Positions 1 through 61,604 of a DNA stretch of 61,604 bases are shown in pieces. The DNA is from an uncultured Candidatus Saccharibacteria bacterium (GTDB taxonomy: Bacteria > Patescibacteriota > Saccharimonadia > Saccharimonadales > Saccharimonadaceae): assembly GCA_947304155.1 (NCBI GenBank), contig CAMZAD010000005.1:1-61604 (forward strand). Reading direction: 5' to 3'. Position numbers and translations under genes: made by a program. Positions within the stretch are counted from its first letter, which is position 1, and the number at the start of each line of letters is the position of its first letter. The notes under the pieces were generated by a model. It had not been told where the DNA came from. It worked only from the letters and a program-made list of their open reading frames with translations, and did not search any database.

Positions 1-428
1 TCGCTGTCTTCAATGATTTCTTCATTAACACCAAGGACAATGGTTTTTGCGCCTTCGCCTTTTGCAGGAGCAGAAATAACAACTTTTCTAGCGCCAGCTT
101 CAATGTGTGCGCGAGCTTTAGCTGGGTCGGTAAAGAGACCAGTAGACTCAATTACAACATCAATGCCCATGTCTTTCCATGGCAATGCGGCTGGATCCTT
201 CTCTGATAAGACGCGAATTTTATTTCCGTCTACAATAAGATTTTCGTCATCAAACTTAACTTCGCGATCGTATGTGCCATAAGATGAATCATATTTCAAA
301 AGATGTGCAAGCGTTTTTGTATCTGTAAGATCGTTTACGGCAACAACTTCTACATCGCGACGTTCGAAAGCGATTTTGAATGCATTGCGACCAATGCGTC
401 CGAAACCGTTAATAGCAATTTTAACCAT
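1..428 (-). CDS. gap: Glyceraldehyde-3-phosphate dehydrogenase, N-terminal part (cut by window edge)
   Basis: Translated by eye from the minus strand; about 142 residues are visible and the frame runs off the left edge. It begins [17 protein letters not shown], the NAD-binding Rossmann start of GAPDH (GFGRIGR), followed by [18 protein letters not shown] and VIESTGLF, then KVVISAPAK; all are family landmarks. The catalytic Cys lies beyond the window. The enzyme oxidises glyceraldehyde-3-phosphate to 1,3-bisphosphoglycerate in glycolysis in the cytoplasm. The ATG at 426-428 is preceded by a good Shine-Dalgarno (TAGGAGGC) and by an extended -10 box at 455-460, so the start is well supported. Confidence 0.95.
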
Positions 429-454
429 TCTGCCTCCTAAATATACTTATGTTT

Positions 455-463
455 ATTATATCA
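455..463 (-). promoter_or_regulatory. gap promoter (extended -10)
   Basis: Minus-strand TGATATAAT is an extended -10 box. A TTGAAA-like -35 lies 15 bp upstream, a short spacer. The transcript start is followed by AAACATAAG, a string that recurs after several other -10 boxes here. Confidence 0.6.
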
Positions 464-509
464 CAGTTTTACAAGTTTCAAGCTCTATCTTTTATGGGAT
501 TCATAATGC

Positions 510-538
510 TTGCGTATTTTTTGATTTTATGATATAAT
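510..538 (+). promoter_or_regulatory. Promoter of the 598-1239 gene
   Basis: TTGCGT, 17 bp, then TATAAT in extended form (TTTTATGATATAAT). The predicted +1 is near 545. The element overlaps nothing coding and points at the orphan gene. Confidence 0.65.
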
Positions 539-547
539 TAACGGATG

Positions 548-570
548 GACTAGTCCGAATGGGACTGGTC
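548..570 (+). promoter_or_regulatory. 5'-end hairpin of the 598-1239 mRNA
   Basis: GACTAGTCC at 548-556 pairs with GGACTGGTC at 562-570 (nine pairs, one G-U) around a GAATG loop. The predicted transcript begins about three bases before the stem, so the mRNA would carry a hairpin at its extreme 5' end, a known way to slow decay. No T-run follows, so it is not a terminator. Confidence 0.5.
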
Positions 571-597
571 TAAAAAATTTTACAAGGGGGTGTCCTT

Positions 598-1239
598 ATG
601 ATGAAAGGATACAAATTTCGGGAACAATACATCGTTCCCACTGGGACAGTGGTAGACAAGGCAGTAAAGATTGCATTCGAAGATTTCTTTCCCGATTGCA
701 AGCCACAGAAGCTGAAGCGCGACACTATTGATGACGTAGTTGTAATCGTCAACGAAATCGTCGGTAGAGGCCTGGTTGATGACATTCAGCCGATTTGCGA
801 GGAACTTGAGATTGATTATTACGAGTTGCTCCGCAGATTAAATAAGGCTGGAATCAACACGTGTCCGAAGAAGAACAAGCGCTATTCAATTTCACCACAG
901 ACGTTCATTTATGTCTGTTGCATTGATGCATTGCGTAGCGGGATGTATCTTCGACGCGACCTGGTGAATACTGTTTGCAGGAGACTGGATGACTATTTAG
1001 TCTACCAGCACTATCCGACGACATTGAGAGATACTCAGGTATGGCTGATGTTGGTGAAGTATTTCGCCGACTGCGTAACCTTAAAGGAAGTGTTGCCAAT
1101 GAGGAAGTACCTCGAAGGAACAGACGTTTCTATCCATTCCTTCACGACATTCCTTAAGGAATCCTACCTAGATTGCCACGCGCATGTTATTGCCGGTGCA
1201 ATCTGCGAAAATCTCTTAAAAGAAGTTGGCATCGCCTGA
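598..1239 (+). CDS. Orphan protein, 213 aa
   Basis: Not recognised. It is a soluble, mixed-charge and probably helical protein with no signal peptide or membrane segment and several scattered Cys. A stretch near residues 45-85 (IVNEIVGRGLVDDIQPICEE, then LEIDYYELLRRLNKAG) looks like packed helices. The ATG at 598 follows AAGGGGG and directly precedes a second ATG at 601; either could start. It stands alone with its own promoter, 5' hairpin and terminator, convergent with rpsG. Similar isolated orphans with G-rich ribosome sites recur in the window (2444-3100, 21334-21933, 25020-26025, 28453-28836). I assign no function. Confidence 0.75.
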   Translation: MMKGYKFREQYIVPTGTVVDKAVKIAFEDFFPDCKPQKLKRDTIDDVVVIVNEIVGRGLVDDIQPICEELEIDYYELLRRLNKAGINTCPKKNKRYSISPQTFIYVCCIDALRSGMYLRRDLVNTVCRRLDDYLVYQHYPTTLRDTQVWLMLVKYFADCVTLKEVLPMRKYLEGTDVSIHSFTTFLKESYLDCHAHVIAGAICENLLKEVGIA

Positions 1240-1270
1240 ATCCATGTTCCACCCCTAGTACCACAAAAAT

Positions 1271-1300
1271 CCCTGCAGTTTTCGCTGCAGGGACTTTTTT
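1271..1300. terminator. Bidirectional terminator between the 598-1239 gene and rpsG
   Basis: CCCTGCAG and CTGCAGGG form an 8-bp stem with a 6-base loop. T-runs lie on both sides, so it can end both convergent transcripts. Confidence 0.85.
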
Positions 1301-1316
1301 ATGTTTTCTTGCTTGA

Positions 1317-1796
1317 TTAAGCGCGAGCAAAGTGTGCGAATGCACGGTTTGCTTCTGCCATACGGTGGCAGTCTTCCTTCTTCTTGAAGGCTGCGCCAGT
1401 TTCGTTGTAAGCGTCAACGATTTCACATTTCAAACGATCTGCATATGGCATACCTTTGCGTGCACGTGCAGATTGGACGAGCCATGAGAATGCGAAGTGC
1501 ATTTGGCGGTGTCCAGCGATTGGGAATGGAATTTGGTAGTTAGCACCACCAACACGGCGTGATTTAACTTCAAAATCTGGAGAAACGTTTGCGATAGCTT
1601 GTTCGAGAACTTCTACAGGGTTTTCTGAATTAAGTTCTTTAGCAGCTTTTTCGATTGCAGTGTAAACTGCGCGTTCTGCAGCTTGTTTCTTACCATCAAG
1701 CATAGACTTGTTGATAAGGCGTTGAACCATGATTGATTGATACTTACGATCTGGATTAACTTTTCTCTCTAATGAGGTAGTAGTTTTACGTGGCAT
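1317..1796 (-). CDS. rpsG: 30S ribosomal protein S7
   Basis: A 159-residue S7, the usual length. It starts [16 protein letters not shown] and carries VEVLEQAIANVSPDFEVKSR and the RRVGGANYQIP motif. The C-terminal helices end KKEDCHRMAEANRAFAHFA, the part that reaches the E site and tRNA. S7 nucleates assembly of the 30S head on the 3' domain of 16S rRNA. Its ATG shares one base with the rpsL stop codon, so translation of the two is probably coupled. In many bacteria S7 represses its own operon; here the only obvious candidate site is the structured leader upstream of rpsL. Confidence 0.98.
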   Translation of the reverse strand: MPRKTTTSLERKVNPDRKYQSIMVQRLINKSMLDGKKQAAERAVYTAIEKAAKELNSENPVEVLEQAIANVSPDFEVKSRRVGGANYQIPFPIAGHRQMHFAFSWLVQSARARKGMPYADRLKCEIVDAYNETGAAFKKKEDCHRMAEANRAFAHFARA

Positions 1797-2209
1797 TACT
1801 TACTCTCCTTCTTAGCACCGTACTTTGAACGGCCTTGTTTACGACCTTGGACACCTTGAAGATCAAGAGTACCACGGACAATGTGATAACGGACACCTGG
1901 AAGGTCTGGAACACGACCACCACGAACGAGCACAACTGCGTGCTCCTGGAGGTTGTGACCTTCACCACCGATGTATGCCCAAACTTCCTGACCGTTAGTC
2001 AAACGAACACGAGCGACTTTGCGGAGAGCTGAGTTTGGTTTCTTTGGAGTTTTAGTAGTAACTTTGATACAAACACCACGCTTCAAAGGAGCTGGTTGGT
2101 TGTAATACTTAGTTTTCAAAGTATTAACAATTGAGCCAAGTGCTGGTGCACCAGACTTTCTTACAGCCTTTTTGCGAGGCTTGCGAATCAACTGATTAAT
2201 AGTTGGCAT
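1796..2209 (-). CDS. rpsL: 30S ribosomal protein S12
   Basis: A 137-residue S12 with the decoding-centre signatures [20 protein letters not shown] and [12 protein letters not shown]. In the loop that E. coli has as [12 protein letters not shown], this protein reads [12 protein letters not shown]: the Lys at E. coli position 88 (87 in mature numbering), a classic streptomycin-resistance residue, is Pro. The codon is CCA and was read directly from the DNA. The Asp that is beta-methylthiolated in E. coli is kept. First gene of the rpsL-rpsG unit, with the ribosome site AGAGGAAA and a structured leader of about 130 nt. Confidence 0.98.
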
Positions 2210-2336
2210 TAAAATTTCCTCTTAAATTAACTTTTAGATGCGGCCGTTTCAGATTAAAACGTCCGCCCGTTCGACAGCTGGTAAGGCTATCTGTTGCTAG
2301 TTTTTGTACAGCAATAAAAACTAGCGAGAAACTCTT
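2210..2336 (-). promoter_or_regulatory. Structured 5' leader of rpsL-rpsG
   Basis: On the minus strand, GCTAGTTTTT and AAAAACTAGC (plus coordinates 2316-2325 and 2296-2305) form a perfect 10-bp stem with a 10-base loop. Nearer the gene, GCGG-A-CGTTT and AAACG-GC-CGC form a second hairpin. The leader has no T-run, so it is more likely a translational or stability element than a terminator. By analogy with other str operons it may be where S7 binds its own mRNA; that is inference. Confidence 0.5.
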
Positions 2337-2342
2337 GGGAGT

Positions 2343-2371
2343 ATTTTACCTCATTTCCCCTAAAAAATCAA
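2343..2371 (-). promoter_or_regulatory. rpsL-rpsG promoter
   Basis: Minus strand TTGATT at 2371-2366, a 17-bp spacer, then TAAAAT at 2348-2343. Predicted +1 is near 2336. Confidence 0.7.
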
Positions 2372-2382
2372 GAGTAAAAAAG

Positions 2383-2408
2383 GCCGGGCTTACGCTCGGT
2401 CTTTTTTG
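2383..2408. terminator. Terminator-like hairpin after the 2444-3100 gene
   Basis: AGGCCGGGC and GCTCGGTCT with a short loop, flanked by A- and T-runs. On the plus strand the stem is complete using G-U pairs. On the minus strand, where the gene that needs it lies, it has two A-C mismatches. Confidence 0.5.
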
Positions 2409-2443
2409 TAGAAAAGGGGGTGAATATGATTAGTCAAAATCAA

Positions 2444-3100
2444 CTAGTTATTTTGTGCCCGGTTAAGAAGCGTGAACGGAATGACTGTGCTGCCATGTCC
2501 GTTATCTGGAAAATCGTCTCCGTAGTCTTCGGCTTCCATGGTCTCGTCATCAAACGAGCCAATCTCGCCGGCTTCATCATCTGAGTCATCAAACTCCTCA
2601 TCGAAGCTGACGCAACCCGGATAGGGCTCGATATCTTCGGACTCATCTTCGCAGTAATATCTGCGATGATCGATATCCTCGATCTTGTTTTCCAGGTTCC
2701 TACCAAGTTCAAGGCAGAGCTCCTCGATCGACTTCTCGATGTCTGTGGTGACACGGTAACCCATACCGTAAATGACATCAACTAGTCTCCATGCTTCCTT
2801 GAGATTTTTCTCGCGGATTGCAGTTTGCAGATCAGCCATTTTCGCCATAGCACGACGAAGCTGGGCAATTTCACGAACACGGGATTCCGCTTTCTTGTGG
2901 TACTCCACGTAAAAATCGAACGTGCAGCTCTTCTTTACAAGCTTCAGTTCGGTTTGGAGCGCCGTAAGTTCGCCAATAATGCCGGCAAGCGTCTCCATAT
3001 CGATGTTCGTCAATGGAATCTTTTTGAGATGACGAGTTTGAAATGCCTTCTTCGCCCATCTCCCGGTGTACTTGATTTCTGAAAACAAATAATCTTTCAT
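2444..3100 (-). CDS. Orphan protein with coiled-coil-like middle and acidic tail, 218 aa
   Basis: Not recognised. Residues 1-30 are basic (MKDYLFSEIKYTGRWAKKAF). Residues 35-140 are helical with heptad-like spacing (LAGIIGELTALQTELKLVKK). Residues 145-205 are very acidic, with runs such as EDESEDIEP and DEEFDDSDDEAGE. There is no signal or membrane segment. The ATG follows AAGAAGGAGGG. It is a single-gene unit with one of the best promoters in the window (TTGACT-17-TATAAT). A basic head plus acidic tail suggests binding to nucleic acid or a basic protein, but that is only a guess. Confidence 0.75.
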   Translation of the reverse strand: MKDYLFSEIKYTGRWAKKAFQTRHLKKIPLTNIDMETLAGIIGELTALQTELKLVKKSCTFDFYVEYHKKAESRVREIAQLRRAMAKMADLQTAIREKNLKEAWRLVDVIYGMGYRVTTDIEKSIEELCLELGRNLENKIEDIDHRRYYCEDESEDIEPYPGCVSFDEEFDDSDDEAGEIGSFDDETMEAEDYGDDFPDNGHGSTVIPFTLLNRAQNN

Positions 3101-3163
3101 CTTTTCCCTCCTTCTTTTTCAAGGTACATTAGAACCCGTACCCACCCTTACGTTAACCCTTTT

Positions 3164-3192
3164 ATTATACTACATTTCTGTCAAAAAGTCAA
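3164..3192 (-). promoter_or_regulatory. Promoter of the 2444-3100 gene
   Basis: TTGACT, exactly 17 bp, TATAAT on the minus strand (plus coordinates 3192-3187 and 3169-3164). Confidence 0.8.
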
Positions 3193-3255
3193 TACTCTTA
3201 TGGTAAGGTCATCTCTATACAACATATAGTTTACCCCCTGTTACACGTGCCATCA

Positions 3256-3282
3256 AAAAATCCCCTGCCAGAGGGGATTTTT
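3256..3282. terminator. tig terminator
   Basis: ATCCCCT and AGGGGAT with a 5-base loop between A- and T-runs. A near copy, including the preceding GCATCAAAAA and an upstream CCCCTGTTA, sits after fusA at about 26123-26168. Confidence 0.85.
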
Positions 3283-3287
3283 CGTGT

Positions 3288-4568
3288 TTATTTACTGTTT
3301 ACTTCTACTAAGAAGTCCAAGGTTTTTTCAATCGTTAAGCGGTTCTTAATATCTTGGCGGACGTTTGGGTCCTTGAGATTTTTAAGAGCTTCTTTTGAGT
3401 TCTTGTAGATTTCTCTGAGTTCAGCAACTTTTGCGTCAACTACATCTTCATCAACGGTGATTTTCTCGTCGCGAGCGAGGACTTGGAGACAGAGAGAAGC
3501 CTTTACACGCATCTCTGCAACAGAGGTAGCGGTCTTTTCCCAGTCTTCACGGGTTTGGCCGGTTTGGGTAAGATAATCTTCAAATTTCAAACCTTGGCGA
3601 GCAGCGTTGGCAGAAATATCATTCTCAATCATCTTGAGTTGGTCTTTAACTAAGATTTCTGGAGCAGAGACCTTTGAAGCCTTAACAAGGGCGTTTACGA
3701 GGTCATCTTTATATTTCTCTGTAGTCTTAAGGTTGTTTTGAGCCTCAAGATTCTTCTTGATATCCTCTTTGAGCTCATCAACAGTCTTGAATGGACCACA
3801 TTTCTTAGCGAGTTCGTCGTTAAGTTCTGGTTTTACAATTTCATTAACTTGTTTCAATAAGACATTGAAATTAGTTTTCTTACCAGCGAGTTCTTCAGCG
3901 TGGTAGTCTTTAGGGAAAGTAAGCTCAAGATCAAAGCGGTCGCCAGATTCGTGACCAACGATTCCCTCTTCAAAGCCAGGGATAAATTGGCCAGAGCCGA
4001 GGCCGAGTTTAAAATCTTTTGCTGAGCCGCCCTTAAATTCGACGCCATCTTTTGAACCAACAAAGTCAATCACAACTTCGTCGCCCATTTCAGCTTTTTT
4101 CTTAGCAACTTTTTTCTCTGCATAAGAGGTGCGGATGTTTTCAATAACTTCGTCAACGTCTTTTGCGGCAACCTTAACGGTTTCCTTCTTGACGCCGAGT
4201 TTCTTGAAGTCGCCAAGCTTAATTTCTGGCAAAATGTCAGCAGTTGCAGTGTATTCTGCGGTTTCACCTGGGACAAACTTTGTTACTTCCACGTTTGGAA
4301 TTACAAGTGGAGCGCTCTTTGACTCTTCAAATGCTTTTGGAACAGAAGTTCTAACAGCGAGGTCAAGCGTAACAGATGCGAGATCATTAGGATTAATGTG
4401 TTTTTTAGCTACATCAAGTGGAGCTTTGCCTTTTCTAAAGCCTTCAACTTTCACTTCTTTTGCAAGACGAGCGGTAGCTTTTTCTTCAGCGATTTTAAGG
4501 TCTTCCTTCTCTAGAACAACCTTAATTTCAACCTTCGTATCAGATAATTTCTTAGTAGTACATTTCAT
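3288..4568 (-). CDS. tig: Trigger factor, ribosome-associated chaperone / peptidyl-prolyl isomerase
   Basis: A 426-residue protein when started at MKCTTKKLSD. The N-terminal domain has the ribosome-docking loop EGFRKGKAP (family GFRxGxxP). The FKBP-type isomerase domain (about residues 150-235) shows MGDEVVIDFVG and LGSGQFIPGFEEGIVGH. The helical C-terminal cradle follows. It binds nascent chains at the exit tunnel. An in-frame ATG twelve codons upstream is rejected because it overlaps the promoter. With the chosen ATG the -10 box (TATAAT, 4581-4576) ends seven bases before the start, so the mRNA is leaderless or has one base of leader; there is no Shine-Dalgarno. -35 TTGAAA lies at 17 bp spacing (4604-4599). 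Confidence 0.96.
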   Translation of the reverse strand: MKCTTKKLSDTKVEIKVVLEKEDLKIAEEKATARLAKEVKVEGFRKGKAPLDVAKKHINPNDLASVTLDLAVRTSVPKAFEESKSAPLVIPNVEVTKFVPGETAEYTATADILPEIKLGDFKKLGVKKETVKVAAKDVDEVIENIRTSYAEKKVAKKKAEMGDEVVIDFVGSKDGVEFKGGSAKDFKLGLGSGQFIPGFEEGIVGHESGDRFDLELTFPKDYHAEELAGKKTNFNVLLKQVNEIVKPELNDELAKKCGPFKTVDELKEDIKKNLEAQNNLKTTEKYKDDLVNALVKASKVSAPEILVKDQLKMIENDISANAARQGLKFEDYLTQTGQTREDWEKTATSVAEMRVKASLCLQVLARDEKITVDEDVVDAKVAELREIYKNSKEALKNLKDPNVRQDIKNRLTIEKTLDFLVEVNSK

Positions 4569-4575
4569 ATGCTTG

Positions 4576-4604
4576 ATTATAACAAAAAACTCCCCTGTTT
4601 TCAA
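4576..4604 (-). promoter_or_regulatory. tig promoter, leaderless type
   Basis: TTGAAA, 17 bp, TATAAT on the minus strand, then seven bases to the ATG. Confidence 0.75.
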
Positions 4605-4625
4605 ACATAACTACTAAAGTAAAAA

Positions 4626-6215
4626 CTATTTTACACCCTGATTTTCAGAAGTGCGCAAGTGTCTGACCACGTCTTCAAGATTTGCGCCAAGTTTGGTTTC
4701 TGGGTTCATGAATTTATTTGGGTCAAAGATTGACTTTACGCTATCGTAAAGCGCGCGCTCGCGAGTAGTGAGTTCAGAGGTAGAAATTAAGCCTTTAACG
4801 CGTCCTTCTGAGCGGCCACCAGTGAACGAACCGCCACTTTCACGCACGATTTTAGCAAAGTAGCGCAAGAATTGCATTGCACGTTTTCGGGCACTTATAT
4901 CAGAGAGGTCAAAGTTCGGACGAACTGAATAGACGCTTGTAGCATAAGAACCAAAGATTGGAAGCGGTTGTTCCAAAGCCTTTTCAATCATTTCGAGCTT
5001 CTGGACGAAGCTAACTAGGTTTTCACCACTAATCCAGAATTCATCAACGAGGCTGGTGCGTTCCATCGAATTCTCATCATTCAAATAACAATCAACAAGG
5101 GTGTAAATCTCTTTAAAGTCATCAGCATTGATATTGTTCTCAGCCGTAATTGAAAGTGCATTTGCGCCAATTCCGAGACACATCCTGACCTTCTTATTCA
5201 CAGCAAGCCAGCGGTCGTCAAACGATGCGAGCACGTAATAGCCCTTATCAATCAGCGGCTCGAGTAAGCCAATCGTCTTGCCATGTGAAGCGGCAACCTC
5301 AAAAATTCTGACATCGAACACATCAAGTGTGGCTGGGCCGAGGCTACTAACTTTCTTCATATATTCGTTAGCTTGCTCAAGATTTGAGAAGGCTGCAAGC
5401 ACGCGCTTTGACGGACGTGGAATCGCCTCAACTCGTAAAATTACCTCTGTAATCACGCCAAGTGTACCTTCAGCACCAAAGAAGAGCGGCATCAAATCAA
5501 AGACGTGCTGGTCTTTCTTCTTGACCTGAGCAATCATGCCATAACCCGCGCGACTACGGCGAGCTTGGTCAATATTCTCGACTACGTCTTTATTGTTATC
5601 AATCAGTTCATTAACTTCGCGGTAAATCTTACTTTCAAAAGTTTCGCCTTTTGTGACGTTTCTCATGCCGTGGTCAGTATAGCTAATCGTTTGGAAGAGG
5701 TCGCCATTAGACAAAACTACCTCAATCCGCTCTACAAAGTAGAAAATGCTACCATATTTTTTAGCATATGGGTCAGACGGGAAGGTGGAAATTAGCCCGC
5801 CGATTGTTTCTTTTGGATTAGCTTTAATTGGTAAACAAAGATTATAAGCTGCAAGAACGGCATTGAGTTTTTCAAGGGTGACACCGGCTTCTACGCGCAC
5901 CAAACGGTCATGTTCATCAACTTCCTGGACTTTATTCATCTTTTCCATTGAGATGACCATGCCTTCGCTAAGACATGCACCAGTCTTACTTGAGCCAGCA
6001 CCGCGAACAGCAACAGGGAGATTGAATTTCTTTTCAGCTACATCATTAGCAAAACGGAGCAAAAATTGAATGTCGTCAGCATCAGCAGGAAGCGCCACGA
6101 GTTTTGGCATCACTTCAATCACGCTATGGTCGCGCGAATACGCCTTCAAGATTGATGGGCGATCAAAAACCTGACCATCGATATGCTGATTCAGATATTT
6201 TGTGATTTTATTCAA
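4626..6215 (-). CDS. FAD-linked oxidase (GlcD / D-lactate dehydrogenase family)
   Basis: A 529-residue protein of the FAD-binding type-4 (PCMH) superfamily. Residues about 35-215 form the FAD domain: PKLVALPADADDIQFLLRFA, VRGAGSSKTGACL (pyrophosphate loop) and KANPKETIGGLIST. The C-terminal FAD-oxidase C domain includes PLFFGAEGTLGVITEVILR and ends FDPNKFMNPETKLG. This family oxidises 2-hydroxy acids such as D-lactate or glycolate; the substrate cannot be told from sequence. No membrane segment is seen. The start is TTG at 6215 (TTG AAT AAA) after AAAGGGTGG; no upstream in-frame ATG is available and the next ATG would delete the FAD domain. Confidence 0.88.
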   Translation of the reverse strand: MNKITKYLNQHIDGQVFDRPSILKAYSRDHSVIEVMPKLVALPADADDIQFLLRFANDVAEKKFNLPVAVRGAGSSKTGACLSEGMVISMEKMNKVQEVDEHDRLVRVEAGVTLEKLNAVLAAYNLCLPIKANPKETIGGLISTFPSDPYAKKYGSIFYFVERIEVVLSNGDLFQTISYTDHGMRNVTKGETFESKIYREVNELIDNNKDVVENIDQARRSRAGYGMIAQVKKKDQHVFDLMPLFFGAEGTLGVITEVILRVEAIPRPSKRVLAAFSNLEQANEYMKKVSSLGPATLDVFDVRIFEVAASHGKTIGLLEPLIDKGYYVLASFDDRWLAVNKKVRMCLGIGANALSITAENNINADDFKEIYTLVDCYLNDENSMERTSLVDEFWISGENLVSFVQKLEMIEKALEQPLPIFGSYATSVYSVRPNFDLSDISARKRAMQFLRYFAKIVRESGGSFTGGRSEGRVKGLISTSELTTRERALYDSVKSIFDPNKFMNPETKLGANLEDVVRHLRTSENQGVK

Positions 6216-6285
6216 TTTCCACCCTTTATTACTTATTTTAGTTTAACATAAGCAAATTAAAAATACTAGATTTTGGCGACGTTTT

Positions 6286-9200
6286 TTATTTCAAAACGAC
6301 TGCATTTTCGCCGACGACTTTCTTTAGTTCACTCTGTAATTCGGCGGACGCTTGGACTTTGAATGGCATTCTTAGAGGCTTTTTCCCGGTCTCATCTTTC
6401 AGGACCAGAATCACTTCCTGAACGCCGAGATTTTTGTCGCATAGTTGCTTAATTTTTGTCAAAATTTCAACGTTGTCTGGCTGCTCAACCAAGATGTAAA
6501 GTTTCTGTTTTCTCGGGTCGGTTGGCGGCGTGATACTGTGGTAAGATTCTTCTTCGGCTTGATGTTCATTCGGAAGAGCTTCTTTCTTTGGACTGACGCG
6601 TTCGGCCGAGGTTTTTGAACGACGACGTGGCACTGGTGCATCTTCAGGTTCTTTCAAATGTGTGCCGGTTGGCTCATAGTTTTCAAGTGTATCATCCGCA
6701 ATCACATAAACATCATCCGCAATAATCTTAATATCGGAAGTTGGGTTGCCGTCCTTGTCTTTAGCGTTGATACGGCCAGGGATTTTGACGATGTTATCAA
6801 CTACGAATTTACCACCATTTTCTTCAAAGAGTTTCGGAAAGACTAGAACTTCAGCGCTTGCGGTCTTACTTTCAATTGTCACAAACGCCATCTTAGTATT
6901 ACTCTTTGTGAGCAAGGTTTTAACGTTCGTAATAATACCACCAATAATCACCTTCTTGCCGTCATTTTCGGCGTTAATATAAGAGTATGGGTGGGTTTGC
7001 TCTTCAAAGTAAGTATCGTATTTATCAAGTGGGTGCGCCGAGAGATAAAGACCCATCAAATCGCGTTCCCAAAGCAAGCGTTCCTTGTCGCCAATCTTAG
7101 TTGGAGCTGGGACAATTTCTGGTTCTGGGATTTGCCCAACGTCACCCATCAAGCCAAAGAGGTCGGTCTGACCATTGGCGCTATCTTTTTGCATCTTTGA
7201 GCCATAAGCCTGGATTTGTTCAAGATTAAAGAGTAAATCCGAGCGATCGCCAAAGCGGTCAAAGGCACCGGTTTTAATTGCAGATTCCCAAGATTTCTTA
7301 TTGAATTTCGTAGAGTCAACACGTTTAGCGAAGTCACAAACTGACTTAAACGGACCGTTCTTCTCGCGTTCAGGAATTACCACCTCTTCAATCAAAGCCT
7401 TACCCATACCTTTAATCGCCGAGAGACCGAAGCGGATTGTATTTTCGCCACCCACGATAGCGAAGTCGGCATAAGACTGGTTAATATCTGGGCCAAGTAC
7501 TTTAATTCCCATGTTTTTACATTCGCTCATCTCAATTGCGAGACGGTCAGTTGAACGCATATCGGAAGTCATGAGTGCCGCCATGAAGGCATCTGGATAG
7601 TGAGCTTTAAGATAGGCCGTCCAATAAGCGATCAAGGCATAACACGCAGCGTGAGACTTATTGAAACAGTAGTTCGCGAAGTCGAGCAGCTGACCCCAGA
7701 AGGTTTCAGCAATCTCCTCGGTTGCACCACCAACCTCAACGGCACCTTTAATAAACTCTGGTTTCACCTTATTCATAAGGTCAACCTTCTTCTTACCCAC
7801 AGCCTTACGTAAAGTATCAGCCTGGCCTCCCGTGAAGCCACACCATTCCTTTGAAATCTGCATGAACTGCTCCTGATAAATCATGATGCCGTAGGTCGAC
7901 TTCAAAGAGTTCTCGAGGCCTGGATGAAGATAGGTGATTGGTTCTTCACCATGTTTACGACGAATGAAGCTATCAATAAACTGCATTGGACCTGGGCGAT
8001 AAAGCGCCACCATAGCGATAATATCCTCAAAGCTTGAGGCCTTCAGGTCTTTCAAATAGCGTTTCATTCCCGCAGATTCAAGCTGGAACACGCCAGTAGT
8101 CTGGGCTGATTGCAAAAGTTCATAGGCCTTCGGGTCATCAAGTGGCACCGAGTAGAGATCAAGGTCGTTTTTATACACCTTACGAATCATACGGAGAGCA
8201 TTGTTAATCACAGAAAGGTTCATGAGACCCAAAAAGTCCATCTTAAGAAGCCCTAGCTCCTCAACCTGAGTTGATGGGAATTGAGTTGCAAGCGGGCCCT
8301 TGGCCGAAACTTCAAGTGGTAGGAATTTCACAAGGTCGTCTGGCGCAATCACCACACCACAAGCGTGCACGCCGTGGCTTCTAATTGTCCCTTCAAGCTT
8401 AATTGCGAAATCAAGCACCTCTTTTGCGACTGGATTATGCTCGTATTCACGTTTCAAATCTGGTGCTTCTTTAATTGCGCGACTAAGTGGGACATGGTGG
8501 CCCATTTCCGGGTCTGGCACCATTTTAGCGAGACGGTCAGCATCGGCGTATGGTACTTCAAGTACGCGCGCCACATCGCGTACTGCCATCTTACCCATCA
8601 TCTTACCAAATGTACAAATGTTAGACACACGGCCTTTACCATATTTTCTCGTACAATACTCAATCACCTCGTCACGACGAGTATCCTGGATGTCGGTATC
8701 AATATCTGGCATGGAAATACGGTCTGGATTCAAGAAACGCTCAAAGAGAAGGTCATACTTCAAAGGATCAAGCTCTGTAATACGAAGAGCATAGGCTAGA
8801 ATAGCACCAGCCGCCGAACCACGACCTGGGCCATAGACAATACGCTGATTCTTACCCCAGTTAATGAAGTCCTGAACAATCAAGAAGTAACCGTTGTAAC
8901 CCATTTTATCCACGACGGAAAGTTCATAATCAATACGTTCAAGCACTTTTTCTGGCAAAATCGCACGACATTCTTCAACCGTCATTTTAGCGGCTTCTTC
9001 CTGAGTCTTGCCGCCATAGCGGAAGGCGAGGCCTTGGAAGACGAGTTTATCAAGGTAAGATTTTTCAGTTTCACCTTCTGGCACTTCATATTTTGGAATC
9101 AAAATACGGCCGAGCTCAAGTTTTGTTGTACAGCGGTCAGCAATCACGCGGGTATTTTTAACGGCTTCCGGAAAATCATCTTTCCAGCGGTCAATAATTT

Positions 9201-10023
9201 CTTTTGGTGGAATGACGTGAAGCTGGAAGTCCTTCAAGGTCATACGATTCGTATCAGAAAGGTTAGATGCGGTACCGATACAAAGTAAAACTTCGTGTGC
9301 ATCTTGGTCGTCGTGTTTCAAATAGTGGCCATCACATGTCACAACTAGCGGCAAACCAGTCTCTTTGGCGATTCTCTGCAAACCTTGGTTAATTTTATTC
9401 TGAACATCCCAGTGGGTTGGTGAATTTGGGTGACCATGATCCTGCATCTCAAGGTAAAATCTATCGCCATAGACTTTGTGATACCACTCAACCAATTTCA
9501 TGGCGCCGTCATAGTCGCCATTTTTGAGACAAACTGAGATTTCAGAGCTAGCACAGCCAGAGAGACAGATAATTCCCTCGTTATATTGTTCCATGATTTC
9601 GTGGTCAATACGAGGTTTATAGTATTTACCATTGACTTCTGCTTCAGTAGCTAGGCGACAGAGGTTCTCAAAGCCCTTGTCATTCATCGCAAGTAAAGTA
9701 ATATGGAAGCGTTCCTTATCGTGAGCCGGGTCCTTATCCATACGACCGCGCGCCGCAACATAGGCTTCGCAGCCCAAGATTGGCTTAATTTCGGCCGCAC
9801 CCGCCTCCTTATAAAGCTCAACGAGGCCAGACATCGTGCCATGGTCCGTCACGGCCACCGCTTCCATTCCTTGCTCCTTCACATAGTGAACGAGGTCTGG
9901 AATTTTAGTTAAACCATCAAGGAGTGAATAATGAGTGTGATTATGAAGATGCACAAAATCTTTTGGCTCAAGTTTGGAGCCATCAACATCTTCGCGTTTT
10001 AGAAAAATCACCTCCTTGGTCAT
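6286..10023 (-). CDS. dnaE: DNA polymerase III alpha subunit
   Basis: A 1245-residue replicative polymerase, slightly longer than E. coli DnaE (1160). The N-terminal PHP domain starts at about residue 23 (FVHLHNHTHYSLLDG, with VTDHGTMSG). The palm carries MPDIDTDIQDTRRDEV near residue 440. The finger and tower region includes SHGVHACGVVIAP and ALYRPGPMQFI. Near the C-terminus are an OB fold (VIIGGIITNVKTLLTKS), a charged linker and a conserved tail. The -10 box TATAAT (10035-10030) ends six bases before the ATG, which is the leaderless arrangement. A perfect 11-base complement of the usual 16S rRNA 3' tail (AAGGAGGTGAT) lies inside the gene at 10017-10007, four bases after the ATG. Confidence 0.98.
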   Translation of the reverse strand: MTKEVIFLKREDVDGSKLEPKDFVHLHNHTHYSLLDGLTKIPDLVHYVKEQGMEAVAVTDHGTMSGLVELYKEAGAAEIKPILGCEAYVAARGRMDKDPAHDKERFHITLLAMNDKGFENLCRLATEAEVNGKYYKPRIDHEIMEQYNEGIICLSGCASSEISVCLKNGDYDGAMKLVEWYHKVYGDRFYLEMQDHGHPNSPTHWDVQNKINQGLQRIAKETGLPLVVTCDGHYLKHDDQDAHEVLLCIGTASNLSDTNRMTLKDFQLHVIPPKEIIDRWKDDFPEAVKNTRVIADRCTTKLELGRILIPKYEVPEGETEKSYLDKLVFQGLAFRYGGKTQEEAAKMTVEECRAILPEKVLERIDYELSVVDKMGYNGYFLIVQDFINWGKNQRIVYGPGRGSAAGAILAYALRITELDPLKYDLLFERFLNPDRISMPDIDTDIQDTRRDEVIEYCTRKYGKGRVSNICTFGKMMGKMAVRDVARVLEVPYADADRLAKMVPDPEMGHHVPLSRAIKEAPDLKREYEHNPVAKEVLDFAIKLEGTIRSHGVHACGVVIAPDDLVKFLPLEVSAKGPLATQFPSTQVEELGLLKMDFLGLMNLSVINNALRMIRKVYKNDLDLYSVPLDDPKAYELLQSAQTTGVFQLESAGMKRYLKDLKASSFEDIIAMVALYRPGPMQFIDSFIRRKHGEEPITYLHPGLENSLKSTYGIMIYQEQFMQISKEWCGFTGGQADTLRKAVGKKKVDLMNKVKPEFIKGAVEVGGATEEIAETFWGQLLDFANYCFNKSHAACYALIAYWTAYLKAHYPDAFMAALMTSDMRSTDRLAIEMSECKNMGIKVLGPDINQSYADFAIVGGENTIRFGLSAIKGMGKALIEEVVIPEREKNGPFKSVCDFAKRVDSTKFNKKSWESAIKTGAFDRFGDRSDLLFNLEQIQAYGSKMQKDSANGQTDLFGLMGDVGQIPEPEIVPAPTKIGDKERLLWERDLMGLYLSAHPLDKYDTYFEEQTHPYSYINAENDGKKVIIGGIITNVKTLLTKSNTKMAFVTIESKTASAEVLVFPKLFEENGGKFVVDNIVKIPGRINAKDKDGNPTSDIKIIADDVYVIADDTLENYEPTGTHLKEPEDAPVPRRRSKTSAERVSPKKEALPNEHQAEEESYHSITPPTDPRKQKLYILVEQPDNVEILTKIKQLCDKNLGVQEVILVLKDETGKKPLRMPFKVQASAELQSELKKVVGENAVVLK

Positions 10024-10029
10024 GTGTTT

Positions 10030-10038
10030 ATTATAGCA
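10030..10038 (-). promoter_or_regulatory. dnaE promoter, leaderless type
   Basis: Extended -10 TGCTATAAT on the minus strand, six bases from the ATG. It lies just upstream of dnaE, starting inside the 20-bp gap and reaching into nothing else; any -35 would fall inside the end of the upstream FISUMP gene. Confidence 0.7.
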
Positions 10039-10043
10039 CAGAA

Positions 10044-11369
10044 CTACCTGGATACGCAGCGGATTGGAAGGCCGTAGTTGCGTGGATTACCAGCCTCAGC
10101 CGCCATGACCGCATATGAGGTTTCTGAGTAGTGCATAATTGAAAGTATTGAGCGATGGGTGGAGTTATATGAATAAGTTAAAGTCCACCATGCGCCGGAT
10201 GGCATTCCAATAAAGCTACCAGAGGCAGAAATGTTACCAACTAGACTAAAGTTGAATGGAGCGGTGGTTGCAATTTCATATCCAGTTTGGTCGCTAGTAA
10301 TACTATGTGCTGAAAGAAGGGTGGCATATTCTGAATAAGTTGGGAGTCTCCAACCTCTTGGACAAATTGAATAGTCGTCCGGTGTAGTATTGTCGGCACC
10401 CGTAATTGTGCCAGCCGAAGCGGCCGCGAAGTTGTAATAATAAGTGTCTGTTGATGAAACATAATAGATTTGCGGGACATCATATGAATCAGCTACCCAG
10501 CCTGCCGACGAAGTAACTGCAACAGGAACCGTGAAGCTAGTGTCAACATCTGAGTCGCGTGGAGTAAGGACTCTGTCGCCGCCGCCCGTAACAGTGCCAT
10601 CAATCGCAAGGTCATCCGACATCCAGCATTTACCATCTTTAGCTCTAAAAATTGAATAAGTTTTATTGTCGCGAGTGTCGGTCAAGGTTTTGGTGCCGCC
10701 CTCGTCAGTTGCAGTGCAGATTGCTGTGGTCATTTGTTGCATGTTTGTTAGGTTGTTGATGGTTGCGACTGGCGTGGCGTGTGCGACAGCTGTAAACATA
10801 ATATTCTTCGTATAAGTACCAGAAGAAAGAGCTGTGTCAATTTTCATACCAAAATAAACGTCGTTAGTTTTTTCGGCTGAGCTCGGGGCGTGATCAAGAT
10901 TGCGAAGTTGAGCTGGGCTGTTTAAAAGCGGGATTTTCGAGAAGTTCGTATTATCGGTGCCATAGCCCCATTCATTGCTCGCCATAGTCGCGGAAGTCAC
11001 AGCAGAATTAAAATCAGAGGCAATAGTTGATTCTGAAGTAAGCGATATCATCGCATTAGCATTGTCATCGGAGGACATATAAAGCTCATAGCCAGCACTA
11101 CTGTTAGTTGTAACCGTAGCAGTGACTTTCTTAGACTCAAAATAACCCGCACTAGTTGGTGTGATATTAAAATTCAAGGCATTAGTATTAAGTTCAAGCG
11201 AAAGAACGGAGCTGTTATTAACCTTAACTTCAAGGACGCGCTCGACCGCATCAGAGAGATTAATTGGAGCAAGGGTATTTATAAGCAAGAAACCAAAAAG
11301 ACAACTGACAATGCCAGTGCAAGCGTAGATTAGAAGCTGCTCGTGGCGTAGCGTCCTCTTAAGCTTCAA
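10044..11369 (-). CDS. FISUMP-domain surface protein 1
   Basis: A 441-residue secreted or anchored protein. Residues 13-35 are a hydrophobic signal/anchor. Residues about 45-200 are a Ser/Thr/Asn-rich beta domain shared with the three proteins at 41.3-45.5 kb (SVLSLELNTNALNFNITP, then SGTYTKNIMFTAVAHATP). Residues about 215-441 are a Fibrobacter succinogenes major paralogous (FISUMP) domain: DTRDNKTYSIFRAKDGKCWM, SICPRGWRLPT, and the C-terminal LPIRCVSR. The conserved Cys probably form disulfides. Start is TTG at 11369 behind an ideal AAGGAGG; the -35/-10 spacer of its promoter holds a 13-bp dyad. Probably surface-exposed; role in attachment is inference. Confidence 0.85.
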   Translation of the reverse strand: MKLKRTLRHEQLLIYACTGIVSCLFGFLLINTLAPINLSDAVERVLEVKVNNSSVLSLELNTNALNFNITPTSAGYFESKKVTATVTTNSSAGYELYMSSDDNANAMISLTSESTIASDFNSAVTSATMASNEWGYGTDNTNFSKIPLLNSPAQLRNLDHAPSSAEKTNDVYFGMKIDTALSSGTYTKNIMFTAVAHATPVATINNLTNMQQMTTAICTATDEGGTKTLTDTRDNKTYSIFRAKDGKCWMSDDLAIDGTVTGGGDRVLTPRDSDVDTSFTVPVAVTSSAGWVADSYDVPQIYYVSSTDTYYYNFAAASAGTITGADNTTPDDYSICPRGWRLPTYSEYATLLSAHSITSDQTGYEIATTAPFNFSLVGNISASGSFIGMPSGAWWTLTYSYNSTHRSILSIMHYSETSYAVMAAEAGNPRNYGLPIRCVSR

Positions 11370-11391
11370 TTTTGCCTCCTTATTACTTATG

Positions 11392-11420
11392 ATTATACAT
11401 CGCCAAGTTGGCGTTGTAAA
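11392..11420 (-). promoter_or_regulatory. Promoter of FISUMP gene 1 with operator-like dyad
   Basis: TTTACA, 17 bp, TATAAT on the minus strand. The spacer contains the perfect dyad CGCCAA-N-TTGGCG at 11401-11413, placed where a repressor would block polymerase. No T-run follows, so it is not a terminator for the upstream gene. Confidence 0.65.
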
Positions 11421-11780
11421 CTAACCTCTTAAGACATTTAACAACCAGTCAAGCAGAGTTGTACCGATTGGTAAATGGCTTGAGAGCCAAGCCAAAAGGA
11501 AGACCACAATGGAAACAATTACGGTACCACCGAGAAAGGTTCCAAGGCCAAAGAAAACCCCGCGGAAAAAGTTGATGCGATAGATTCGTTTACGATTCTT
11601 GTAGCAATCATAAAACAAATCCTCTATCACCTGATATTTCACGACATCCATTTTTCGTTTTTCGCTCTTAGTGAGCTCTGGCTCGGTGTCGGTTTTAGCA
11701 CTAGATTTCGCGCCGGCTTTTTCGTCGGCGCTAGTTTTATCTTCAGGTTTTGCAACTTTTTCGCGGGGCTCGTCCATCAT
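11421..11780 (-). CDS. Small membrane protein with charged cytoplasmic half, 119 aa
   Basis: Not recognised. Residues 1-70 are charged and Lys/Glu/Ala-rich (EKVAKPEDKTSADEKAGAKS). Residues 72-82 (YNCYK-like KNRKRIYRINF region) lead into one long or two short membrane segments at about 80-115 (GLGTFLGGTVIVSIVVFLLA). There are two ATGs in tandem at 11780 and 11777. It follows the YtxH-like gene by four bases, so the two are one operon and probably co-translated. Confidence 0.7.
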   Translation of the reverse strand: MMDEPREKVAKPEDKTSADEKAGAKSSAKTDTEPELTKSEKRKMDVVKYQVIEDLFYDCYKNRKRIYRINFFRGVFFGLGTFLGGTVIVSIVVFLLAWLSSHLPIGTTLLDWLLNVLRG

Positions 11781-11784
11781 CTAA

Positions 11785-12096
11785 TTATTTTCCAGCGACA
11801 CGCTTAGCTGATTTCTTTGCTGCAGCAACAGTCTTTTTAGCGCGAGCAGATGAAGCCTTAGCCTCTTTCTTTGCAACTTTAGCGACGTTTTTTGCACCTT
11901 TTTCGTCAGCTTTTTTATCAGCTTTGATGCGGCATGAAAGCTTCTTTGCTTCACATTTTGCCTTGCAAGCAGCTTTGCCAACTTTTTCGCGGTTTTCTTT
12001 CTTTGATAAGAATACAGCAGATGCACCAGCACCAATCCCAAGGATTGCACCTAGGAGAAATCCACCTTTTTTCTTTTTCTGAGCTTTTTTAGCCAT
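11785..12096 (-). CDS. YtxH-like membrane protein with histone-like Lys/Ala tail, 103 aa
   Basis: Starts MAKKAQKKKKGG, then a glycine-rich membrane segment (FLLGAILGIGAGASAVFL, residues 13-30) followed by SKKENREKVGK; this layout matches YtxH-type proteins. Residues 35-103 are almost only Lys, Ala, Arg and Ser (KKTVAAAKKSAKRVAGK), like bacterial H1-type histone tails. The tail should be cytoplasmic and could bind nucleic acid or an acidic surface, tying it to the membrane; this is inference. The ATG is preceded by AGAAAGGGTGG. An extended -10 (TGTTAAAAT) lies upstream near 12135. Confidence 0.7.
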   Translation of the reverse strand: MAKKAQKKKKGGFLLGAILGIGAGASAVFLSKKENREKVGKAACKAKCEAKKLSCRIKADKKADEKGAKNVAKVAKKEAKASSARAKKTVAAAKKSAKRVAGK

Positions 12097-12160
12097 TTTC
12101 CACCCTTTCTAAAGTGAATATTAATTTGACTATATTTTAACACAAGCGGTTAAACAATGC

Positions 12161-12190
12161 AAAAATCCGGGCGAAAAACCCGGATTTCGT
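12161..12190 (-). terminator. Terminator of the HdeD-like gene
   Basis: ATCCGGG and CCCGGAT with a 7-base loop; the T-run on the minus strand follows. Confidence 0.8.
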
Positions 12191-12203
12191 TTTCTGATTT
12201 ATT

Positions 12204-12899
12204 TTAGCGACGAGCGGTCTTTTTTGCAGACTTTTTAGCGGTCGTCTTTTTTGCAGCTGTTTTCTTTACGGTTGCAGCTTTTTTAGCTGGAGCAGCTACA
12301 GCTTTTCTAGCTTTAGCTTTCTCGGCGTTTTCTGCTTTAAGTTCGCCGGCTTGGTCGTGGTTGTGAACACCGTAGATCAAGTTTGCTAGGCCATAAAGTG
12401 ACATGTAAGCACCGAAGATTTTAATGAATGTTGGAGCGTTTGCTTCGACCACTGCGTTACCTGAGTTCAAGATTACGAAGCCCATGATTGCGCCACAGAT
12501 ACCGGTGATAACCCAGATGAATTTGTCGGTTTTATCATCAACGGCTTTAAGACCGATGAGGATTTCAAGCGTACCGCGAGCAACAGTGTAGCCAGCAATC
12601 ATTGCAAGATGCCAAACTGCGTTCTGATTTGAAGTGAAGAGTAATGCAAAGGCGATTGCAATTTCAACGAGTGCTGAAACAAGAACAAAGCCCCAGGTTT
12701 CGTTCAAGTGAGCACGGCGAAGCAAGTTAACAAGCTCGATAATGCCGAGACCTAGAAGCAAGCTTCCTACGATTACAACGAGCGAGCTCGCGTCTGATAA
12801 TTTTGTGAAAAGTGCAAACCAGCCAAAGAGCAAAGCAACTGCACCTTCAAGAGCGAAAATAAGCCAGTGGCTATCGACATATTTTCTTTTAATTGACAT
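12204..12899 (-). CDS. HdeD / DUF308-like membrane protein with Lys/Ala tail, 231 aa
   Basis: Residues 10-185 hold about six hydrophobic segments in three pairs (HWLIFALEGAVALLFGWFAL, VVIVGSLLLGLGIIELVNLL and others), the repeat pattern of DUF308/HdeD proteins. Residues 195-231 are a strongly basic Lys/Ala/Thr tail (KTAAKKTTAKKSAKKTARR), again like histone H1. HdeD in E. coli is linked to acid resistance, but the function of the wider family is unknown. A longer frame opens 38 codons upstream; the ATG at 12899 is chosen because AAGGAG sits five bases before it and a promoter (TTGTGT-17-TAAAAT) lies between the two. Confidence 0.8.
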   Translation of the reverse strand: MSIKRKYVDSHWLIFALEGAVALLFGWFALFTKLSDASSLVVIVGSLLLGLGIIELVNLLRRAHLNETWGFVLVSALVEIAIAFALLFTSNQNAVWHLAMIAGYTVARGTLEILIGLKAVDDKTDKFIWVITGICGAIMGFVILNSGNAVVEANAPTFIKIFGAYMSLYGLANLIYGVHNHDQAGELKAENAEKAKARKAVAAPAKKAATVKKTAAKKTTAKKSAKKTARR

Positions 12900-12963
12900 A
12901 CAACTCCTTAAAGTGTTAATAATTCTTATGCTTATTTTAACAAAAATTTGAAAAAACACAATA

Positions 12964-12996
12964 AAAAGGAGCCGGTAAATTACACCGGCCCTTTTT
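12964..12996. terminator. Terminator of the 13026-14570 gene
   Basis: GCCGGT and ACCGGC with a 7-base loop, extended by AAAAGG/CCTTTT on the flanks. Confidence 0.8.
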
Positions 12997-13025
12997 AAAG
13001 AAAGGAGGGACAAGACGTGGAAAGA

Positions 13026-14570
13026 TTAGTTGTCATCATCTGAGAAAAACGGATTAGTAAATGGTACATCATAAGCGTCCTTATACGGATCAAAGTCTGG
13101 CTCAGTTATGCGATAGGATTTAATCTCCTGTTCCACACGCTTATGCCAGTCAAAAATCTTATTAGGACGATATCTTATGGCGGTCTGCATTGGCATATTG
13201 CCAACATCGGCAACCATTAAGCCACAACATTTGTGGTGATTTGGAAGACAGGCATAGGCATTGAACGGCACAAGTAGATGCTCATACTCATTCGTCGCGG
13301 GATTATGAATGCTTTCGACAATGGTTTTAAACTTTCCATTCATCATTACTACACAATATCCCGGAACATCAAACTTACTGGCATATTCTCGCGCAAGAAC
13401 AAAGGCTTCTTCATCCTCAGTTAATCTCTCAAAGGACTCTACATTATACCCACTCGAGAAGATACTGAATTTTTCGTTAGACGGCAAAACCTTCTTACCA
13501 CTCTCGATCGTGTATTTTCTGATCTGACTAATGTCACACGGCGAGAAGTAGGGTGGATAGGCATCCAGATTAGCATAATGCCCCTTCATCTCTCCTGTAG
13601 CCTCGTCAATTTCAGCTGGTATTTCCAAGAGGATAGTTTCCTTCTCGTGATAACACTTGCCACTATACCAGTACTCCTGTTTGTCGGCATAATAACCGTC
13701 ATCCGGCGTAGTTTTTGCATCACCTGGCTTTGGTTTATTAGTTGGCTGATTTGTTTTACAGTTTGCAATATGCTCAGAAATCTTTTCTTGAAGATTATCT
13801 TCATCTACTCTAATCGGCTCAAATTCTTTGGCATGTCCGCAGGCCTTGGCGATTTTCGCAAATCTCAGATAGGTATTTACCTCAATCTCATAAGCATTTT
13901 TATCACCGTTTGTTATCATAATCTTTGATTCTTCAGGTCTATGTTTCTTTACTTCATCAATTGGAATTGCTGCAATGGCAGGAATGCGTACCCTGAGATA
14001 TAGATCAAGTTTTGCTAGGTTTTCCGGATAAGCAATTTTCACTAGCTGTATAATTACGGTAACTGGTTTTGCATCACTCTTTAATTCGATGTCGTGGACA
14101 ATCCTAAAGCCATTCTGGTCAATCTCTCTAGTCAAGATTTCCTGAATGTCTCTATCAGCATCCGTGAGTTCAGTACTCTCTTCAGGCTCTTCTTCAAGGC
14201 CAGGCATTTCGCCATTTTGAAGCATCTCAAGAAGCGCTTCCATGCCACCAACATCAGCCAAGATTTCGGCCATCCACTCTTTCACTGCACCTTCTGGAAG
14301 TTCCTCGTCTTCTTTCAGACCAAGTTCCTCGCGAAGTGCAATTACCACCGTTGCAATATAGTTAGCAAACTCAGGCGGATAATCAGGTTCGTCAGGACTT
14401 TCATTTGAGAGAGTCTCTGTTTCAGGGACCTTGTTAACGGTTACGTTTTGGATTGAATCGTTTAAACCTTGCTTTGGCTCTGGCTTGGTTGAGCCAGTCG
14501 CATCAGAGCCGGTTTTTAGAGCCGTCTTTTTCTTGCTTTCATCTTTTTTTCCATTCTGGTTTTTTCTCAT
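13026..14570 (-). CDS. Large orphan protein, 514 aa
   Basis: Not recognised. Residues 1-70 are a disordered Lys/Ser/Thr/Glu-rich head (MRKNQNGKKDESKKKTALKT). Residues about 75-140 are acidic and helical (FANYIATVVIALREELGLK). The remaining 370 residues look globular, with a Cys/His-bearing stretch near the end (CLPNHHKCCGLMVADVGNM). No signal or membrane segment is seen, so it is probably cytoplasmic. A longer frame would start at GTG 14579, but the ATG at 14570 has AGGAGG at ideal spacing. Its promoter overlaps the divergent promoter of the uridylyltransferase gene at 14630-14664. Confidence 0.75.
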   Translation of the reverse strand: MRKNQNGKKDESKKKTALKTGSDATGSTKPEPKQGLNDSIQNVTVNKVPETETLSNESPDEPDYPPEFANYIATVVIALREELGLKEDEELPEGAVKEWMAEILADVGGMEALLEMLQNGEMPGLEEEPEESTELTDADRDIQEILTREIDQNGFRIVHDIELKSDAKPVTVIIQLVKIAYPENLAKLDLYLRVRIPAIAAIPIDEVKKHRPEESKIMITNGDKNAYEIEVNTYLRFAKIAKACGHAKEFEPIRVDEDNLQEKISEHIANCKTNQPTNKPKPGDAKTTPDDGYYADKQEYWYSGKCYHEKETILLEIPAEIDEATGEMKGHYANLDAYPPYFSPCDISQIRKYTIESGKKVLPSNEKFSIFSSGYNVESFERLTEDEEAFVLAREYASKFDVPGYCVVMMNGKFKTIVESIHNPATNEYEHLLVPFNAYACLPNHHKCCGLMVADVGNMPMQTAIRYRPNKIFDWHKRVEQEIKSYRITEPDFDPYKDAYDVPFTNPFFSDDDN

Positions 14571-14635
14571 AAAAACCACCTCCTATCAAAGTGCTCAACG
14601 GTTGACAACAGTTGCTATTTATATTTTACCATATT

Positions 14636-14664
14636 TTGTCAAAAATAGCGCCATATGCTATAAT
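14636..14664 (+). promoter_or_regulatory. galU-like gene promoter, overlapping a divergent promoter
   Basis: TTGTCA, 17 bp, TATAAT in extended form (TGCTATAAT). On the opposite strand an extended -10 (TGGTAAAAT, near 14622-14630) drives the 13026-14570 gene, so the two compete for the same DNA. Confidence 0.8.
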
Positions 14665-14683
14665 GAAGTCTCAAGGAGAACTT

Positions 14684-15562
14684 ATGAATTACAAACTACC
14701 TACTAAGGCTATCATCACCGATGCTGGTTTTGCTAGTCGCTATTTGCCAATTACAAAAACAGTTCCTAAGGCGATGCTTCCACTTGGAAACCGTCCAATC
14801 ATGCAACTTGTAGTTGAAGAGTGTGCAGAGGCAGGAATTAAAGAAATTATCATCGTTGCCACCCATGAAGGTAAGGCAGTCTACGAAGATTATTTCAACA
14901 ACGCTTGCACCAAGATTAAGAAACAACTTCACGCTCAAGGCAAAGATGACCGCTATGCAGCTATCTCAAAGGTCCTTGATATGCCAAAAATCACTGTGAT
15001 TGAACAGGACCCAGCTTATCCTTATGGTAACGGTTCCCCAATCGCATCTGCTCGTAAGTTTATCAATGACGACGAAGCTTTCGTAGTTGCTTACTCTGAT
15101 GACGTAGTATTCGGTAGCTCTGATATTAAGACTTTGATTGAGTCTTACAAGAAGCACGAAGATGCAAAAGCAATTATCATCTCACAAGAAATGCCACGCG
15201 AAGTTTTGAACAAGTATGGCATCATCCGCTTGGCTGACGAAACTAAAATGACACTCGACAACATCGTTGAGAAACCAGCAATTGAAGATGCTCCTTCAAA
15301 TCTTACTTCATACGGTCGCTATCTTCTTACCCCAGAAGTATTTGAACACCTCGACCCAAAGAACACCGGTCTTGATGGCGAGCTTTGGACAGTTGATGCA
15401 ATCACCAAGATGGCAGAGTCTGGTAACGTTTACGTTGAAAAGACTGAAGGCCGCTGGATGACTACTGGCGATCCAAAGAACTACATGTTCGCCCTTCTTC
15501 GCTACACTTTGGACAATGAAGACTTTGCAGACGACGTGCGTGAATTTGTAAAGAATAACTAG
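14684..15562 (+). CDS. galU: UTP-glucose-1-phosphate uridylyltransferase-like nucleotidyltransferase
   Basis: A 292-residue sugar-phosphate nucleotidyltransferase. The GalU head normally reads PAAGLGTRFLPATKAVPKEM; here it is TDAGFASRYLPITKTVPKAM, so the glycine-rich G-X-G-T-R loop is altered to AGFASR while the following LPxTKxVPK is kept. Other GalU landmarks remain: KEIIIVATH, QDPAYPYGNGSP (family uses PxGLGHA), DDVVFG, VEKPAIEDAPS and GRYLLTPEVFEHL. It should make UDP-glucose or a related sugar nucleotide for the envelope; the loop change leaves the exact substrate open. The ATG at 14684 follows AAGGAG. It is first in a two-gene unit. Confidence 0.8.
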   Translation: MNYKLPTKAIITDAGFASRYLPITKTVPKAMLPLGNRPIMQLVVEECAEAGIKEIIIVATHEGKAVYEDYFNNACTKIKKQLHAQGKDDRYAAISKVLDMPKITVIEQDPAYPYGNGSPIASARKFINDDEAFVVAYSDDVVFGSSDIKTLIESYKKHEDAKAIIISQEMPREVLNKYGIIRLADETKMTLDNIVEKPAIEDAPSNLTSYGRYLLTPEVFEHLDPKNTGLDGELWTVDAITKMAESGNVYVEKTEGRWMTTGDPKNYMFALLRYTLDNEDFADDVREFVKNN

Positions 15563-15572
15563 GGAGGTAAAA

Positions 15573-15878
15573 ATGGTAAATCATTTAAACGTTGCAGAGT
15601 GGATTATTGTAGGGATTTTAAGCTTCATGCTTTTCCTCTTCCTACTTCTTGCAGTGATTCTTCTTGTTAAATTGATTAAGATTTCAAACCAAGCTAAGAA
15701 GATTATGGAGACTGGCCAGTCTATCGCCGAGAAGACTGAAGATGTCGTAGATAATGTTAAAGATATGACTTCAGTTGGCGGGCTCGTTAAGGGCTTCACT
15801 AAAGAATATGTTGGCCGCAAGTTCTTTGGCTACGAAGACAAGAAATCTCGCCGCAAAAAAGACGACGACGAGGACTAA
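15573..15878 (+). CDS. Small single-pass membrane protein, 101 aa
   Basis: One strong membrane helix at residues 8-33 (WIIVGILSFMLFLFLLLAVI), then an amphipathic helix (SNQAKKIMETGQSIAEKTED) and a very basic then acidic tail (KKSRRKKDDDED). The layout resembles DUF948-like proteins, but the match is weak. It lies ten bases after the galU-like gene with a strong AGGGAGG, so the two are co-expressed. Confidence 0.7.
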   Translation: MVNHLNVAEWIIVGILSFMLFLFLLLAVILLVKLIKISNQAKKIMETGQSIAEKTEDVVDNVKDMTSVGGLVKGFTKEYVGRKFFGYEDKKSRRKKDDDED

Positions 15879-15890
15879 TCTAGCCCTATC

Positions 15891-15919
15891 TTGACAAAAA
15901 CGTCAAAGTATGCTATAAT
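15891..15919 (+). promoter_or_regulatory. Orphan consensus promoter aimed at a terminator
   Basis: TTGACA, exactly 17 bp, TATAAT with the extended TGC; the best consensus promoter in the window. No gene follows: the predicted +1 at 15926 is about 12 bases before a terminator hairpin. It would give a transcript of roughly 35 nt, or antisense to the FemAB genes on read-through. Confidence 0.7.
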
Positions 15920-15932
15920 AGTAACATATACA

Positions 15933-15959
15933 AAAAATCCGGCAAATCGCCGGTTTTTT
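15933..15959. terminator. Bidirectional terminator at the end of the FemAB operon
   Basis: CCGGC and GCCGG with a short AAATC loop, flanked by six A and six T. Confidence 0.8.
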
Positions 15960-15984
15960 GTTTCTTCTCTATTTTTGACGCTCT

Positions 15985-17094
15985 TTAGACGTGGCGGACC
16001 TTGCGGCGGATAGTCTCAATTACGTAGGTTTTAGTGTAATATTTAAATGGCTTCAAAATTAAATCTTGGGCTGGAAGATAGCGGAACTCATCAACGCCAA
16101 AGCCGCGTTTAAAGACTGAGACGCCATAGAAGCGATGCTTTGTGTCATTCTCATCAACAATGCCCCAGAAGTTATAGCGTTCAATGCCACGCTTTCTAGC
16201 ATCACGCATAGCTTCCATGTGAAGTAGTGGCGCACCAGAAAGTTTTGTGCCGAGTTCTGAACTTACACCATAGTGGTAGCTAGCTTCGTTGCCGTAGAAA
16301 ATCATAAAGTTCTGAGCCAAGATATTGCTTTCGCCTTCGGCGCCGAGCTCTTTTTTCTTCTCATCGGTAATTTTTGCGGTGTAGAGCACAGCTTCGCCGT
16401 TTGGTGCAAAGGCTGCAAATTGCTTCGTCAAGAAGTCTTCTGAGAAGGCATAGAAATCGTGACGCTTTGCGGTCTGAAGTTGAATCTCATAAAAAGTATG
16501 AATATCTTTTGGATCGGTTGATTTTTCAACGATGATGCCGTTTTTAGCGGCCTTTCTCAAGGCGCGGCGAAGACGTTGGCGCATACCAACCATAATTTCC
16601 TCTTCAGATTTTCTAAGATCTAGGACGCCAGCAAATTCAACCGAAAGATACATTGGAGCTTTTTTGAAACCGTAGTTTCTAAAAATTCGCTCATTCATCA
16701 AAGAGTTTTCGCATTGTGGACGGACGCGAACAAAGACACAATCAAGTTTCGTAGCCTGTTCCTTCATATCATCAAAGACGGTTTTGACGATAGTTTCGTC
16801 TGACCAGTCTAGAATTGGACCACCAGCCACTGCGAGATGGCGACCGCGCTTTGCGTGCTCAACCTCACCCGCGTAAGCTGCGATAATCTTATTGTCACTA
16901 TCAAGCACGATACGTCTGACGATTTCCTCACCACGACTCTTATGAAACTCGTAAAAATCCCAGGACTGCAAGAAGTTAGCACTCTTATGTGAGGTAATAA
17001 ACTCATCCCACTTAGCCTTATCTTCGGCGTCTTTGACGGTGGTTTTTAGAATCTTATTTAGACTCTCCTTATTCAACTTGTTTTCTTTTTTCAT
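15985..17094 (-). CDS. FemAB-family peptidoglycan aminoacyltransferase, copy 2
   Basis: A 369-residue protein of the FemX/FemAB family, which add amino acids from aminoacyl-tRNA to the peptidoglycan stem peptide. Two GNAT-like halves are visible: residues 40-170 (ANFLQSWDFYEFHKSRGEEI, KRGRHLAVAGGPILDW, VRVRPQCENS) and 175-360 (EEEIMVGMRQRLRRALRKA, LLHMEAMRDARKRGIERYNF, WGIVDEND). The family's coiled-coil arm is absent or very short. The start overlaps the stop of copy 1 by four bases (ATGA). Last gene of the cell-wall operon. Which amino acid it adds cannot be read from the sequence. Confidence 0.88.
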   Translation of the reverse strand: MKKENKLNKESLNKILKTTVKDAEDKAKWDEFITSHKSANFLQSWDFYEFHKSRGEEIVRRIVLDSDNKIIAAYAGEVEHAKRGRHLAVAGGPILDWSDETIVKTVFDDMKEQATKLDCVFVRVRPQCENSLMNERIFRNYGFKKAPMYLSVEFAGVLDLRKSEEEIMVGMRQRLRRALRKAAKNGIIVEKSTDPKDIHTFYEIQLQTAKRHDFYAFSEDFLTKQFAAFAPNGEAVLYTAKITDEKKKELGAEGESNILAQNFMIFYGNEASYHYGVSSELGTKLSGAPLLHMEAMRDARKRGIERYNFWGIVDENDTKHRFYGVSVFKRGFGVDEFRYLPAQDLILKPFKYYTKTYVIETIRRKVRHV

Positions 17095-18128
17095 GATAAG
17101 TGCCTTATTTTCTTTCTTACATTCTCAATGATTTTCGTTTTCTGATAGAGGATTTTGTTAATGACGAGGTCTTGGGCTGGGATAAATTCAACTTGTTCGC
17201 CACCAAAGCCCGTCTTAAAGGTCGTAACCCTAGCATAGCGGTGATTTGGCTGGTTTGGCGGAGCGATTCCCCAGAGATTAAAGCGTTTAAAGCCTTTCTT
17301 CTGATAATCTTTCATCGCTTGCCAGAGCATCGCGTAGGCGCCTGGAACCGTGTGGCCAACCAAGGTACTGGCTGCTTCAAAATATTCTACTTCGTCATAA
17401 AGGCTAATGAAGAGGCCGTAGCAAATCACTGTGTCTTTTGGAATAAAATCACCTTCTGGCTCGCCGTCGATAACCTTCTTGCCGTCAGCGGTGATGTTCT
17501 TAGTGGTTTTAGCGACGTAGATATTTACGTTGTCACCAAAGATTTCACGGTATGCTTCGAGCTCATCCATGCTTGGTGGAATAAAGTTCTGACGGGCAGC
17601 GGTTTCTTTTTGGACGGCGTGGAATTCTTCAAATAATTCTTTAGAATTGCCTGAGATAGCCTTAATGCCAAGTTTCTCAGCGCGGCGAACCTCATAGCGA
17701 GTTTGGCGACGCATCTCGGCAAGTAAAGTATCCTCGCTTTTCGTTAAGTCCAAAATTACAGTATTCTGAGCGTGAAGATGAAACGGAGCATGCACGGCGC
17801 CAATTTTCTTCATGATAGCCTGATTTTCGGCAGTATTTAGAAGCTGTGGGCGGAAGCGTACAAAGGTACACTTATTCTCCTTGGCGGTTTCGCGGATTTT
17901 TTGGAAATCCTTTTCAACTCTTTTCTGGTCCTGCCAGTTAATCAACGGTCCGCCTGGAATTTCAAGATAACGGCCACGGCGGGCGTTCTTGACGATTGCG
18001 AGCGCCTTGTCGCCGCCGTCAAACTCAATTTCAATTGCTTTGTGGCCAACTTTTTCAGCTACGCTTCCCCATTCTTCAGATTGGAGAAAATTTGCTTCGG
18101 CGTGAGCTTTATAAGTCTCGTTCGACAT
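17091..18128 (-). CDS. FemAB-family peptidoglycan aminoacyltransferase, copy 1
   Basis: A 345-residue paralogue of the next gene, with the same motifs: ANFLQSEEWGSVAEKVGHKA, RRGRYLEIPGGPLINWQDQK, VRFRPQLLN, EDTLLAEMRRQTRYEVRRAE, AMLWQAMKDYQKKGFKRFNL and WGIAPPNQPNHR. Two consecutive FemAB enzymes usually add successive residues of an interpeptide bridge, as FemA and FemB do in staphylococci. Both copies end in a similar basic tail (KIRHLS here, RRKVRHV in copy 2). The ATG shares a base with the upstream aminotransferase-like gene's stop and is preceded by a good GGAGG. Confidence 0.88.
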   Translation of the reverse strand: MSNETYKAHAEANFLQSEEWGSVAEKVGHKAIEIEFDGGDKALAIVKNARRGRYLEIPGGPLINWQDQKRVEKDFQKIRETAKENKCTFVRFRPQLLNTAENQAIMKKIGAVHAPFHLHAQNTVILDLTKSEDTLLAEMRRQTRYEVRRAEKLGIKAISGNSKELFEEFHAVQKETAARQNFIPPSMDELEAYREIFGDNVNIYVAKTTKNITADGKKVIDGEPEGDFIPKDTVICYGLFISLYDEVEYFEAASTLVGHTVPGAYAMLWQAMKDYQKKGFKRFNLWGIAPPNQPNHRYARVTTFKTGFGGEQVEFIPAQDLVINKILYQKTKIIENVRKKIRHLS

Positions 18129-19291
18129 TATTTTCCTCCTTTCATTAAATGTTTTTCGATAATTTTACGGGCTTTCACTAATTTTGTGCGTGGGTAATGG
18201 TTTGGCAGATTCACGATATGTTTTGCAATTTCCATAGCCACTGGACACTCGTTTTCTGGGTAGCCGACCTTATTGTAATATCGGATTGGCGAGACTGGGA
18301 CATCATACCAAGTGTCGTTCATGATAAAACCAGCCTTTTCGAGTTCTTTTAAGGTCTCGTCGCGGTCTTCAACTAAGAAGAATTCACGAATTGGCGGACG
18401 GTTTTCTGGAATCTTTTCAAGTTGCTTCAATGCGAGCTTAGCTTGCCAGTGAGTTAGGCGGGTTTTAAGATCAAGCGTGGCGTCAGCTGAGCGCTTAATA
18501 AGATGAAGTTTCAGAAGCAGGCTAGTATAGAGCTTGCCGAGGTGAATACGATATAAGATTCTGATATCAAGTCCGAAGCTTGGATAAAAACGATCCCTAA
18601 AGCGGTCACCAAATTTTGGTTTTTTCGTTGGTGCTTTTGGTAATTTTACGATTTTAGTTTCGTAGCGTCCGCGCTCAGTGCGATAAGTAATTTCCTTTGA
18701 GCGAATAACGAGTGCGCCACCAGAAATTGTGTCGATCGACTTTCCCTTACCAAAGCTCAGCGCTGCAAAATCACCAATCGTGCCAGCTTCGCGGCCATCT
18801 TTATAGGAGATGCCAGCACAGTGCGCCAAATCTTCAACAAGGACAAGATTGTGTTTTCTAACGCTTGCCTCAATTGATTTAATATCACATGGCATGCCGA
18901 GGTTATTCTGAACGATAACAGCTTTGACATTTTTGTGCTTTCTCAAGGTTTTTTCAAGCGTTTCGCCGTCAAAATGCAAAGTGTTTGGCTCAATATCAGC
19001 AAAGACTGGTGTAAAACCAGCAGATTTAATTGCCTCAACTACAGCATAGCAAGTCAAGGAAGTTAGAACGACACCTGGGTGTTCGCCATTTTTCTTTGGC
19101 ACGGTAGCGCGAAGGCCAGCCGAAAGAGCCGAGCGGCCATTATGGTATAAGAAGACGTTCTCCTCGCTAACTTTGTAGCGCTTTGCGAGATGCTCCTTCA
19201 ATTTTCTTGAAGACTTTTTTGTGCCGACAGCAAAAGTATGGCGCACAGTGTCCCTAAATTTATAGTTTGCGGCTTGCCCCAAGAAATACAT
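18128..19291 (-). CDS. DegT/DnrJ/EryC1-type PLP aminotransferase-like protein
   Basis: A 387-residue fold-type I PLP enzyme. Seen: HNGRSALSAGLRA (cofactor phosphate site), VVLTSLTCYAVVEAIKSAGF, FADIEPNTLHFD, VIVQNNLGMPCDI, LVEDLAHCAG (aspartate that pairs with the PLP nitrogen) and SFGKGKSIDTISGGAL, where the Lys candidates for the internal aldimine lie. The family transaminates sugar nucleotides or makes unusual amino acids. Placed between a Mur ligase and FemAB ligases, it may supply or modify an amino group for wall precursors; this is inference. It joins its neighbours at one-base overlaps, so translation is coupled. Confidence 0.8.
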   Translation of the reverse strand: MYFLGQAANYKFRDTVRHTFAVGTKKSSRKLKEHLAKRYKVSEENVFLYHNGRSALSAGLRATVPKKNGEHPGVVLTSLTCYAVVEAIKSAGFTPVFADIEPNTLHFDGETLEKTLRKHKNVKAVIVQNNLGMPCDIKSIEASVRKHNLVLVEDLAHCAGISYKDGREAGTIGDFAALSFGKGKSIDTISGGALVIRSKEITYRTERGRYETKIVKLPKAPTKKPKFGDRFRDRFYPSFGLDIRILYRIHLGKLYTSLLLKLHLIKRSADATLDLKTRLTHWQAKLALKQLEKIPENRPPIREFFLVEDRDETLKELEKAGFIMNDTWYDVPVSPIRYYNKVGYPENECPVAMEIAKHIVNLPNHYPRTKLVKARKIIEKHLMKGGK

Positions 19292-19971
19292 TATTTAATC
19301 GTCTCCATAATTTTATTAATTGCGCGCGCAAGCCCAGCTGGGTCGGCGATATATGGCGCATGAGTCCAGTTTTTATAAGTGACCAAGGTCGAACCTTCAA
19401 TCATTTTGTGCATTTTCTCAGCTTGGCGAAGTGGCGTGACAGTATCTTTCTCACCCCAAAGAATTGAGGTATTAGTTTTTACCTTTTTAATATCAAGTTT
19501 CTTATCGGAGCTCAACATGTTAGCGAGAGTTTGTTTCATATTCTCTGGCGCACGGTCATAATCAGAGGCACCAACGAGTTTATGGAAGACTTTGCGAAGC
19601 AAGGCGGACTTTTTTAAAGGAGCAAAGATTTTGCTAAGCCTTCTTGAGATGTCACGTTTTGCGGATTTTTCGTAGACACCAGCAGCGTCAAGCAAAATGA
19701 GGTGCTTTAACTTATTTGGTTTTTCAGCGCAAAGATTCAACAAGATACGGCCGCCATTACTGTGGCCAAGTGCAATACTGCCGTTTGGAATGTTTTTATC
19801 GGCCCAATTTTTGTAGCCTTCAATATCCCAAACATTTTTACTGCCAGTAGTTAAGCCTGGCACATGAAGCATTTCAACTTCAATATCATATTCGCTTTTA
19901 AGTAAGCTAATTGTCCTCGCCCATGGTTCAACGGTATAAGTCCAACCGTGAATTACATATAACTTTTTCAT
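19291..19971 (-). CDS. Alpha/beta hydrolase, 226 aa
   Basis: Starts MKKLYVIHGWTY (oxyanion region HGW), has the nucleophile elbow GHSNGG with Ser near residue 77, an acidic residue in LWGEKDTVTP, and the catalytic His in NWTHAPYIADP. It is cytoplasmic, with no signal peptide. The substrate is unknown. The cell-wall operon context suggests an ester or amide linked to wall precursors. A longer frame exists upstream, but the ATG at 19971 has AAGGAG at five bases and the upstream codons overlap the Mur ligase gene. Confidence 0.85.
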   Translation of the reverse strand: MKKLYVIHGWTYTVEPWARTISLLKSEYDIEVEMLHVPGLTTGSKNVWDIEGYKNWADKNIPNGSIALGHSNGGRILLNLCAEKPNKLKHLILLDAAGVYEKSAKRDISRRLSKIFAPLKKSALLRKVFHKLVGASDYDRAPENMKQTLANMLSSDKKLDIKKVKTNTSILWGEKDTVTPLRQAEKMHKMIEGSTLVTYKNWTHAPYIADPAGLARAINKIMETIK

Positions 19972-19987
19972 CCGCACTCCTTTTTTA

Positions 19988-21280
19988 TTATGAATCCAAC
20001 CCTCGTTTTTTCCTTCGGTTAATCGCAGCTTTTTCACGACGTGGCAATTTCTTTGCATCTTCCGGATTCTTGAGCAACTTTTCAATAATCCATTCAAGAT
20101 ATTGTGAACCCTTAAAGACTAAAGTTTCTTTCCCGGTAGTATTGTCTTCGATATATTTCAAAGCTTCACGTGGTTCGAGCGTTGAGAAGACCTCAAACCC
20201 CATTTTCTTTAACTTTGGCGCGGTATATTTCTTAGTGCGGCGACCAATCAAGATGATTCTTTCAGGTTTAACGTCAGCCAAAATATCTGCGAGTTTGCCA
20301 TGCTCTTTGCCTTCGATTGAACCTTGGTCGACAATATCACCAATCACGAGCCATTTATGTTTCACATCCATATCTTTGGCCATGCGCATGATTGACTCAA
20401 CGGAAATTAAATGAGCATTATAAGATGAATCAATTAGTTTCAAGCCGTTCTTGCCCTCAAAATAGGAGCTGCGGCCTGGAGGAAGTGGCATGCCAGAAAA
20501 ATCGGTATTAAGTTTAACTTTCAAGTATTCACAGAGCTTCTTCAATTGAACTAATTGAATCGCGAGATCGCGTGGCATTGGATTATAGAAGTGGAGCTTC
20601 GTGCCAGAGACGGTAAAGTCAGTATAATCTGGCTTGATTTCATATTTTTCACATTCTTTCTTAAAGCATGGAACAATTTCGGCGGCAACATTGTGATGTT
20701 CCTTAACTTTTTGGCAAGCGCGGACCATTAGAGGGACGTCGCCGTCAATATAGACGCGACCGGTTGAATATTGTGGTAACATCGCAAATTCATGGGTAAT
20801 TGCTTTATCGATATTCTCAAAGGTGCCATCTTTAACTTGGCCCTCAAATTGCACAGCGTGTGAGCGGCCGAGCGCTACCCAAAGCGTCACTTCAGGCTTG
20901 AGCCATTTTGCCAAAAACTCAGTCTCGTGTGGCCTTTCGCCATCGATTTCTACAACATAAAATTCTTCGGTGTGGCGGAAGAAAAGTGAGCGAATTGGTA
21001 CGGCAAGAATCAAATAAAACCAGCGGAGTTTCGAACCGGTAATGCCGCGAAGTCCGACTAAATCAAAAGCAATACCAAAAGCCGAGTTGGCATCGTGAGA
21101 ATAGTGAGCCTTCTTACCGAGTTGTTGTTCAATCAGATGAAGCATAGTCGTTTTACCGACAGAGCCGGTAATTGCAATTACGCGTGGATGCCAGCGCTTA
21201 AAAGCGTGGTTCGAAAAAAACCGAAAGTATCCGGCAGCAACAAAGTAGAAACGTTTCTTCATTCGCATTACAAACGTCAT
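19988..21280 (-). CDS. Mur ligase family protein (MurF-like)
   Basis: A 430-residue ATP-dependent amide ligase. The P-loop is VIAITGSVGKTTMLHLIEQQ (residues 34-53); ANSAFGIAFDL and FYVVEIDGERPHETEFL are the metal and substrate region of MurF-like proteins; IDSSYNAHLISVESIM (family D-Y/SNAxPxSM) and VIGDIVDQGSIEGKEHG belong to the C-terminal domain. A basic tail (RREKAAINRRKKRGL) and a hydrophobic patch at 85-105 are unusual. The promoter's -10 (TAAAAT, 21292-21287) ends six bases before the ATG, so the operon mRNA is predicted leaderless. First gene of a five-gene cell-wall operon. Whether this is the housekeeping MurF or an extra ligase is unclear. Confidence 0.82.
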   Translation of the reverse strand: MTFVMRMKKRFYFVAAGYFRFFSNHAFKRWHPRVIAITGSVGKTTMLHLIEQQLGKKAHYSHDANSAFGIAFDLVGLRGITGSKLRWFYLILAVPIRSLFFRHTEEFYVVEIDGERPHETEFLAKWLKPEVTLWVALGRSHAVQFEGQVKDGTFENIDKAITHEFAMLPQYSTGRVYIDGDVPLMVRACQKVKEHHNVAAEIVPCFKKECEKYEIKPDYTDFTVSGTKLHFYNPMPRDLAIQLVQLKKLCEYLKVKLNTDFSGMPLPPGRSSYFEGKNGLKLIDSSYNAHLISVESIMRMAKDMDVKHKWLVIGDIVDQGSIEGKEHGKLADILADVKPERIILIGRRTKKYTAPKLKKMGFEVFSTLEPREALKYIEDNTTGKETLVFKGSQYLEWIIEKLLKNPEDAKKLPRREKAAINRRKKRGLDS

Positions 21281-21286
21281 ATCTAT

Positions 21287-21295
21287 ATTTTACCA
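21287..21295 (-). promoter_or_regulatory. Cell-wall operon promoter, leaderless type
   Basis: Extended -10 TGGTAAAAT, exactly six bases from the Mur ligase ATG. Confidence 0.65.
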
Positions 21296-21297
21296 CG

Positions 21298-21332
21298 AAA
21301 AAGCTCCGCCAGTAAATATCGGCGGAGCAATT
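21298..21332. terminator. Terminator of the 21334-21933 gene
   Basis: GCTCCGCC and GGCGGAGC, a perfect 8-bp stem with a 10-base loop, with T-runs on both strands. It lies just upstream of the Mur ligase -10. Confidence 0.85.
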
Positions 21333-21333
21333 T

Positions 21334-21933
21334 TTAATCGTCATGTGGGCCATCAATTGCACCCTTTTCATCAAGCTCGAAATGAACGATTTTTAGTCCT
21401 TTAAACGGACATTCATTATTCGAGCCGTCTTCCGGCAGGTTTTCGATGAGCTTTTTTAGGCTTTCAACTACTCTCCTGTCGTAGGTAAAAGAGGTTGCGG
21501 TATCCATAATAATGTCAGTTGATTCTTGTTCTGGAACGAGGTAAATTCCACACATATCCTCAACTCTCATTGAAGTATGAACACCGTCGTTGCCATATCT
21601 TGTAACTAAGAGGATTTTTTCGCCCTTAATTTTAAACAAGATAGCCTGGCAAAGCTCACCGTTCTCTTGGTAAACGTAACGCTGAAAATCTTTTGCGCCA
21701 CGTTCTTTAAGATACGATTTTAAATCAATTGTGAGTCCATCCTTATCTGGATAAAGCTCGTCAGCGTAGTGTAGACCCGACAAATTTGCTCTGTGCGGGT
21801 CGTAAAAGATTAGTCTTTCCTCCTTTTGCATTTGCTTTATGTATATTGTCAGCATTACAACAATACCAGCAAAGTAAATAATAAGCATCCACAAAAGTAG
21901 GGTGGTAAATCTAATACCATGCCTTTCTTCCAT
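21334..21933 (-). CDS. Orphan single-pass membrane protein, 199 aa
   Basis: Not recognised. One membrane helix at residues 12-32 (LLLWMLIIYFAGIVVMLTIY) follows a short cytoplasmic head; residues 35-199 look soluble and mixed-charge, ending KGAIDGPHDD. The orientation cannot be fixed. The ATG follows AAAGGGGG. Its promoter is almost a copy of the one driving the 25020-26025 membrane operon (both TTGAAAAATT, then TTTTATGGTATAAT), which suggests shared regulation. Confidence 0.72.
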   Translation of the reverse strand: MEERHGIRFTTLLLWMLIIYFAGIVVMLTIYIKQMQKEERLIFYDPHRANLSGLHYADELYPDKDGLTIDLKSYLKERGAKDFQRYVYQENGELCQAILFKIKGEKILLVTRYGNDGVHTSMRVEDMCGIYLVPEQESTDIIMDTATSFTYDRRVVESLKKLIENLPEDGSNNECPFKGLKIVHFELDEKGAIDGPHDD

Positions 21934-21973
21934 GACTATCCCCCTTTCTGAAAAGTTCCGTGTGATTCTTTAT

Positions 21974-22002
21974 ATTATACCATAAAAAGTATAATTTTTC
22001 AA
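21974..22002 (-). promoter_or_regulatory. Promoter of the 21334-21933 gene
   Basis: TTGAAA, 17 bp, TATAAT, extended TGG, on the minus strand. The -35 overlaps the stop codon of the acyltransferase gene. Confidence 0.75.
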
Positions 22003-23039
22003 GCTTGAGCCGCTTTTGAACGATTTTTAATGAGAATTTTGAAATATTTTTTGCCAAGAATAAAGATTGTGAAGACTACGACATTAAAGATTAGGCGGCA
22101 AACGGCCGAGAAGTAGGCTGATTTAAGCGAGCCGGTGCGATAATCCCAAACTTGTTGAAGAAAAACCTCGTCTAGGCTATGGAGAATTAAAAACGTGAGC
22201 GTGTTTTGCCCCAGAAAGACCAGCACATTTGCGGCTTTTTTGGCGACTTTACCGGATTTTTTCAGTGTTTCCTCGACAGCCATCGCAAGATTTGCCATCA
22301 CAAAACTACCCGCCACCGCCTCAAGTGCGCAAAGTTCATATCCAGCATAATAGCGCGGATAAAGCTCAATATAACACCAGCGTATCAGCATCGAGAACCA
22401 GAACGTAACAGAGACGAGAAGTAGGATTGTGGTGTATTTTTGGATGATTTTTTCGTATTTTCGCCACAAAATTCCAATCTCAATAAACATTGTCGCCACG
22501 AACGCCACATCAACATAAAACCAGAGCCAGCGCTGCGACACCCCGAGAAAGATTCCAAGCGCGCCAAGCAGGAAGAAAATAATCCAGTTTTTGTCGCTTT
22601 TTATCACGACATTTACAAAATCCATAATAGTTCTGGCAATAAATAGCACCACTAAAAACCATAAAGCGGCGATATTTCCAAGACAATTTGGCTCAGCGTT
22701 AAGCGCAAATTGCGTAAATGTATCGCCGGCGACCTTCGGAATTGCACTTAGTCCGCCGTCATGCAAGATTGCTCGTCCAAGAATAAAGATGATAACTGTG
22801 ACGATAGTTGGAATAATGAGATATAAGAAGTTCTTTTTGAGATGTTTTTTGAAGGTAGTAAAGTCCTCGGCCAGCTTCATTGTGAAACCTGAAAGGATAA
22901 AAAACAGCGGCATATGGAATGAGAAAATGAAGTTACGAAGGTAGGTGTCGAGTTCAAGTGTATGTGAAATCGGCACAGAAAGAATCGCGAGTGCTTTCGC
23001 GATGTCCACCCACAAAATTCGCTTTTTTGCGGACTTCAA
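21999..23039 (-). CDS. Acyltransferase family 3 membrane protein, 346 aa
   Basis: About ten membrane helices. The family start is clear: RILWVDIAKALAILSVPISH (Asp and His typical of the OatA/NodX acyltransferase 3 fold), then FIFSFHMPLFFILSGF, where family members read SFHMPLFFFLSG. It moves acyl groups, often acetyl, to extracytoplasmic sugars of wall or surface polymers. Start chosen is TTG at 23039, five bases after AGGAGG; upstream codons run into the GC-rich element and are not coding-like. An extended -10 (TGCTATAAT) lies near 23062-23070 on the minus strand. Confidence 0.88.
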   Translation of the reverse strand: MKSAKKRILWVDIAKALAILSVPISHTLELDTYLRNFIFSFHMPLFFILSGFTMKLAEDFTTFKKHLKKNFLYLIIPTIVTVIIFILGRAILHDGGLSAIPKVAGDTFTQFALNAEPNCLGNIAALWFLVVLFIARTIMDFVNVVIKSDKNWIIFFLLGALGIFLGVSQRWLWFYVDVAFVATMFIEIGILWRKYEKIIQKYTTILLLVSVTFWFSMLIRWCYIELYPRYYAGYELCALEAVAGSFVMANLAMAVEETLKKSGKVAKKAANVLVFLGQNTLTFLILHSLDEVFLQQVWDYRTGSLKSAYFSAVCRLIFNVVVFTIFILGKKYFKILIKNRSKAAQA

Positions 23040-23070
23040 AATAACCTCCTGTTCCTTATTATTATAGCAT

Positions 23071-23197
23071 AGTAAAATAGAACAGATCTTTTTGCGTGGC
23101 TTTCGCCGTTGCTCGACCCCGTCGTCACGGGACGAGCCCGGCGATTCTCGCTCGTGCGCTGCGAAGAGCCCCCTCAAAAAGACTATTCTATTTTACT
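23071..23197. repeat. 127-bp GC-rich inverted-repeat element, candidate structured RNA or MITE
   Basis: Perfect 12-bp inverted ends: AGTAAAATAGAA at 23071-23082 and TTCTATTTTACT at 23186-23197. A second nested pair is CTTTTTG (23088-23094) and CAAAAAG (23175-23181). The 80-bp core is much richer in GC than its surroundings and folds: CGCCG-GCTCG-CCCGT around CGTC, then ACGGG-CGAGC-CGGCG; also GGCTTTCGC against GCGAAGAGCC. No frame in it looks like protein. It sits between rpsJ and the acyltransferase promoter. Confidence 0.6.
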
Positions 23198-23206
23198 TAA
23201 TGACAC

Positions 23207-23234
23207 AAAAATAGCCTCATGCGAGGCTATTTTT
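23207..23234. terminator. rpsJ terminator
   Basis: AAAAATAGCCTC and its exact complement GAGGCTATTTTT around ATGC; a perfect 12-bp stem three bases after the rpsJ stop. Confidence 0.9.
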
Positions 23235-23236
23235 AA

Positions 23237-23563
23237 TTACATCTTGATTTCTGCATCAACGCCACTTGGGAGTGAAAGATTTTGAAGTGAATCAATAGTC
23301 TTTGGAGTAGCGTTTGAGATATCGATTAAGCGCTTGTGAACTTTCATTTCGAATGCTTCACCGCCGGTCTTGTAGACGTGTGGTGATTTAACAACTGTGA
23401 AAGTTGAGCGTTTGGTTGGAAGAGGTACTGGACCGCTAACGGTTGCACCTGTGCGGATTGCGGTATCGACGATTTGCTTTGCGCTTTGGTCGATAACGCG
23501 GTGATCGTAAGCCTTGAGGCGGATACGAATCTTGAGACCTTCAGCTTTTTTAGCTTCTGCCAT
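23237..23563 (-). CDS. rpsJ: 30S ribosomal protein S10
   Basis: A 108-residue S10 with [60 protein letters not shown] and the C-terminal [12 protein letters not shown]. The 102-residue E. coli form also ends in PSGVDV. S10 belongs to the 30S head and also pairs with NusB in antitermination. Unlike the usual S10 operon it is alone: a terminator follows directly, and tuf upstream has its own terminator. An extended -10 (TGCTAAAAT, near 23642-23650) and a leader with an ATCCGA/TCGGAT hairpin precede it. Confidence 0.98.
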
Positions 23564-23584
23564 GATTTGTGCCTTTCTTATCCG

Positions 23585-23619
23585 ATAACCTCGAAAGAAT
23601 GGAGTTTTTCGGATTTGAT
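23585..23619 (-). promoter_or_regulatory. Leader hairpin of rpsJ
   Basis: Minus-strand ATCCGA pairs with TCGGAT, with AAC-TC against GA-G-GTT inside. There is no T-run; possibly translational control. Confidence 0.4.
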
Positions 23620-23650
23620 ATTAATTTTATATAGATGATATTTTAGCACA

Positions 23651-23678
23651 AAAAGAGGGCTCTGTAAAGCCCTCTTTC
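23651..23678. terminator. tuf terminator
   Basis: AAAGAGGGCT and AGCCCTCTTT around a 6-base loop, a 10-bp stem with minus-strand T-run. Confidence 0.88.
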
Positions 23679-23691
23679 TTAGCGTCCGTTA

Positions 23692-24876
23692 TTATTTAAC
23701 GATAGCGGTTACAACGCCTGAACCGACGGTACGGCCACCTTCGCGGATAGCGAAGCGGTCATTGTTGTTCATAGCGATTGGTGCAAGAAGTTTAACCTTG
23801 AAGGTTACAGTATCACCAGGCATGACGATTTCTTTGTCTGCTGGAAGTTCAACTTCACCAGTAACATCGGTGGTACGGAAGTAGAATTGTGGCTTGTAAC
23901 CCTTTGAGAATGGAGTGTGGCGACCGCCTTCCTCTTTCTTAAGGATGTAAACTTGGCCTTCGAATTCGGTGTGTGGGGTGATTGAACCTGGTTTAGCAAT
24001 AACTTGACCACGTTCGATTTGATCACGCTCGATACCACGGAGGAGAAGACCTGCGTTATCACCAGCTTGACCTTGATCGAGAGTCTTGTGGAATGCTTCG
24101 ATACCGGTTACAACTGATTTTTGAGTGTCTTTAAGACCAACGATTTCAACTTCGTCGTTGATTTTGACAACACCTTGCTCGATACGACCGGTAGCAACAG
24201 TACCACGGCCTTTGATTGAGAAGACGTCTTCAATTGGCATCAAGAATGGCTTGTCAAGATCGTGTTCTGGAATATCAAAGTATTCATCCATAGCGTGGAC
24301 GAGTTCCATGATAGCATCTTCGTTAGCTGGATCGCCTTCGAGAGCCTTAGTTGCAGAACCTTTGATGATTGGAGCGTTGTCGCCATCAAAGCCATATTTG
24401 TTAAGAAGTTCGCGAACATCCATTTCAACGAGCTCAACGAGTTCTGGATCAGCAAGGTCCATCTTGTTGAGGAAGACGATGATTTTTGGAACGTTCACCT
24501 GGTGAGCGAGAAGAACGTGCTCACGAGTTTGTGGCAATGGACCATCGTTTGCAGCAACTACGAGGATAGCACCATCGATTTGTGCAGCACCGGTAATCAT
24601 GTTCTTGATGTAATCTGCGTGGCCTGGCATATCAACGTGTGCGTAGTGGCGTTTTTCAGATTCATACTCTTGGTGTGAAGTTGCGATAGTAATACCGCGA
24701 GCTTTTTCCTCTGGAGCGTTATCAATTTGGTCGTAAGCGACAGCTTTGTTAACGTCTGAAGGAAGTCTTTTTGCGAGAACGTTAGTAATCGCAGCAGTAA
24801 GAGTGGTTTTACCATGGTCAACGTGACCCATGGTACCAACGTTAATGTGTGGTTTTGAACGGTCAAATTCAGCCAT
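23692..24876 (-). CDS. tuf: Elongation factor Tu
   Basis: A 394-residue EF-Tu that delivers aminoacyl-tRNA to the ribosome. G1 is GHVDHGKTT, switch [13 protein letters not shown]3 [13 protein letters not shown]4 NKMD. Domains 2 and 3 follow, ending [17 protein letters not shown]. Two points: the G3 Cys (E. coli Cys81 in DCPGH) is Met, and switch I has KARGIT in place of the usual ERGIT. A longer frame opens 25 codons upstream, but the ATG at 24876 starts the conserved [14 protein letters not shown] and follows AAAGGAG. It has its own promoter, a leader hairpin and a terminator. Confidence 0.98.
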
Positions 24877-24904
24877 TCTTAATTTTTCTCCTTTTATTAT
24901 AATG

Positions 24905-24940
24905 TCTTGACGAGCACTAATATTAAACCAGCTCGCAAGA
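24905..24940 (-). promoter_or_regulatory. tuf leader hairpin
   Basis: TCTTG-CGAGC and GCTCG-T-CAAGA form a 10-bp stem with one bulge and a 15-base loop, in the 5' leader of tuf. Confidence 0.5.
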
Positions 24941-24952
24941 TCTGATATCAAT

Positions 24953-24981
24953 ATAATATCTTATTTTTGCCAACTTGTAAA
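24953..24981 (-). promoter_or_regulatory. tuf promoter
   Basis: TTTACA, 17 bp, TATTAT on the minus strand. Confidence 0.6.
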
Positions 24982-25000
24982 GGGGGAAATTGGGCATGAA

Positions 25001-25028
25001 AAAAGCCTGACAAAATACGTCAGGCTTC
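25001..25028. terminator. Terminator of the small membrane protein operon
   Basis: AAGCCTGAC and GTCAGGCTT around AAAATAC. The last gene's TGA stop lies inside the stem. Confidence 0.85.
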
Positions 25029-25283
25029 CTCACTTTTGTTGGATTTTACGAAGTCTTCCAAGGAGTCTTTTACTTCCTCCTCTTCAGATTTTTGGTGCTT
25101 TTCTTTGCGGTGATCAGATGTCAGGCTTACAAACAGTGCCAGTAAAGAGGCACCGACGAGGCTGAAGAGCCAGATAACCAGTGTCGGTTTAAACGGGATA
25201 TTAATTTTTCCCAGTCCTGAGCCAACAGTGGCAAATAAACCGGCCCAAAAGACAAGTAGCCAAAATACAAGCATCATTAGCAC
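25020..25283 (-). CDS. Membrane microprotein D, 87 aa
   Basis: Not recognised. Two membrane helices (MMLVFWLLVFWAGLFATVG and LVIWLFSLVGASLLALFVSL) joined by a short loop, then a charged tail of about 30 residues rich in Glu, Lys and Ser (KSEEEEVKDSLEDFVKSN). Last of four co-directional tiny membrane genes; its start overlaps the previous stop by seven bases. The ATG follows AAAGGAGGGG. Confidence 0.75.
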   Translation of the reverse strand: MLMMLVFWLLVFWAGLFATVGSGLGKINIPFKPTLVIWLFSLVGASLLALFVSLTSDHRKEKHQKSEEEEVKDSLEDFVKSNKSEEA

Positions 25284-25570
25284 CCCTCCTTTCTGGTTTT
25301 ACCATCTTCCTTACCAGGAAGAAGGCAACTAAAGGACTTACCCATCAAGGTAAGTATAACAGCCGTGGAGACTGCCGCGAGTGCCATCCGTGGAACTGGA
25401 ATGTTCTCATAGCATAACCCCATAATAAACATGGAGTAAGAAGATGCTATCCAGAACCATAGGGCTTTTCTCATGACATCTGGTGTCTCCCAGTCTATGG
25501 TCAACATTAATGCAATAAAGAGAAAAAATAGCACGATAGAGAACAGAACTATGATTTCACTCCTCGTCAT
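25277..25570 (-). CDS. Membrane microprotein C, 97 aa
   Basis: Not recognised. Three membrane helices (IIVLFSIVLFFLFIALML, KALWFWIASSYSMFIMGLCY, MALAAVSTAVILTLMGKSF) and a short basic tail. The ATG follows a GGGGG-type ribosome site 15 bases after gene B. Third gene of the unit. Confidence 0.75.
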   Translation of the reverse strand: MTRSEIIVLFSIVLFFLFIALMLTIDWETPDVMRKALWFWIASSYSMFIMGLCYENIPVPRMALAAVSTAVILTLMGKSFSCLLPGKEDGKTRKEGC

Positions 25571-25585
25571 AATCTTCGCCCCCCT

Positions 25586-25846
25586 TTAATCTTCTGCAAA
25601 TTTGCGCATTGCCGAATAGAGTATTACTGACACTGCGCTAATTAATAGTGTCTCAACCATGAATTGACCAACAAATACTATGGCCAGGATGGTTGCGGGA
25701 AGAAAGAATGCTCCCCAAATTGTCAGGATACGACGTCTTTTCTTGATACTAGCGCCGTTATCCACTGCCCGCGTAAAAACGAAGGCGCCAATAAAAGTTA
25801 CTAGTAACCAGATCGTTAGAAAAACAACATCTTTTGTAATAATCAT
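25586..25846 (-). CDS. Membrane microprotein B, 86 aa
   Basis: Not recognised. Three membrane helices (VVFLTIWLLVTFIGAFVFT; ILTIWGAFFLPATILAIVF; VETLLISAVSVILYSAM), with a basic SIKKRRR loop between the first two that should be cytoplasmic. It overlaps gene A by four bases (ATGA), so translation is coupled. Confidence 0.75.
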   Translation of the reverse strand: MIITKDVVFLTIWLLVTFIGAFVFTRAVDNGASIKKRRRILTIWGAFFLPATILAIVFVGQFMVETLLISAVSVILYSAMRKFAED

Positions 25847-26025
25847 GTAGTTTCCTCCCCTTCTTCCTTGTCTGCATTCATAAGAATATGCTCATGAACA
25901 GCACAGACAGCGACCGAAATGACAAAGGTAGCGATAAACGGTACCAAGTCATCGACGACATGCCACGCCATCACGTTTAGTAACGCGAAGGCAAAACCAA
26001 TCGAAAAGATTATAAATTCCAACAT
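25843..26025 (-). CDS. Membrane microprotein A, 60 aa
   Basis: Not recognised. Two membrane helices (FIIFSIGFAFALLNVMAW and VPFIATFVISVAVCAVHEHI) with an acidic tail. First gene of the operon, with the strong ribosome site AAAGGGGG and a TTGAAA-17-TATAAT promoter. Together the four proteins offer about ten helices and could form one small membrane complex; this is inference. Confidence 0.72.
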   Translation of the reverse strand: MLEFIIFSIGFAFALLNVMAWHVVDDLVPFIATFVISVAVCAVHEHILMNADKEEGEETT

Positions 26026-26070
26026 GCGAGATCCCCCTTTCTCTGATATTAATGTACAATATTATCTTCT

Positions 26071-26099
26071 ATTATACCATAAAATGCTAAATTTTTCAA
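26071..26099 (-). promoter_or_regulatory. Promoter of the membrane microprotein operon
   Basis: TTGAAA, 17 bp, TATAAT with extended TGG. Nearly identical to the promoter at 21974-22002. Confidence 0.75.
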
Positions 26100-26140
26100 T
26101 AGTTATTATGGTTATCTCTTCCCCTGTTAGCTTAGGCATC

Positions 26141-26168
26141 AAAAAATCCCCTGTTAGAGGGGATTTTT
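26141..26168. terminator. fusA terminator
   Basis: ATCCCCT and AGGGGAT with a 5-base loop between A- and T-runs; twin of the tig terminator. Confidence 0.88.
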
Positions 26169-26174
26169 TTAAAA

Positions 26175-28271
26175 TTATTTAGAATTTCTCTTCTCAATAA
26201 TTTCTTGTGCTACGTTTGGTGGTACTTCCTCGTAACCGAAGAGTTCCATTGTAGATGCAGCACGACCTTGGGTCATACCACGGAGGTCACCAGTGTAACC
26301 AAAGAGGTTTGCGAGTGGACAGAAAGCCTTAATAAGCTTTGCGCCACCTTGGAGATCTTCCATTTCATCGATGCGGCCACGGCGAGAGTTAATATCACCA
26401 ATGACATCACCCATGAAGTCTTCTGGAGTGGTAATTTCAAGTTTCATCACAGGCTCAAGAAGAACTGGGTTAGCTTTCTTGATACCTTCGCGAGTTGCGA
26501 GTGCACCAGCGAGGGTGAAGGCGAGCTCTGAAGAGTCAACATCGTGGTAAGAACCATCATAGAGGGTAGCTTTGACGTCAACTACTGGGTAGCCAGCGAT
26601 GACACCGCCAGCGAGAGTATCTTCAACACCTTTTTGAACTGGTTTGCGGTATTCCTGAGGGACAACACCACCTTTAATCATATCGATGAATTCGAAGCCC
26701 TTACCAGTTTCGTTTGGTTCAAACTTAATCCAAACGTCACCGTATTGACCACGACCACCAGACTGTTTGATGTGTTTACCTTGTGCTTCTGCGGTACCAC
26801 GAATAGTTTCACGGTAAGCAACTTGTGGAGCACCAGTATTAGCTTCAACGCCATGTTCACGTTTCAAACGGTCGATAATAATCTCGAGGTGAAGCTCGCC
26901 CATACCTGAAATAATGGTTTGGCCGGTTTCTTCATCAGTGTGGACACGGAAGGTTGGGTCTTCTTCTGCCATCTTAGCAAGACCGATACCCATTTTTTCC
27001 TGATCTGCTTTAGTCTTTGGTTCAACTGCGATAGATACAGGTGGTTCTGGGAAGTCGATTGATTCAAGATGAATTGGATGTGCTGGGTCACAAAGTGTGG
27101 TACCAGTAATGGTATCTTTAAGACCTACAACAGCTGCGATATCACCAGCGGTAACTTGGTCAATATCATCACGCTTATCAGCGAACATACGAACGATACG
27201 GCCAACGCGTTCCTTATTACCAGTAGTTGCATTAAGAACGTAAGAACCAGATTTAAGAACACCAGCGTATACGCGGATGAAGATAAGTTTACCAACGAAT
27301 GGGTCGGTTGCAATCTTGAATGCGAGAGCGGTCAAAGGTTCATCATCTGAAGCCTTGCGGACAATTTGGTCGCCAGTCTTTGGATCAGTACCAATGGTTT
27401 GACCTTGATCACGATCAAGTGGGCTTGGGAGGTAGTCGGTCATGAGGTCGAGAACTTTCTCAACGATAACACCACGGCCATCACCACCAGTTACAAGGTA
27501 GAAGTCGCCATCGAGAACACGCTTACGAAGAGCGCTCTTAAGTTCATCAATAGTGATTGATTCTTCACCTTCGCTAAAGAATTTCTCCATGAGGACTTCA
27601 TCAGCTTGAACAGCTTCCTCAACGAGCATTGAGCGATAGTTTTTAGCTTTTTCAACCATATCTGCAGGGATTTCACCAACAGTAAGTGAGTGGTCAGCGT
27701 AATCTTTATAGGTGTAAGCCTTCATATCAATAAGGTCTACAACACCGCAGATGTCTTTTTCAAAACCGATTGGAAGGTGAATTGCGAAAGCGTTCTTTGA
27801 AAGGCGCTTGTGAATTGAATCAAGAGACTTGTAAAAATCACCACCAATTTGGTTAATTTTGTTAACGAAACAGATGCGTGGAACACCGTACTTAGTAGCT
27901 TGGCGCCAAACTGTTTCAGACTGAGCTTCAACACCCATCTTACCATCGAAGACAACTACTGCGCCATCGAGGACACGGAGTGAACGCTCCACCTCAGCGG
28001 TAAAGTCGATGTGGCCTGGGGTATCGATAATATTAATTTGGTGACCTTTCCAGTAAGCGGTAACAGCAGCAGAGGTAATGGTAATACCACGTTCCTTCTC
28101 CTGTTCCATCCAGTCGGTCGTTGCACCACCGGTATCGCCTTTAACAAGGTCGATTTTGTGCTTTAAACCGGTACGGTAAAGAATCGCTTCTGATGTAGTA
28201 GTCTTACCAGCATCAATGTGGGCGATAATACCGATATTGCGGAACTTTGCGAGATCCTTAACTTCAGACAT
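26175..28271 (-). CDS. fusA: Elongation factor G
   Basis: A 698-residue EF-G, the normal length, which drives tRNA-mRNA translocation. G1 is GIIAHIDAGKTTT, switch I KERGITITSAA, G3 DTPGHIDFT, G4 NKINQIGG (family NKMD, so the fourth position is altered, NKIN). Domains III to V end in EVPPNVAQEIIEKRNSK. SD AAGGAT precedes the ATG. In most bacteria fusA sits between rpsG and tuf; here it is a separate unit with its own promoter, a 107-nt leader and terminator. Confidence 0.98.
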   Translation of the reverse strand: MSEVKDLAKFRNIGIIAHIDAGKTTTSEAILYRTGLKHKIDLVKGDTGGATTDWMEQEKERGITITSAAVTAYWKGHQINIIDTPGHIDFTAEVERSLRVLDGAVVVFDGKMGVEAQSETVWRQATKYGVPRICFVNKINQIGGDFYKSLDSIHKRLSKNAFAIHLPIGFEKDICGVVDLIDMKAYTYKDYADHSLTVGEIPADMVEKAKNYRSMLVEEAVQADEVLMEKFFSEGEESITIDELKSALRKRVLDGDFYLVTGGDGRGVIVEKVLDLMTDYLPSPLDRDQGQTIGTDPKTGDQIVRKASDDEPLTALAFKIATDPFVGKLIFIRVYAGVLKSGSYVLNATTGNKERVGRIVRMFADKRDDIDQVTAGDIAAVVGLKDTITGTTLCDPAHPIHLESIDFPEPPVSIAVEPKTKADQEKMGIGLAKMAEEDPTFRVHTDEETGQTIISGMGELHLEIIIDRLKREHGVEANTGAPQVAYRETIRGTAEAQGKHIKQSGGRGQYGDVWIKFEPNETGKGFEFIDMIKGGVVPQEYRKPVQKGVEDTLAGGVIAGYPVVDVKATLYDGSYHDVDSSELAFTLAGALATREGIKKANPVLLEPVMKLEITTPEDFMGDVIGDINSRRGRIDEMEDLQGGAKLIKAFCPLANLFGYTGDLRGMTQGRAASTMELFGYEEVPPNVAQEIIEKRNSK

Positions 28272-28293
28272 ATTTATCCTTTATTATTTAATA

Positions 28294-28341
28294 TTATTTG
28301 TCTTTAAAATATTCCTGGACTTCTAGATTGCCCACGAACAT
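28294..28341 (-). CDS. Possible 15-codon leader peptide upstream of fusA
   Basis: A frame in the fusA leader reads MFVGNLEVQEYFKDK and stops with TAA 22 bases before the fusA ATG. AAAAGGG lies just before its ATG, though closer than ideal. The GTCTTTA at the start of the leader can pair with TAAAGAC within this frame, so its translation could alter the leader fold. No run of one amino acid is present, so classical attenuation is not suggested. Low confidence that it is translated. Confidence 0.3.
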   Translation of the reverse strand: MFVGNLEVQEYFKDK

Positions 28342-28384
28342 TTCCCTTTTACTTTCACGCAAAAAAGATAAAGACCTTGGAAAA

Positions 28385-28413
28385 ATTCTAGCATATTTTA
28401 GAGGGCTTTTCAA
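28385..28413 (-). promoter_or_regulatory. fusA promoter
   Basis: TTGAAA, 17 bp, TAGAAT with extended TGC on the minus strand. Predicted +1 near 28378. Confidence 0.7.
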
Positions 28414-28416
28414 GAG

Positions 28417-28440
28417 AAAACCCCCAAAATCTTTGGGGGC
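28417..28440. terminator. Terminator of the 28453-28836 gene
   Basis: CCCCCAAA and TTTGGGGG, an 8-bp stem, followed on the minus strand by a short T-run. It abuts the fusA -35. Confidence 0.75.
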
Positions 28441-28452
28441 CGTGAGTATTAG

Positions 28453-28836
28453 TTAGTCTGCTTGGACGAAGCAAAGATGTTTTGGATCAAAGATGTTGTA
28501 GTTTTGGACAAAATCCAGTGCCACGATAGCACGCCTACCTTTGACATCTAAAACATTCTTTCTAACTAACCTAAAAAATGGGATTCCATTGCGCCCGGGG
28601 CTTGGTTCCTTTCCCTTTACCACTACGCAATATTCATCTGATATGCCAGAAAGTATCTGATCTTCACCTACAAGATAGAACACTTTCTCTTCCATGAATG
28701 AATCCGGGAAGTCTTCCCTTTTGACTGGCAGCAATGTAATCATATTGCCATCCATGTCATAGGTCGTGACTTCATTTGCTGTTAAGTTTAGAACAATGTG
28801 CTTTTCATTCAAAGCAAAATTGTAGTTCATTCCCAT
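28453..28836 (-). CDS. Orphan protein, 127 aa
   Basis: Not recognised. It looks like a small all-beta or alpha/beta domain (KHIVLNLTANEVTTYDMDGN, EEKVFYLVGEDQILSG, RRAIVALDFVQNYNIFD). No signal or membrane segment. Two starts are possible (28836 and 28830). The ribosome site AAAAGGGGG is followed by a minimal ATG-TAG before the real start, an odd arrangement. It has its own promoter and terminator, between gatB and fusA. Confidence 0.72.
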   Translation of the reverse strand: MGMNYNFALNEKHIVLNLTANEVTTYDMDGNMITLLPVKREDFPDSFMEEKVFYLVGEDQILSGISDEYCVVVKGKEPSPGRNGIPFFRLVRKNVLDVKGRRAIVALDFVQNYNIFDPKHLCFVQAD

Positions 28837-28888
28837 TACCTACATGCCCCCTTTTTTTTGAATCAAAAAATTAAACTTCAGCTTTATT

Positions 28889-28917
28889 ATTATAACATAA
28901 TTTTGTTATTTTGACAG
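28889..28917 (-). promoter_or_regulatory. Promoter of the 28453-28836 gene
   Basis: CTGTCA, 17 bp, TATAAT on the minus strand; the -35 lies inside the end of gatB. Confidence 0.55.
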
Positions 28918-30315
28918 CTTTTTCTTCAAAATTTCACTAACAGCGCCAGGGTTTGCCTTACCCTTTGATTCTTTCATAACCTGGCCAACCAAGAATCCAA
29001 GAACTTTCTCTTGTCCAGCTTTGTAATCAGCCTGAGCCTGAGCGGTAGCTGGGTTAGCCAGGACGGCGTCAACAATCGCCTCGAGCGCACCGAGGTCATT
29101 CTCTTGGAGTAAGTTCATTTCTTTTGCGATAGTCTTTGCATCGCGCTTGCCCATTTGTGGATCGAAGAATTTCAAGAAGACGTCTTTTGCGCCGGTGCTT
29201 GAAAGTTCATTCTTCTCTACCATCTCTGCGAGGTCATCAAGTTGCATTGCGGTTGGCAAATCATTCAAATATTCAGCCGATTTTTCTTCAGCAAGTAATA
29301 CTGAAGCAAACCAGTTTGAAACACGCTTCACATTTTTAACTTCTGCGAGTTTTTGCATCAATGGGGCATAATCAAGCAAGATTTCCAAGATATCGTCCGC
29401 GATAACACCCTTAAACTTCTCTTGGTAGTCTTTTGGCATCATTGGAAGTTTAGCTGATTCAGTATCAATAAATTCTTTACTCAAGTTTATTGGTGGAATA
29501 TCCGGTTCTGGCATGTAGCGATAATCTTTCGCCTCTTCCTTGCTACGTTGGCCAGTGGTTTCGCCAGTAGCGTCATTCCAACCACGAGTCTCCTGGATCA
29601 CTTTTTCGCCAGCATCAAGCAACTTGCTTTGGCGCTTAATTTCATATTCAACTGCGCGTTCAACGCTTCTGAATGAGTTCAAGTTCTTAACTTCGGTACG
29701 AGTACCAAGCTCAGTTGAGCCTTCAGGAGCAAGTGAAGTGTTTACATCAAAGCGCATGTTACCGTTATAAAGGTCGCCATTCGTTACGCCAGCATAGCAC
29801 ATCAAGCGCCAGAGCGCCTTACAATAATCGTGCGCATCCTTAGCTGAATGAATATCTGGCATCGTCACAATTTCAATCAATGGCGTATCAACACGGTTCA
29901 AATCGACTAATGAGTAGGTATCAAAGTGAGTTAATTTACCAGCATCACCTTCAAGGTGGGCGTGTTCAATACGAACCTTAGCGCCGCTTGGGAGCTCAAC
30001 ATAACCCTCACCAATAATTGGGTGATAGAACTGAGTAATCTGATAACCCTTTGGCGAATCTGGATAAAAATAATGTTTGCGGTCAAAGCGAGATGAAGCG
30101 TTGATTTCACAATTCATTGCGCGGCCAGCACGGATAGCAAGTTTAATTGCTTCACCGTTAAGGCGTGGCAACATGCCTGGCAAAGCGTAATCAACTGGAG
30201 AAACACATGAGTTTGGCTCTTTATTTCTAGCGTCATTATCCACTTCAGAAAAGAGCTTAGTTTTCGTGTTAAGCTGGACGTGACATTCAATACCGATAGT
30301 TGGATAATATTTCAT
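28906..30315 (-). CDS. gatB: Asp/Glu-tRNA amidotransferase subunit B
   Basis: A 469-residue GatB. The catalytic cradle starts YYPTIGIECHVQLNTKTKLF; SRFDRKHYFYPDSPKGYQIT, LVDLNRVDTPLIEIVTMPD and MRFDVNTSLAP are family motifs; the C-terminal YqeY-like tail domain ends NPGAVSEILKKKLSK. It activates Glu-tRNAGln (and Asp-tRNAAsn) for amidation with ammonia from GatA. Last gene of gatC-gatA-X-gatB; its start shares a base with the stop of X. Confidence 0.98.
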   Translation of the reverse strand: MKYYPTIGIECHVQLNTKTKLFSEVDNDARNKEPNSCVSPVDYALPGMLPRLNGEAIKLAIRAGRAMNCEINASSRFDRKHYFYPDSPKGYQITQFYHPIIGEGYVELPSGAKVRIEHAHLEGDAGKLTHFDTYSLVDLNRVDTPLIEIVTMPDIHSAKDAHDYCKALWRLMCYAGVTNGDLYNGNMRFDVNTSLAPEGSTELGTRTEVKNLNSFRSVERAVEYEIKRQSKLLDAGEKVIQETRGWNDATGETTGQRSKEEAKDYRYMPEPDIPPINLSKEFIDTESAKLPMMPKDYQEKFKGVIADDILEILLDYAPLMQKLAEVKNVKRVSNWFASVLLAEEKSAEYLNDLPTAMQLDDLAEMVEKNELSSTGAKDVFLKFFDPQMGKRDAKTIAKEMNLLQENDLGALEAIVDAVLANPATAQAQADYKAGQEKVLGFLVGQVMKESKGKANPGAVSEILKKKLSK

Positions 30316-30731
30316 TAAATTGCTCCTAAATCTTTAAGTGCTTGGCGATAAGCTTTAAGTGCGTGATTGGCTTTTAAATAATCAATCTTAAAATTACGTT
30401 CGTGTGCAATCATATTGCGCATCTTGTGAGCATACCAGATTGAGTTGTTCTGAGTGAAGAGATTACTTGCGGCCTTCATGCGTTCACCCATGGTTTTACC
30501 TGGAAGGTCCATTTCCATCAAAGCCTTATCAAGTAATTTATCCGCCTCAATCACAGCCGCATTAAAAGTTAACTCATTATCTTTTGACAAGCTGTTTTCA
30601 ATTTGCAAAAAGTCTGCTTGGTATTCTTCCTTATCAAATTCATAAGTTTTTTTACCGGTAAGTGAAATACCAAGAAAGACCAAAATCCCAACGATGATGA
30701 TTGAGATAATTAGAAGTACTACTGGTGGCAT
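30315..30731 (-). CDS. Membrane-anchored HEPN-like protein inside the gat operon, 138 aa
   Basis: One N-terminal membrane helix (residues 4-24, VVLLIISIIIVGILVFLGIS), then an all-helical domain. The domain contains KMRNMIAHER, with Arg105-Asn106 and His110: this fits the R-N-x3-H form of the HEPN ribonuclease/nucleotide-binding motif, and the preceding helices (AAVIEADKLLDKALMEMDLP) look like HEPN helices 1 and 2. HEPN proteins often cut tRNA or other RNA. It overlaps gatA and gatB by one base each, so it is made in step with GatCAB. The HEPN call is from the motif only; a structural, non-catalytic role is possible. Confidence 0.6.
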   Translation of the reverse strand: MPPVVLLIISIIIVGILVFLGISLTGKKTYEFDKEEYQADFLQIENSLSKDNELTFNAAVIEADKLLDKALMEMDLPGKTMGERMKAASNLFTQNNSIWYAHKMRNMIAHERNFKIDYLKANHALKAYRQALKDLGAI

Positions 30732-32107
30732 TATTTTTCCTCCAATTCTTTAGCAAAGTTAATAAGATTTTTATCGCTGCGGCGTGGGCCGACAATTTGG
30801 AGACCAATTGGAAGACCAGCTTTGGTTTCGCCAGCTGGAACAGCGAGTGATGGCACACCAGCAAGATTAATTGGCACACTCATGACGTCTTCGAGGTACA
30901 TTGCGACTGGATCATTAACTTTTTCACCGAGTTTGAAAGCTGGGTTTGGTGCGACTGGCGTCAAAATATAGTCAACCTCAGAGAAGGCCTTGTTATATTC
31001 TTCAATAATCTTAGTACGAGCTTTTTGCGCTTTCAAATAATATGCGTCATAGAAACCAGAAGAAAGCACGAAGTTGCCAATCATGACACGGCGTTTGTTT
31101 TCTGGCATAAAACCGTCGTTTCTAGATTTTGCAAAAATTTCAGAAAGATCCTTTGCTTCTTCTGAACGATAGCCGTAACGAATACCATCATAACGTGAAA
31201 GGTTTGATGCAACCTCGGCTGGGACTACGATGTAGTAAACTGCAAGTGCATATTTCAAAGTTGGCATACTAAGCTCAACAATTTCATAGCCCTTACTTTT
31301 CAGGAACTCAGTTTTAGCTTTCAAGGCTTCACGAATTTCTGGGTTAACTGCGTCGTTATCAAATTCTTTAATAACACCGATTTTCTTAGCTGCCTTTGGC
31401 TCGGTAGTACTGTAATAATCTGGCAAAGTAGTCATATCGTATGGGTCTTGACCGCTTGCGATTTCCATCAAGAGATCCATGTCGTCAGTGTTCTTCGTGA
31501 AGAAGCCCATACAGTCAGTTGATGAAGCCATTGCAACTACGCCATAGCGAGAAACCGTACCATAAGTTGGCTTAAAGCCATAGACGCCGTTAAACGAAGC
31601 TGGCTGACGAATTGAACCACCAGTATCAGAACCGGTTGCAAATTCAACAATATCAAGCGCAACTGCCACGGCTGAGCCACCAGAAGAACCACCAGCAACA
31701 CGCTCAGTGTCTTTTGAGTTTTTGGTTGGACCAAAATATGAGTTCTCAGTTGATGAACCATGAGCAAATGCATCCATATTGGTGCGGCCAATCATAATTG
31801 CACCTTCATCTTCAAGTTTCCTTACGACAGTAGAAGTAATTGGTGATTTAAATGGAGCGAGGATTTTTACTGAAGCCGTAGTATTTCCTTCACGCGAGAG
31901 GAAGTTATCCTTCAAGGCATACGGCACACCAGCGAGGCGACCAACTGGCTCGCCTTTAGCGATTTTTGCATCAATTTCTTCAGCTTTTCTTAAAGCGTTT
32001 TCTTCATTTAAAGACACAAAAATGTTATAAGATTCATATTTCTTGGCTTTCTCAAGCGCCTCTTTAACCATTTTTACGGCGCTATTTTCTTTACTTGCAA
32101 TCTTCAT
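30731..32107 (-). CDS. gatA: Asp/Glu-tRNA amidotransferase subunit A
   Basis: A 458-residue amidase-signature enzyme. The Ser-cisSer-Lys triad is visible: Lys66 in YALKDNF, Ser141 in GGSSGGSAVA and Ser165 in GSDTGGSIRQPASF, with spacing equal to that of characterised GatA. It hydrolyses glutamine and channels ammonia to GatB. The ATG is three bases after the gatC stop. The gat operon order gatC-gatA-X-gatB with an insert is unusual. Confidence 0.98.
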   Translation of the reverse strand: MKIASKENSAVKMVKEALEKAKKYESYNIFVSLNEENALRKAEEIDAKIAKGEPVGRLAGVPYALKDNFLSREGNTTASVKILAPFKSPITSTVVRKLEDEGAIMIGRTNMDAFAHGSSTENSYFGPTKNSKDTERVAGGSSGGSAVAVALDIVEFATGSDTGGSIRQPASFNGVYGFKPTYGTVSRYGVVAMASSTDCMGFFTKNTDDMDLLMEIASGQDPYDMTTLPDYYSTTEPKAAKKIGVIKEFDNDAVNPEIREALKAKTEFLKSKGYEIVELSMPTLKYALAVYYIVVPAEVASNLSRYDGIRYGYRSEEAKDLSEIFAKSRNDGFMPENKRRVMIGNFVLSSGFYDAYYLKAQKARTKIIEEYNKAFSEVDYILTPVAPNPAFKLGEKVNDPVAMYLEDVMSVPINLAGVPSLAVPAGETKAGLPIGLQIVGPRRSDKNLINFAKELEEK

Positions 32108-32109
32108 TT

Positions 32110-32397
32110 CTACAACACCTTTGGTACTTTAATTTGATCTTGTCTTTGTTCTTTGGTAAGGGCGAGTAAATCTTCACGATTGGCTTCTTGTGGCTGGATT
32201 TCATCGTCGCGCCAAACGTTTTCCATTTCAAAAACTTGATATGTTGGCTCAACACCTTCCGTGTCAAGCGAATTTAATTCTGAAATATATCCAATGATAT
32301 CTTCCAGATTTTTGCTCAAACCATCAATTTCCGACTCTTTTAGTTCAAAATCTGATAGTTTTGCAAGATGTAAGATTTCCTCGCGTGTAATTTTCAT
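32110..32397 (-). CDS. gatC: Asp/Glu-tRNA amidotransferase subunit C
   Basis: A 95-residue GatC that wraps GatA and GatB. ITREEILHLAKLSDFELKES and LEDIIGYISELNSLDTEGVE are typical. The -10 box TATAAT (32409-32404) ends exactly six bases before the ATG and no ribosome site exists, so gatC mRNA is predicted leaderless. Confidence 0.93.
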   Translation of the reverse strand: MKITREEILHLAKLSDFELKESEIDGLSKNLEDIIGYISELNSLDTEGVEPTYQVFEMENVWRDDEIQPQEANREDLLALTKEQRQDQIKVPKVL

Positions 32398-32403
32398 GGA
32401 TAT

Positions 32404-32412
32404 ATTATAACA
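32404..32412 (-). promoter_or_regulatory. gatCA-X-B promoter, leaderless type
   Basis: Extended -10 TGTTATAAT on the minus strand, six bases from the gatC ATG. It lies back to back with the -10 of the 32539 gene. Confidence 0.7.
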
Positions 32413-32459
32413 TGAATTATCAAAAATAACAGTTTATTTACCCTGTAAAAATTGTTTTA

Positions 32460-32468
32460 TGATATAAT
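32460..32468 (+). promoter_or_regulatory. Promoter of the SpoT-like HD gene
   Basis: Extended -10 (TTTTATGATATAAT) with no good -35; same -10 context as the 598-1239 gene. Confidence 0.5.
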
Positions 32469-32538
32469 CTTTTAAAGTTTGACTTTGAGACTTTTAGTAA
32501 CCCGTCAACGCACCTTCAAAAAGAGAGGAGATGATATT

Positions 32539-33300
32539 ATGAGCGGCCTGTACGAAATTGAGCGCCGAACTCACGAAGAGGATGTTGAATATTATACCGA
32601 ACTCTCGCGTAAAAAATTCACATTCCTACGTGGTGTTTGCTCGGATGGCAAGCATCCAAACACTAGTATTGCGCTTAGTCTAGCTCGTGAACTTCATGCT
32701 GGACAAAAACGCGATTCTGGCGAGCCCTACATTATCCACCCATTGTCACTAGCTTGTGATGCAGTCGGCATGTTTTTAAATGACGACATCATGCTTGCAA
32801 CACTGTTGCTTCATGACGTGCCGGAAGATGTTGGCACGATGGTAATGGACTTGTCGGTTGACGACGAAGTGAAACGCGCAGTCGAGTGTATGACTATTCG
32901 CAAAAATAGCGATATGACAAAGCTCGAAGTCAAGACTCACTATTTCAAGAACCTTATGACGAATAAGTATGCTTTAATCGGCAAAGGTCTTGACCGTAGA
33001 AACAACCTATCAACTATGGCAACCGCCAAAGGCAAAGTATCAATCGTCAAGAACTGTTTTGAGACTTGCTTTCTGCTAAGCCCGCTGCTCAAGGAGGCAA
33101 AAGATATCTACGCGCAGTACTCAAACCAGCTTCATACGATTCGCACTGATTTAAACACCAGTGTACGTGATTTATCGGCATTAGTTCGCATCGATCCATT
33201 GTCCTACAAACATCAGCCAAGCGACGAACTCATGAATTTGATTTTGTCAGCCAAAACTGAAGCTGATCTCGAACAAATAAACGAGATCTTTATCCCCTAA
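32539..33300 (+). CDS. SpoT/MESH-like HD-domain hydrolase without synthetase, 253 aa
   Basis: The first 130 residues match the HD hydrolase half of Rel/Spo proteins: ARELHAGQKRDSGEPYIIHP, ATLLLHDVPEDV (HD pair) and, further on, GKGLDRRNNLSTM, which takes the place of the family's KLADRLHNMRT. No synthetase, TGS or ACT domain is present, so it would be a small alarmone hydrolase (removing pyrophosphate from (p)ppGpp) or a related nucleotide phosphohydrolase. The C-terminal 100 residues are helical and unassigned. The ATG at 32539 follows AGAGAGGAG; an upstream in-frame ATG lies inside the leader and is rejected. Confidence 0.75.
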   Translation: MSGLYEIERRTHEEDVEYYTELSRKKFTFLRGVCSDGKHPNTSIALSLARELHAGQKRDSGEPYIIHPLSLACDAVGMFLNDDIMLATLLLHDVPEDVGTMVMDLSVDDEVKRAVECMTIRKNSDMTKLEVKTHYFKNLMTNKYALIGKGLDRRNNLSTMATAKGKVSIVKNCFETCFLLSPLLKEAKDIYAQYSNQLHTIRTDLNTSVRDLSALVRIDPLSYKHQPSDELMNLILSAKTEADLEQINEIFIP

Positions 33301-33312
33301 CATCTCCAACTA

Positions 33313-33341
33313 AACAGCCCCTGGATTCTGGGGCTGTTTTT
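33313..33341. terminator. Bidirectional terminator between the HD gene and the DUF167 gene
   Basis: AACAGCCCC and GGGGCTGTT, 9 bp, with an 8-base loop and T-run. Confidence 0.85.
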
Positions 33342-33568
33342 TATTTGATTTCAAAAGTTTTTTGCTTAGAGCTTCCGCCACGAACTAGTGAAATTGAAGT
33401 TTTTGAAACGTTAAAATATTCTGCCAGCGCTTCGACGACGGCTTTGTTTGCTTCGTTATCGTGCGCCCTAGCGTGCGTCCAAATCGTCAAAGTTTTTTCG
33501 CCATCAACTTCCGTTTCGGTGATTTTAGCTTGACTTGAACCTGGCTTAACATTTACCTTTACAATCAT
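33341..33568 (-). CDS. DUF167 / YggU family protein, 75 aa
   Basis: Starts [19 protein letters not shown] and has [20 protein letters not shown], then [15 protein letters not shown], the pattern of the small YggU fold (V.PG....I, A...G.AN..L...LA..L.V.....I..G..S..K). Function unknown in the family. Its ATG overlaps the uvrB stop by four bases, so it ends the SDR-uvrB operon. Confidence 0.85.
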
Positions 33569-35637
33569 TTTTCGCTCTTAATCTTCTCAATTAAGTCCCT
33601 AAGGTCCGCCGCCTTCTCAAAATCAAGGTTGGCAGCCGCGAGTTTCATCTGGCTTTCAAGCTCCTTAATAAGCTTTGGAATCTCATCTTCTGGCACCTTT
33701 CTAAGGTCAAGTTTATTTTCTTTCTCTTTTTCTGGAATAATTGCACGAAGGCCAGCCGAAATCTCCTTTTGAACTGAAGTTGGTGTAATGTTGTGCTTTT
33801 TGTTATATGCTTCCTGAATTTCACGACGACGATTTGTCTCAGAAATTGCGTGCTCCATGCTTTCAGTAATATTGTCGGCATACATAATAACGTGGCCTTC
33901 AACATGGCGAGCAGCACGACCAATTGTCTGAATTAAGGCGGATTCAGAGCGAAGGAAGCCTTCTTTATCAGCATCCAAAATCGCCACGAGCGACACTTCT
34001 GGTAAGTCCAAGCCTTCACGAAGAAGGTTAATACCAACAAGCACGTCATAAACTCCGGCACGAAGATCCCTTAAAATATCGCCACGCTCAAGCGTATCAA
34101 TATCAGAGTGAATGTAGGCAGTTTTGACATTGCGGTCCTTTAAGTGTTCAGTCAGATCCTCTGCCATACGTTTAGTTAAGGTCGTAATCAAAGTACGTTG
34201 ACCCTTAGCGATGCGACGGTCGATTTCTTCCATCAAATCATCAATCTGGCCTTCGGTTTTTCTAACTTCAATTTCTGGGTCCAAAAGTCCGGTTGGGCGA
34301 ATTACCTGCTCGGCTGGTTTTGGTGAGTGTTGCAATTCATAATCACCAGGCGTTGCGGAAACATAAATCGCTTGCTTGATATGATCTTGGAATTCCCAGA
34401 AAGTGAGTGGGCGGTTATCAAGCGCACTCGGCAAACGAAAACCATATTCAACTAGCGTCTCTTTTCGGGCATGATCTCCATTATACATGCCACGAACCTG
34501 CGGCAAGGTCATATGAGATTCATCAACCAGTAAGAGAAAATCTTTCGGGAAGAAGTCAAGCAAAGTTGCAGGCGGTTCGCCAGCTTTACGACCATCAAGA
34601 TGACGTGAATAGTTTTCAATCCCCTTCACAAATCCAGTTTCAGCCAACATTTCAAGGTCATATTTGGTACGCTGACTGAGGCGCTGCGCCTCGAGGAATT
34701 TATTGTGTTCTTCAAAATATTTCAAACGCTCATCATATTCAACTTTAATAGTCTCAATTGCACGGTCAAGCTCATCTTTTGGTGTTGCGTAGTGAGTATT
34801 CGGGAAGATATGAATCTGGTCTGGTTTTTCCAAAACTTCAGCCGTAAGCGGGTCAATGATTTTGACATTTTCAAGATTATCAAAGCCAAATTCAAAACGA
34901 TACGCAACTTCGCCGCTCGCTGGAAAGACGTCAATTGTGTCGCCCATCACACGGAAATTACCACGTTCAAACGCAAGGTCGTTTCTATGATATTGCATTG
35001 CCACGAGATAAATCATGAAGTTAGTTTGCGACAAACTATCACTTGTTTGAGTCTTCACATTTACAAGTGATTGTTTCTGGTCGAGGCCGGCAATTGTAGC
35101 TGAAGCGAGTGTAGAATACTTCGTTTCCATCAACTGCCAGACGCCATCCTTCTTAATCATCGGAAGTGACATCTCAGTGTAATGGTCTGGCGAGCCAATA
35201 CCATAAATACATGAGACCGACGCGACAATAATCGTGTCTGGACGCGTTAAGAGGCTAACCGTAGCAGCATGGCGGAGGCGGTCAATTTCTTCATTAATCG
35301 CTGAGTCTTTTTCAATATAAGTGTCAGTGCTGGCAATATATGCCTCAGGCTGATAGTAGTCGAAATACGACACGAAATAATGCACTTCGTTTTTTGGGAA
35401 GAATTCGCGGAACTCCGCATAAAGCTGAGCAGCCAATGTCTTATTGTGTGCCAAAATTAACGTTGGCTTCTGGACAGCCTGGATAATATTCGCCATCGTA
35501 AAAGTCTTACCAGAACCAGTGACGCCAAGCAAAGTCTGCTCACGTTCGCCTTTTTTTAGGCCATCAACAAGCTGCTTAATTGCGGCCGGCTGATCGCCGG
35601 TTGGCTGGTATTTTGAGACTAATTCAAACTTTGGCAT
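33565..35637 (-). CDS. uvrB: Excinuclease ABC subunit B
   Basis: A 690-residue UvrB. Walker A is GVTGSGKT at residues 38-45; the damage-probing beta-hairpin region reads [15 protein letters not shown]; helicase motifs [26 protein letters not shown] and [13 protein letters not shown] follow; the C-terminal UVR motif is [18 protein letters not shown]. It verifies lesions handed over by UvrA and recruits UvrC. The start lies six bases after the SDR stop with GTAGGT as a modest ribosome site. Confidence 0.98.
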
Positions 35638-35643
35638 TTTTAC

Positions 35644-36405
35644 CTACGCTGCAGTGTAACCACCATCAACTGGAAGGATTGCACCTGTCACATATGAAGC
35701 CTCGTCGGAAGCTAGGAAGACAGCAGCAGCATCGAGTTCACCAGCTTGGCCGTAGCGCTTCATTGGGACGTGATTATTTGCATAAGCCTTGAAGAAATCG
35801 GTATTTAGAACATCAGTTGTAAGCTCGGTATAGAAGAAACCTGGGCAGATTGCATTGACGGTAATATTATATTGAGCAAGTTCGCAAGCAGCAGCACGTG
35901 TAAAGTTCACGACTGCACCTTTTGAAGCATGATAAGCGATAGTTGGAATTTCAGCATTACCAACAAGACCGTAAATTGATGCAATATTAATCACACGGCC
36001 AGAATTGTTTTTCTTCATAATGTTTGCGAAGGCGCGAGTCATCTTAAAGACTGAGGTTTCGTCGGTGGCGATTGTGAAGTCCCACTCGTCATCGGTCATT
36101 TCAAGCACGCCTTTGTCTTTTGATGAACCAGCACAGTTAAGCAAGATATCAACCTTGCCAAATTCTTTTTCAACTGCCTTGGCGGCTGCATCAATATCTT
36201 CTGTGCTTGTAACATCACATTTTACAGCAAGAACTTTGACTTTAAATTCATCTTCAAGTTCTTTTTTGAAAGCCTCAAGTCTTTCGACACGGCGAGCTAG
36301 AATCGCCAAATTTGCGCCCTGACGAGCAAAAGCTCTAGCCATTTGTTGTCCAAGACCACTGGAAGCACCTGTAACTACTGCAACTTTTTCTTTTAAATTA
36401 AACAT
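35644..36405 (-). CDS. Short-chain dehydrogenase/reductase
   Basis: A 253-residue classical SDR. The cofactor loop is VVTGASSGLGQQMARAFA (Gly-rich, residues 11-20); NCAGSS is the structural NAG-like motif; the catalytic residues are Ser143, Tyr158 and Lys162 (YHASK). It ends GAILPVDGGYTAA, as FabG and gluconate 5-dehydrogenase types do. If the organism lacks fatty-acid synthesis, as Saccharibacteria usually do, a sugar or polyol substrate is more likely than an acyl carrier protein. SD TAGGAG and an extended -10 TGCTATAAT lie upstream. Confidence 0.9.
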   Translation of the reverse strand: MFNLKEKVAVVTGASSGLGQQMARAFARQGANLAILARRVERLEAFKKELEDEFKVKVLAVKCDVTSTEDIDAAAKAVEKEFGKVDILLNCAGSSKDKGVLEMTDDEWDFTIATDETSVFKMTRAFANIMKKNNSGRVINIASIYGLVGNAEIPTIAYHASKGAVVNFTRAAACELAQYNITVNAICPGFFYTELTTDVLNTDFFKAYANNHVPMKRYGQAGELDAAAVFLASDEASYVTGAILPVDGGYTAA

Positions 36406-36455
36406 AAAAACTCCTATCTTCCTTATATTATAGCAAGTCTTTGATTATTTTTCAC

Positions 36456-37364
36456 TTATTGCTGATTAGTTTGTGGAGTAGAAGGTTCAGCTGGATTTTC
36501 AGATTGTTCCATTGGGATAACTGGAGGCTGAGCAGTTGGTTGTTCTGGCGGAACGACAACGGAAGTTGGGACATAAGATTGGAATCTACCATTTACGAGT
36601 TTAAAGTCACCAAAATTGATGTCGCTTGAAGTTGGACCAAGAGTATTCTCGTCATTATTACTGAAAATATCGTAACGATATTCATCTTGAGCCTGCTTTG
36701 CTTGTTTTTCTTTCTCGGCAGCTTCTTGCTTTTTAGCTTCCTCGGCTAGTCTTGTTGCTTCAGCTTCTTCTTGAGCCTTACGAATTAATCTAGTCTGTTC
36801 AGCAGCAGCCGTAGCAGCGCGTGAAACCATTGATTCCTTGGCAATCACACCATCGTTCATGATTGAAGCTGGAGTAGCAGCATCTTTCAATAAATCCTCT
36901 GGCATCATAGTGCGAAAGTCATTCGTAAAGGCAGTGTTGCGGCCCTTAACATATTGGAATTCATAGTTACCAAAGCCAAAGAGCGGATAAGCAAAACATG
37001 GGAACAGAGCGGTAAATAATTGCATATCAATCCTCTGGTTGAAGGCCTTAGCAAGAGCAAAGCCAAAGACCATCATTGGAATATAACCAATTACCGGAAT
37101 GAAGAGTAAAAGTGATAAGACTGGAGCTATACCAACGGCGCGGAACAGTTGAAAGAAGCCATAAAATGGAATAATCGCCTTCCAGCCTTTTCCTTTGCCA
37201 AAGACTTTTTCGCCAATGCCGTATTTGCCAATAATAATCAAGAATAGGATAAAGATAAGAACTGAAACTACAATAATATTAGCGCTGAGCACCTGCTCGA
37301 GCGTCGGTCTAACTGTCGTATAATCACCACCAGCGATGAATTGGTAGATAATATCAAAATCCAT
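36456..37364 (-). CDS. DUF5684-like multi-pass membrane protein with charged and Pro/Gln tail, 302 aa
   Basis: Four or so hydrophobic segments lie in residues 28-140 (VVSVLIFILFLIIIGKYGIG, GKGWKAIIPFYGFFQLFRAV, SLLLFIPVIGYIPMMVFG, FTALFPCFAYPLFGFG). GKGWKAIIPFYG is the typical DUF5684/signal-peptidase-associated signature. Residues 185-235 are a Glu/Ala/Lys coiled-coil-like helix; residues 270-302 are Pro/Gln-rich. The -10 (TAAAAT) is nine bases before the ATG, so the leader would be about three bases. Confidence 0.72.
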   Translation of the reverse strand: MDFDIIYQFIAGGDYTTVRPTLEQVLSANIIVVSVLIFILFLIIIGKYGIGEKVFGKGKGWKAIIPFYGFFQLFRAVGIAPVLSLLLFIPVIGYIPMMVFGFALAKAFNQRIDMQLFTALFPCFAYPLFGFGNYEFQYVKGRNTAFTNDFRTMMPEDLLKDAATPASIMNDGVIAKESMVSRAATAAAEQTRLIRKAQEEAEATRLAEEAKKQEAAEKEKQAKQAQDEYRYDIFSNNDENTLGPTSSDINFGDFKLVNGRFQSYVPTSVVVPPEQPTAQPPVIPMEQSENPAEPSTPQTNQQ

Positions 37365-37407
37365 ACTGGTATAATTTTACCATAAGTTCAATAAAAATGC
37401 ACCCACC

Positions 37408-37436
37408 AAAAAACGCGCCATAAGACGCGTTTTTTA
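37408..37436. terminator. Terminator of the 37443-37868 gene
   Basis: AAAAAACGCG and CGCGTTTTTT around an 8-base loop. Confidence 0.85.
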
Positions 37437-37442
37437 GTTTTT

Positions 37443-37868
37443 TTATTTTGTAGCTTTAGATTTAATTAAGTTGAAGTTTACGCAAATTAGAGTTGCAATT
37501 ACACCGAGTGCAACAGCAGAGAGTGCAGTTTCAGCTGGGCCAGTGTGTGGGATATTTGATTTATTAGAAACTGTAGTAGTTTGAGTTTGGGTTTGAGTTT
37601 GAGTTTGGGTTTGTTCTGAAGTAGAAACGGTGGTTTCTGAGACTTGATATTCGGTAGTTGTTTTTTGTTCGTCAGCTGTATTTATTTCGTCAACTGCTTC
37701 AGCCTTGGCAGTAGTTTCAATGGTAGTGGTGCCTGTGTTTTCAGTTTTCTTGCGTCCAAAAACAACTGAGCATGCCCAGATTAATACTAAGAAGATAATA
37801 ATACCTGCGATGATTGAAAGAATTAAAAGTTTAATTCTACGTCCATTGGTGGTATCGGTTTTTTGCAT
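37443..37868 (-). CDS. Sortase-type surface protein with Gln-Thr repeat, 141 aa
   Basis: N-terminal signal/anchor at residues 12-37 (IKLLILSIIAGIIIFLVLIW), then a Thr/Glu-rich stalk containing six Gln-Thr pairs, then NIPHTGPAETA followed by a membrane helix (LSAVALGVIATLICVNF) and a Lys-rich end. I/LPxTG plus helix plus Lys is the layout of sortase substrates; here the motif is IPHTG. The Gln-Thr run is encoded by a hexamer DNA repeat (37579-37614) that could change in copy number. The start at 37868 is chosen because GGAG lies six bases before it. Confidence 0.72.
   Translation of the reverse strand: MQKTDTTNGRRIKLLILSIIAGIIIFLVLIWACSVVFGRKKTENTGTTTIETTAKAEAVDEINTADEQKTTTEYQVSETTVSTSEQTQTQTQTQTQTTTVSNKSNIPHTGPAETALSAVALGVIATLICVNFNLIKSKATK
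37579..37614 (-). repeat. Hexanucleotide tandem repeat coding Gln-Thr
   Basis: About six imperfect copies of CAAACT/CAAACC on the minus strand, in frame. Copy change by slippage would keep the frame and vary stalk length. Confidence 0.75.
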
Positions 37869-37935
37869 AAATAACTCCATTTGCGGTCAAACACCACCAT
37901 AGACCAATTAACTTATTTTCTATATTATATCACAT

Positions 37936-38475
37936 TTAGTGAAAAATGGAAATACGTGCAGCGGCGTAGCTACGAGTTGATTGAAGCTCAGCATCAACTA
38001 CATGTGGATCAAAGTTTGCAGGATGCGAAAGCAAGAATTTCTGAGTTGCCAGTTTACTTAGATTCGTGAAAATATTTGGCGACAATTTATTAATCAAATC
38101 ATACGGAGGGTCGGCAACTACAAAATCAAACTTTTCGGTGCTATTAAACTTTTCAACTGGCTCAGCCACAATTTTAGCACGGTCGGAGAGATTATATTTT
38201 TGAAGGTTTTTCTGTAAATTCATAACTGCTTTATGGTCTTTTTCAACGAAAACCACGAACGCTGCGCCACGCGACAAGGCCTCGATCCCAATTGCGCCAG
38301 TCCCAGCAAAAGCATCAAGCAAAGTTGCGCCAGCAATATCTGGACCTATTAAATTCATTAAGGCCAAGCGCTCACGCGAGCCCATTGGATGAGTGGCCTT
38401 CGTTTCCAAAGAATTTATTTCAGCACCACGCAACTCACCACCAGTAATACGAATAGCTGAAAATTTATTTTTCAT
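37936..38475 (-). CDS. rsmD: 16S rRNA (guanine-966 N2)-methyltransferase
   Basis: A 179-residue class I methyltransferase. SAM site: LLDAFAGTGAIGIEALSRGA; catalytic motif IV: FVVADPPYDLI. N-terminal IRITGGELRGAEI matches the RsmD start (RIIGGxxRGxxL). It methylates G966 in the P-site region of 16S rRNA. The ATG at 38475 overlaps the upstream gene's stop by 11 bases; an in-frame start six codons earlier lies deeper in that gene and is less likely. Confidence 0.93.
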   Translation of the reverse strand: MKNKFSAIRITGGELRGAEINSLETKATHPMGSRERLALMNLIGPDIAGATLLDAFAGTGAIGIEALSRGAAFVVFVEKDHKAVMNLQKNLQKYNLSDRAKIVAEPVEKFNSTEKFDFVVADPPYDLINKLSPNIFTNLSKLATQKFLLSHPANFDPHVVDAELQSTRSYAAARISIFH

Positions 38476-39271
38476 TCTTCCCTCTCGGCACACTTGCTAG
38501 CCAGCAAAGTGAGACGGCTTTAATAATTTCTGGAAGTAGAACTTTTTTAGTTTCAATTGCAAGATTTGTAGTCCAGCCGTTTTCACAGAATCTAGTATAC
38601 ATATCAAGGTCTGCTACTTTTTGAAGTGAGTCATAAAAGGCTTTGTGGAGTTCTGGATTTTTAAGCTCTTTTGGCGAGATTTCTGGGCGAACCTGTTTTT
38701 CAGTTAAGGCAGTCATCGTAATTGCGACGCCATACTCAAAGGCAATATGCTTACTCATGTAGCCATTGGTGCCCCAGTAAAGCCAGTTATTACGCAGAGT
38801 TTCGAGAGCGTTGTGGCCATGCATAATTCCCTTAATTGGAATGCCAAAAATAGTAATGAAATCTTTTTCGGTCATCAACTCTTTTTGAGTTTCAACTAGC
38901 GGGAAGTGGTGAGCTGGAGTTAAGCCATCCGTCACAGCATGTGCCATCCAGGCCGCCTCAAAAGCTGCACGAATCGTATCGCCTTTTTCAAGTGCCTTCC
39001 TGAGATTAAATTGGTGATCTTCAATCATTTTGATTAATTTCCCATCATCATTTCCAGGAATAATAAAATGCATTGGTTCGTCTTTGCCTGGCGATTTACG
39101 CTTCAAACCATCTGGACCGCCCAAACCTTCAAATTGTAAGATTTCTTTAATGGTTGGAAATGTTACACCTTTTGGCAAGTTTTTGGTGACAATTTTATAA
39201 GCAATCTTATCGATCTGCTGATGCGTGCCCATGATTTTGCCGGAGTTTTTTGTTGCTAGAGTTGAGTACAT
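38465..39271 (-). CDS. Zinc-dependent phospholipase C / P1 nuclease-like protein, 268 aa
   Basis: Tentative. A helical protein with early His (MGTHQQIDKIAYKI), then FEAAWMAHAVTDGLTPAHHF, which resembles the H..x3..D...H helix of the zinc-dependent phospholipase C / S1-P1 nuclease fold, and later MHGHNALETL. No signal peptide is seen, which is odd for that family. It follows recG by one base and overlaps rsmD, so the three are one unit. An alternative start is the ATG 13 codons in (MGTHQQ). Confidence 0.5.
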   Translation of the reverse strand: MYSTLATKNSGKIMGTHQQIDKIAYKIVTKNLPKGVTFPTIKEILQFEGLGGPDGLKRKSPGKDEPMHFIIPGNDDGKLIKMIEDHQFNLRKALEKGDTIRAAFEAAWMAHAVTDGLTPAHHFPLVETQKELMTEKDFITIFGIPIKGIMHGHNALETLRNNWLYWGTNGYMSKHIAFEYGVAITMTALTEKQVRPEISPKELKNPELHKAFYDSLQKVADLDMYTRFCENGWTTNLAIETKKVLLPEIIKAVSLCWLASVPRGKNEK

Positions 39272-39272
39272 A

Positions 39273-41288
39273 TTAATTAAGAGTTGTTAGTTGTTGATAC
39301 TTTTTAATTTCAGCATTAAGTTCTTCATATTTTAACATATTTTCTGGGTTTTTAGCAAATTCAGTCGCATCCTTCTGGGCGCGTTCAATCAAACGAGTGT
39401 CGCCAAGTGTGGCGATTTTGAGATTCAAAGCACCATGCTGAAGTTGGCCATAGATTTCACCTGGACCACGGAGCTTTAAATCTACTTCTGCGAGATAAAA
39501 ACCATCATTACTTTTTTCGAGCTCTTGCAAACGACGAGTTGGAGCCTTATCGCCTGGAGTAATTAAGAAACATTGACTTTGTTTGCTTCCACGACCAACG
39601 CGACCTCGGAGCTGATGAAGCTGAGCTAAGCCAAAACTCTCAGCATCCATGATTACCATTTGAGTTGCGTTTGGAACGTCAACACCAACTTCAACTACTG
39701 TAGTTGAAACTAAAATATCGGTCTCGTGTCTTTGGAAACGCCCCATCACTTCATCTTTCTCGTCCGGCTTCATATGACCGTGTAAAAATTCAACACGAGC
39801 GTTCGGGAATTGTAACTTAAGTTTATCGGCTTCTTTCTTGACGTTGGCTGCTTCGCTGCGTCCGGTCTCTTCAATTAACTTACAAATCCAGAAAATTTGC
39901 TCACCTTCTTTGATTTTTTGATTTATAACTGGGTACAATTCTTCCTGCATACCAGTCTCGGCTAAGATTTTGGTTGCGACCGGTTGACGCCCCTTTGGAA
40001 GTTCAGAAATCGTACTAACATCAAGATCACCAAAAATCGTTAGTTGCAAAGAACGTGGAATTGGTGTTGCGGTCATCGATAGAAGATGCGGAGCCTTATC
40101 GCCAGCCTTCATTAAGAGCTTTTGGCGTTGCATCACACCAAAACGATGTTGCTCGTCAATCACAGCCAGCGCCAAATTATTAAATCTAGTATCATCAGTA
40201 ATAATTGCATGTGTGCCAACTACCACATCAACTTCACCATCTTTAATCCGTTTTTTAAGGTCATCTTTTTTCTTAGTTGCGCCAATTAATAATTCAACTT
40301 TTACACCAAGTGGCTCAAGAATTTTACGCAAAGTTGCAAGGTGCTGAGTAGCAAGGATAGCGGTTGGCGCGAGCAATGCCGCCTGATAGCCAGCCTTAAC
40401 TGCTTGGTAAATTGCGATTGCTGCAACCACGGTTTTACCCGAACCAACATCGCCCTGAAGTAAACGGTTCATTGGTTGGTCATTTTCAAGGTCTTTCAAA
40501 ATATCCCACGCGGCAGATTTCTGAGCGTTGGTGAGCGCAAATGGCAGGCTTCCGACTAATTCCTTTGTATTCTCGGCTACAAATTTTAGTGGCTCGGCTT
40601 TTAACTTTGAGTTCTCATTTTTATTGAGCTTTGCCGCTAGAATGAGTTCAAAAAGTTCTTCATAGGCAAGGTATTGTTTAGCTTTTTCTACGTCTTGATA
40701 TGATTCTGGAAAATGAATGTTTACTAGCGCATCCGCTCTGGTTCCGGCGGCCACGGTTGGGAGAAGGTCTGGCGCCTTTGCGAGCTCCATTTTCATATTT
40801 TCGAACATGCGTTTAAACCAAATGGATTTATATGAGCCCTTCGTAGAATATACTGGTTGATAACCATTACGGTGTTCAGCAACATCAGCAGCCGAAATCA
40901 CATTTGGCGAAGTAAGTTGATAACGATTGTATTTAAAATCGAAATTACCAGAAAAATAGTACTCGGTATCTGGCTGGAAACTTTTGATGCGATATGGCTG
41001 ATTATACCAAACTACACGAATCTCACCCGTATCATCATAAATCACGCCAGAAGTTACGCTAAAATGACGACGACGAACGTAATTTGTCATTAACTGGCAA
41101 ATCTTTCCTTTTACAACTACTTTTCCTGGCTCGAGGTCTTTAATTTCAGTAGCACGATGATAGTCTTCATAGTCACGCGGAAAATAATACGCTAAGTCTT
41201 TTACGGTTAAAAAACCATATTTCTTTAGCGCTTCGGCGGTTTTTGGGCCGATTCCCTTAATATCCTCCACTGGACTCATAAAACTCAT
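39273..41288 (-). CDS. recG: ATP-dependent DNA helicase RecG
   Basis: A 671-residue RecG that remodels stalled forks and Holliday junctions. N-terminal wedge/OB domain (VEDIKGIGPKTAEALKKYGF, GKVVVKGKI); Walker A LQGDVGSGKTVVAA; DEQHRFGV (motif II, family DEQHRFGV); VGVDVPNATQMVIMDAE and LHQLRGRVGRG (motifs V, VI). The -10 TATAAT (41300-41295) ends six bases before the ATG, with no ribosome site: predicted leaderless. A second ATG three codons in lacks support. Confidence 0.97.
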   Translation of the reverse strand: MSFMSPVEDIKGIGPKTAEALKKYGFLTVKDLAYYFPRDYEDYHRATEIKDLEPGKVVVKGKICQLMTNYVRRRHFSVTSGVIYDDTGEIRVVWYNQPYRIKSFQPDTEYYFSGNFDFKYNRYQLTSPNVISAADVAEHRNGYQPVYSTKGSYKSIWFKRMFENMKMELAKAPDLLPTVAAGTRADALVNIHFPESYQDVEKAKQYLAYEELFELILAAKLNKNENSKLKAEPLKFVAENTKELVGSLPFALTNAQKSAAWDILKDLENDQPMNRLLQGDVGSGKTVVAAIAIYQAVKAGYQAALLAPTAILATQHLATLRKILEPLGVKVELLIGATKKKDDLKKRIKDGEVDVVVGTHAIITDDTRFNNLALAVIDEQHRFGVMQRQKLLMKAGDKAPHLLSMTATPIPRSLQLTIFGDLDVSTISELPKGRQPVATKILAETGMQEELYPVINQKIKEGEQIFWICKLIEETGRSEAANVKKEADKLKLQFPNARVEFLHGHMKPDEKDEVMGRFQRHETDILVSTTVVEVGVDVPNATQMVIMDAESFGLAQLHQLRGRVGRGSKQSQCFLITPGDKAPTRRLQELEKSNDGFYLAEVDLKLRGPGEIYGQLQHGALNLKIATLGDTRLIERAQKDATEFAKNPENMLKYEELNAEIKKYQQLTTLN

Positions 41289-41294
41289 GAGTAT

Positions 41295-41303
41295 ATTATA
41301 TCA
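41295..41303 (-). promoter_or_regulatory. recG promoter, leaderless type
   Basis: Extended -10 TGATATAAT on the minus strand, six bases from the ATG. Confidence 0.7.
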
Positions 41304-41308
41304 GAAGA

Positions 41309-42550
41309 TTACGGACGCGCGATACAACGGATTGGTTTTCCTTGTTTCTTAACAACTATAATACCGAGTTTAATCTCACCTCTGTCAATCTTAAAGACGT
41401 GTGCACTGTTCCCGTTTGCGCGGCTCGTCCAGAGCGTAATATCGTTTGATGGTTGCCCCAGAATTCCTCCTCCCGATTGAGCAGAAATCTCGCCTACGTT
41501 TGTTGGATATGGAAGATTCAGCTCTTCGACTAGTGATGCCACTGTTAAGTATTGGTTTACGAGCGTCTTATAGTCATTCGCTTCCCAATATTCACCAGAT
41601 GGAAGGTCCCAACCACTTGGACAGATTGACGATGGGGCGTCACCGCTCGAACCACCAGTTCCCGCTGTTGCAGTGTAATATGTATAGAATCCACCATCAA
41701 CATCATCGACGTAGACGGCATTACTATTATCGCCACCGAAGTTTGCGAGGTTGCTCACAGGAAGATTGAAGTCTGAAGTCACATCAGAATCCTCACTCGT
41801 CAATTTCCTACCAGCAATGCGTAGATTCTGATTCATCCAACAATTACCATCAAGAAGCCTTGTCACATTATAGACATTCCCATCGCGTGCATCAGCAAGT
41901 TCAACGGTTTTATGAATATTAATTTGCGTACATGTAAAACCTTGCATTGTTGGAACTGGCGTTTCATGTGCGATAGCGGTGAATTTTACAGTCTTTGAAT
42001 AATTACCCGATGGCAAGTCTGAGTTAATCTTCATACCAATATTCACGGTATTAGTTTTTTCTGCGCTTGTTGGAACGTGGTTGAGATCTCTAATCGTCAC
42101 CTGATTTGCAAGGGTTGGGATTTTACTAAAGTCAGTATTATTTAGAGAATAGCCCCACTTATTTGCGTCCATAGTCGAGCTTGTAACAGTTCCATCAAAA
42201 TCAGAGGCGATGGTTGCCTCAGTTAGTAGACTCGTCATTGCGGTTTGATTATCTTCAGACGAAAAGAAAAGCTCATAGCCACCAGAACTGTTTGTATCGA
42301 CGGTCGCAATGATTGACTTTGAATCAAATACACCAGCAATGGTTGGTGTCATATTGAAATTTAGCGCATTCACATCAACGGATAGCGAGACAATCGGATT
42401 AATTGTTGCACTAACGACAACTTCTTGTGTTTCGTCGGCGTGAGACAAAATAATTGGAGAAAAAGCTAGAGCAGAGAATACTCCAATTGCAAGAAATGAA
42501 CCAAAAAGAGTCGAAGTCTTTATTATTCTATTCTGACTTTGTATTTTCAT
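41309..42550 (-). CDS. FISUMP-domain surface protein 4
   Basis: A 413-residue secreted or anchored protein. Signal/anchor at 13-36 (TLFGSFLAIGVFSALAF). Beta domain 40-205 shared with its neighbours (PIVSLSVDVNALNFNMTPTI, SGNYSKTVKFTAIAHETP). FISUMP domain 215-413: DARDGNVYNVTRLLDGNCWM, SICPSGWDLP, IRCIARP. It lies 11 bp after FISUMP 3 with the weak ribosome site AATAGGA. The last of three tandem paralogues. Confidence 0.85.
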   Translation of the reverse strand: MKIQSQNRIIKTSTLFGSFLAIGVFSALAFSPIILSHADETQEVVVSATINPIVSLSVDVNALNFNMTPTIAGVFDSKSIIATVDTNSSGGYELFFSSEDNQTAMTSLLTEATIASDFDGTVTSSTMDANKWGYSLNNTDFSKIPTLANQVTIRDLNHVPTSAEKTNTVNIGMKINSDLPSGNYSKTVKFTAIAHETPVPTMQGFTCTQINIHKTVELADARDGNVYNVTRLLDGNCWMNQNLRIAGRKLTSEDSDVTSDFNLPVSNLANFGGDNSNAVYVDDVDGGFYTYYTATAGTGGSSGDAPSSICPSGWDLPSGEYWEANDYKTLVNQYLTVASLVEELNLPYPTNVGEISAQSGGGILGQPSNDITLWTSRANGNSAHVFKIDRGEIKLGIIVVKKQGKPIRCIARP

Positions 42551-42561
42551 CTTTTTTCCTA

Positions 42562-43809
42562 TTATCTCGCTACACAGCGAATCTTATATCCTTCGCCCTT
42601 ATAACCGTCACCAGATGGTGTTACACTGTTATTATTATCAATGCCCAAAACATATTGGAAACGCTCACCATGATTTGTTGATGAATGATATATACCGTAG
42701 TTGGTATAAGACAAACTACCACTCGACATATAACCAGTTTTGGTAAAGTGCGGCAATTCGGCCGTCACAAAGTCACTGTATTGCTGGCTGAGCATATAAA
42801 AATCGCCAGAATATTGATAGCCAGTTGGAAGCCTCCATCCTTTTGGACAGATTGACTTTTCTGCTGCTATATTATTTTGTGTCATACTTCGAGTACCCGT
42901 ACCAGCTGTTGCGACGTACCATGTATAGTAACCACTGTTATTTACAACATATGCATTTTCTAATCCAGTGTGCGGATTAAAGCCTGTTGACGAGCTTACT
43001 GGAATATCAAAATCCTCATCAACATCAGAATCTGCCGATGTTGCTTTATAGTTCGCAATTTTAAGGTCCTGAGTCATCCAACATTTGCCGTCTTTTAATT
43101 TTGCGACAGTATAAGTATTACCATCACGAAGATCAGTCAAAGTTCCAGTTTCATGAGTAATAGAGTTTGAGCATACTTCAGATGTGATTTGTTGCATATT
43201 ATGAAGCATACCAATCGTAACAGTTGGAGTTGCATGAGCAATAGCTGTAAAGGTCACTTTCTTAGAATAATCACCAGACGGTAGCAGGTTATTAATCTTT
43301 ACTGCAATGTTTACAGTAGTATTAACTTCAGAAGAGGTCGGGAGATGGTTAAGATTTCTGAGAGCAACCTGGTTTGCTAAGGTTGGGATTTTGCTAAAAT
43401 CAGTATTGTCGAGCGAATAAGCCCATTTGTTCGCACCCATAGTCGAACTAGTGACAGTCCCAGTAAAATCCGATGCGACTACGGAGCTAGATGTAAGACT
43501 TGTCATATCTGTAGTATTGTCTTCAGACGAGAAATATAGTTCATAGCCGCCAGTACTATTTGTGTCTACAGTTGCAATAAGAGGCTTAGATTCAAACACA
43601 CCTTCTGGAGATGGCGAAATATCAAATTGAAGGTTACTCGTGTTCAAAGTTAACGAAATCATCGGATTTACACTGACATTAACTTCAGCAGTTTTATCGA
43701 CAGCGTAAGAAAAAGTTATCGGCGCAAAAAGATTGAGTAAAAATGCACTAAAAGTAACTACGGATACGAAGGCCCCTGCCTTTTTAATAGTTTTTAGATT
43801 ATGGTTCAT
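42562..43809 (-). CDS. FISUMP-domain surface protein 3
   Basis: A 415-residue paralogue. Signal/anchor 10-35 (GAFVSVVTFSAFLLNLFAP). Beta domain 40-205 (PMISLTLNTSNLQFDISPSP, SGDYSKKVTFTAIAHATP). FISUMP domain 215-415: DLRDGNTYTVAKLKDGKCWM, SICPKGWRLPTG, YKIRCVAR. The start overlaps the end of FISUMP 2 by 11 bases, so translation is coupled. It is close to FISUMP 4, which suggests a tandem duplication. Confidence 0.85.
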   Translation of the reverse strand: MNHNLKTIKKAGAFVSVVTFSAFLLNLFAPITFSYAVDKTAEVNVSVNPMISLTLNTSNLQFDISPSPEGVFESKPLIATVDTNSTGGYELYFSSEDNTTDMTSLTSSSVVASDFTGTVTSSTMGANKWAYSLDNTDFSKIPTLANQVALRNLNHLPTSSEVNTTVNIAVKINNLLPSGDYSKKVTFTAIAHATPTVTIGMLHNMQQITSEVCSNSITHETGTLTDLRDGNTYTVAKLKDGKCWMTQDLKIANYKATSADSDVDEDFDIPVSSSTGFNPHTGLENAYVVNNSGYYTWYVATAGTGTRSMTQNNIAAEKSICPKGWRLPTGYQYSGDFYMLSQQYSDFVTAELPHFTKTGYMSSGSLSYTNYGIYHSSTNHGERFQYVLGIDNNNSVTPSGDGYKGEGYKIRCVAR

Positions 43810-45523
43810 CTTCAGGCCTCAAGACACAGCGAATAAACTCACCATCACCCCTAGATTGACCTTCATTAGTGTTAGCACCTTCTGCATAATGTACAGACAT
43901 CACAACTGTACAACAGTATTGTTCACCATATGCCCAGCATGGGCCCCTAGATGATGACGTAGAGTAAACAGCCCACTGTTCAGCAGAAGCAACATCAGCT
44001 TGTGGACCAGCGTAATTGCCTGCAAGCAAGAAGTTCAATGGATCCTGAAGAACGGTGTTTTCATCTGGATTATATAAGCTAATTAAGTTTTTATAGCTTC
44101 TAGTATCATTTGCATCACCTGTAGCAAGCTGCCACCCTTTTGGACAAATTGAATCATTCACTTCCGTTAAGGTGTCATACAAGCCCGTACCAGCAGTTGC
44201 CGCATTCCAGTTATAATAGTTTCCGGTAGATTCCCAGAGATATACATCAGTATTAGCGGTTGGAGTATCAGATTTTACTTTACCTCCCCTATAATACGCA
44301 CCAGAACCAGTACCTGTTGGGTGATACGAGAAGTCATATGGGCCAATATCAGAGTTTCCCGTACTCCAATAAATACCGACTGCAGTTTGAGTGTCACGGA
44401 CTGGAGTCCAGCTAGTTTTAGTATTAAGGTCAGTTAGCTCGTTAGTCAAAGTCACGTTTGTTGAGAGGTCGAGCGCCAAGTTTTGGCTCATCCAACAGTT
44501 GCCATCAGCGAGCTTTGAGACGAGGTAGTCTTTATTATCACGTTTATCACGCAACTTCTTGCGTGGAACATAAGTGTCGTCACCAATATGTTCACCAGTC
44601 CAGTCAAGCAAGGTCGAGTTAACATCTGGAGTAGTTGAGGCAGCACAGATTTCTGGAGTCAAATCTTGCATGTAGGTCACAGAGTGGAGTGCTGGAGTCC
44701 AAAGCGCAGTTAATGTTACACTTGGAAGGTCGCCAGCGTTAATATTTACGGAGAGCTCTTCGCCAGTAAAGGTATTAGTACCATCAGACCATCCACCAAA
44801 GAGATAACCAAGGCGAGTTGGTTTATAAGTTAAGAGATTAATAAGAGAATCATAAGCTTGTTCTGAGCTGGTATAGGAAACACCAGAAGCACCAGTGCCA
44901 CCATCAAGGTCCCAGTTTAATGTATAGGTGAGACAGGCTGGTTTTACGGCGAGGGTATAAACAATGTCGTTTGAATATGAACCTGATGGGAGGTTATTGT
45001 CTGTTTTAATACCAAATCTGATACTTAAACTATCTGGGTTAGCAGCAGCCGAAGAATCATAAACTGTAGCTGCGGAACTTGAAACTGGGACTGGATAATA
45101 ATTCGTTCCGTTATTCAATGAGTAGCCCCAAGAGTTGTTTACGAGGGCTGAGCCTGTAGTAGCACTAATTGTCTTGGTTTCTGAATCAGTTCCAATACGA
45201 GTAAGATTGTTGTCTGAGGCGGAGTTGGTTGACATCGTAACAGTAGCACCGTCAGTACATGAGTTGATAATACTGAGCGTGTCTGTGCCAGAGAAAACAG
45301 TTTGAGTATTGGTTGGAACGATAGCAATTTCCGAGGTAGCAGAAGTCGAGAGAGCAAGGTTATAGTTTACAGAACGAGTACCGCGGACAGTGATAGTTTC
45401 AGCATTAGTGCCAAAAGTTGGTGAATATAGCCAGACTGCTATGGCCGAGATAAGAAGAGTAGCCGAAAAAATACCAAGGCTAGTTACACCCCTATTAAAC
45501 CTACCTCTCCTTACTTCAATCAT
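43799..45523 (-). CDS. FISUMP-domain surface protein 2 with InlB-type repeat
   Basis: A 574-residue protein, first of three. Signal/anchor 14-35 (LGIFSATLLISAIAVWLY). Beta domain 45-200. Residues about 205-285 look like a Listeria-Bacteroides (InlB B-type) repeat: LNWDLDGGTGASGVSYTS, RLGYLFGGWSDGTNTFTGEE, VTLTALWTP. FISUMP domain 305-574: DKRDNKDYLVSKLADGNCWM, SICPKGWQLATG, EFIRCVLRP. -10 TATAAT (45535-45530) ends six bases before the ATG: predicted leaderless. An SD-like AAGGAGAGG lies inside the gene, a few codons after the start, as in dnaE. Likely a surface adhesin or stalk. Confidence 0.83.
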   Translation of the reverse strand: MIEVRRGRFNRGVTSLGIFSATLLISAIAVWLYSPTFGTNAETITVRGTRSVNYNLALSTSATSEIAIVPTNTQTVFSGTDTLSIINSCTDGATVTMSTNSASDNNLTRIGTDSETKTISATTGSALVNNSWGYSLNNGTNYYPVPVSSSAATVYDSSAAANPDSLSIRFGIKTDNNLPSGSYSNDIVYTLAVKPACLTYTLNWDLDGGTGASGVSYTSSEQAYDSLINLLTYKPTRLGYLFGGWSDGTNTFTGEELSVNINAGDLPSVTLTALWTPALHSVTYMQDLTPEICAASTTPDVNSTLLDWTGEHIGDDTYVPRKKLRDKRDNKDYLVSKLADGNCWMSQNLALDLSTNVTLTNELTDLNTKTSWTPVRDTQTAVGIYWSTGNSDIGPYDFSYHPTGTGSGAYYRGGKVKSDTPTANTDVYLWESTGNYYNWNAATAGTGLYDTLTEVNDSICPKGWQLATGDANDTRSYKNLISLYNPDENTVLQDPLNFLLAGNYAGPQADVASAEQWAVYSTSSSRGPCWAYGEQYCCTVVMSVHYAEGANTNEGQSRGDGEFIRCVLRPEDEP

Positions 45524-45529
45524 AATATG

Positions 45530-45538
45530 ATTATAGCA
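45530..45538 (-). promoter_or_regulatory. FISUMP cluster promoter, leaderless type
   Basis: Extended -10 TGCTATAAT on the minus strand, six bases from the ATG of FISUMP 2. Confidence 0.65.
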
Positions 45539-45558
45539 TAAGCCGAATCGTATTTACA

Positions 45559-45704
45559 ACAAAAAACCTCCAAATTTGGAGGTTTTTTCGCGCTGATGCG
45601 CGCCCACCCTGGGGCACATTGTTTTGTTTTAATCTGCTGTTTGTTTTTGAAATCTCCACACTCCACTAACTAATCAGCGGAACCCCTGTGAAGCGTATCA
45701 GCTT
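45559..45704 (-). ncRNA. Candidate small structured RNA, about 146 nt
   Basis: A complete transcription unit without a protein frame. Promoter TTGACC-17-TAAAAT lies at 45739-45711; predicted +1 is 45704. The RNA begins AAGCUGAUACGC, and GCUGAUACGC (45702-45693) pairs with GCGCAUCAGC (45601-45592) near its 3' end, nine of ten pairs. Inside, CAC-A-GGGG pairs with CCCC-AGG-GUG; UUCCGCU and AGUGGAG form a hairpin; an A-rich single-stranded stretch follows. A strong terminator (CCTCC...GGAGG plus T-run) ends it. 5'-to-3' closing stems are typical of 6S RNA and similar; I could not match it to 6S, SRP RNA, tmRNA or RNase P. Confidence 0.65.
45561..45588. terminator. Terminator of the candidate small RNA
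   Basis: AAAAAACCTCCAAA and its exact complement TTTGGAGGTTTTTT; strong stem with T-run. Confidence 0.85.
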
Positions 45705-45710
45705 ATGTTT

Positions 45711-45739
45711 ATTTTAATATATATTTTTTTGTCGGTCAA
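45711..45739 (-). promoter_or_regulatory. Promoter of the candidate small RNA
   Basis: TTGACC, 17 bp, TAAAAT on the minus strand, followed by AAACATAAG, the same initial string as gap and the FtsA-like gene. Confidence 0.75.
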
Positions 45740-45757
45740 TAGTTTTTATGCATAAAA

Positions 45758-46432
45758 TTAGGCAATTTTTTCATGTTCTTTGCGCCACTTATCCACCTCT
45801 CCATGGTTACCGGAAAGTAGGATATCTGGCACTTTCATACCACGAAAATCATATGGCTTAGTATATTGTGGGAATTCAATATTATCCCCGTCTGAGAATG
45901 ATTCAATAATTGCAGAATTCTCGCCACCAAGCACGCCTGGAATAAGGCGGACAATTGAATCAATTAAAATCAGGCTTGGGAGTTCGCCACCAGTCAAAAC
46001 ATATTTACCAATACAGAACTTTTGATCAACAATTGAAAGAATGCGTTCATCATAACCTTCATAATGTGGACAAAGGATAATAATATGAAGTGGTTTTTCA
46101 GATTCCTGAGCTTTAGTCGCAATTTCTTTAGCGTCCTTCTGCTCCCAGATTTTACCAGCTGGGGTTGGAAGGTAGACTAAGGCGTCCGGACTATCTTTTT
46201 TAACAGATTCAATTGCATTAAAAACTGGCTCACACATCAAAAGCATGCCATCACCACCACCATAAATTGTGTCGTCAACTTTTTTATGTGGACCAAGACC
46301 AAAATCGCGAAGATTCACAAAATCAAACTCGGCAATACCGTTTTCTTTTGCTTTCCACATCATTGAAGTATTAAGATATGGTTTAAGCGTCTCTTGAAAC
46401 AATGTAATAATCGTGAATTTGATTTTTGGCAT
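45758..46432 (-). CDS. trmD: tRNA (guanine-37 N1)-methyltransferase
   Basis: A 224-residue TrmD of the SPOUT (knotted) fold. KKVDDTIYGGGDGMLL is the conserved glycine loop; ILCPHYEGYDERI, IGKYVLTGGELPSLILID and RLIPGVLGG form the knot and SAM site; YTKPYDFRGMKVPDILLSGNH follows. It makes m1G37, which prevents frameshifting. The -10 TATAAT (46444-46439) ends six bases before the ATG: predicted leaderless. Confidence 0.97.
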   Translation of the reverse strand: MPKIKFTIITLFQETLKPYLNTSMMWKAKENGIAEFDFVNLRDFGLGPHKKVDDTIYGGGDGMLLMCEPVFNAIESVKKDSPDALVYLPTPAGKIWEQKDAKEIATKAQESEKPLHIIILCPHYEGYDERILSIVDQKFCIGKYVLTGGELPSLILIDSIVRLIPGVLGGENSAIIESFSDGDNIEFPQYTKPYDFRGMKVPDILLSGNHGEVDKWRKEHEKIA

Positions 46433-46438
46433 AAGTAT

Positions 46439-46467
46439 ATTATATCATATTTGATACTCTCTGTAAA
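46439..46467 (-). promoter_or_regulatory. trmD promoter, leaderless type
   Basis: TTTACA, 17 bp, TATAAT (extended TGA), six bases from the ATG. Shares DNA with the divergent promoter at 46451-46479. Confidence 0.75.
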
Positions 46468-46479
46468 ACATGTTATAAT
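46451..46479 (+). promoter_or_regulatory. Promoter of the Cys-rich gene
   Basis: TTGATA, 17 bp, TATAAT on the plus strand, interleaved with the trmD promoter. Confidence 0.75.
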
Positions 46480-46512
46480 AATAAAAATACATTGCAGAAA
46501 GGAGGGCAAGCA

Positions 46513-47061
46513 ATGAGTACGTTTGATCAGGCGATAATTGATCATATCGCCAAGTGCACGAAGGATGTCACAAGGCATTACAAGCATAACTTTGACGAGA
46601 CGAAACAGTGCAACTACGAGCTCTGTAAAGAATGTGGAGGCAAATGTTGCAAGTGTTGTGGCTGTCATTTCTCGCCGGATGATTTCTCAGATCTCTCTTT
46701 TGATGGCTTACTTAAGGAGATTAAAAAGGGCTACATTACACTTGAGATTATTGACGGCGAGCATTATGCTATCAACGATATACTCTGGTTAGTGAGGATG
46801 CGCAACGTGAATAGTCCCGTAATTGAGCGGAGAATTTACGAGCGCGAGCGTGCAGCTTGTGTTGCCTTAAAAGAAAATGGATGTGCGCTCGATTTTGCAC
46901 ATCGCCCATCCGGTGGCAAACTATTAATCCCCGCTAAGAACCGCGAGTGTACTAGTTCTTATACTGTTAGAGAGTCACTCTTAGAGTGGCGAGTCTACAA
47001 GGATATCTTAGTTAAACTTGTAAATTTTATAGGCGAGAAAGATTATCCGTGCACAATTTAA
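46513..47061 (+). CDS. Cys-rich protein, YkgJ-like metal-cluster candidate, 182 aa
   Basis: Residues 35-60 hold a dense cysteine cluster (CNYELCKECGGKCCKCCGCH) like the CxxxCxxCC sites of the YkgJ/UPF0153 zinc- or iron-chelating family; two further Cys-bearing stretches follow (RAACVALKENGCALDFAHRP and NRECTSSYTVRESLLEW), the usual layout of that family. Probably a cytoplasmic metal-binding protein; partner unknown. The start at 46513 follows AAAGGAGGG; a frame seven codons longer would bury that site. Confidence 0.65.
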   Translation: MSTFDQAIIDHIAKCTKDVTRHYKHNFDETKQCNYELCKECGGKCCKCCGCHFSPDDFSDLSFDGLLKEIKKGYITLEIIDGEHYAINDILWLVRMRNVNSPVIERRIYERERAACVALKENGCALDFAHRPSGGKLLIPAKNRECTSSYTVRESLLEWRVYKDILVKLVNFIGEKDYPCTI

Positions 47062-47086
47062 AAAGACCTCTTTCGAGGTCTTTTTT
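47061..47086. terminator. Bidirectional terminator between the Cys-rich gene and obgE
   Basis: AAAAGACCTC and GAGGTCTTTT around TTTC, a perfect 10-bp stem. Confidence 0.88.
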
Positions 47087-47088
47087 CT

Positions 47089-48528
47089 TTAGTCGTCCCA
47101 GCCTTCAACTAATGTGAAGCGGTGACCTGAGATTTCAATAATGTCATCTGGGCCAGCGCCGCGTGAAGTAAGTTCGGCGCGAATACCAAGTTTTTTCATA
47201 ATATCGCGAAGACGGTTCAAAGATTCGTAGTTATCGTAATCGGTGCGGCGAGCAAATTTCTCAATTTTTTCACCAGTAACGCTAAAGTGTTTAGTGATAT
47301 TTCCCTCTTCATCCTCAAACGGTTCAAGTTCAATCACTTCCCAGTTGTTCTTCACATTCTTTGGATTAAGTTTAATTACTGGAAGCGCATCAGTTTTTGC
47401 GACTGGAGAGTTTTCAAATGATTCTGGAGAATCAAGTGAAATATGAGCGATCCCCTCTTCATCAAAGTTTTCTGGAGCTATTACTACTGCTTCGGCTGCA
47501 CTTTTTTCGGCATTTTTCTTAGATTTTTCAATTTCATCTTTCAAAGCGAAGAGCAATTCATCAAGACCCTGATGGGCAGCGCTAGAGATTGCAAAGACCT
47601 TTGCATTTTTATTTTTTGCGAGAATAGCAGATTCTTGCATTTTAATAATCTCCGGATCCAAGCCTTCGCATTTTGTCAAAGCAACAATTTCTGGACGGTC
47701 TTTAAGGTCTGAATATTTATTAAGTTCGTTTCTAATAGTTTCATAAGCCTTGCCAGCATCGTCATTATAAACATCAATAAGGTGAAGCAAGACTGCAGTG
47801 CGGTCAACGTGACGAAGGAAGGCATGGCCGAGACCTTTACCTTCTGATGCGCCTTCAATAAGACCAGGAATATCGGCAATTAAAATGTCACGTCGGTCTT
47901 TTGAAGATGATGAACGACCAGTGGAACCAACCGTAGCGACGCCAAGGTTTGGTGTGATAGTTGTAAATGGATAATCAGCGATTTCTGGTTTAGCGTTCGT
48001 AACGACAGAAAGGAAGGTTGACTTACCTGCATTCGGAAGACCAACGAGACCAACGTCTGCGAGAAGTTTGAGCTCAAGTTCAGCTTCAAAAGCTTCACCT
48101 GGCTCACCCACTTCATGGATGATTGGAGTTTGGCGAGTTGAAGACTTAAAGTGGGCATTACCAAAGCCGCCGTCGCCACCTTTGGCGATTACAGCTTCTT
48201 CTTGGTCACGGGTAAGGTCGGCAATAACAACACCGTCACGCTTAACAACTGTGCCGATTGGAACTTCAATAATCAAATCTTTACCGGCACGACCTGCAGA
48301 GCGGGTGCCTGAGCCGTTTTTACCATCTTCGGCTTTCCATTCTGGATTAAAACGGAAGTCTAAAAGTGTGTTTGTATCTTTGTCTGCACGGAAAATAATT
48401 GAACCACCTTTACCGCCATCGCCACCATCTGGACCACCTTTTGGAATATAAATTTCATGGCGAAAAGAGACGGCACCATCACCGCCTTTACCGGCTTGTA
48501 ATTTCACTTTTGCAGTATCAACAAACAT
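47089..48528 (-). CDS. obgE: GTPase Obg
   Basis: A 479-residue Obg. Glycine-rich Obg domain 1-157 (QAGKGGDGAVSFRHEIYIPK, GGDGGFGNAHFKSSTRQTP); G1 GLPNAGKST at 163-171; switch DYPFTTI; G3 DIPGLIEGASEGKGLGH; G4 TKCE (family TKxD); the C-terminal OCT domain ends AGPDDIIEISGHRFTLVEGW. It assists 50S maturation and links to (p)ppGpp. The -10 TATAAT ends eight bases before the ATG, giving a two-base leader at most. Confidence 0.97.
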   Translation of the reverse strand: MFVDTAKVKLQAGKGGDGAVSFRHEIYIPKGGPDGGDGGKGGSIIFRADKDTNTLLDFRFNPEWKAEDGKNGSGTRSAGRAGKDLIIEVPIGTVVKRDGVVIADLTRDQEEAVIAKGGDGGFGNAHFKSSTRQTPIIHEVGEPGEAFEAELELKLLADVGLVGLPNAGKSTFLSVVTNAKPEIADYPFTTITPNLGVATVGSTGRSSSSKDRRDILIADIPGLIEGASEGKGLGHAFLRHVDRTAVLLHLIDVYNDDAGKAYETIRNELNKYSDLKDRPEIVALTKCEGLDPEIIKMQESAILAKNKNAKVFAISSAAHQGLDELLFALKDEIEKSKKNAEKSAAEAVVIAPENFDEEGIAHISLDSPESFENSPVAKTDALPVIKLNPKNVKNNWEVIELEPFEDEEGNITKHFSVTGEKIEKFARRTDYDNYESLNRLRDIMKKLGIRAELTSRGAGPDDIIEISGHRFTLVEGWDD

Positions 48529-48577
48529 ATGCCCTTATTATATCACAAAATGCTTATTTTTCAAGGTTTAGCCCCTG

Positions 48578-49678
48578 TTATTTTCTGTGGATGAAGTTCC
48601 ATTTACTCCAGGTAGCTTTGGCGATTGGACCAGTCCAAACGCGGCCCCAACCAGCCTTACCGTTCATATCTGAAATAGTAATTGTACCATCTGAGTTGAC
48701 TGATTCAACATAACCCACGTGACCATAGTAGCCGTTATTGTTTTGGAAAATATCGCCTGCGCGAGGAGTTTTATCAACTCTGAACCCAGCACGAGCAGCG
48801 TTAACACCCCAAGAGCGAGCGTTACCCATGTTTGATGGCAAATCTGGACGACGTGACCAGGCATACCAAGTACACCAACCATAGGCGTAGCGGTTTCCAG
48901 CAGCATACTGTGCGTGATATGAAGATGAATACGAAGCGTATGAAGTTGGTTTTCTAGTTGGAGCAACATAATCTGGGCGTTCAGTTTCAGGAAGAACACC
49001 GTTTGGAATCAAAATATACATGTTGACTTTGAGAGTTGAATCAAGTTCAAGTGAGTTTGCAGCAATAATTTCATTTGCATCAGATTTATATTTCTTTGCG
49101 AGGCTTGCGACAGTATCGTTTTTCTTAACTTTATAGACGAAGCCGGCACGGCTTGGGACGAGAATTTTTTGGCCAGCCTTAACTTTAGCGGTGGCCTTGA
49201 AGTTATTAGACCAACGAATCATTGTCTCGGTTACACCAGAGCCAGAGTATTTACGAGCAATTGAAGCAATATCTTCACCGTTTGAAACCACATATTCAAC
49301 CACACCAACAGCAAGATATGAAGTATCAATCACAGTTGGCTTGTCGATTTTGTCGGCTGAAGTAGATGATGCATAAGATAAAGCAGAGATGATGGAATCG
49401 TAGTTGATTGTAATAACAGATGCAGTAGAAAGATTCATTGAAGTTGCAAGATCTGACACGATATACATCTGAGAAACTTGGTCAGCTGAAGCCGAGAAGT
49501 TATTCTGAGCGAGCGCACGCATATCAACATTAATACTTTCGCCGCCAAATTTATTAATTGAGCCAAAGAAGACGAGAGCTAGAATTGCGACAGAATATAC
49601 GATATATGGAAAAACACGGCGAAGGGCGTTTGCTCGTGCCGTTTTTTTGGTTTTAGTTTTTCCTTGTTTTGCTGTCAT
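48578..49678 (-). CDS. LysM-LysM-CHAP peptidoglycan hydrolase
   Basis: A 366-residue secreted or anchored protein. Basic head then a membrane segment at 22-40 (VFPYIVYSVAILALVFFG). Two LysM wall-binding domains at about 127-175 (YVVSNGEDIASIARKYSGSG) and 180-226 (YKVKKNDTVASLAKKYKSDA). C-terminal CHAP domain with Cys269 in GWCTWYAW and His320 in YGHVGYV. It would cut peptide cross-links or amide bonds in peptidoglycan, for growth, separation, or attack on a host wall. Upstream in-frame ATG at 49726 lies inside the RuvX-MltG gene and is rejected; no clear ribosome site. Confidence 0.88.
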   Translation of the reverse strand: MTAKQGKTKTKKTARANALRRVFPYIVYSVAILALVFFGSINKFGGESINVDMRALAQNNFSASADQVSQMYIVSDLATSMNLSTASVITINYDSIISALSYASSTSADKIDKPTVIDTSYLAVGVVEYVVSNGEDIASIARKYSGSGVTETMIRWSNNFKATAKVKAGQKILVPSRAGFVYKVKKNDTVASLAKKYKSDANEIIAANSLELDSTLKVNMYILIPNGVLPETERPDYVAPTRKPTSYASYSSSYHAQYAAGNRYAYGWCTWYAWSRRPDLPSNMGNARSWGVNAARAGFRVDKTPRAGDIFQNNNGYYGHVGYVESVNSDGTITISDMNGKAGWGRVWTGPIAKATWSKWNFIHRK

Positions 49679-49695
49679 AACTAGCTGAGACCCCA

Positions 49696-51366
49696 CTATA
49701 AGGCTACGTTGCAGAGAATTCGGCAATACTTTCGGATGTTCTGATTGTGCCCTGCCTCAGTATCACTATAATACATCTTTCCGTCGTCCCCTGTCAAGAA
49801 ATAGTACATTGACTTCTTCGAGCTATCAGGATCAGCAACAGCGAGTAGAGCGTTAAGTCCAGGGTTTGAAATTGGGCCTGGAGTTAGGCCGGCACTAACA
49901 CGTGTATTATAAGGAGATTTATATCTAATAATGTCATAGTTTGAAACTAGTTTCTTACGCATTGGGTCAACAAGATCGGCGGCATAAGTAGCAGTTACAT
50001 CTGAGCCAAGCATCATACCAACGCGGACGCGATTAATAAAGACTTGCGCAACGCCTTTCATGTCGGCTGCTCTAGCTTCCTTCTGGACGATACTCGCCAA
50101 GATAATACCCTCTCTCAAACTTAGTCCTTGAGCCTTAAATTTTGCTTCAAGGTCATTTTTCTTAACGACATTTTCTAGAGCATCAAGAGTTGTGACGATA
50201 ATTTTATCGATTGACTCACCATTATAGAATTGATAGGTGTCGCCAAAAATGTAGCCTTCGAGTTGGACTGCGATTGGCTGAGCAGAGCTACTTAAATTAC
50301 CATTCTCGCCATAGAGACCCTTCAAAATTGGGTGGTCGTATTGTTTTTCAAAAGCAATCTTAATTTCTTCTGCAGTGTATCCCTGTTTTTCGAGCTTCTT
50401 CTTAATATCCGCAACGGTTTCGCCAGGCAAGAAAGTAATATTAAAGACATTATCATCTGCCACACCTTTAATAAATACATCTACGATATCAGCAGTGCTC
50501 ATAGTTGAACGAAGTTGATATTCGCCAGCCTTGATGTCGCTCGCCGTGCCAGATAGTTTTGTATAAATTTTCATTGCAAGGTCGGACTTAATTAAATTCG
50601 CATCCTTAAGATTTTTTGAAATTATCGCAACGGACTCATCATTTGAGACCTTAAAGTGGACATATCTACATTCTTCGATCTCTTCAGACTCTTCACTTAA
50701 AGCCGCTTCTTCAGGTGTTTTGAATTTACATTCTTTGACATTGACTGGTTTTAGTGAATAGGTATACCAAAAGTATGCAAGCCCACCGAGCACAGCCCCA
50801 AGCAAGACAATTGAACCAAAAACTGCGCCAAGGACGGTCCCGAGTTTATGCTTGTCTTTTTTGGATTTTGCCACTTTTTTGATTACTTTCTCACTGTTAT
50901 TTTGACTGTCGTTCTCTTTTTTAGCATCTTCTGAAGTATATGGTTTTGTATCAGGTCGGCCATTGGTAATTAACCGTTCAAGGAAGTCCTGCAAGATAAT
51001 GCTAGCAGCTTCGGCATCAATATCGCCTTTTTGATAACCCTTTTTACGCTCTTTCAAACGTCGCTCTGCCTCAACTGAAGTTAATGATTCATCCTGGAAA
51101 TAAATATTCGTATTTGGAATGCTCATTGCGAGTTCGCGTGCGAACTGGCGCACGTATTCACTCTGCTTCGTTTCTGCGCCTTCATTATTGCGTGGTAAAC
51201 CCATCACAAAAGTTGAAGTTTTATTGAGTTTTGCGATGCGAGCAATTTCGGCAAATTCTTGACCGTTAACTTGGACTACGCCATTTGGGACGGCAATTTT
51301 CGTAGCAGAATCAGCCTTCGCGACACCAATGCGTTTAGTGCCGACATCAAGTCCAATCAGCTTCAT
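49696..51366 (-). CDS. RuvX (YqgF)-MltG fusion: Holliday-junction resolvase-like domain joined to endolytic transglycosylase
   Basis: A 556-residue two-domain protein. Residues 1-135 are a full RuvX/YqgF domain: LIGLDVGTKRIGVA with Asp7, YFQDESLTSVEAERRL with Glu93, GDIDAEAASIILQDFL with Asp117. A charged linker leads to one membrane helix at 178-203. Residues about 305-545 are MltG: FLPGETVADIKKKL, LEGYIFGDTYQF, ASIVQKEA with catalytic Glu430, and YNTRVSAGLTPGPISNPG. RuvX would face the cytoplasm and MltG the outside. ruvX and mltG are often neighbours in other bacteria, so fusion by stop-codon loss is plausible. GGAGG precedes the ATG, which shares one base with the upstream stop. Confidence 0.92.
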   Translation of the reverse strand: MKLIGLDVGTKRIGVAKADSATKIAVPNGVVQVNGQEFAEIARIAKLNKTSTFVMGLPRNNEGAETKQSEYVRQFARELAMSIPNTNIYFQDESLTSVEAERRLKERKKGYQKGDIDAEAASIILQDFLERLITNGRPDTKPYTSEDAKKENDSQNNSEKVIKKVAKSKKDKHKLGTVLGAVFGSIVLLGAVLGGLAYFWYTYSLKPVNVKECKFKTPEEAALSEESEEIEECRYVHFKVSNDESVAIISKNLKDANLIKSDLAMKIYTKLSGTASDIKAGEYQLRSTMSTADIVDVFIKGVADDNVFNITFLPGETVADIKKKLEKQGYTAEEIKIAFEKQYDHPILKGLYGENGNLSSSAQPIAVQLEGYIFGDTYQFYNGESIDKIIVTTLDALENVVKKNDLEAKFKAQGLSLREGIILASIVQKEARAADMKGVAQVFINRVRVGMMLGSDVTATYAADLVDPMRKKLVSNYDIIRYKSPYNTRVSAGLTPGPISNPGLNALLAVADPDSSKKSMYYFLTGDDGKMYYSDTEAGHNQNIRKYCRILCNVAL

Positions 51367-53090
51367 TAGTCCTCCGTCTCGGCTTCAATTTTAATCTCTA
51401 CTTTGTTCTCGTCATTTGGAACACTGTATACCCATGGGAAGCTTACTTCAGTATCAACCTTGTAAACGCCACGTGATAAATCTTTAATTAGTGCTTTAAC
51501 CTCGCCGATTTTACGTCCTTTAATTGTTTCTAGGATTTTCTTTTCAGAGATTTCCGGACCATATTTTACATTAACTTTAATCTTTGCGGTGTAGCTAGTC
51601 TTATCATTCTCATACACACGATCAAAGTGAATATTGCTATATGAGTAGATTACGTCATTATTATCAAGTACATTTGCTGTTGTCATGTAATTCTTAGAGT
51701 AGTTTTCAATTGCTACACGGTCAACAACATAGATTGTATAGGTAGTTTTTGCAGTCAGTTTAGCTTTTTTACCCTCTTCTACAACCTCATTTTTAGCTGG
51801 CTTAGAGACAGGTTCCTTAGTTTCAACTTTATAGGTTGATTCGATTTTGACCATATCGTTATCATTGATTTGTTCAATGAGTTTCTGCTTTGCTTCTTCG
51901 TTGTTTTCAAGTTGAGACTTTGCGTCTTCAATGTCTGATTCAGTAACAACTTTTACCATCTTATCGGTACCACCAGTGATTGCTGAGTCAGTATAAGCAA
52001 GCAAGGTTCGACCTTCGATCTTCCAACCAGTATTCTTTGCACTTTCAATATTGTATTTTGTACCAGCTTCAGTTGCTACAACGTCGGCGCGGCCATAAAT
52101 AATACATCCACCATCCTGTAAAACGGTTGTCTTATTAGCACAGTCTGAATTTGACCAAGTTTCTTTAAGTGTAATTGTAAGTGCGTCTTTCGTGGCATAA
52201 CTTAAATCACCGTTAGTAATAACAGTGCCAGCTGGGACAACAACGGTAGCTGAGTTTGCAAAGACTGCGCCAATCACGATTGTACCGGTGGCTTTTTCTC
52301 CATGGTTTGCTGTCCCGGTTGCGTCAAATTCAACTGAAGATTCATCTTCATATTTAACTTGCTCAAGCAAGAATTTACCTGCGTTTATGTCAACGTCTTT
52401 TTCGTTTTTTACGAGTGTAGTATTCTCGGAAATCTGGTATGAAGAAGCGCTAAGTTTCACGTTAATCTTTACGAATGGAGCGATTACAAGCGCCCAAACT
52501 AGGAAGACAATAAGGAGCATAAAGACGGTTGCGCCGATGATTATCCATTTGCGATATTTATCAAAGTTAGGGATTTTTGAAACTTTGTTATCTTTTTTCT
52601 TCTTTTTATCTTTCTCTGCGTCATCTATCTCGTCAGAGTCAATTTCTACGTCATCTTTTTTTGCTTTTACAGCAGCACCAGCCACCTCAGCAGATTCTTC
52701 ACCTGCTTCAGCTTCAGTGGATTCTGTCTTTTCTTCAGTATTCTCTCCTGCTTCTACGGTTTCAGGAGCAACCTCTTCAGCCTTTTTCTCAGCTTTTTTG
52801 CGATTTATAAACTCTGAAGGCAAAATTGGGCGTGAGTTTAGATTCTTTGAGATTGGTAAGCCAGCCATAGCCGACATTTTAATCAGGCTAGTATCTGTTG
52901 TAATAATTACAACAGCCTTATCACTAGCTTTGGCAGTTTTTGCAATTAATTTTACGTTCACAGCTGAACGTAACACACCTAACTTTTTAGGTGGAACAAG
53001 TGCGACGACTTTTTGTTTCGCAGTTTTAATCCGGTTAATAATATCTGTGATATCATCTTCCGGCTCAATATAGATGACGTCTTTATTCAT
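51366..53090 (-). CDS. Baseplate J-like membrane protein, 574 aa
   Basis: Residues 1-90 are a small alpha/beta domain (VIYIEPEDDITDIINRIKTA, VVALVPPKKLGVLRSAVN). Residues 95-175 are a Glu/Ala/Lys-rich disordered stretch. A membrane helix lies at 182-208 (WIIIGATVFMLLIVFLVWAL). The outer part, 210-574, is beta-rich, with TGTIVIGAVFANSATVVVPA and GTVITNGDLSYATKDALTIT resembling the Baseplate_J core. In phage-like machines that core links baseplate parts; in CPR genomes single genes like this are chromosomal and their role is unknown. It is co-transcribed with RuvX-MltG. The -10 TAAAAT (53102-53097) ends six bases before the ATG: predicted leaderless. Confidence 0.65.
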   Translation of the reverse strand: MNKDVIYIEPEDDITDIINRIKTAKQKVVALVPPKKLGVLRSAVNVKLIAKTAKASDKAVVIITTDTSLIKMSAMAGLPISKNLNSRPILPSEFINRKKAEKKAEEVAPETVEAGENTEEKTESTEAEAGEESAEVAGAAVKAKKDDVEIDSDEIDDAEKDKKKKKDNKVSKIPNFDKYRKWIIIGATVFMLLIVFLVWALVIAPFVKINVKLSASSYQISENTTLVKNEKDVDINAGKFLLEQVKYEDESSVEFDATGTANHGEKATGTIVIGAVFANSATVVVPAGTVITNGDLSYATKDALTITLKETWSNSDCANKTTVLQDGGCIIYGRADVVATEAGTKYNIESAKNTGWKIEGRTLLAYTDSAITGGTDKMVKVVTESDIEDAKSQLENNEEAKQKLIEQINDNDMVKIESTYKVETKEPVSKPAKNEVVEEGKKAKLTAKTTYTIYVVDRVAIENYSKNYMTTANVLDNNDVIYSYSNIHFDRVYENDKTSYTAKIKVNVKYGPEISEKKILETIKGRKIGEVKALIKDLSRGVYKVDTEVSFPWVYSVPNDENKVEIKIEAETED

Positions 53091-53096
53091 ACATCA

Positions 53097-53105
53097 ATTT
53101 TACCA
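53097..53105 (-). promoter_or_regulatory. Baseplate J-like / RuvX-MltG operon promoter, leaderless type
   Basis: Extended -10 TGGTAAAAT, six bases from the ATG; faces the kinase promoter about 35 bp away. Confidence 0.65.
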
Positions 53106-53134
53106 TATATTTTTGAAGATTCCTAAAGTTTTTA

Positions 53135-53143
53135 TGGTAAAAT
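53135..53143 (+). promoter_or_regulatory. Histidine kinase promoter, leaderless type
   Basis: Extended -10 TGGTAAAAT on the plus strand, seven bases before the ATG at 53151. Confidence 0.65.
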
Positions 53144-53150
53144 GAACTCA

Positions 53151-54650
53151 ATGGGTATTTTCAGTAGAAATAAAAATTCAGGCGTAGTAGCGGGTTCAGG
53201 CATTACATCAGGAACTCAGGGTGGCGCCGAGCAAATGTTGCTCGCTAGTATGGTGCTTGACTCAATTTCCGAGGGTGTGATTATTGTTGACGCACAAAAT
53301 ATTGTGCGTATGATTAACCCTGCTGCGCTCGCGATGGTAGGTTATAATACCCCAGATGCAGTGATGAATGTAAATGTTGCTGGTCTTTTGACTTTTGAAA
53401 ATGGTGAAGGCGTAAAGATTGAGGATTCCGCAAATGAGGTTTTTGCGGCACTCGCCAAGAATCAGGAATTCACTACACGTTCTTATGTTCTCGTAAATGT
53501 TTTGCAACAGAAGAAGGCTGTAGCTATAACAATTACCCTTTCAAAGACTGGCCGTGGCGAAAAAATTATTTCCATGCGTGATATTGCAAAGGAACTTGAA
53601 GAAGAGGGTGAGCAGGCCGAATTCATTTCAACCGCCTCACATGAGATGAGAACTCCAGTCGCTTCAATTGAGGGCTACCTTGGTTTGGCACTTAACCCAC
53701 AATGTGCAACTATTGATGATCGCGCTAGAAAATATCTTGAAGAGGCGCACGCTTCATCTCAGCATCTCGGTCGTTTGTTTAAAGACTTACTTGATGTAAC
53801 TAAACTTGACGACAAAAAAGCTAAGGTCCATCTTGTTCCAACGGAGGTAAATAGCTTAGTTCGCGAAATTGTTAGTGGTCAGATTCCAATGATGGGTCAA
53901 AAGAATATTAAGTTCACTTTTGGCGCAAATGACGGCGTTGATGGTTCAACTAGTGGCATCCGAACAATTGACCAAGTTTCGTACGCTTTAGTTGACGTAG
54001 ATTTCATGCGTGAAATTATTAATAACTTAGTTGAAAATGCCATTAAATACACCAAAGAAGGCGGGGCAATTTGGGTAAATGTTCGTGGCGATGGTGACCG
54101 TGTTTTGATTAATGTAACAGATACTGGCATTGGTATTTCGCCAGATGATTTGAAGCATATTTTCCAAAAGTTCTATCGCGTAGACAACTCACAAACTCGC
54201 GAAATTGGTGGCACTGGTCTTGGGCTTTATATTGTAAAGATGCGCGCTGAAGCGATGGGTGGCAAGATTTGGGCTGAAAGCTCATTTGGCGAGGGCTCAA
54301 CTTTCTATCTCAGCTTGCCAAGGCTTACTTTTGAAGAGTATGAACGCAGAAAACAGATTATTGCAAACACCGAGATGATGAGCGTAAATAATGTCGCAGC
54401 TCAGACTCAGGCACAGGTGCCAGGTCAACAAATTACGACTCCAATGCAACCAGCAATTCCACCGGTTCAACCGACTGTGATTCCTACCCAACCAGTTCAA
54501 CCAGTCCAGGTAGCAGTTCCAACTCAGCCAGCTCCGCAACCTGCACCGGTTCAGCCAGTTCCAGTGCAGCCAATTCAGCCTGTTCCAGCGCAGCCAATTC
54601 AGCCTGCTCCAGCGCCGCAAACACAACCAGGAATTCCAGGTCAAATGTAA
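53151..54650 (+). CDS. Soluble PAS-type histidine kinase with Pro/Gln-rich tail, 499 aa
   Basis: No membrane helix. PAS-like sensor at 30-145 (MVLDSISEGVIIVDAQNIVR, NPAALAMVGYN). HisKA with His164 in STASHEMRTP. HATPase_c: INNLVENAIKYTKEGG (N box), VTDTGIGISPDDLKHIFQKF (G1/F), GGTGLGLYIVK (G2). Residues 415-499 are almost only Pro, Gln, Val, Ala, Ile and Thr (VQPVPVQPIQPVPAQPIQP). The ATG at 53142 overlaps the -10 box, so 53151 (MGIFSRNKNS) is the likely start, with at most one base of leader. It is followed by its response regulator. Signal unknown, presumably cytoplasmic. Confidence 0.93.
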   Translation: MGIFSRNKNSGVVAGSGITSGTQGGAEQMLLASMVLDSISEGVIIVDAQNIVRMINPAALAMVGYNTPDAVMNVNVAGLLTFENGEGVKIEDSANEVFAALAKNQEFTTRSYVLVNVLQQKKAVAITITLSKTGRGEKIISMRDIAKELEEEGEQAEFISTASHEMRTPVASIEGYLGLALNPQCATIDDRARKYLEEAHASSQHLGRLFKDLLDVTKLDDKKAKVHLVPTEVNSLVREIVSGQIPMMGQKNIKFTFGANDGVDGSTSGIRTIDQVSYALVDVDFMREIINNLVENAIKYTKEGGAIWVNVRGDGDRVLINVTDTGIGISPDDLKHIFQKFYRVDNSQTREIGGTGLGLYIVKMRAEAMGGKIWAESSFGEGSTFYLSLPRLTFEEYERRKQIIANTEMMSVNNVAAQTQAQVPGQQITTPMQPAIPPVQPTVIPTQPVQPVQVAVPTQPAPQPAPVQPVPVQPIQPVPAQPIQPAPAPQTQPGIPGQM

Positions 54651-54696
54651 TTAAGGACTTTCAAAATAACGATAAGTAGTATAGAATAAGGTTAGT

Positions 54697-55350
54697 ATGG
54701 CAAAGATTTTATTAGTTGAAGACGATCAAAGTTTAAGAGAAATTTACAGCATTCGTTTGACTGCTGAAGGCTATGAAATTATTTCTGCCGGTGATGGTGA
54801 AGCTGCACTCGCTTTGGCTGTCCGCGAGAAGCCTGATTTGATTTTGTCTGATGTAATGATGCCAAAAATTTCTGGTTTTGATATGCTTGATATCTTGAGG
54901 CAAACTGCTGAGACTAAAGATATTAAGGTAATTATGATGACCGCGCTTTCTTCAGAAGACCAGCGCGAACGTGGCAATGCGCTTGGTGCAGACCGCTACC
55001 TCGTGAAGTCACAAGTTGGAATTGAAGATGTTGTTAATGCTGTACATGAAGTTTTGAATGATACTGGTGCCGCCGCTCCAGCTCCTGCTGAAGCTCCAGT
55101 AAATCCTGTCAGTACTGGTACGGAAGGCGTTGAACAACCTCAAATGCCAGATACCGCTCCAGTTCAGCCTAACCCTGTTCAACCTGAAGCGCAACCAGTA
55201 GCTCAACCTGAGACACAACCTGCCCCAGCTCCAGAAGCACAACCTGCCCCAGAGGCTGCCCCTGCTCCTGCCCCAGAACAAGCTCCACAAGCTCAGCCAG
55301 CAGCTCCACAAATTGACCCTTCACTTTTCAGCTTCCCTGGACAAAACTAG
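54697..55350 (+). CDS. Receiver-only response regulator with Pro/Ala/Gln-rich tail, 217 aa
   Basis: Receiver domain 1-122: ILLVEDDQ, phospho-acceptor Asp52 in LILSDVMMPK, Thr82 in MMTALSS, Lys104 in YLVKSQ. There is no DNA-binding or enzymatic output domain; residues 125-217 are low complexity (PAPEAQPAPEAAPAPAPEQ), ending IDPSLFSFPGQN. The tail resembles that of the kinase 46 bases upstream, so the pair may act through tail contacts. The -10 (TAGAAT) is about nine bases before the ATG. Confidence 0.92.
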   Translation: MAKILLVEDDQSLREIYSIRLTAEGYEIISAGDGEAALALAVREKPDLILSDVMMPKISGFDMLDILRQTAETKDIKVIMMTALSSEDQRERGNALGADRYLVKSQVGIEDVVNAVHEVLNDTGAAAPAPAEAPVNPVSTGTEGVEQPQMPDTAPVQPNPVQPEAQPVAQPETQPAPAPEAQPAPEAAPAPAPEQAPQAQPAAPQIDPSLFSFPGQN

Positions 55351-55366
55351 TATTTTGTGATATAAT
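55338..55366 (+). promoter_or_regulatory. Pseudouridine synthase promoter, leaderless type
   Basis: TGGACA, 17 bp, TATAAT (extended TGA), six bases before the ATG at 55373. The -35 lies inside the end of the regulator gene. Confidence 0.7.
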
Positions 55367-55372
55367 ATAAGA

Positions 55373-56050
55373 ATGGAATACCGCTTAAATAAATTCTTAG
55401 CCGAGAAACTCGGCCTTTCTCGCCGTGAGGCAGACAACGCAATTGCAAGCGGTAAGGTTTTGGTGAATGATAAGCCCGCTATTTTAGGGGCTAGGATTAC
55501 CGATGCCGACAAAATCTCTTACTGTGGCAAAGATATCGATGCAAAACCAGTTGAATACACTTATCTTATGATGAATAAGCCTGAAGGCTATGTTTCTTCT
55601 AGAAAGCGCCAGGGCGACACACCTACACTTTATGAGCTCTTGCCAGAAAAATATCAGAGTTTAAAGACGGTTGGCAGGCTTGATAAAAATAGTTCCGGAT
55701 TAATCATTTTAACTAATGACGGTGACTTTGCTTATAAGCACACGCATCCAAAGTTCTATAAGCTAAAAACTTATGTTGTGACATTAGACCACGCGCTTGA
55801 GCCGCTCCACCAACAAGAAATTTCCGACTTTGGCATCCAACTTGAAGATGGTCTAAGTAAACTATTCTTAACGAGATTATCCGACGATCGCCTTACTTGG
55901 CAAGTCGAGATGAGCGAAGGTCGCAACAGACAAATTCGTCGCACGTTCGCTGCGCTCGGATATGAGGTTAAAAAACTTCATCGTATTGAATTTGGAAACT
56001 ATAAACTTGGCGATTTAAAGCCTGGCGAAATAGTTGAGATAAAAAAATAA
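55373..56050 (+). CDS. RsuA/RluB-type rRNA pseudouridine synthase
   Basis: A 225-residue enzyme. N-terminal S4 RNA-binding domain (RLNKFLAEKLGLSRREADNA). Catalytic Asp104 in VGRLDKNSSGLIILTND; LMMNKPEGYVSS and EGRNRQIRRTFAALGYEVKK are family motifs. The target could be 16S (RsuA) or 23S (RluB/E/F) rRNA; sequence alone does not tell. +1 is predicted to be the A of the ATG. Confidence 0.92.
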   Translation: MEYRLNKFLAEKLGLSRREADNAIASGKVLVNDKPAILGARITDADKISYCGKDIDAKPVEYTYLMMNKPEGYVSSRKRQGDTPTLYELLPEKYQSLKTVGRLDKNSSGLIILTNDGDFAYKHTHPKFYKLKTYVVTLDHALEPLHQQEISDFGIQLEDGLSKLFLTRLSDDRLTWQVEMSEGRNRQIRRTFAALGYEVKKLHRIEFGNYKLGDLKPGEIVEIKK

Positions 56051-56076
56051 CCCCGAACTTGGGGGTTATTTTTTTG
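56046..56076. terminator. Terminator between the pseudouridine synthase and DUF2975-like genes
   Basis: AATAACCCC and GGGGTTATT around a 7-base loop, with T-run; serves both convergent genes. Confidence 0.85.
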
Positions 56077-56080
56077 ATTT

Positions 56081-56737
56081 TTATTCTTTGGTAGCTTTTG
56101 CTTTTGATTTAGATTCAAGCTCGTAGCCACGTTTGAAGAGGTATGCACCAATAAATACTGGAATGATAGTTGAGAATGTACCACTACTGACGTGAATATT
56201 GAGAGAGTGCTTAAAGAATGCGCTCGCCATAATGTCGATTACACAACCAAGGACAAAGATGACAATCTCATAAATAAAGATTTTATCAACATATTCCAAG
56301 TTCTCTTCTGTAAATGGCGTTTTCTCTTCTGCGATACTCTTGAAGAGATTTGCGACGTTATTCAAACAGACTGCACTAAATACTACCGCAACTGCGCCAA
56401 CCAACACTACGATTGAACCGAAACTCAAATCATGCTGCAAGTCATTGCTGATATAGTTTTTGATATCGTTTGCAGCTTTTTCGTCCAAAGTAATACTGAA
56501 GCCGTTATCAAATTTAATGGTTTGAGCTTCAATTTTGTAGTTTGTACTAATACCAAAGGCTGACATTTCTTGAGTTTCTGGATTAATCACGATATTGTGA
56601 GCCGTGTAGGCCATAGCAGATGCGCCAAGCACCATAAACACTACGCCAATCCAAGCAAAAACGCTGCCGATGCGAGCGAAGATGCCGATAATTCTCGACA
56701 CCGTCTTAAAAGTACTATCTTTGAAGTTTTTTAACAT
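56081..56737 (-). CDS. DUF2975-like four-helix membrane protein, 218 aa
   Basis: Four membrane helices (about 18-45, 105-125, 150-172, 185-203). Between helices 1 and 2 lies an outer beta-like stretch (AQTIKFDNGFSITLDEKA). NLFKSIAEEKTPFTEENLEY is the loop that recalls DUF2975 proteins, which often pair with a small Cro-type regulator; none is next to it here. It is 12 bases after the FtsA-like gene with AAAGGAGG, so they are one unit. Confidence 0.65.
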   Translation of the reverse strand: MLKNFKDSTFKTVSRIIGIFARIGSVFAWIGVVFMVLGASAMAYTAHNIVINPETQEMSAFGISTNYKIEAQTIKFDNGFSITLDEKAANDIKNYISNDLQHDLSFGSIVVLVGAVAVVFSAVCLNNVANLFKSIAEEKTPFTEENLEYVDKIFIYEIVIFVLGCVIDIMASAFFKHSLNIHVSSGTFSTIIPVFIGAYLFKRGYELESKSKAKATKE

Positions 56738-56749
56738 TATCCTCCTTTT

Positions 56750-58078
56750 TTAATTTTGTAATAACTTAGCAATTTTTGCGCGAAGTCCAGTCGGTTCAGT
56801 CGTATCAGTCATCGTATCAAGCGCCACACGAAGAAGTCCGAAGGCGGTAATATATGAATAGTCCAAATCTACATCTGTAGTGTTATCAATTCCAGGGATA
56901 TCAATATCATCTAGAAGATGCACAACTGGGCGGCGCGAGAATGGAAGTTCGGTCCACCAATCTTTAGTTGCGAGCGCTTCTTGGAGCGCAACTAAGCCAG
57001 CGCCACCGCCACAAAGCAGAATTTTGCCTGGTAGTGTGTCGGTAGTAGTAAATTCTTCAAGCGCGATTTCAATTCCAGAGAGCCAAACATCAATGTTGCT
57101 ATCAAGTGCTTTATAGATTGCCTGTTTTTTATCGCTATTTTCAATGTAGGTTGCAAGCTCGTTTGCCGAAGCGGCGTCAGCAATGGTTGTAATTGCCGGG
57201 TCAGACAAAAGGTCGCGATCAAGATTTAATTTCAAACGTTCTGCCAAATCAAAATCAATATCAAGTTGGTTAGCAATTTGATGAGTGAAGCTACGGCCAC
57301 CAATGCCAAACATCTTAGTTCCTTCAACTCCGCCATCGTCAACTACAGCAATGTCAGTCGTACCGCCACCAATATCCATCACAATTGCCGAGAAGTTTGC
57401 GTCCAAATCATCACCAAGACAAGCACGACAGACCGCAAACGGTTCTACGGCCACCGCGAGCAAATCAAGGTTAAGCTCCGTACAGACCTTTTCAATTGCC
57501 GAGATATGCACGAGCGGCGCGAAGGCAGTATAGAATTGAATAATAAGTTCAGAACCTTTAAATCCGACCGGGTTGCTGACTTTATATCCATCAATCGTAA
57601 GGCTAACAATCGCAGAGTTTATTAAGCGAACTTGAATATCCGGATTATCGGTCTCATCGGCCAATTCCCTCTTAGCTTTTTCGCCAGCATTCTCCTGGAT
57701 TTTCTGAACAATAAGTTCCATTTCCTGCTCAGTAATTGGCTTGTTACCATTTTTACGACGGTAGTGCACGGTGTTAGTCGTGCCTTTAACGAGTTCACCC
57801 GCAATACCGACTACAGTGGTTTTTGAAACCACGCCAGCCTGGTCTTCAGCCTGACTCAGAGCCTTTTCGCAGACAGAAATTACACCTGGAATATCAGCAA
57901 TAGCACCATCATACATATTGCCCATCGATTGATGAGCCTTCCCTACTCCGATAATCTCGAGAGTATTATCTTTTCCTTTTGCGGCAATAACAGCTTTTAC
58001 GAATTCGGTCCCGATATCAAGGCCGAGGATAATATTCTCTGGATTCACTTTTCTTTTTGGAACTTCTTTGTCTTCCAT
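56750..58078 (-). CDS. FtsA / PilM-like actin-family ATPase
   Basis: A 442-residue actin-fold protein. Phosphate 1 loop LGLDIGTEFVKAVIAA; an inserted SHS2-type domain (YDGAIADIPGVISVCEKALS); phosphate 2 VMDIGGGTTDIAVVDDGG; adenosine motif ILLCGGGAGLVAL. It ends with a short amphipathic stretch (LRAKIAKLLQN) that could be the membrane tether. FtsA anchors FtsZ; PilM serves type IV pili. No ftsZ or pil gene lies in the window to decide. Promoter TTGTCA-17-TATAAT overlaps the divergent nusA promoter. SD AAGGAT. Confidence 0.82.
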   Translation of the reverse strand: MEDKEVPKRKVNPENIILGLDIGTEFVKAVIAAKGKDNTLEIIGVGKAHQSMGNMYDGAIADIPGVISVCEKALSQAEDQAGVVSKTTVVGIAGELVKGTTNTVHYRRKNGNKPITEQEMELIVQKIQENAGEKAKRELADETDNPDIQVRLINSAIVSLTIDGYKVSNPVGFKGSELIIQFYTAFAPLVHISAIEKVCTELNLDLLAVAVEPFAVCRACLGDDLDANFSAIVMDIGGGTTDIAVVDDGGVEGTKMFGIGGRSFTHQIANQLDIDFDLAERLKLNLDRDLLSDPAITTIADAASANELATYIENSDKKQAIYKALDSNIDVWLSGIEIALEEFTTTDTLPGKILLCGGGAGLVALQEALATKDWWTELPFSRRPVVHLLDDIDIPGIDNTTDVDLDYSYITAFGLLRVALDTMTDTTEPTGLRAKIAKLLQN

Positions 58079-58098
58079 CTGTCTTTATCCTTATGTTT

Positions 58099-58127
58099 AT
58101 TATAACAGAGCTTGACTCAAATGACAA
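58099..58127 (-). promoter_or_regulatory. FtsA/PilM-like gene promoter
   Basis: TTGTCA, 17 bp, TATAAT on the minus strand, followed by AAACATAAG. Confidence 0.75.
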
Positions 58128-58140
58128 AGTTTGCTATACT
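58112..58140 (+). promoter_or_regulatory. nusA promoter
   Basis: TTGACT, 17 bp, TATACT (extended TGC) on the plus strand; interleaved with the divergent promoter, so the two cannot be occupied together. Confidence 0.75.
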
Positions 58141-58150
58141 ATAGGTAAGA

Positions 58151-58172
58151 ATCCGACCTGAAGAAGGCCGGA
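58151..58172 (+). promoter_or_regulatory. nusA leader hairpin
   Basis: TCCG-A-CCT pairs with AGG-C-CGGA around a short loop, just after the predicted +1. No strong T-run; a 5' stabiliser or autoregulatory site is possible. Confidence 0.4.
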
Positions 58173-58200
58173 TAATTTTAACTAAAAAGAAAGGTAAAAA

Positions 58201-59301
58201 ATGGAAGGACTTGATCTTAAATCCATGACCGCGATGGTAAAAGTCATCGCAGAAGAAAAAAACTTGACTGAAGATACTGTGCTTGATGTAATTCAAACCG
58301 CAATTGCTGCTGCTTGGCGCAAAGAGGAAGGCGAGAAGGACATGAATGTCCGCGCAACTTTAAACCTCAAAACCGGTGAAGCATTTGTCTTTATCGACCG
58401 TGAAGTAATTGAAGATGGTTTGGCATACAACCCAGCTACTGAAATTCCACAATCTGAAGCTAAAGGCAAAGAAATCGGTGAAATCGTTGAAGAAAAACGC
58501 GAAGTTAAAACCTTCGGCCGTGTCGCTTCAATGACCGCAAAACAAGTTATCGTTCAACGTCTTCGCGAAGCAGAACGCGACTCAGTTCTTTCAATGTTTG
58601 AAGACAAAGTTGGTACAATCGTTACCGGCGTAGTTTCACGCGTTGAGCCAAAAATCGTTCGCATCGACCTTGGCAAGGCTTCTGGTATCATGCCAAAGAG
58701 CGAACAAATCGACGGCGAATATTACTCTGTTGGTGCACGTATCAAGGTTCTTATCAAAGAAATTGAACGCAATGAACGTGGCGCACAACTTATTCTCTCT
58801 CGTGGCTCTGCAGAGTTCGTCAAACAACTCTTCATCCAAGAAGTTCCTGAAATCGAAAACGGCACCGTTGAAATCCGCGCTATCGCACGTGAAGCTGGTC
58901 GCCGTACCAAAATCGCTGTTATTAACACTGTTCCTGGCGTAGACCCAGTCGGTACCTTCGTCGGTGGCCGTGGTGTTCGTGTCCAAGCTGTGATGAATGA
59001 AATCGGTGAACGCGAAAAAATCGACATCATCAACTGGAGTGACAACGCTTCTGAATACATCCGCGAAGCTCTTTCTCCAGCTGAAATCATGAAAGTTGAA
59101 ATCGAAGGCAAGCACGCTAAGGTCTTTGTCACTGAAGATCAACAATCTATCGCAATTGGCCGCCAAGGTCAAAACGTCCGTCTCGCTTCTAAGCTTACCG
59201 GTTTCGAACTCGACATCGAGCTCGCCGAAGCTCCAAAGAAGAAGAAAAAGACTAACGTCGAAGATTCTCTCTTCTCAGCAATCGAAGAATCTGAAGAATA
59301 A
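58201..59301 (+). CDS. nusA: Transcription termination/antitermination factor NusA
   Basis: A 366-residue NusA: N-terminal RNA-polymerase-binding domain (1-120, VIQTAIAAAWRKEEGEKDMN), S1 domain (GTIVTGVVSRVEPKIVRIDL), KH1 (FVKQLFIQEVPEIENGTVEI, GRRTKIAVINTVPGVDPVG) and KH2 (GKHAKVFVTEDQQSIAIGRQ). It lacks the E. coli acidic repeats, as most NusA do. AAAGAAAGG precedes the ATG. It is a monocistronic unit, not joined to rimP and infB as is usual. Confidence 0.97.
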   Translation: MEGLDLKSMTAMVKVIAEEKNLTEDTVLDVIQTAIAAAWRKEEGEKDMNVRATLNLKTGEAFVFIDREVIEDGLAYNPATEIPQSEAKGKEIGEIVEEKREVKTFGRVASMTAKQVIVQRLREAERDSVLSMFEDKVGTIVTGVVSRVEPKIVRIDLGKASGIMPKSEQIDGEYYSVGARIKVLIKEIERNERGAQLILSRGSAEFVKQLFIQEVPEIENGTVEIRAIAREAGRRTKIAVINTVPGVDPVGTFVGGRGVRVQAVMNEIGEREKIDIINWSDNASEYIREALSPAEIMKVEIEGKHAKVFVTEDQQSIAIGRQGQNVRLASKLTGFELDIELAEAPKKKKKTNVEDSLFSAIEESEE

Positions 59302-59303
59302 TC

Positions 59304-59335
59304 AAAAAATCCACCTCGTTTGGGGTGGATTTTTG
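59304..59335. terminator. Bidirectional terminator between nusA and the CDF gene
   Basis: ATCCACC and GGTGGAT with an 8-base loop between A- and T-runs. Confidence 0.85.
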
Positions 59336-59342
59336 ATGCTTT

Positions 59343-60479
59343 TTATTTTTCGCCTTCGTCTTCAAGTTCAATCGTGACGTCGGAAATACCAGTGCTTTTT
59401 AGTTGTTTTCGGATTTCTTGCTTAATATTGAAGCGATTTGGCACACTATTTTCAATAAAGACACCGTCCACAATTTTACCGTCAACTACGACGTGCATTG
59501 TAGCATACATCTTCGTACCATCCATGCTCCAAAGATGGAGATGGTGGACTTTTTTGACGTGTGGGATTGCAAGCACTTGATACTTCACAATATCAACCGA
59601 GATGCCGTTTGGAACTTTTTCAAGGAAGAGCTCCAAGACTTTCTTAAAGCTGCTGATACTTGAAATCATTAGGTAAACTGAGATAACAATTGACATGATT
59701 GGATCGAGCCAATTCCAGTTCGTCACTAGCATTACAACAGAGCCAGCGAGTACTACAATCCAGCCAATCACATCTTCAAGCACGATTTCATTTACAGTGC
59801 CCTTCGAGATAGCCTTTACGATATTAAAGCGCCCATCTGCGGTTCTAAAGGCTGCAATTGTATTAATCAAAAGCCCAATTACAGATAAGATTATCATGAG
59901 CTTGACATCTATGTCGGTTGGAATAATAAGTTTTAGAATCGAGACATAAATCATAAAGGCAGCACCGACAACGAGCACGACAGTCGTAACGAATACGCCT
60001 AAAATTGAGAATCTTGAATAGCCGTAGGTGTAGTTTTTATCTGGGCCATGTTTAGACTTTTTGCCGAAATAAATTGCAAAACCAAGCGAAAGTGCATCGC
60101 CAAAATCATGAATTGCGTCTGAGATAATTGCAGCAGACCCCGAGAAAAGCCCGCCAATTAGTTCAAAAATCGCAAAAACAAAGTTAATAATTAACCCAGA
60201 AAAGACTTTACCAGAGATATTTTGCCTCTTTAAGAAGCCTCTAATTCCCCTCTTTTCGCGTCCATAAACAGCATTTTTAGTATTTGCGACTGCAAGTTTT
60301 GCGCTTTCTACAGCAACTTTTTGAGCCTTAATTTCCGCCTTTTTCTGTAATCTTTTCTGTTTACGGAAGTTTTTTAGCTCGTTTCTTTTGCTCTTAGAAT
60401 CAATTCTAGCAGCGCGATTGGCGTTTCTTTCCGCCCTTTTCATGCGCTTTCTAGCACTTTTAATATCTCGGTTAACCAT
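59343..60479 (-). CDS. Cation diffusion facilitator transporter with basic N-terminal extension
   Basis: A 378-residue CDF. Residues 1-80 are an unusual Lys/Arg/Ala-rich helix (ARKRMKRAERNANRAARIDS), probably coiled-coil and cytoplasmic. Six membrane helices follow; the metal site shows in SDAIHDFGDALSLG (His and Asp of TM2) and VLEDVIGWIVVLAG (TM5), and the C-terminal domain has PHVKKVHHLHLWSMDGTK. It exports Zn, Mn, Fe or similar by proton exchange. The -10 TAAAAT (60491-60486) is six bases from the ATG at 60479; an ATG two codons upstream abuts the -10 and is rejected. Confidence 0.9.
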   Translation of the reverse strand: MVNRDIKSARKRMKRAERNANRAARIDSKSKRNELKNFRKQKRLQKKAEIKAQKVAVESAKLAVANTKNAVYGREKRGIRGFLKRQNISGKVFSGLIINFVFAIFELIGGLFSGSAAIISDAIHDFGDALSLGFAIYFGKKSKHGPDKNYTYGYSRFSILGVFVTTVVLVVGAAFMIYVSILKLIIPTDIDVKLMIILSVIGLLINTIAAFRTADGRFNIVKAISKGTVNEIVLEDVIGWIVVLAGSVVMLVTNWNWLDPIMSIVISVYLMISSISSFKKVLELFLEKVPNGISVDIVKYQVLAIPHVKKVHHLHLWSMDGTKMYATMHVVVDGKIVDGVFIENSVPNRFNIKQEIRKQLKSTGISDVTIELEDEGEK

Positions 60480-60485
60480 AAGCAT

Positions 60486-60494
60486 ATTTTACCA
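60486..60494 (-). promoter_or_regulatory. CDF gene promoter, leaderless type
   Basis: Extended -10 TGGTAAAAT on the minus strand, six bases from the ATG. Confidence 0.65.
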
Positions 60495-60502
60495 TAATCA
60501 AC

Positions 60503-60530
60503 AAAAAACTGCCACAGACGGCAGTTTTTA
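60503..60530. terminator. Second terminator of the rRNA operon
   Basis: AAAAACTGCC and GGCAGTTTTT around a 6-base loop. It forms a tandem with the one at 60541-60565. Confidence 0.8.
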
Positions 60531-60540
60531 AGATGAAACG

Positions 60541-60565
60541 AAAACCCTCCTTTAAGGAGGGTTAC
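60541..60565 (-). terminator. First terminator of the rRNA operon
   Basis: AACCCTCC and GGAGGGTT around a 5-base loop, ending in TTTT on the minus strand, just after 5S. Confidence 0.8.
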
Positions 60566-60572
60566 CGTATAA

Positions 60573-60681
60573 TTTGGCACCTTGCTAGTTTCCCGCAATT
60601 GCAGTATAATCGCCGCGACTGGGCTTGACTTCTGTGTTCGGAATGTAAACAGGTATTTCCCCAGCGCTATGGGCACCAATT
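60573..60681 (-). rRNA. rrf: 5S ribosomal RNA
   Basis: Read on the minus strand. The ends UUGGUGCC and GGUGCCAA form helix I. Loop B/C landmarks CCGAACACAGAAGUCAAGC match 5S, as do GCCCAGUCGCGGCGAU and the GCGGGAAACUAGCAAGGUGCC end. About 108 nt, a little shorter than the usual 115-120. Ends are estimated from the pairing. Confidence 0.92.
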
Positions 60682-60897
60682 ACGCCGGTTAAAGTCTTTC
60701 TATAAAGGTCGGGATGCGATAAATGCGCCATCCATGCAATTATTATAGATTTACTTTAAAACTGCGAGTATTGATGTCCATTCAGTGTCAAACGAATTGT
60801 AAAATAAACTTACACACGATACTGTATCCAGCACCGATTGCTAGTTAAGTGTATCAAACTATCCACATTCATGCAAGCATAAATGTAATAGTTTGAG
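60682..60897 (-). other. 23S-5S spacer, no tRNA
   Basis: About 215 bp. It holds an inverted repeat at 60854-60862 and 60888-60896 (TCAAACTAT / ATAGTTTGA, with ACATT/AATGT inside) directly after 23S, probably a processing stem; and a small GGAT-GCG hairpin before 5S (about 60715-60738). No tRNA or protein gene is seen. Confidence 0.6.

Positions 60898-61604
<707 letters not shown>

Follow-up and report, generated by a model that had tools for sequence, protein, structure and literature searches.

The window analysed here, a 61,604-nucleotide stretch from the genome of a Saccharibacterium near Nanosyncoccus, carries a set of genes in which a TATAAT-like hexamer lies immediately upstream of the start codon. 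TATAAT ends exactly six bases before the ATG of dnaE (box 10030..10035, minus strand; ATG 10023), gatC (32404..32409, minus; 32397), recG (41295..41300, minus; 41288), the gene called FISUMP 2 in a first-pass annotation of this DNA (45530..45535, minus; 45523), trmD (46439..46444, minus; 46432) and a pseudouridine synthase gene (55361..55366, plus; 55373). TAAAAT occupies the same position at a Mur ligase-like gene (21287..21292, minus; 21280), the gene that the annotation called baseplate J-like (53097..53102, minus; 53090) and a CDF transporter gene (60486..60491, minus; 60479). The first-pass annotation had listed these nine genes, and checking recovered the six-base spacing at all nine. 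The longer spacings that it gave were likewise borne out, with seven bases at tig (TATAAT 4576..4581, minus; ATG 4568) and at a histidine kinase gene (TAAAAT 53138..53143, plus; 53151), and eight at obgE (TATAAT 48537..48542, minus; 48528). It had also reported no Shine-Dalgarno (SD) sequence at these genes; GGAG, GAGG and AAGGA are absent before all twelve starts. The names tig and obgE are taken over from that annotation as provisional assignments, the FISUMP 2 product gives a weak FISUMP-domain match below the model's cut-off, and a search for family matches to the baseplate J-like gene returned none.

At two of these genes the start compatible with the box differs from the longest-ORF start. 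For the histidine kinase it is 53151, the longest-ORF ATG (53142) sitting within the box, and for the CDF transporter it is 60479 rather than 60485. The histidine kinase gene is divergent to the baseplate J-like gene, with 60 bases between their ATGs, and the CDF box lies, by eye, close behind a hairpin with a T-run, 3' of a 5S rRNA gene. The first-pass annotation overlooked that TGn precedes the box at all nine six-base sites, as TGc (dnaE, FISUMP 2), TGg (Mur ligase-like, baseplate J-like, CDF), TGt (gatC) or TGa (recG, trmD, pseudouridine synthase).

Box spacing in the genome

The first-pass annotation proposed a genome-wide pattern count against a control, and this places the N6 spacing far above chance. 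In a gene-free count over a 377,604-base sample, TATAAT was followed by ATG in 45 cases at spacing 6 and in 23 at spacing 7, against a mean of about 7 per spacing at the other 38 spacings. Throughout the genome TATAATN6ATG occurs 91 times versus 7 for the reversed pattern, and TANAATN6ATG 139 times versus 21. GTG and TTG following TATAAT showed no peak at spacing 6 in the same sample. Spacing 9 is likewise elevated in this genome (15 versus 4.7 expected), suggesting that leaders of 2-3 bases may exist at some starts. A loose TANNNT box gave a weaker excess (64 versus 28.8) and was rejected as a measure for this genome because it is too frequent.

For a gene-level test covering 49% of the genome, we used a simple gene-calling script and assigned each gene's status from gene spacing, giving 221 transcription-unit-lead and 88 operon-internal genes. 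A match required five of six positions of TATAAT, a spacing of 6 or 7 and an in-frame ATG; expected counts were taken from spacings 10-30, assuming a flat background over spacings. Matches were found at 62 of the 221 lead genes (9.3 expected) but only 3 of the 88 internal genes, so the box is restricted to genes that come first in their units. The window alone has 10 matches among 35 lead genes (1.1 expected), the CDF gene being an edge gene outside the 35. Of all called genes, 66 of 329 would be leaderless by box position. The earlier description of leaderless transcription as a main mode is fair by these proportions of lead and called genes.

Chance in an AT-rich genome would be one source of such patterns, as the sample has a GC content of 41% and TATAAT is frequent. 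It is contradicted by the reversed-pattern and spacing controls, and E. coli, put through the same gene-level test, gave 0 of 89 lead genes; we regard chance as having a negligible probability.

The boxes as extended -10 promoters

TGn precedes the box in 45 of the 62 lead matches, although it was not a selection criterion, and a TGn box also lies 9-17 bases 5' of the mature end in 8 of 15 tRNA genes. In both sets the TG stands one base 5' of the -10 hexamer, the defining position of an extended -10. The consensus in the alignment is TRTGn directly 5' of TATAAT, with a weak TTGaaa 17 bases further up, which we take to be the extended -10 class of sigma70/sigmaA promoters. Judged by sequence, then, the boxes are extended -10 promoters, a feature that the first pass had missed. 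The -35 was considered as the main element and rejected, TTGACA-N17-TATAAT occurring only twice in the sample and never with an ATG at spacing 6. Of the 46 lead genes with spacing 6, 41 have a pyrimidine at -1, versus 59 of 115 other lead ATGs.

The box might instead be an AT-rich translational signal, such as an S1 or ribosome standby site of the kind proposed for non-SD starts. It is AT-rich, keeps a constant distance to the ATG and occurs where SD is absent; an S1 protein is encoded; and a passage in Nakagawa 2017 (PMC5397173) cautions against taking an AT-rich bias at -20 to -10, by itself, as proof of leaderless mRNA. One comparison genome, G392, has the box at internal genes nearly as often as at lead genes (4 of 24 versus 7 of 40). 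A ribosome signal would, however, be needed equally at operon-internal starts, where the box is rare both in this genome and in 26 comparison genomes together (14 of 368 internal versus 188 of 1180 lead genes). The box also precedes tRNA genes, which are not translated, arguing for promoters rather than ribosome sites; TGn and the weak -35 are polymerase features, and GTG and TTG starts lack the peak. We therefore consider a translational signal very unlikely.

Conservation at dnaE and position of the start codon

We compared the dnaE upstream region in 80 related loci, which were pooled and are not independent of one another. The box lies at spacing 6 in 38 loci and at spacing 7 in 3, together 41 of 80, and the other 39 have no box at either spacing; the conservation among relatives that the first-pass annotation had named as a check is thus present in part. 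At spacing 6 the box was found before 11 of 158 internal genes in the pooled loci.

The dnaE loci also bear on the idea that the promoters are real and translation begins at a downstream codon, the ATG at +1 being part of a short leader. SD-like runs occur within the first codons in 32 of the 41 relatives with the box, and because +1 prefers purines, an A at that position is partly expected. Yet a start codon follows the run by 4-12 bases in only 2 of the 41. Moreover, in at least nine (L016, L023, L041, L046, L049, L055, L061, L072 and L073), checked on the downstream side, there is no other ATG, GTG or TTG between the leaderless ATG and a shared [SA]D[FY]VHLH block 6-9 residues past it. Within the window, position 1 of the GatC model aligns with residue 3, and position 1 of the TrmD model with residue 4, of the proteins read from the leaderless ATG. 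A purine preference would neither raise ATG sixfold over background nor keep GTG flat. Translation from a downstream codon accordingly seems to us very improbable.

Where a leaderless gene lies behind a same-strand gene, the median distance to the stop codon of the latter is 52 bases (n=44, two overlapping). This proximity would suit a secondary promoter, with the main mRNAs being longer and made from upstream promoters or by read-through. Some leaderless genes nevertheless lie close behind a hairpin with a T-run (by eye, as at 60479), and among 29 divergent pairs, six have a leaderless gene on either side; in five of these six the ATGs are just 22-67 bases apart, so that a longer leader would hardly fit. 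There is little likelihood, in our estimation, that the boxes are merely secondary.

Two classes of start and a proposed mechanism

Of the 66 leaderless starts in this genome one has GGAG or GAGG, compared with 55 of the 159 other lead starts and 38 of the 85 internal ones, many operon-internal genes thus having an SD. For 33 of the 78 SD-led lead genes an extended -10 lies no more than 120 bases upstream, at distances of 18-88 bases, the lack of a nearer one being partly built in because genes with spacing 6-7 had been removed beforehand and part of the last 18 bases is taken up by the SD itself. The division into two start classes made in the first-pass annotation agrees with this pattern, SD-led genes on one side and spacing 6-7 genes without SD on the other.

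Loss of translation machinery (IF3, S1 or the anti-SD) was considered as a cause and found no support. IF3 was found in 55 of 60 genomes, including this one, whose open frames include one with four S1 domains, indicating that leaderless starts are not forced by any such loss. A search for 16S in the assembly itself found none; the one 16S found among 30 genomes, that of the relative G026, has an intact anti-SD, ACCTCC.

Very probably, then, these are leaderless genes, in which an extended -10 ends 6-7 bases before the ATG, transcription begins at its A and the 5'-terminal AUG is used without SD, alongside a second class with a leader. The housekeeping RNA polymerase holoenzyme would recognise TRTGnTATAAT and the weak TTGaaa upstream. 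With the last base of the box 6 or 7 bases 5' of the ATG, +1 would coincide with the A of the start codon, leaving the mRNA no 5' leader; ribosomes would initiate at the terminal AUG without SD pairing. In the second class, the same promoter type 18 or more bases upstream would yield a leader at least about 12 bases long, with room for an SD. The transcript start at the A, as first proposed, is what we infer from the spacing, the extended -10, the restriction to unit-lead genes, the pyrimidine at -1, the limitation to ATG, the lack of SD and the spacing kept at dnaE.

Relation to known leaderless systems

Leaderless genes are a known kind, and our literature searches found no report of them for Patescibacteria. 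The first-pass annotation cited Deinococcus and Actinobacteria as precedents; leaderless genes are indeed known there, but the list was too short: of the 953 bacterial genomes in Zheng 2011 (PMC3160421), 207 have genes of this type, and a prediction cited by StartLink (PMC9581028) puts the share of bacterial species with leaderless transcription at 21.6%. The TA-led genes described in Zheng 2011 resemble those reported here, having a promoter-like TANNNT box whose first T lies about 12 bases before the start, and no SD; in our genome a -10-like box stands at about 12 bases more often than chance, and the 1 in 66 frequency of GGAG/GAGG matches. The TG peak before the box that Zheng 2011 describes in low-GC genomes such as Lactococcus is a further likeness. 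In contrast, the leaderless groups of its section 7 include neither TM7 nor another candidate phylum (one genome is 'unclassified'), and the term TM7 is absent from its main text.

In Deinococcus-Thermus the box is placed alike, TANNNT preceding 12 of 82 lead genes of D. deserti plasmid 1 (1.8 expected), but the 5-of-6 box is nearly absent there (1 of 82), unlike the TATAAT with TGn seen here. Mycobacteria also use leaderless GTG starts, in contrast to the ATG-only peak in our genome. The share of genes, about one fifth, is similar in Actinobacteria (Zheng 2011, PMC3160421). Compared with extended -10 sigma70/sigmaA promoters, the arrangement of TRTGn directly before TATAAT with a weak -35 is the same; what differs is a placement that makes the start codon the predicted +1.

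Distribution across the order and phylum

The order's other families show the gene-level signature in 10 of 10 genomes (p ≤0.011), and elsewhere in the phylum it is present in 9 of 15 genomes at p<0.01, with three more at 0.03-0.06 and three showing none. The trait is thus wider than the first pass supposed, extending across the order and most of a small phylum sample. In the 259 genomes listed as same-phylum, out of 286 (the other 27, of the own class, were left out), TGNTATAATN6ATG occurs 1807 times, versus 261 at spacing 12.

Counts of exact TATAATN6ATG were assessed in 188 of 294 genomes, made up of the whole family (132) and 56 of the 162 genomes outside it. The pooled ratio to control spacings is 6.05 in the genus (55 genomes), 3.45 in the rest of the family (77) and 2.1 in other families (56), the last value being biased upward because 22 of these genomes were picked by hand, mainly for their high counts; the other 34 came from the head of the list, in most cases a single genome for each family. 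As a measure of the trait, which it would confine to one genus, the exact count was rejected, since other families are positive at gene level; having a looser box and spacing 7, they make the exact counts mainly a reflection of strict-consensus use. We lean slightly towards the view that leaderless, AUG-only initiation on sigma70-type promoters is phylum-wide and perhaps ancestral in Patescibacteria (CPR), serving some 10-40% of unit-lead genes in most lineages, and that the Nanosyncoccus-like genus, in the course of compacting its genome, has made it strictest, as TRTGnTATAAT-N6-ATG.

Patescibacteria make up a large, mostly uncultured share of bacterial diversity. If the proposed reading is true, Saccharibacteria expression constructs would have to be designed differently upstream of the gene, and the ribosomes of these bacteria would be a natural case of leaderless and SD initiation operating side by side on one promoter type. 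Because the start codon would mark +1, promoters could be mapped in uncultured genomes. If it holds for a fifth of Saccharibacteria genes, many deposited genomes may have wrongly placed gene starts, as illustrated by the longest-ORF starts of the histidine kinase and CDF genes, which fall within the promoter or its spacer.

The box before the ATG and its excess over chance

The first-pass annotation had placed TATAAT-like boxes exactly six bases before the ATG of nine genes in the window. All nine carry the box at that spacing, with TGn ahead of the hexamer in 9/9, and the spacings of 7, 7 and 8 proposed for tig (4568), the histidine kinase gene (53151) and obgE (48528) were also found. The site check, together with controls using other spacings and a reversed pattern, shows that the observation is real. 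A genome-wide count gave 139 TANAATN6ATG in the window's own genome (assembly of 770,681 bases; the window is contig 5) versus 21 for the reversed pattern. In a gene-free count covering the window and 316 kb more of this genome (49% in all), TATAAT was followed by ATG in 45 cases at spacing 6 and in 23 at spacing 7, with a mean of ∼7 at other spacings; after TGnTATAAT the fraction at spacing 6 was 29/120, and neither GTG nor TTG after TATAAT peaked at spacing 6.

A hexamer script called 329 genes in the own-genome sample. Boxes matching TATAAT at five or more positions stood at spacing 6 or 7 in 62 of 221 lead genes (first in their transcription units), versus 9.3 expected from spacings 10-30, and in 3/88 internal and 1/20 edge genes. 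Within the window alone, 10/35 lead genes had such a box versus 1.1 expected. The script calls no genes at 24877-26174 and 46433-47088 of the window, leaving gaps of 1298 and 656 bases.

Nature of the box

In an alignment of 66 box matches (hexamer at -6 to -1), T occupies -9 in 57, G -8 in 48, a purine -10 in 57 and T -11 in 47; 17 bases ahead of the hexamer the alignment shows a weak TTGaaa. A TGn box also precedes 8 of 15 tRNA genes in the own-genome sample, 9-17 bases before the mature end; tRNAs are untranslated, so the box is a promoter element. The base before the ATG is T or C in 41/46 spacing-6 lead genes (59/115 for other lead ATG starts), in keeping with a transcription start that has a pyrimidine at -1 and a purine at +1. 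Judged by its sequence, the box at leaderless-type starts is an extended -10 promoter, and the leaderless reading, with transcripts predicted to start at the ATG, is very probably right.

The ATG as probable translation start

The GatC and TrmD models align position 1 to residues 3 and 4, respectively, and an RsuA-type model aligns position 2 to residue 4, in a match below that model's cut-off. The gene labelled baseplate J-like (51366-53090, - strand) matched no family of Pfam or NCBIfam at E<=0.001, leaving the label unsupported.

Conservation of the spacing, proposed earlier as a check, was assessed at dnaE in 80 related loci kept of 530 found, all Saccharibacteria records, largely from animal gut and including Candidatus Nanosyncoccus alces; the comparison places the source genome within Candidatus Saccharibacteria. 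A box with an in-frame ATG occurs in 41/80 at spacing 6 (38) or 7 (3), with a correctly placed TG in 38 of these 41. Among the remaining 39, four (L010, L044, L047 and L087) have a box at spacing 8-10, and no box was found at spacing 6-10 in 35/80; most loci without a box seem, by eye, to adjoin a putative upstream reading frame. Among these close relatives dnaE is either a leaderless-type first gene or lacks a box at spacing 6-7. A shared [SA]D[FY]VHLH block sits 6-9 residues after the candidate start ATG of dnaE, and in at least 9/41 loci no further start codon lies between the box ATG and this block. Internal SD-like (Shine-Dalgarno-like) runs occur in 32/41 box-bearing loci, with a start codon 4-12 bases beyond in 2/41.

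Two start classes

The earlier proposal of two start classes is upheld: GGAG or GAGG precedes the start in 1/66 leaderless, 55/159 other lead and 38/85 internal genes of the own-genome sample. Among the 78 lead genes with an SD, the 120 bases ahead of the start hold an extended -10 in 33, at distances of 18-88 bases. The absence below 18 is partly built in, since genes with spacing 6-7 had been excluded and the SD occupies part of the last 18. Because the extended -10 recurs at SD-led genes, one kind of promoter serves both classes, the class going with its distance to the ATG. With +1 about 7 bases past the hexamer, a promoter at 18 bases would give a leader of ∼12, about the least that could hold an SD. 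Spacings 8-9 are likewise raised; the 22 genes with these alone probably have leaders of 1-3 bases.

The single 16S gene found among 30 genomes of the own genus ends in GGATTACCTCCTTTCT, so the anti-SD is intact in this relative. IF3 is present in 55/60 genomes searched; within the order, G043 and G057 (rated 94 and 97% complete) gave no IF3_C match, which may reflect assembly gaps. On a contig other than the window, the own genome has an open reading frame bearing four S1 domains, and the window a 367-aa open frame (58201-59301, + strand) whose domain match is one S1 domain (58603-58791). The predicted leaderless starts thus occur alongside ordinary SD machinery.

Distribution

Counts of strict TATAATN6ATG are high in 55/55 genomes of the own genus (61-142 per genome). 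The N. alces genome (107 versus 4 reversed) shares four identical pattern counts with own-genus genome G001, so the genus is probably Nanosyncoccus. Some of the family's other genera have counts in between, and outside the family exact patterns mislead. The gene-level test elsewhere used 80 kb per genome, from genomes chosen for long contigs rather than at random, all with table 11; p-values are nominal Poisson, uncorrected for the number of genomes.

In N. alces, 18/48 lead genes had a box at spacing 6-7 versus 3.3 expected. All ten genomes from other families of the order showed the excess (p<0.01 in nine, 0.011 in one); pooled, 74/457 lead genes (base 6.8 per spacing) and 3/159 internal genes had the box. 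Elsewhere in the phylum 9/15 genomes reached p<0.01, G326, G376 and G445 lay at 0.03-0.06, and G336, G478 and G565 had no excess at spacing 6-7 in this test (pooled, 96/675 lead genes, base 13.3 per spacing; 10/191 internal). For the 5-of-6 box the share per genome was 0.02-0.38, background not subtracted, with 22 of 26 within 0.11-0.27. With the looser TANNNT, pooled lead genes gave 129/457 (base 22.9) in the other families of the order and 175/675 (base 38.9) elsewhere in the phylum. The E. coli control gave 0/89 for the 5-of-6 box and 3/89 versus 5.4 expected for TANNNT; Deinococcus deserti plasmid 1 gave 1/82 and 12/82 versus 1.8 expected, respectively.

Across 259 phylum genomes outside the own class, TGNTATAATN6ATG occurs 1807 times versus 261 at spacing 12. 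At leaderless-type starts TGn is present in 45/62 (own genome), 17/18 (N. alces) and 8/10 (G459), and it marks the own genus more than most others. Counter-evidence comes from G392, with the box in 4/24 internal and 7/40 lead genes, and from the pooled, non-independent dnaE loci, where 11/158 internal genes have it at spacing 6.

Under table 11 only 32 genes were called in 80 kb of G326 (L165-L168), whose genetic code may differ, possibly through a recoded stop codon. GGAG/GAGG is almost absent ahead of starts in three phylum genomes (L169-L172, L181-L184, L201-L204), with counts at other lead and internal genes of 0/31 and 0/8 (G497), 0/42 and 0/12 (G376) and 1/40 and 0/20 (G429).

Relation to published work

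The leaderless class was described by Zheng 2011 (PMC3160421), where it is present in 207/953 bacterial genomes, and the StartLink text (PMC9581028) cites predicted leaderless transcription in 21.6% of bacterial species. A caution comes from Nakagawa 2017 (PMC5397173), which in the passages matched holds AT-rich bias by itself to be no proof of leaderless mRNA and does not include TM7. Among the matches listed in the open-licence PMC literature, none described leaderless transcription for Saccharibacteria, Patescibacteria or the Candidate Phyla Radiation, nor did any under TM7x transcription start sites or SD in Saccharibacteria; in the matched passages of PMC6851277, PMC7441243, PMC10434106, PMC12369343 and PMC13361665 the search words occur in unrelated senses. 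Because the GeneMarkS-2 species list could contain Saccharibacteria, no priority is claimed. The Saccharibacteria case is a new, unusually clean example of already known leaderless genes; added here are the extended -10, the use of ATG only, a single kind of promoter behind both start classes, and the occurrence across Saccharibacteria and in much of the Patescibacteria sampled.

Compaction and misplaced starts

The own genome is plainly compacted: among 29 divergent pairs in the sample, six are leaderless, by prediction, on both sides, and in five of these the ATGs lie 22-67 bases apart. At the contig end, the 3' part of the 23S rRNA gene and the 5S rRNA gene (60572-61604, - strand) are followed by hairpins with T-runs, and the predicted CDF transporter promoter (ATG at 60479) lies close behind such a hairpin downstream of the 5S gene. 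At 53134-53153 and 60479-60491 the longest-ORF ATGs (53142 and 60485) fall in the -10 box or spacer, and naive gene callers will place these starts wrongly.

Follow-up and report, generated by a model that had tools for sequence, protein, structure and literature searches.

Does the DNA adjoining trmD in this Saccharibacteria genome contain an RNA gene and, if so, by what mode might its product act? In the window (the whole stretch of 61,604 nucleotides that was analysed), reading of the sequence places a small-RNA unit on the minus strand at about 45704-45559. A −35 hexamer, TTGACC (45734-45739), and a −10 hexamer, TAAAAT (45711-45716), lie on that strand with a 17-nt spacer between them, and the +1 is predicted at about 45704. 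Sequence, fold and BLASTN together predict a transcript of about 146 nt (45559-45704), which would comprise a conserved structured core of 111 nt (45592-45702, supported by BLASTN and by model R3, see below) and an intrinsic terminator with a 12-bp stem and a U run (45561-45588, from sequence and fold). These coordinates agree with the unit of the original prediction. The fold of the whole unit, terminator included, was not equalled by any of 200 shuffles (z = −5.07), and the same was true of the core alone (z = −3.03, 0/200).

The signals that flank the core were compared between 175 distinct homologous loci and controls. The mean upstream promoter score was 9.4 out of 12 in the homologous loci vs 5.7 in control windows, and a score of at least 9 was reached by 68% of the loci and by 1% of the control windows. 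Likewise, a terminator was present within 60 nt in 61% of the loci and in 5% of controls; it is the presence of the terminator, not its sequence, that is conserved among relatives. Thus, the promoter TTGACC-17-TAAAAT and the strong terminator (45588-45561), both read originally from a single sequence, are present on the minus strand and are conserved features of the family. A near-identical second terminator, AAAAACCTCCAAAATTGGAGGTTTTTTGTTG, was observed elsewhere in the same genome (G000:C2:133757-133788). In addition, GCTTATGCTATAAT is a repeated promoter-like element preceding genes, seen in the window at 45480-45560 and in G000:C2 at about 133800, and letters resembling GCTTATGC are also found in the promoter spacers of many homologues. 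Small ORFs do occur at the RNA locus, and a conserved protein frame was sought; every frame was open in fewer than half of the homologues. The core lengths of the homologues span all three residues modulo 3, which, taken with the absence of any open frame common to them, argues against coding and bears out the earlier claim that the unit contains no protein frame.

BLASTN with the locus gave matches in 141 of 199 genomes of the same family, a few of which were matches to the terminator only, and a pattern made from the 3' end was found in at least 117 stretches in GTDB, mostly titled Candidatus Saccharibacteria. Extraction from 160 loci yielded 137 distinct cores, 78-150 nt long. A covariance model with the closing stem P1 only (R1) matched 100 of the 149 genomes of Saccharimonadales. 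Model R3 was trained only on sequences from outside the window's genus. Searching the 770,681-nt genome with it returned the window RNA (E 1.3e-10) and no other match at E ≤ 1. Across the order R3 matches 118 of the 149 genomes, comprising all 36 Saccharimonadaceae and 82 of the 113 from other families. The gene is present in a single copy per genome, with the exception of G234, which has a second weak R3 match (E 0.008). When 380 genomes were drawn from across the phylum, 30 matches fell inside the order, and the 350 other Patescibacteria gave one match with E 0.001, which is at chance level; Patescibacteria were covered here by sampling with stricter filters, by which diverged copies may be missed. 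The RNA was found in none of five genomes from other orders of the class. Streptomyces, Variovorax, Serratia, other GC-rich genomes and one viral contig also gave matches to the DNA pattern, which were taken as chance; for those of them that were scored with R3, the best E was 0.005 or higher, or nothing was found. The comparison shows an RNA gene typical of the order Saccharimonadales, single-copy, structured and predicted to be independently transcribed.

The homologues fold in a constant order: P1, an asymmetric internal loop with GGUGGGC as its 3' strand, P2, and a large apical loop with AAAYAAAMA runs. In the window the 5' strand of P1, GCUGAUACGC (45693-45702, minus strand), pairs with the 3' strand, GCGCAUCAGC (45592-45601, minus strand), and P1 covaries. 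These are the complementary ends that had been noticed two bases after the predicted +1. P2 is formed by GGGG (45683-45686) and CCCC (45611-45614), likewise on the minus strand. Between P1 and P2 lies the unpaired strand GGGUGGGC (45602-45609), and within the loop closed by P2 lie two A-rich elements, AAAAACAAACA (45638-45648) and AAAACAAAAC (45621-45630), all on the minus strand. For motif counts we used 105 cores, gathered mainly by BLAST and the model and not by the collection pattern. GGUGGGC was found in 104 of them, AAA[CU]AAA in 102, and the second A-rich run in 83; the opposite, 5' strand of the internal loop shows no such conservation. P1 and P2 together make about 14-17 bp, and no conserved helix follows in the loop beyond them.

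Core length varies from 74 to 150 nt across homologues, the minimal members having 74-80 nt. Comparison of the forms shows that a long form, found in genera g1 and g11 and a few others, the window's genus included, carries an extra segment folding as a variable hairpin within the P2 loop (about 45650-45682, minus strand), which is missing from the minimal order-level forms. It can be seen that the closing stem of the original prediction stands, whereas its internal stem and central open region are better read as P2 plus the A-rich loop, with an extra 5' hairpin segment that is special to the window's group of the family. An H-type pseudoknot of P2 with a 5' hairpin, HA, was considered. In short-form members of the family HA scored 10.72 vs 9.80 ± 0.23 when permuted (0/3000), and its formation would be at the expense of the inner pairs of P1; the support for HA is modest.

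The second stem came to light through diverged members from other families of the order. P2 alone has at least six unrelated sequence solutions: GGGG/CCCC in Saccharimonadaceae and elsewhere GGCUCUU/AAGAGCC, GCGGCG/CGCCGC, GGGUUCA/UGAACCC, GCGGUA/UACCGC and CGCGACG/CGUCGCG, so that the order-level replacements stay complementary. In the order-level set, pairing of the 5' region with its own partner scored 18.3 vs 14.7 ± 0.47 with the partners of other genomes, above the maximum of 2000 permutations (16.65). Inside the family the same test gave 17.17 vs 16.90 and is powerless, P2 being nearly always GGGG/CCCC there; support for P2 therefore comes from the order-level set. Alignment A5 contains 88 distinct sequences and was fitted to model R2, hence leaning towards structure. 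In A5, 94.8% of cells were paired vs 80.4% in shuffles, changes on both sides were seen in 11 of the 14 pairs of P1 and P2, and 163 cells were changed on both sides vs 48 ± 9 in shuffles, a type of count that is inflated by kinship among the sequences. The covariation score was 0.388 vs 0.132 ± 0.009 in shuffles, and just 5-11 both-side-changed cells were left when the partners were slid by 1-3 columns. Alignment A3, built without structure, scored 0.090 vs 0.058 ± 0.008, above all shuffles, and further pair types in A3 did not exceed them (5 vs 5.7). Taken together, covariation of P1 and P2 is strong, the original prediction thereby passing the covariation test set for it, and the locus is almost certainly a genuine RNA gene.

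The neighbours of the gene differ from one group to another. Upstream is ligA in 28 of 40 order-level loci, and in 38 of 58 short-form loci there is a divergent gene for an RRM protein; long-form loci have obg, recG and others as neighbours. Of the 175 homologous loci, 39 have a same-strand tRNA-Ala(GGC) gene no more than 300 nt downstream, and that of the window is not among them. Directly downstream of the RNA in the window (42562-45523) are two adjacent minus-strand genes, named FISUMP-type in the original prediction. Promoter and terminator are conserved while neighbours vary, which points to a trans-encoded RNA gene. Compensatory changes, the gene's own promoter and terminator, the lack of a conserved ORF and the variable neighbours all match what marks a trans-encoded non-coding RNA, and the RNA very probably acts in trans.

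A search with the 4227 families of Rfam 15 gave no match to the locus or its relatives, apart from sub-threshold terminator-like matches. The RNA may thus be called new, as was first proposed, given covarying stems, no conserved frame and no matching Rfam family. In the window's genome, rRNA, tRNA, RNase P RNA, tmRNA and the L10 leader were located by Rfam, and the earlier statement that the locus has no recognised sequence match to 6S, SRP RNA, tmRNA or RNase P RNA was upheld by the Rfam models. The genome's tmRNA is elsewhere, at L051:12683-13045 (G000:C6, minus strand; Rfam 66.6 bits, missed by ARAGORN), with an SmpB-like frame at C1:80583-81071, and the tRNA-like end and tag reading frame of a tmRNA were not found at the locus. 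RNase P RNA (RF00010) has its own copy at C6:16356-16698 and was likewise rejected as an identity. SRP RNA (RF00169) had no match in the window's genome and none over the cut-off in 61 genomes. The Ffh M domain, the part that binds SRP RNA, was found in 0 of 20 genomes of the order with PF02978, with 14/14 controls positive; SRP RNA is therefore not expected in the order, and this identity is ruled out by the covariance model and the missing domain. For 6S RNA (RF00013), no match was found at E ≤ 10 in the window's genome, nor by cmscan of the locus and relatives.

How might the RNA act? Stems that drift in sequence together with unpaired segments that are frozen are expected of a scaffold that presents a binding surface. 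We favour, with a probability of roughly 0.4, a protein-binding ribonucleoprotein as the main mode of action. The RNA would be the RNA half of the particle and act in trans; P1 and P2 would form a scaffold free to drift in sequence, the invariant unpaired GGUGGGC and the A-rich loop would be contact surfaces for an RNA-binding protein, and the RNA may dock on or titrate that protein, much as 6S or CsrB-type RNAs do. A small ligand or another RNA would be just as plausible a binding partner for the invariant unpaired bases. With more reserve, we suggest that the RNA might be a new class of core RNP RNA, a global regulator or a structural RNA, working via the GGUGGGC internal loop and the A-rich loop in an order that has no SRP and no recognisable 6S.

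A protein partner might be sought in the RRM protein, often with a Gly-rich tail, that is encoded upstream and divergently in many Saccharimonadaceae (L083-L116 and others). It occurs in 130 of the 149 genomes of the order; the window's genus and certain others lack it. The divergent arrangement in the short-form loci would suit an obligate complex of RNA and RRM protein; against it, 17 of 36 Saccharimonadaceae genomes, the window's included, have the RNA without any RRM protein, and many genomes have an RRM protein with no detected RNA. The 17 RRM-less genomes refute an obligate partnership, which leaves this reading very improbable, though the protein could still bind the RNA where it is present. 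Hfq was not found in the window's genome by BLAST and phmmer.

Of the other readings, the best placed is a base-pairing RNA acting in trans, with the A-rich loop or GGUGGGC as seed for mRNAs. A stand-alone gene with its own promoter and terminator and conserved unpaired segments would be in keeping with it, but it would be unusual for a seed to stay the same throughout an order, and counts of complementary sites, made for two motifs in one genome (the window's), gave no excess: 35 vs 30.7 expected for GGUGGGC and 6 vs 7.4 expected for the A-rich loop. Moreover, CCCACC occurs near the start in just 2 of 659 predicted genes of that genome. We regard such pairing as unlikely. Partial 16S and 23S sequences contained no perfect complement of GGUGGGC or of the A-rich loop. 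Next in rank comes a functional analogue of 6S RNA, which would bind RNA polymerase holoenzyme as a mimic of an open promoter. By analogy, the paired ends and open region would fit, and the role may be vacant given that no 6S match was found in the window's genome; however, in the minimal members, of 74-80 nt, the open region is an A-rich loop with no further helix after it, and we consider this function doubtful. Last of the three is a cis-acting leader, riboswitch or attenuator, in which an aptamer and terminator would control the downstream gene. The terminator directly after the core, the compactness of the aptamer-like fold and its invariant unpaired bases recall such a leader. Yet the class of the downstream gene is not conserved, as the minority of loci with tRNA-Ala and the FISUMP-type gene in the window illustrate, and past the terminator the FISUMP gene seems, by eye, to have its own promoter-like sequence. 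Control in cis is thus highly improbable, and the protein-binding ribonucleoprotein stays the preferred reading.

Saccharibacteria are streamlined, tiny epibionts of the candidate phyla radiation. That genomes smaller than about 1.6 Mb keep a single-copy RNA gene across most of the order suggests an important function. Annotators gain a new RNA family for which a working covariance model exists, and those who work on cultured Saccharibacteria gain a defined RNA target.

Comparison with known systems places the RNA as follows. 6S RNA, of about 150-200 nt, has an open central bubble between two long helices, binds RNA polymerase and templates pRNA. The new RNA is, like it, stand-alone, and shares its paired ends and open region; it is shorter (core 74-150 nt), has no helix beyond the open region, and has the A-rich loop and GGUGGGC where 6S has a promoter-like bubble. 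For these reasons, and with no RF00013 match, the 6S-like architecture of the original prediction is not retained. With 4.5S SRP RNA it shares the size class and the stand-alone gene, and differs in that the sequence of the GNRA-capped helix 8 is absent from the cores. The proposed mode, unpaired motifs shown on a scaffold, is that of the titrating RNAs of CsrB/RsmY type; in contrast to these, the GGA motif is missing in 37 of 40 order-level members, and no Rfam match over the cut-off was obtained. Structured RNAs with no assigned function have also been predicted from metagenomes as anonymous candidates (e.g. the 3161 candidates of PMC8040213); the main text of that paper, on which the comparison draws, names no Saccharibacteria, and unnamed overlap is possible. 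A literature search of partial coverage found no published description of the RNA. Stand-alone structured RNAs are a kind already known; as far as the searches extend, this family is new with respect to Rfam 15, and so are its architecture and motifs.
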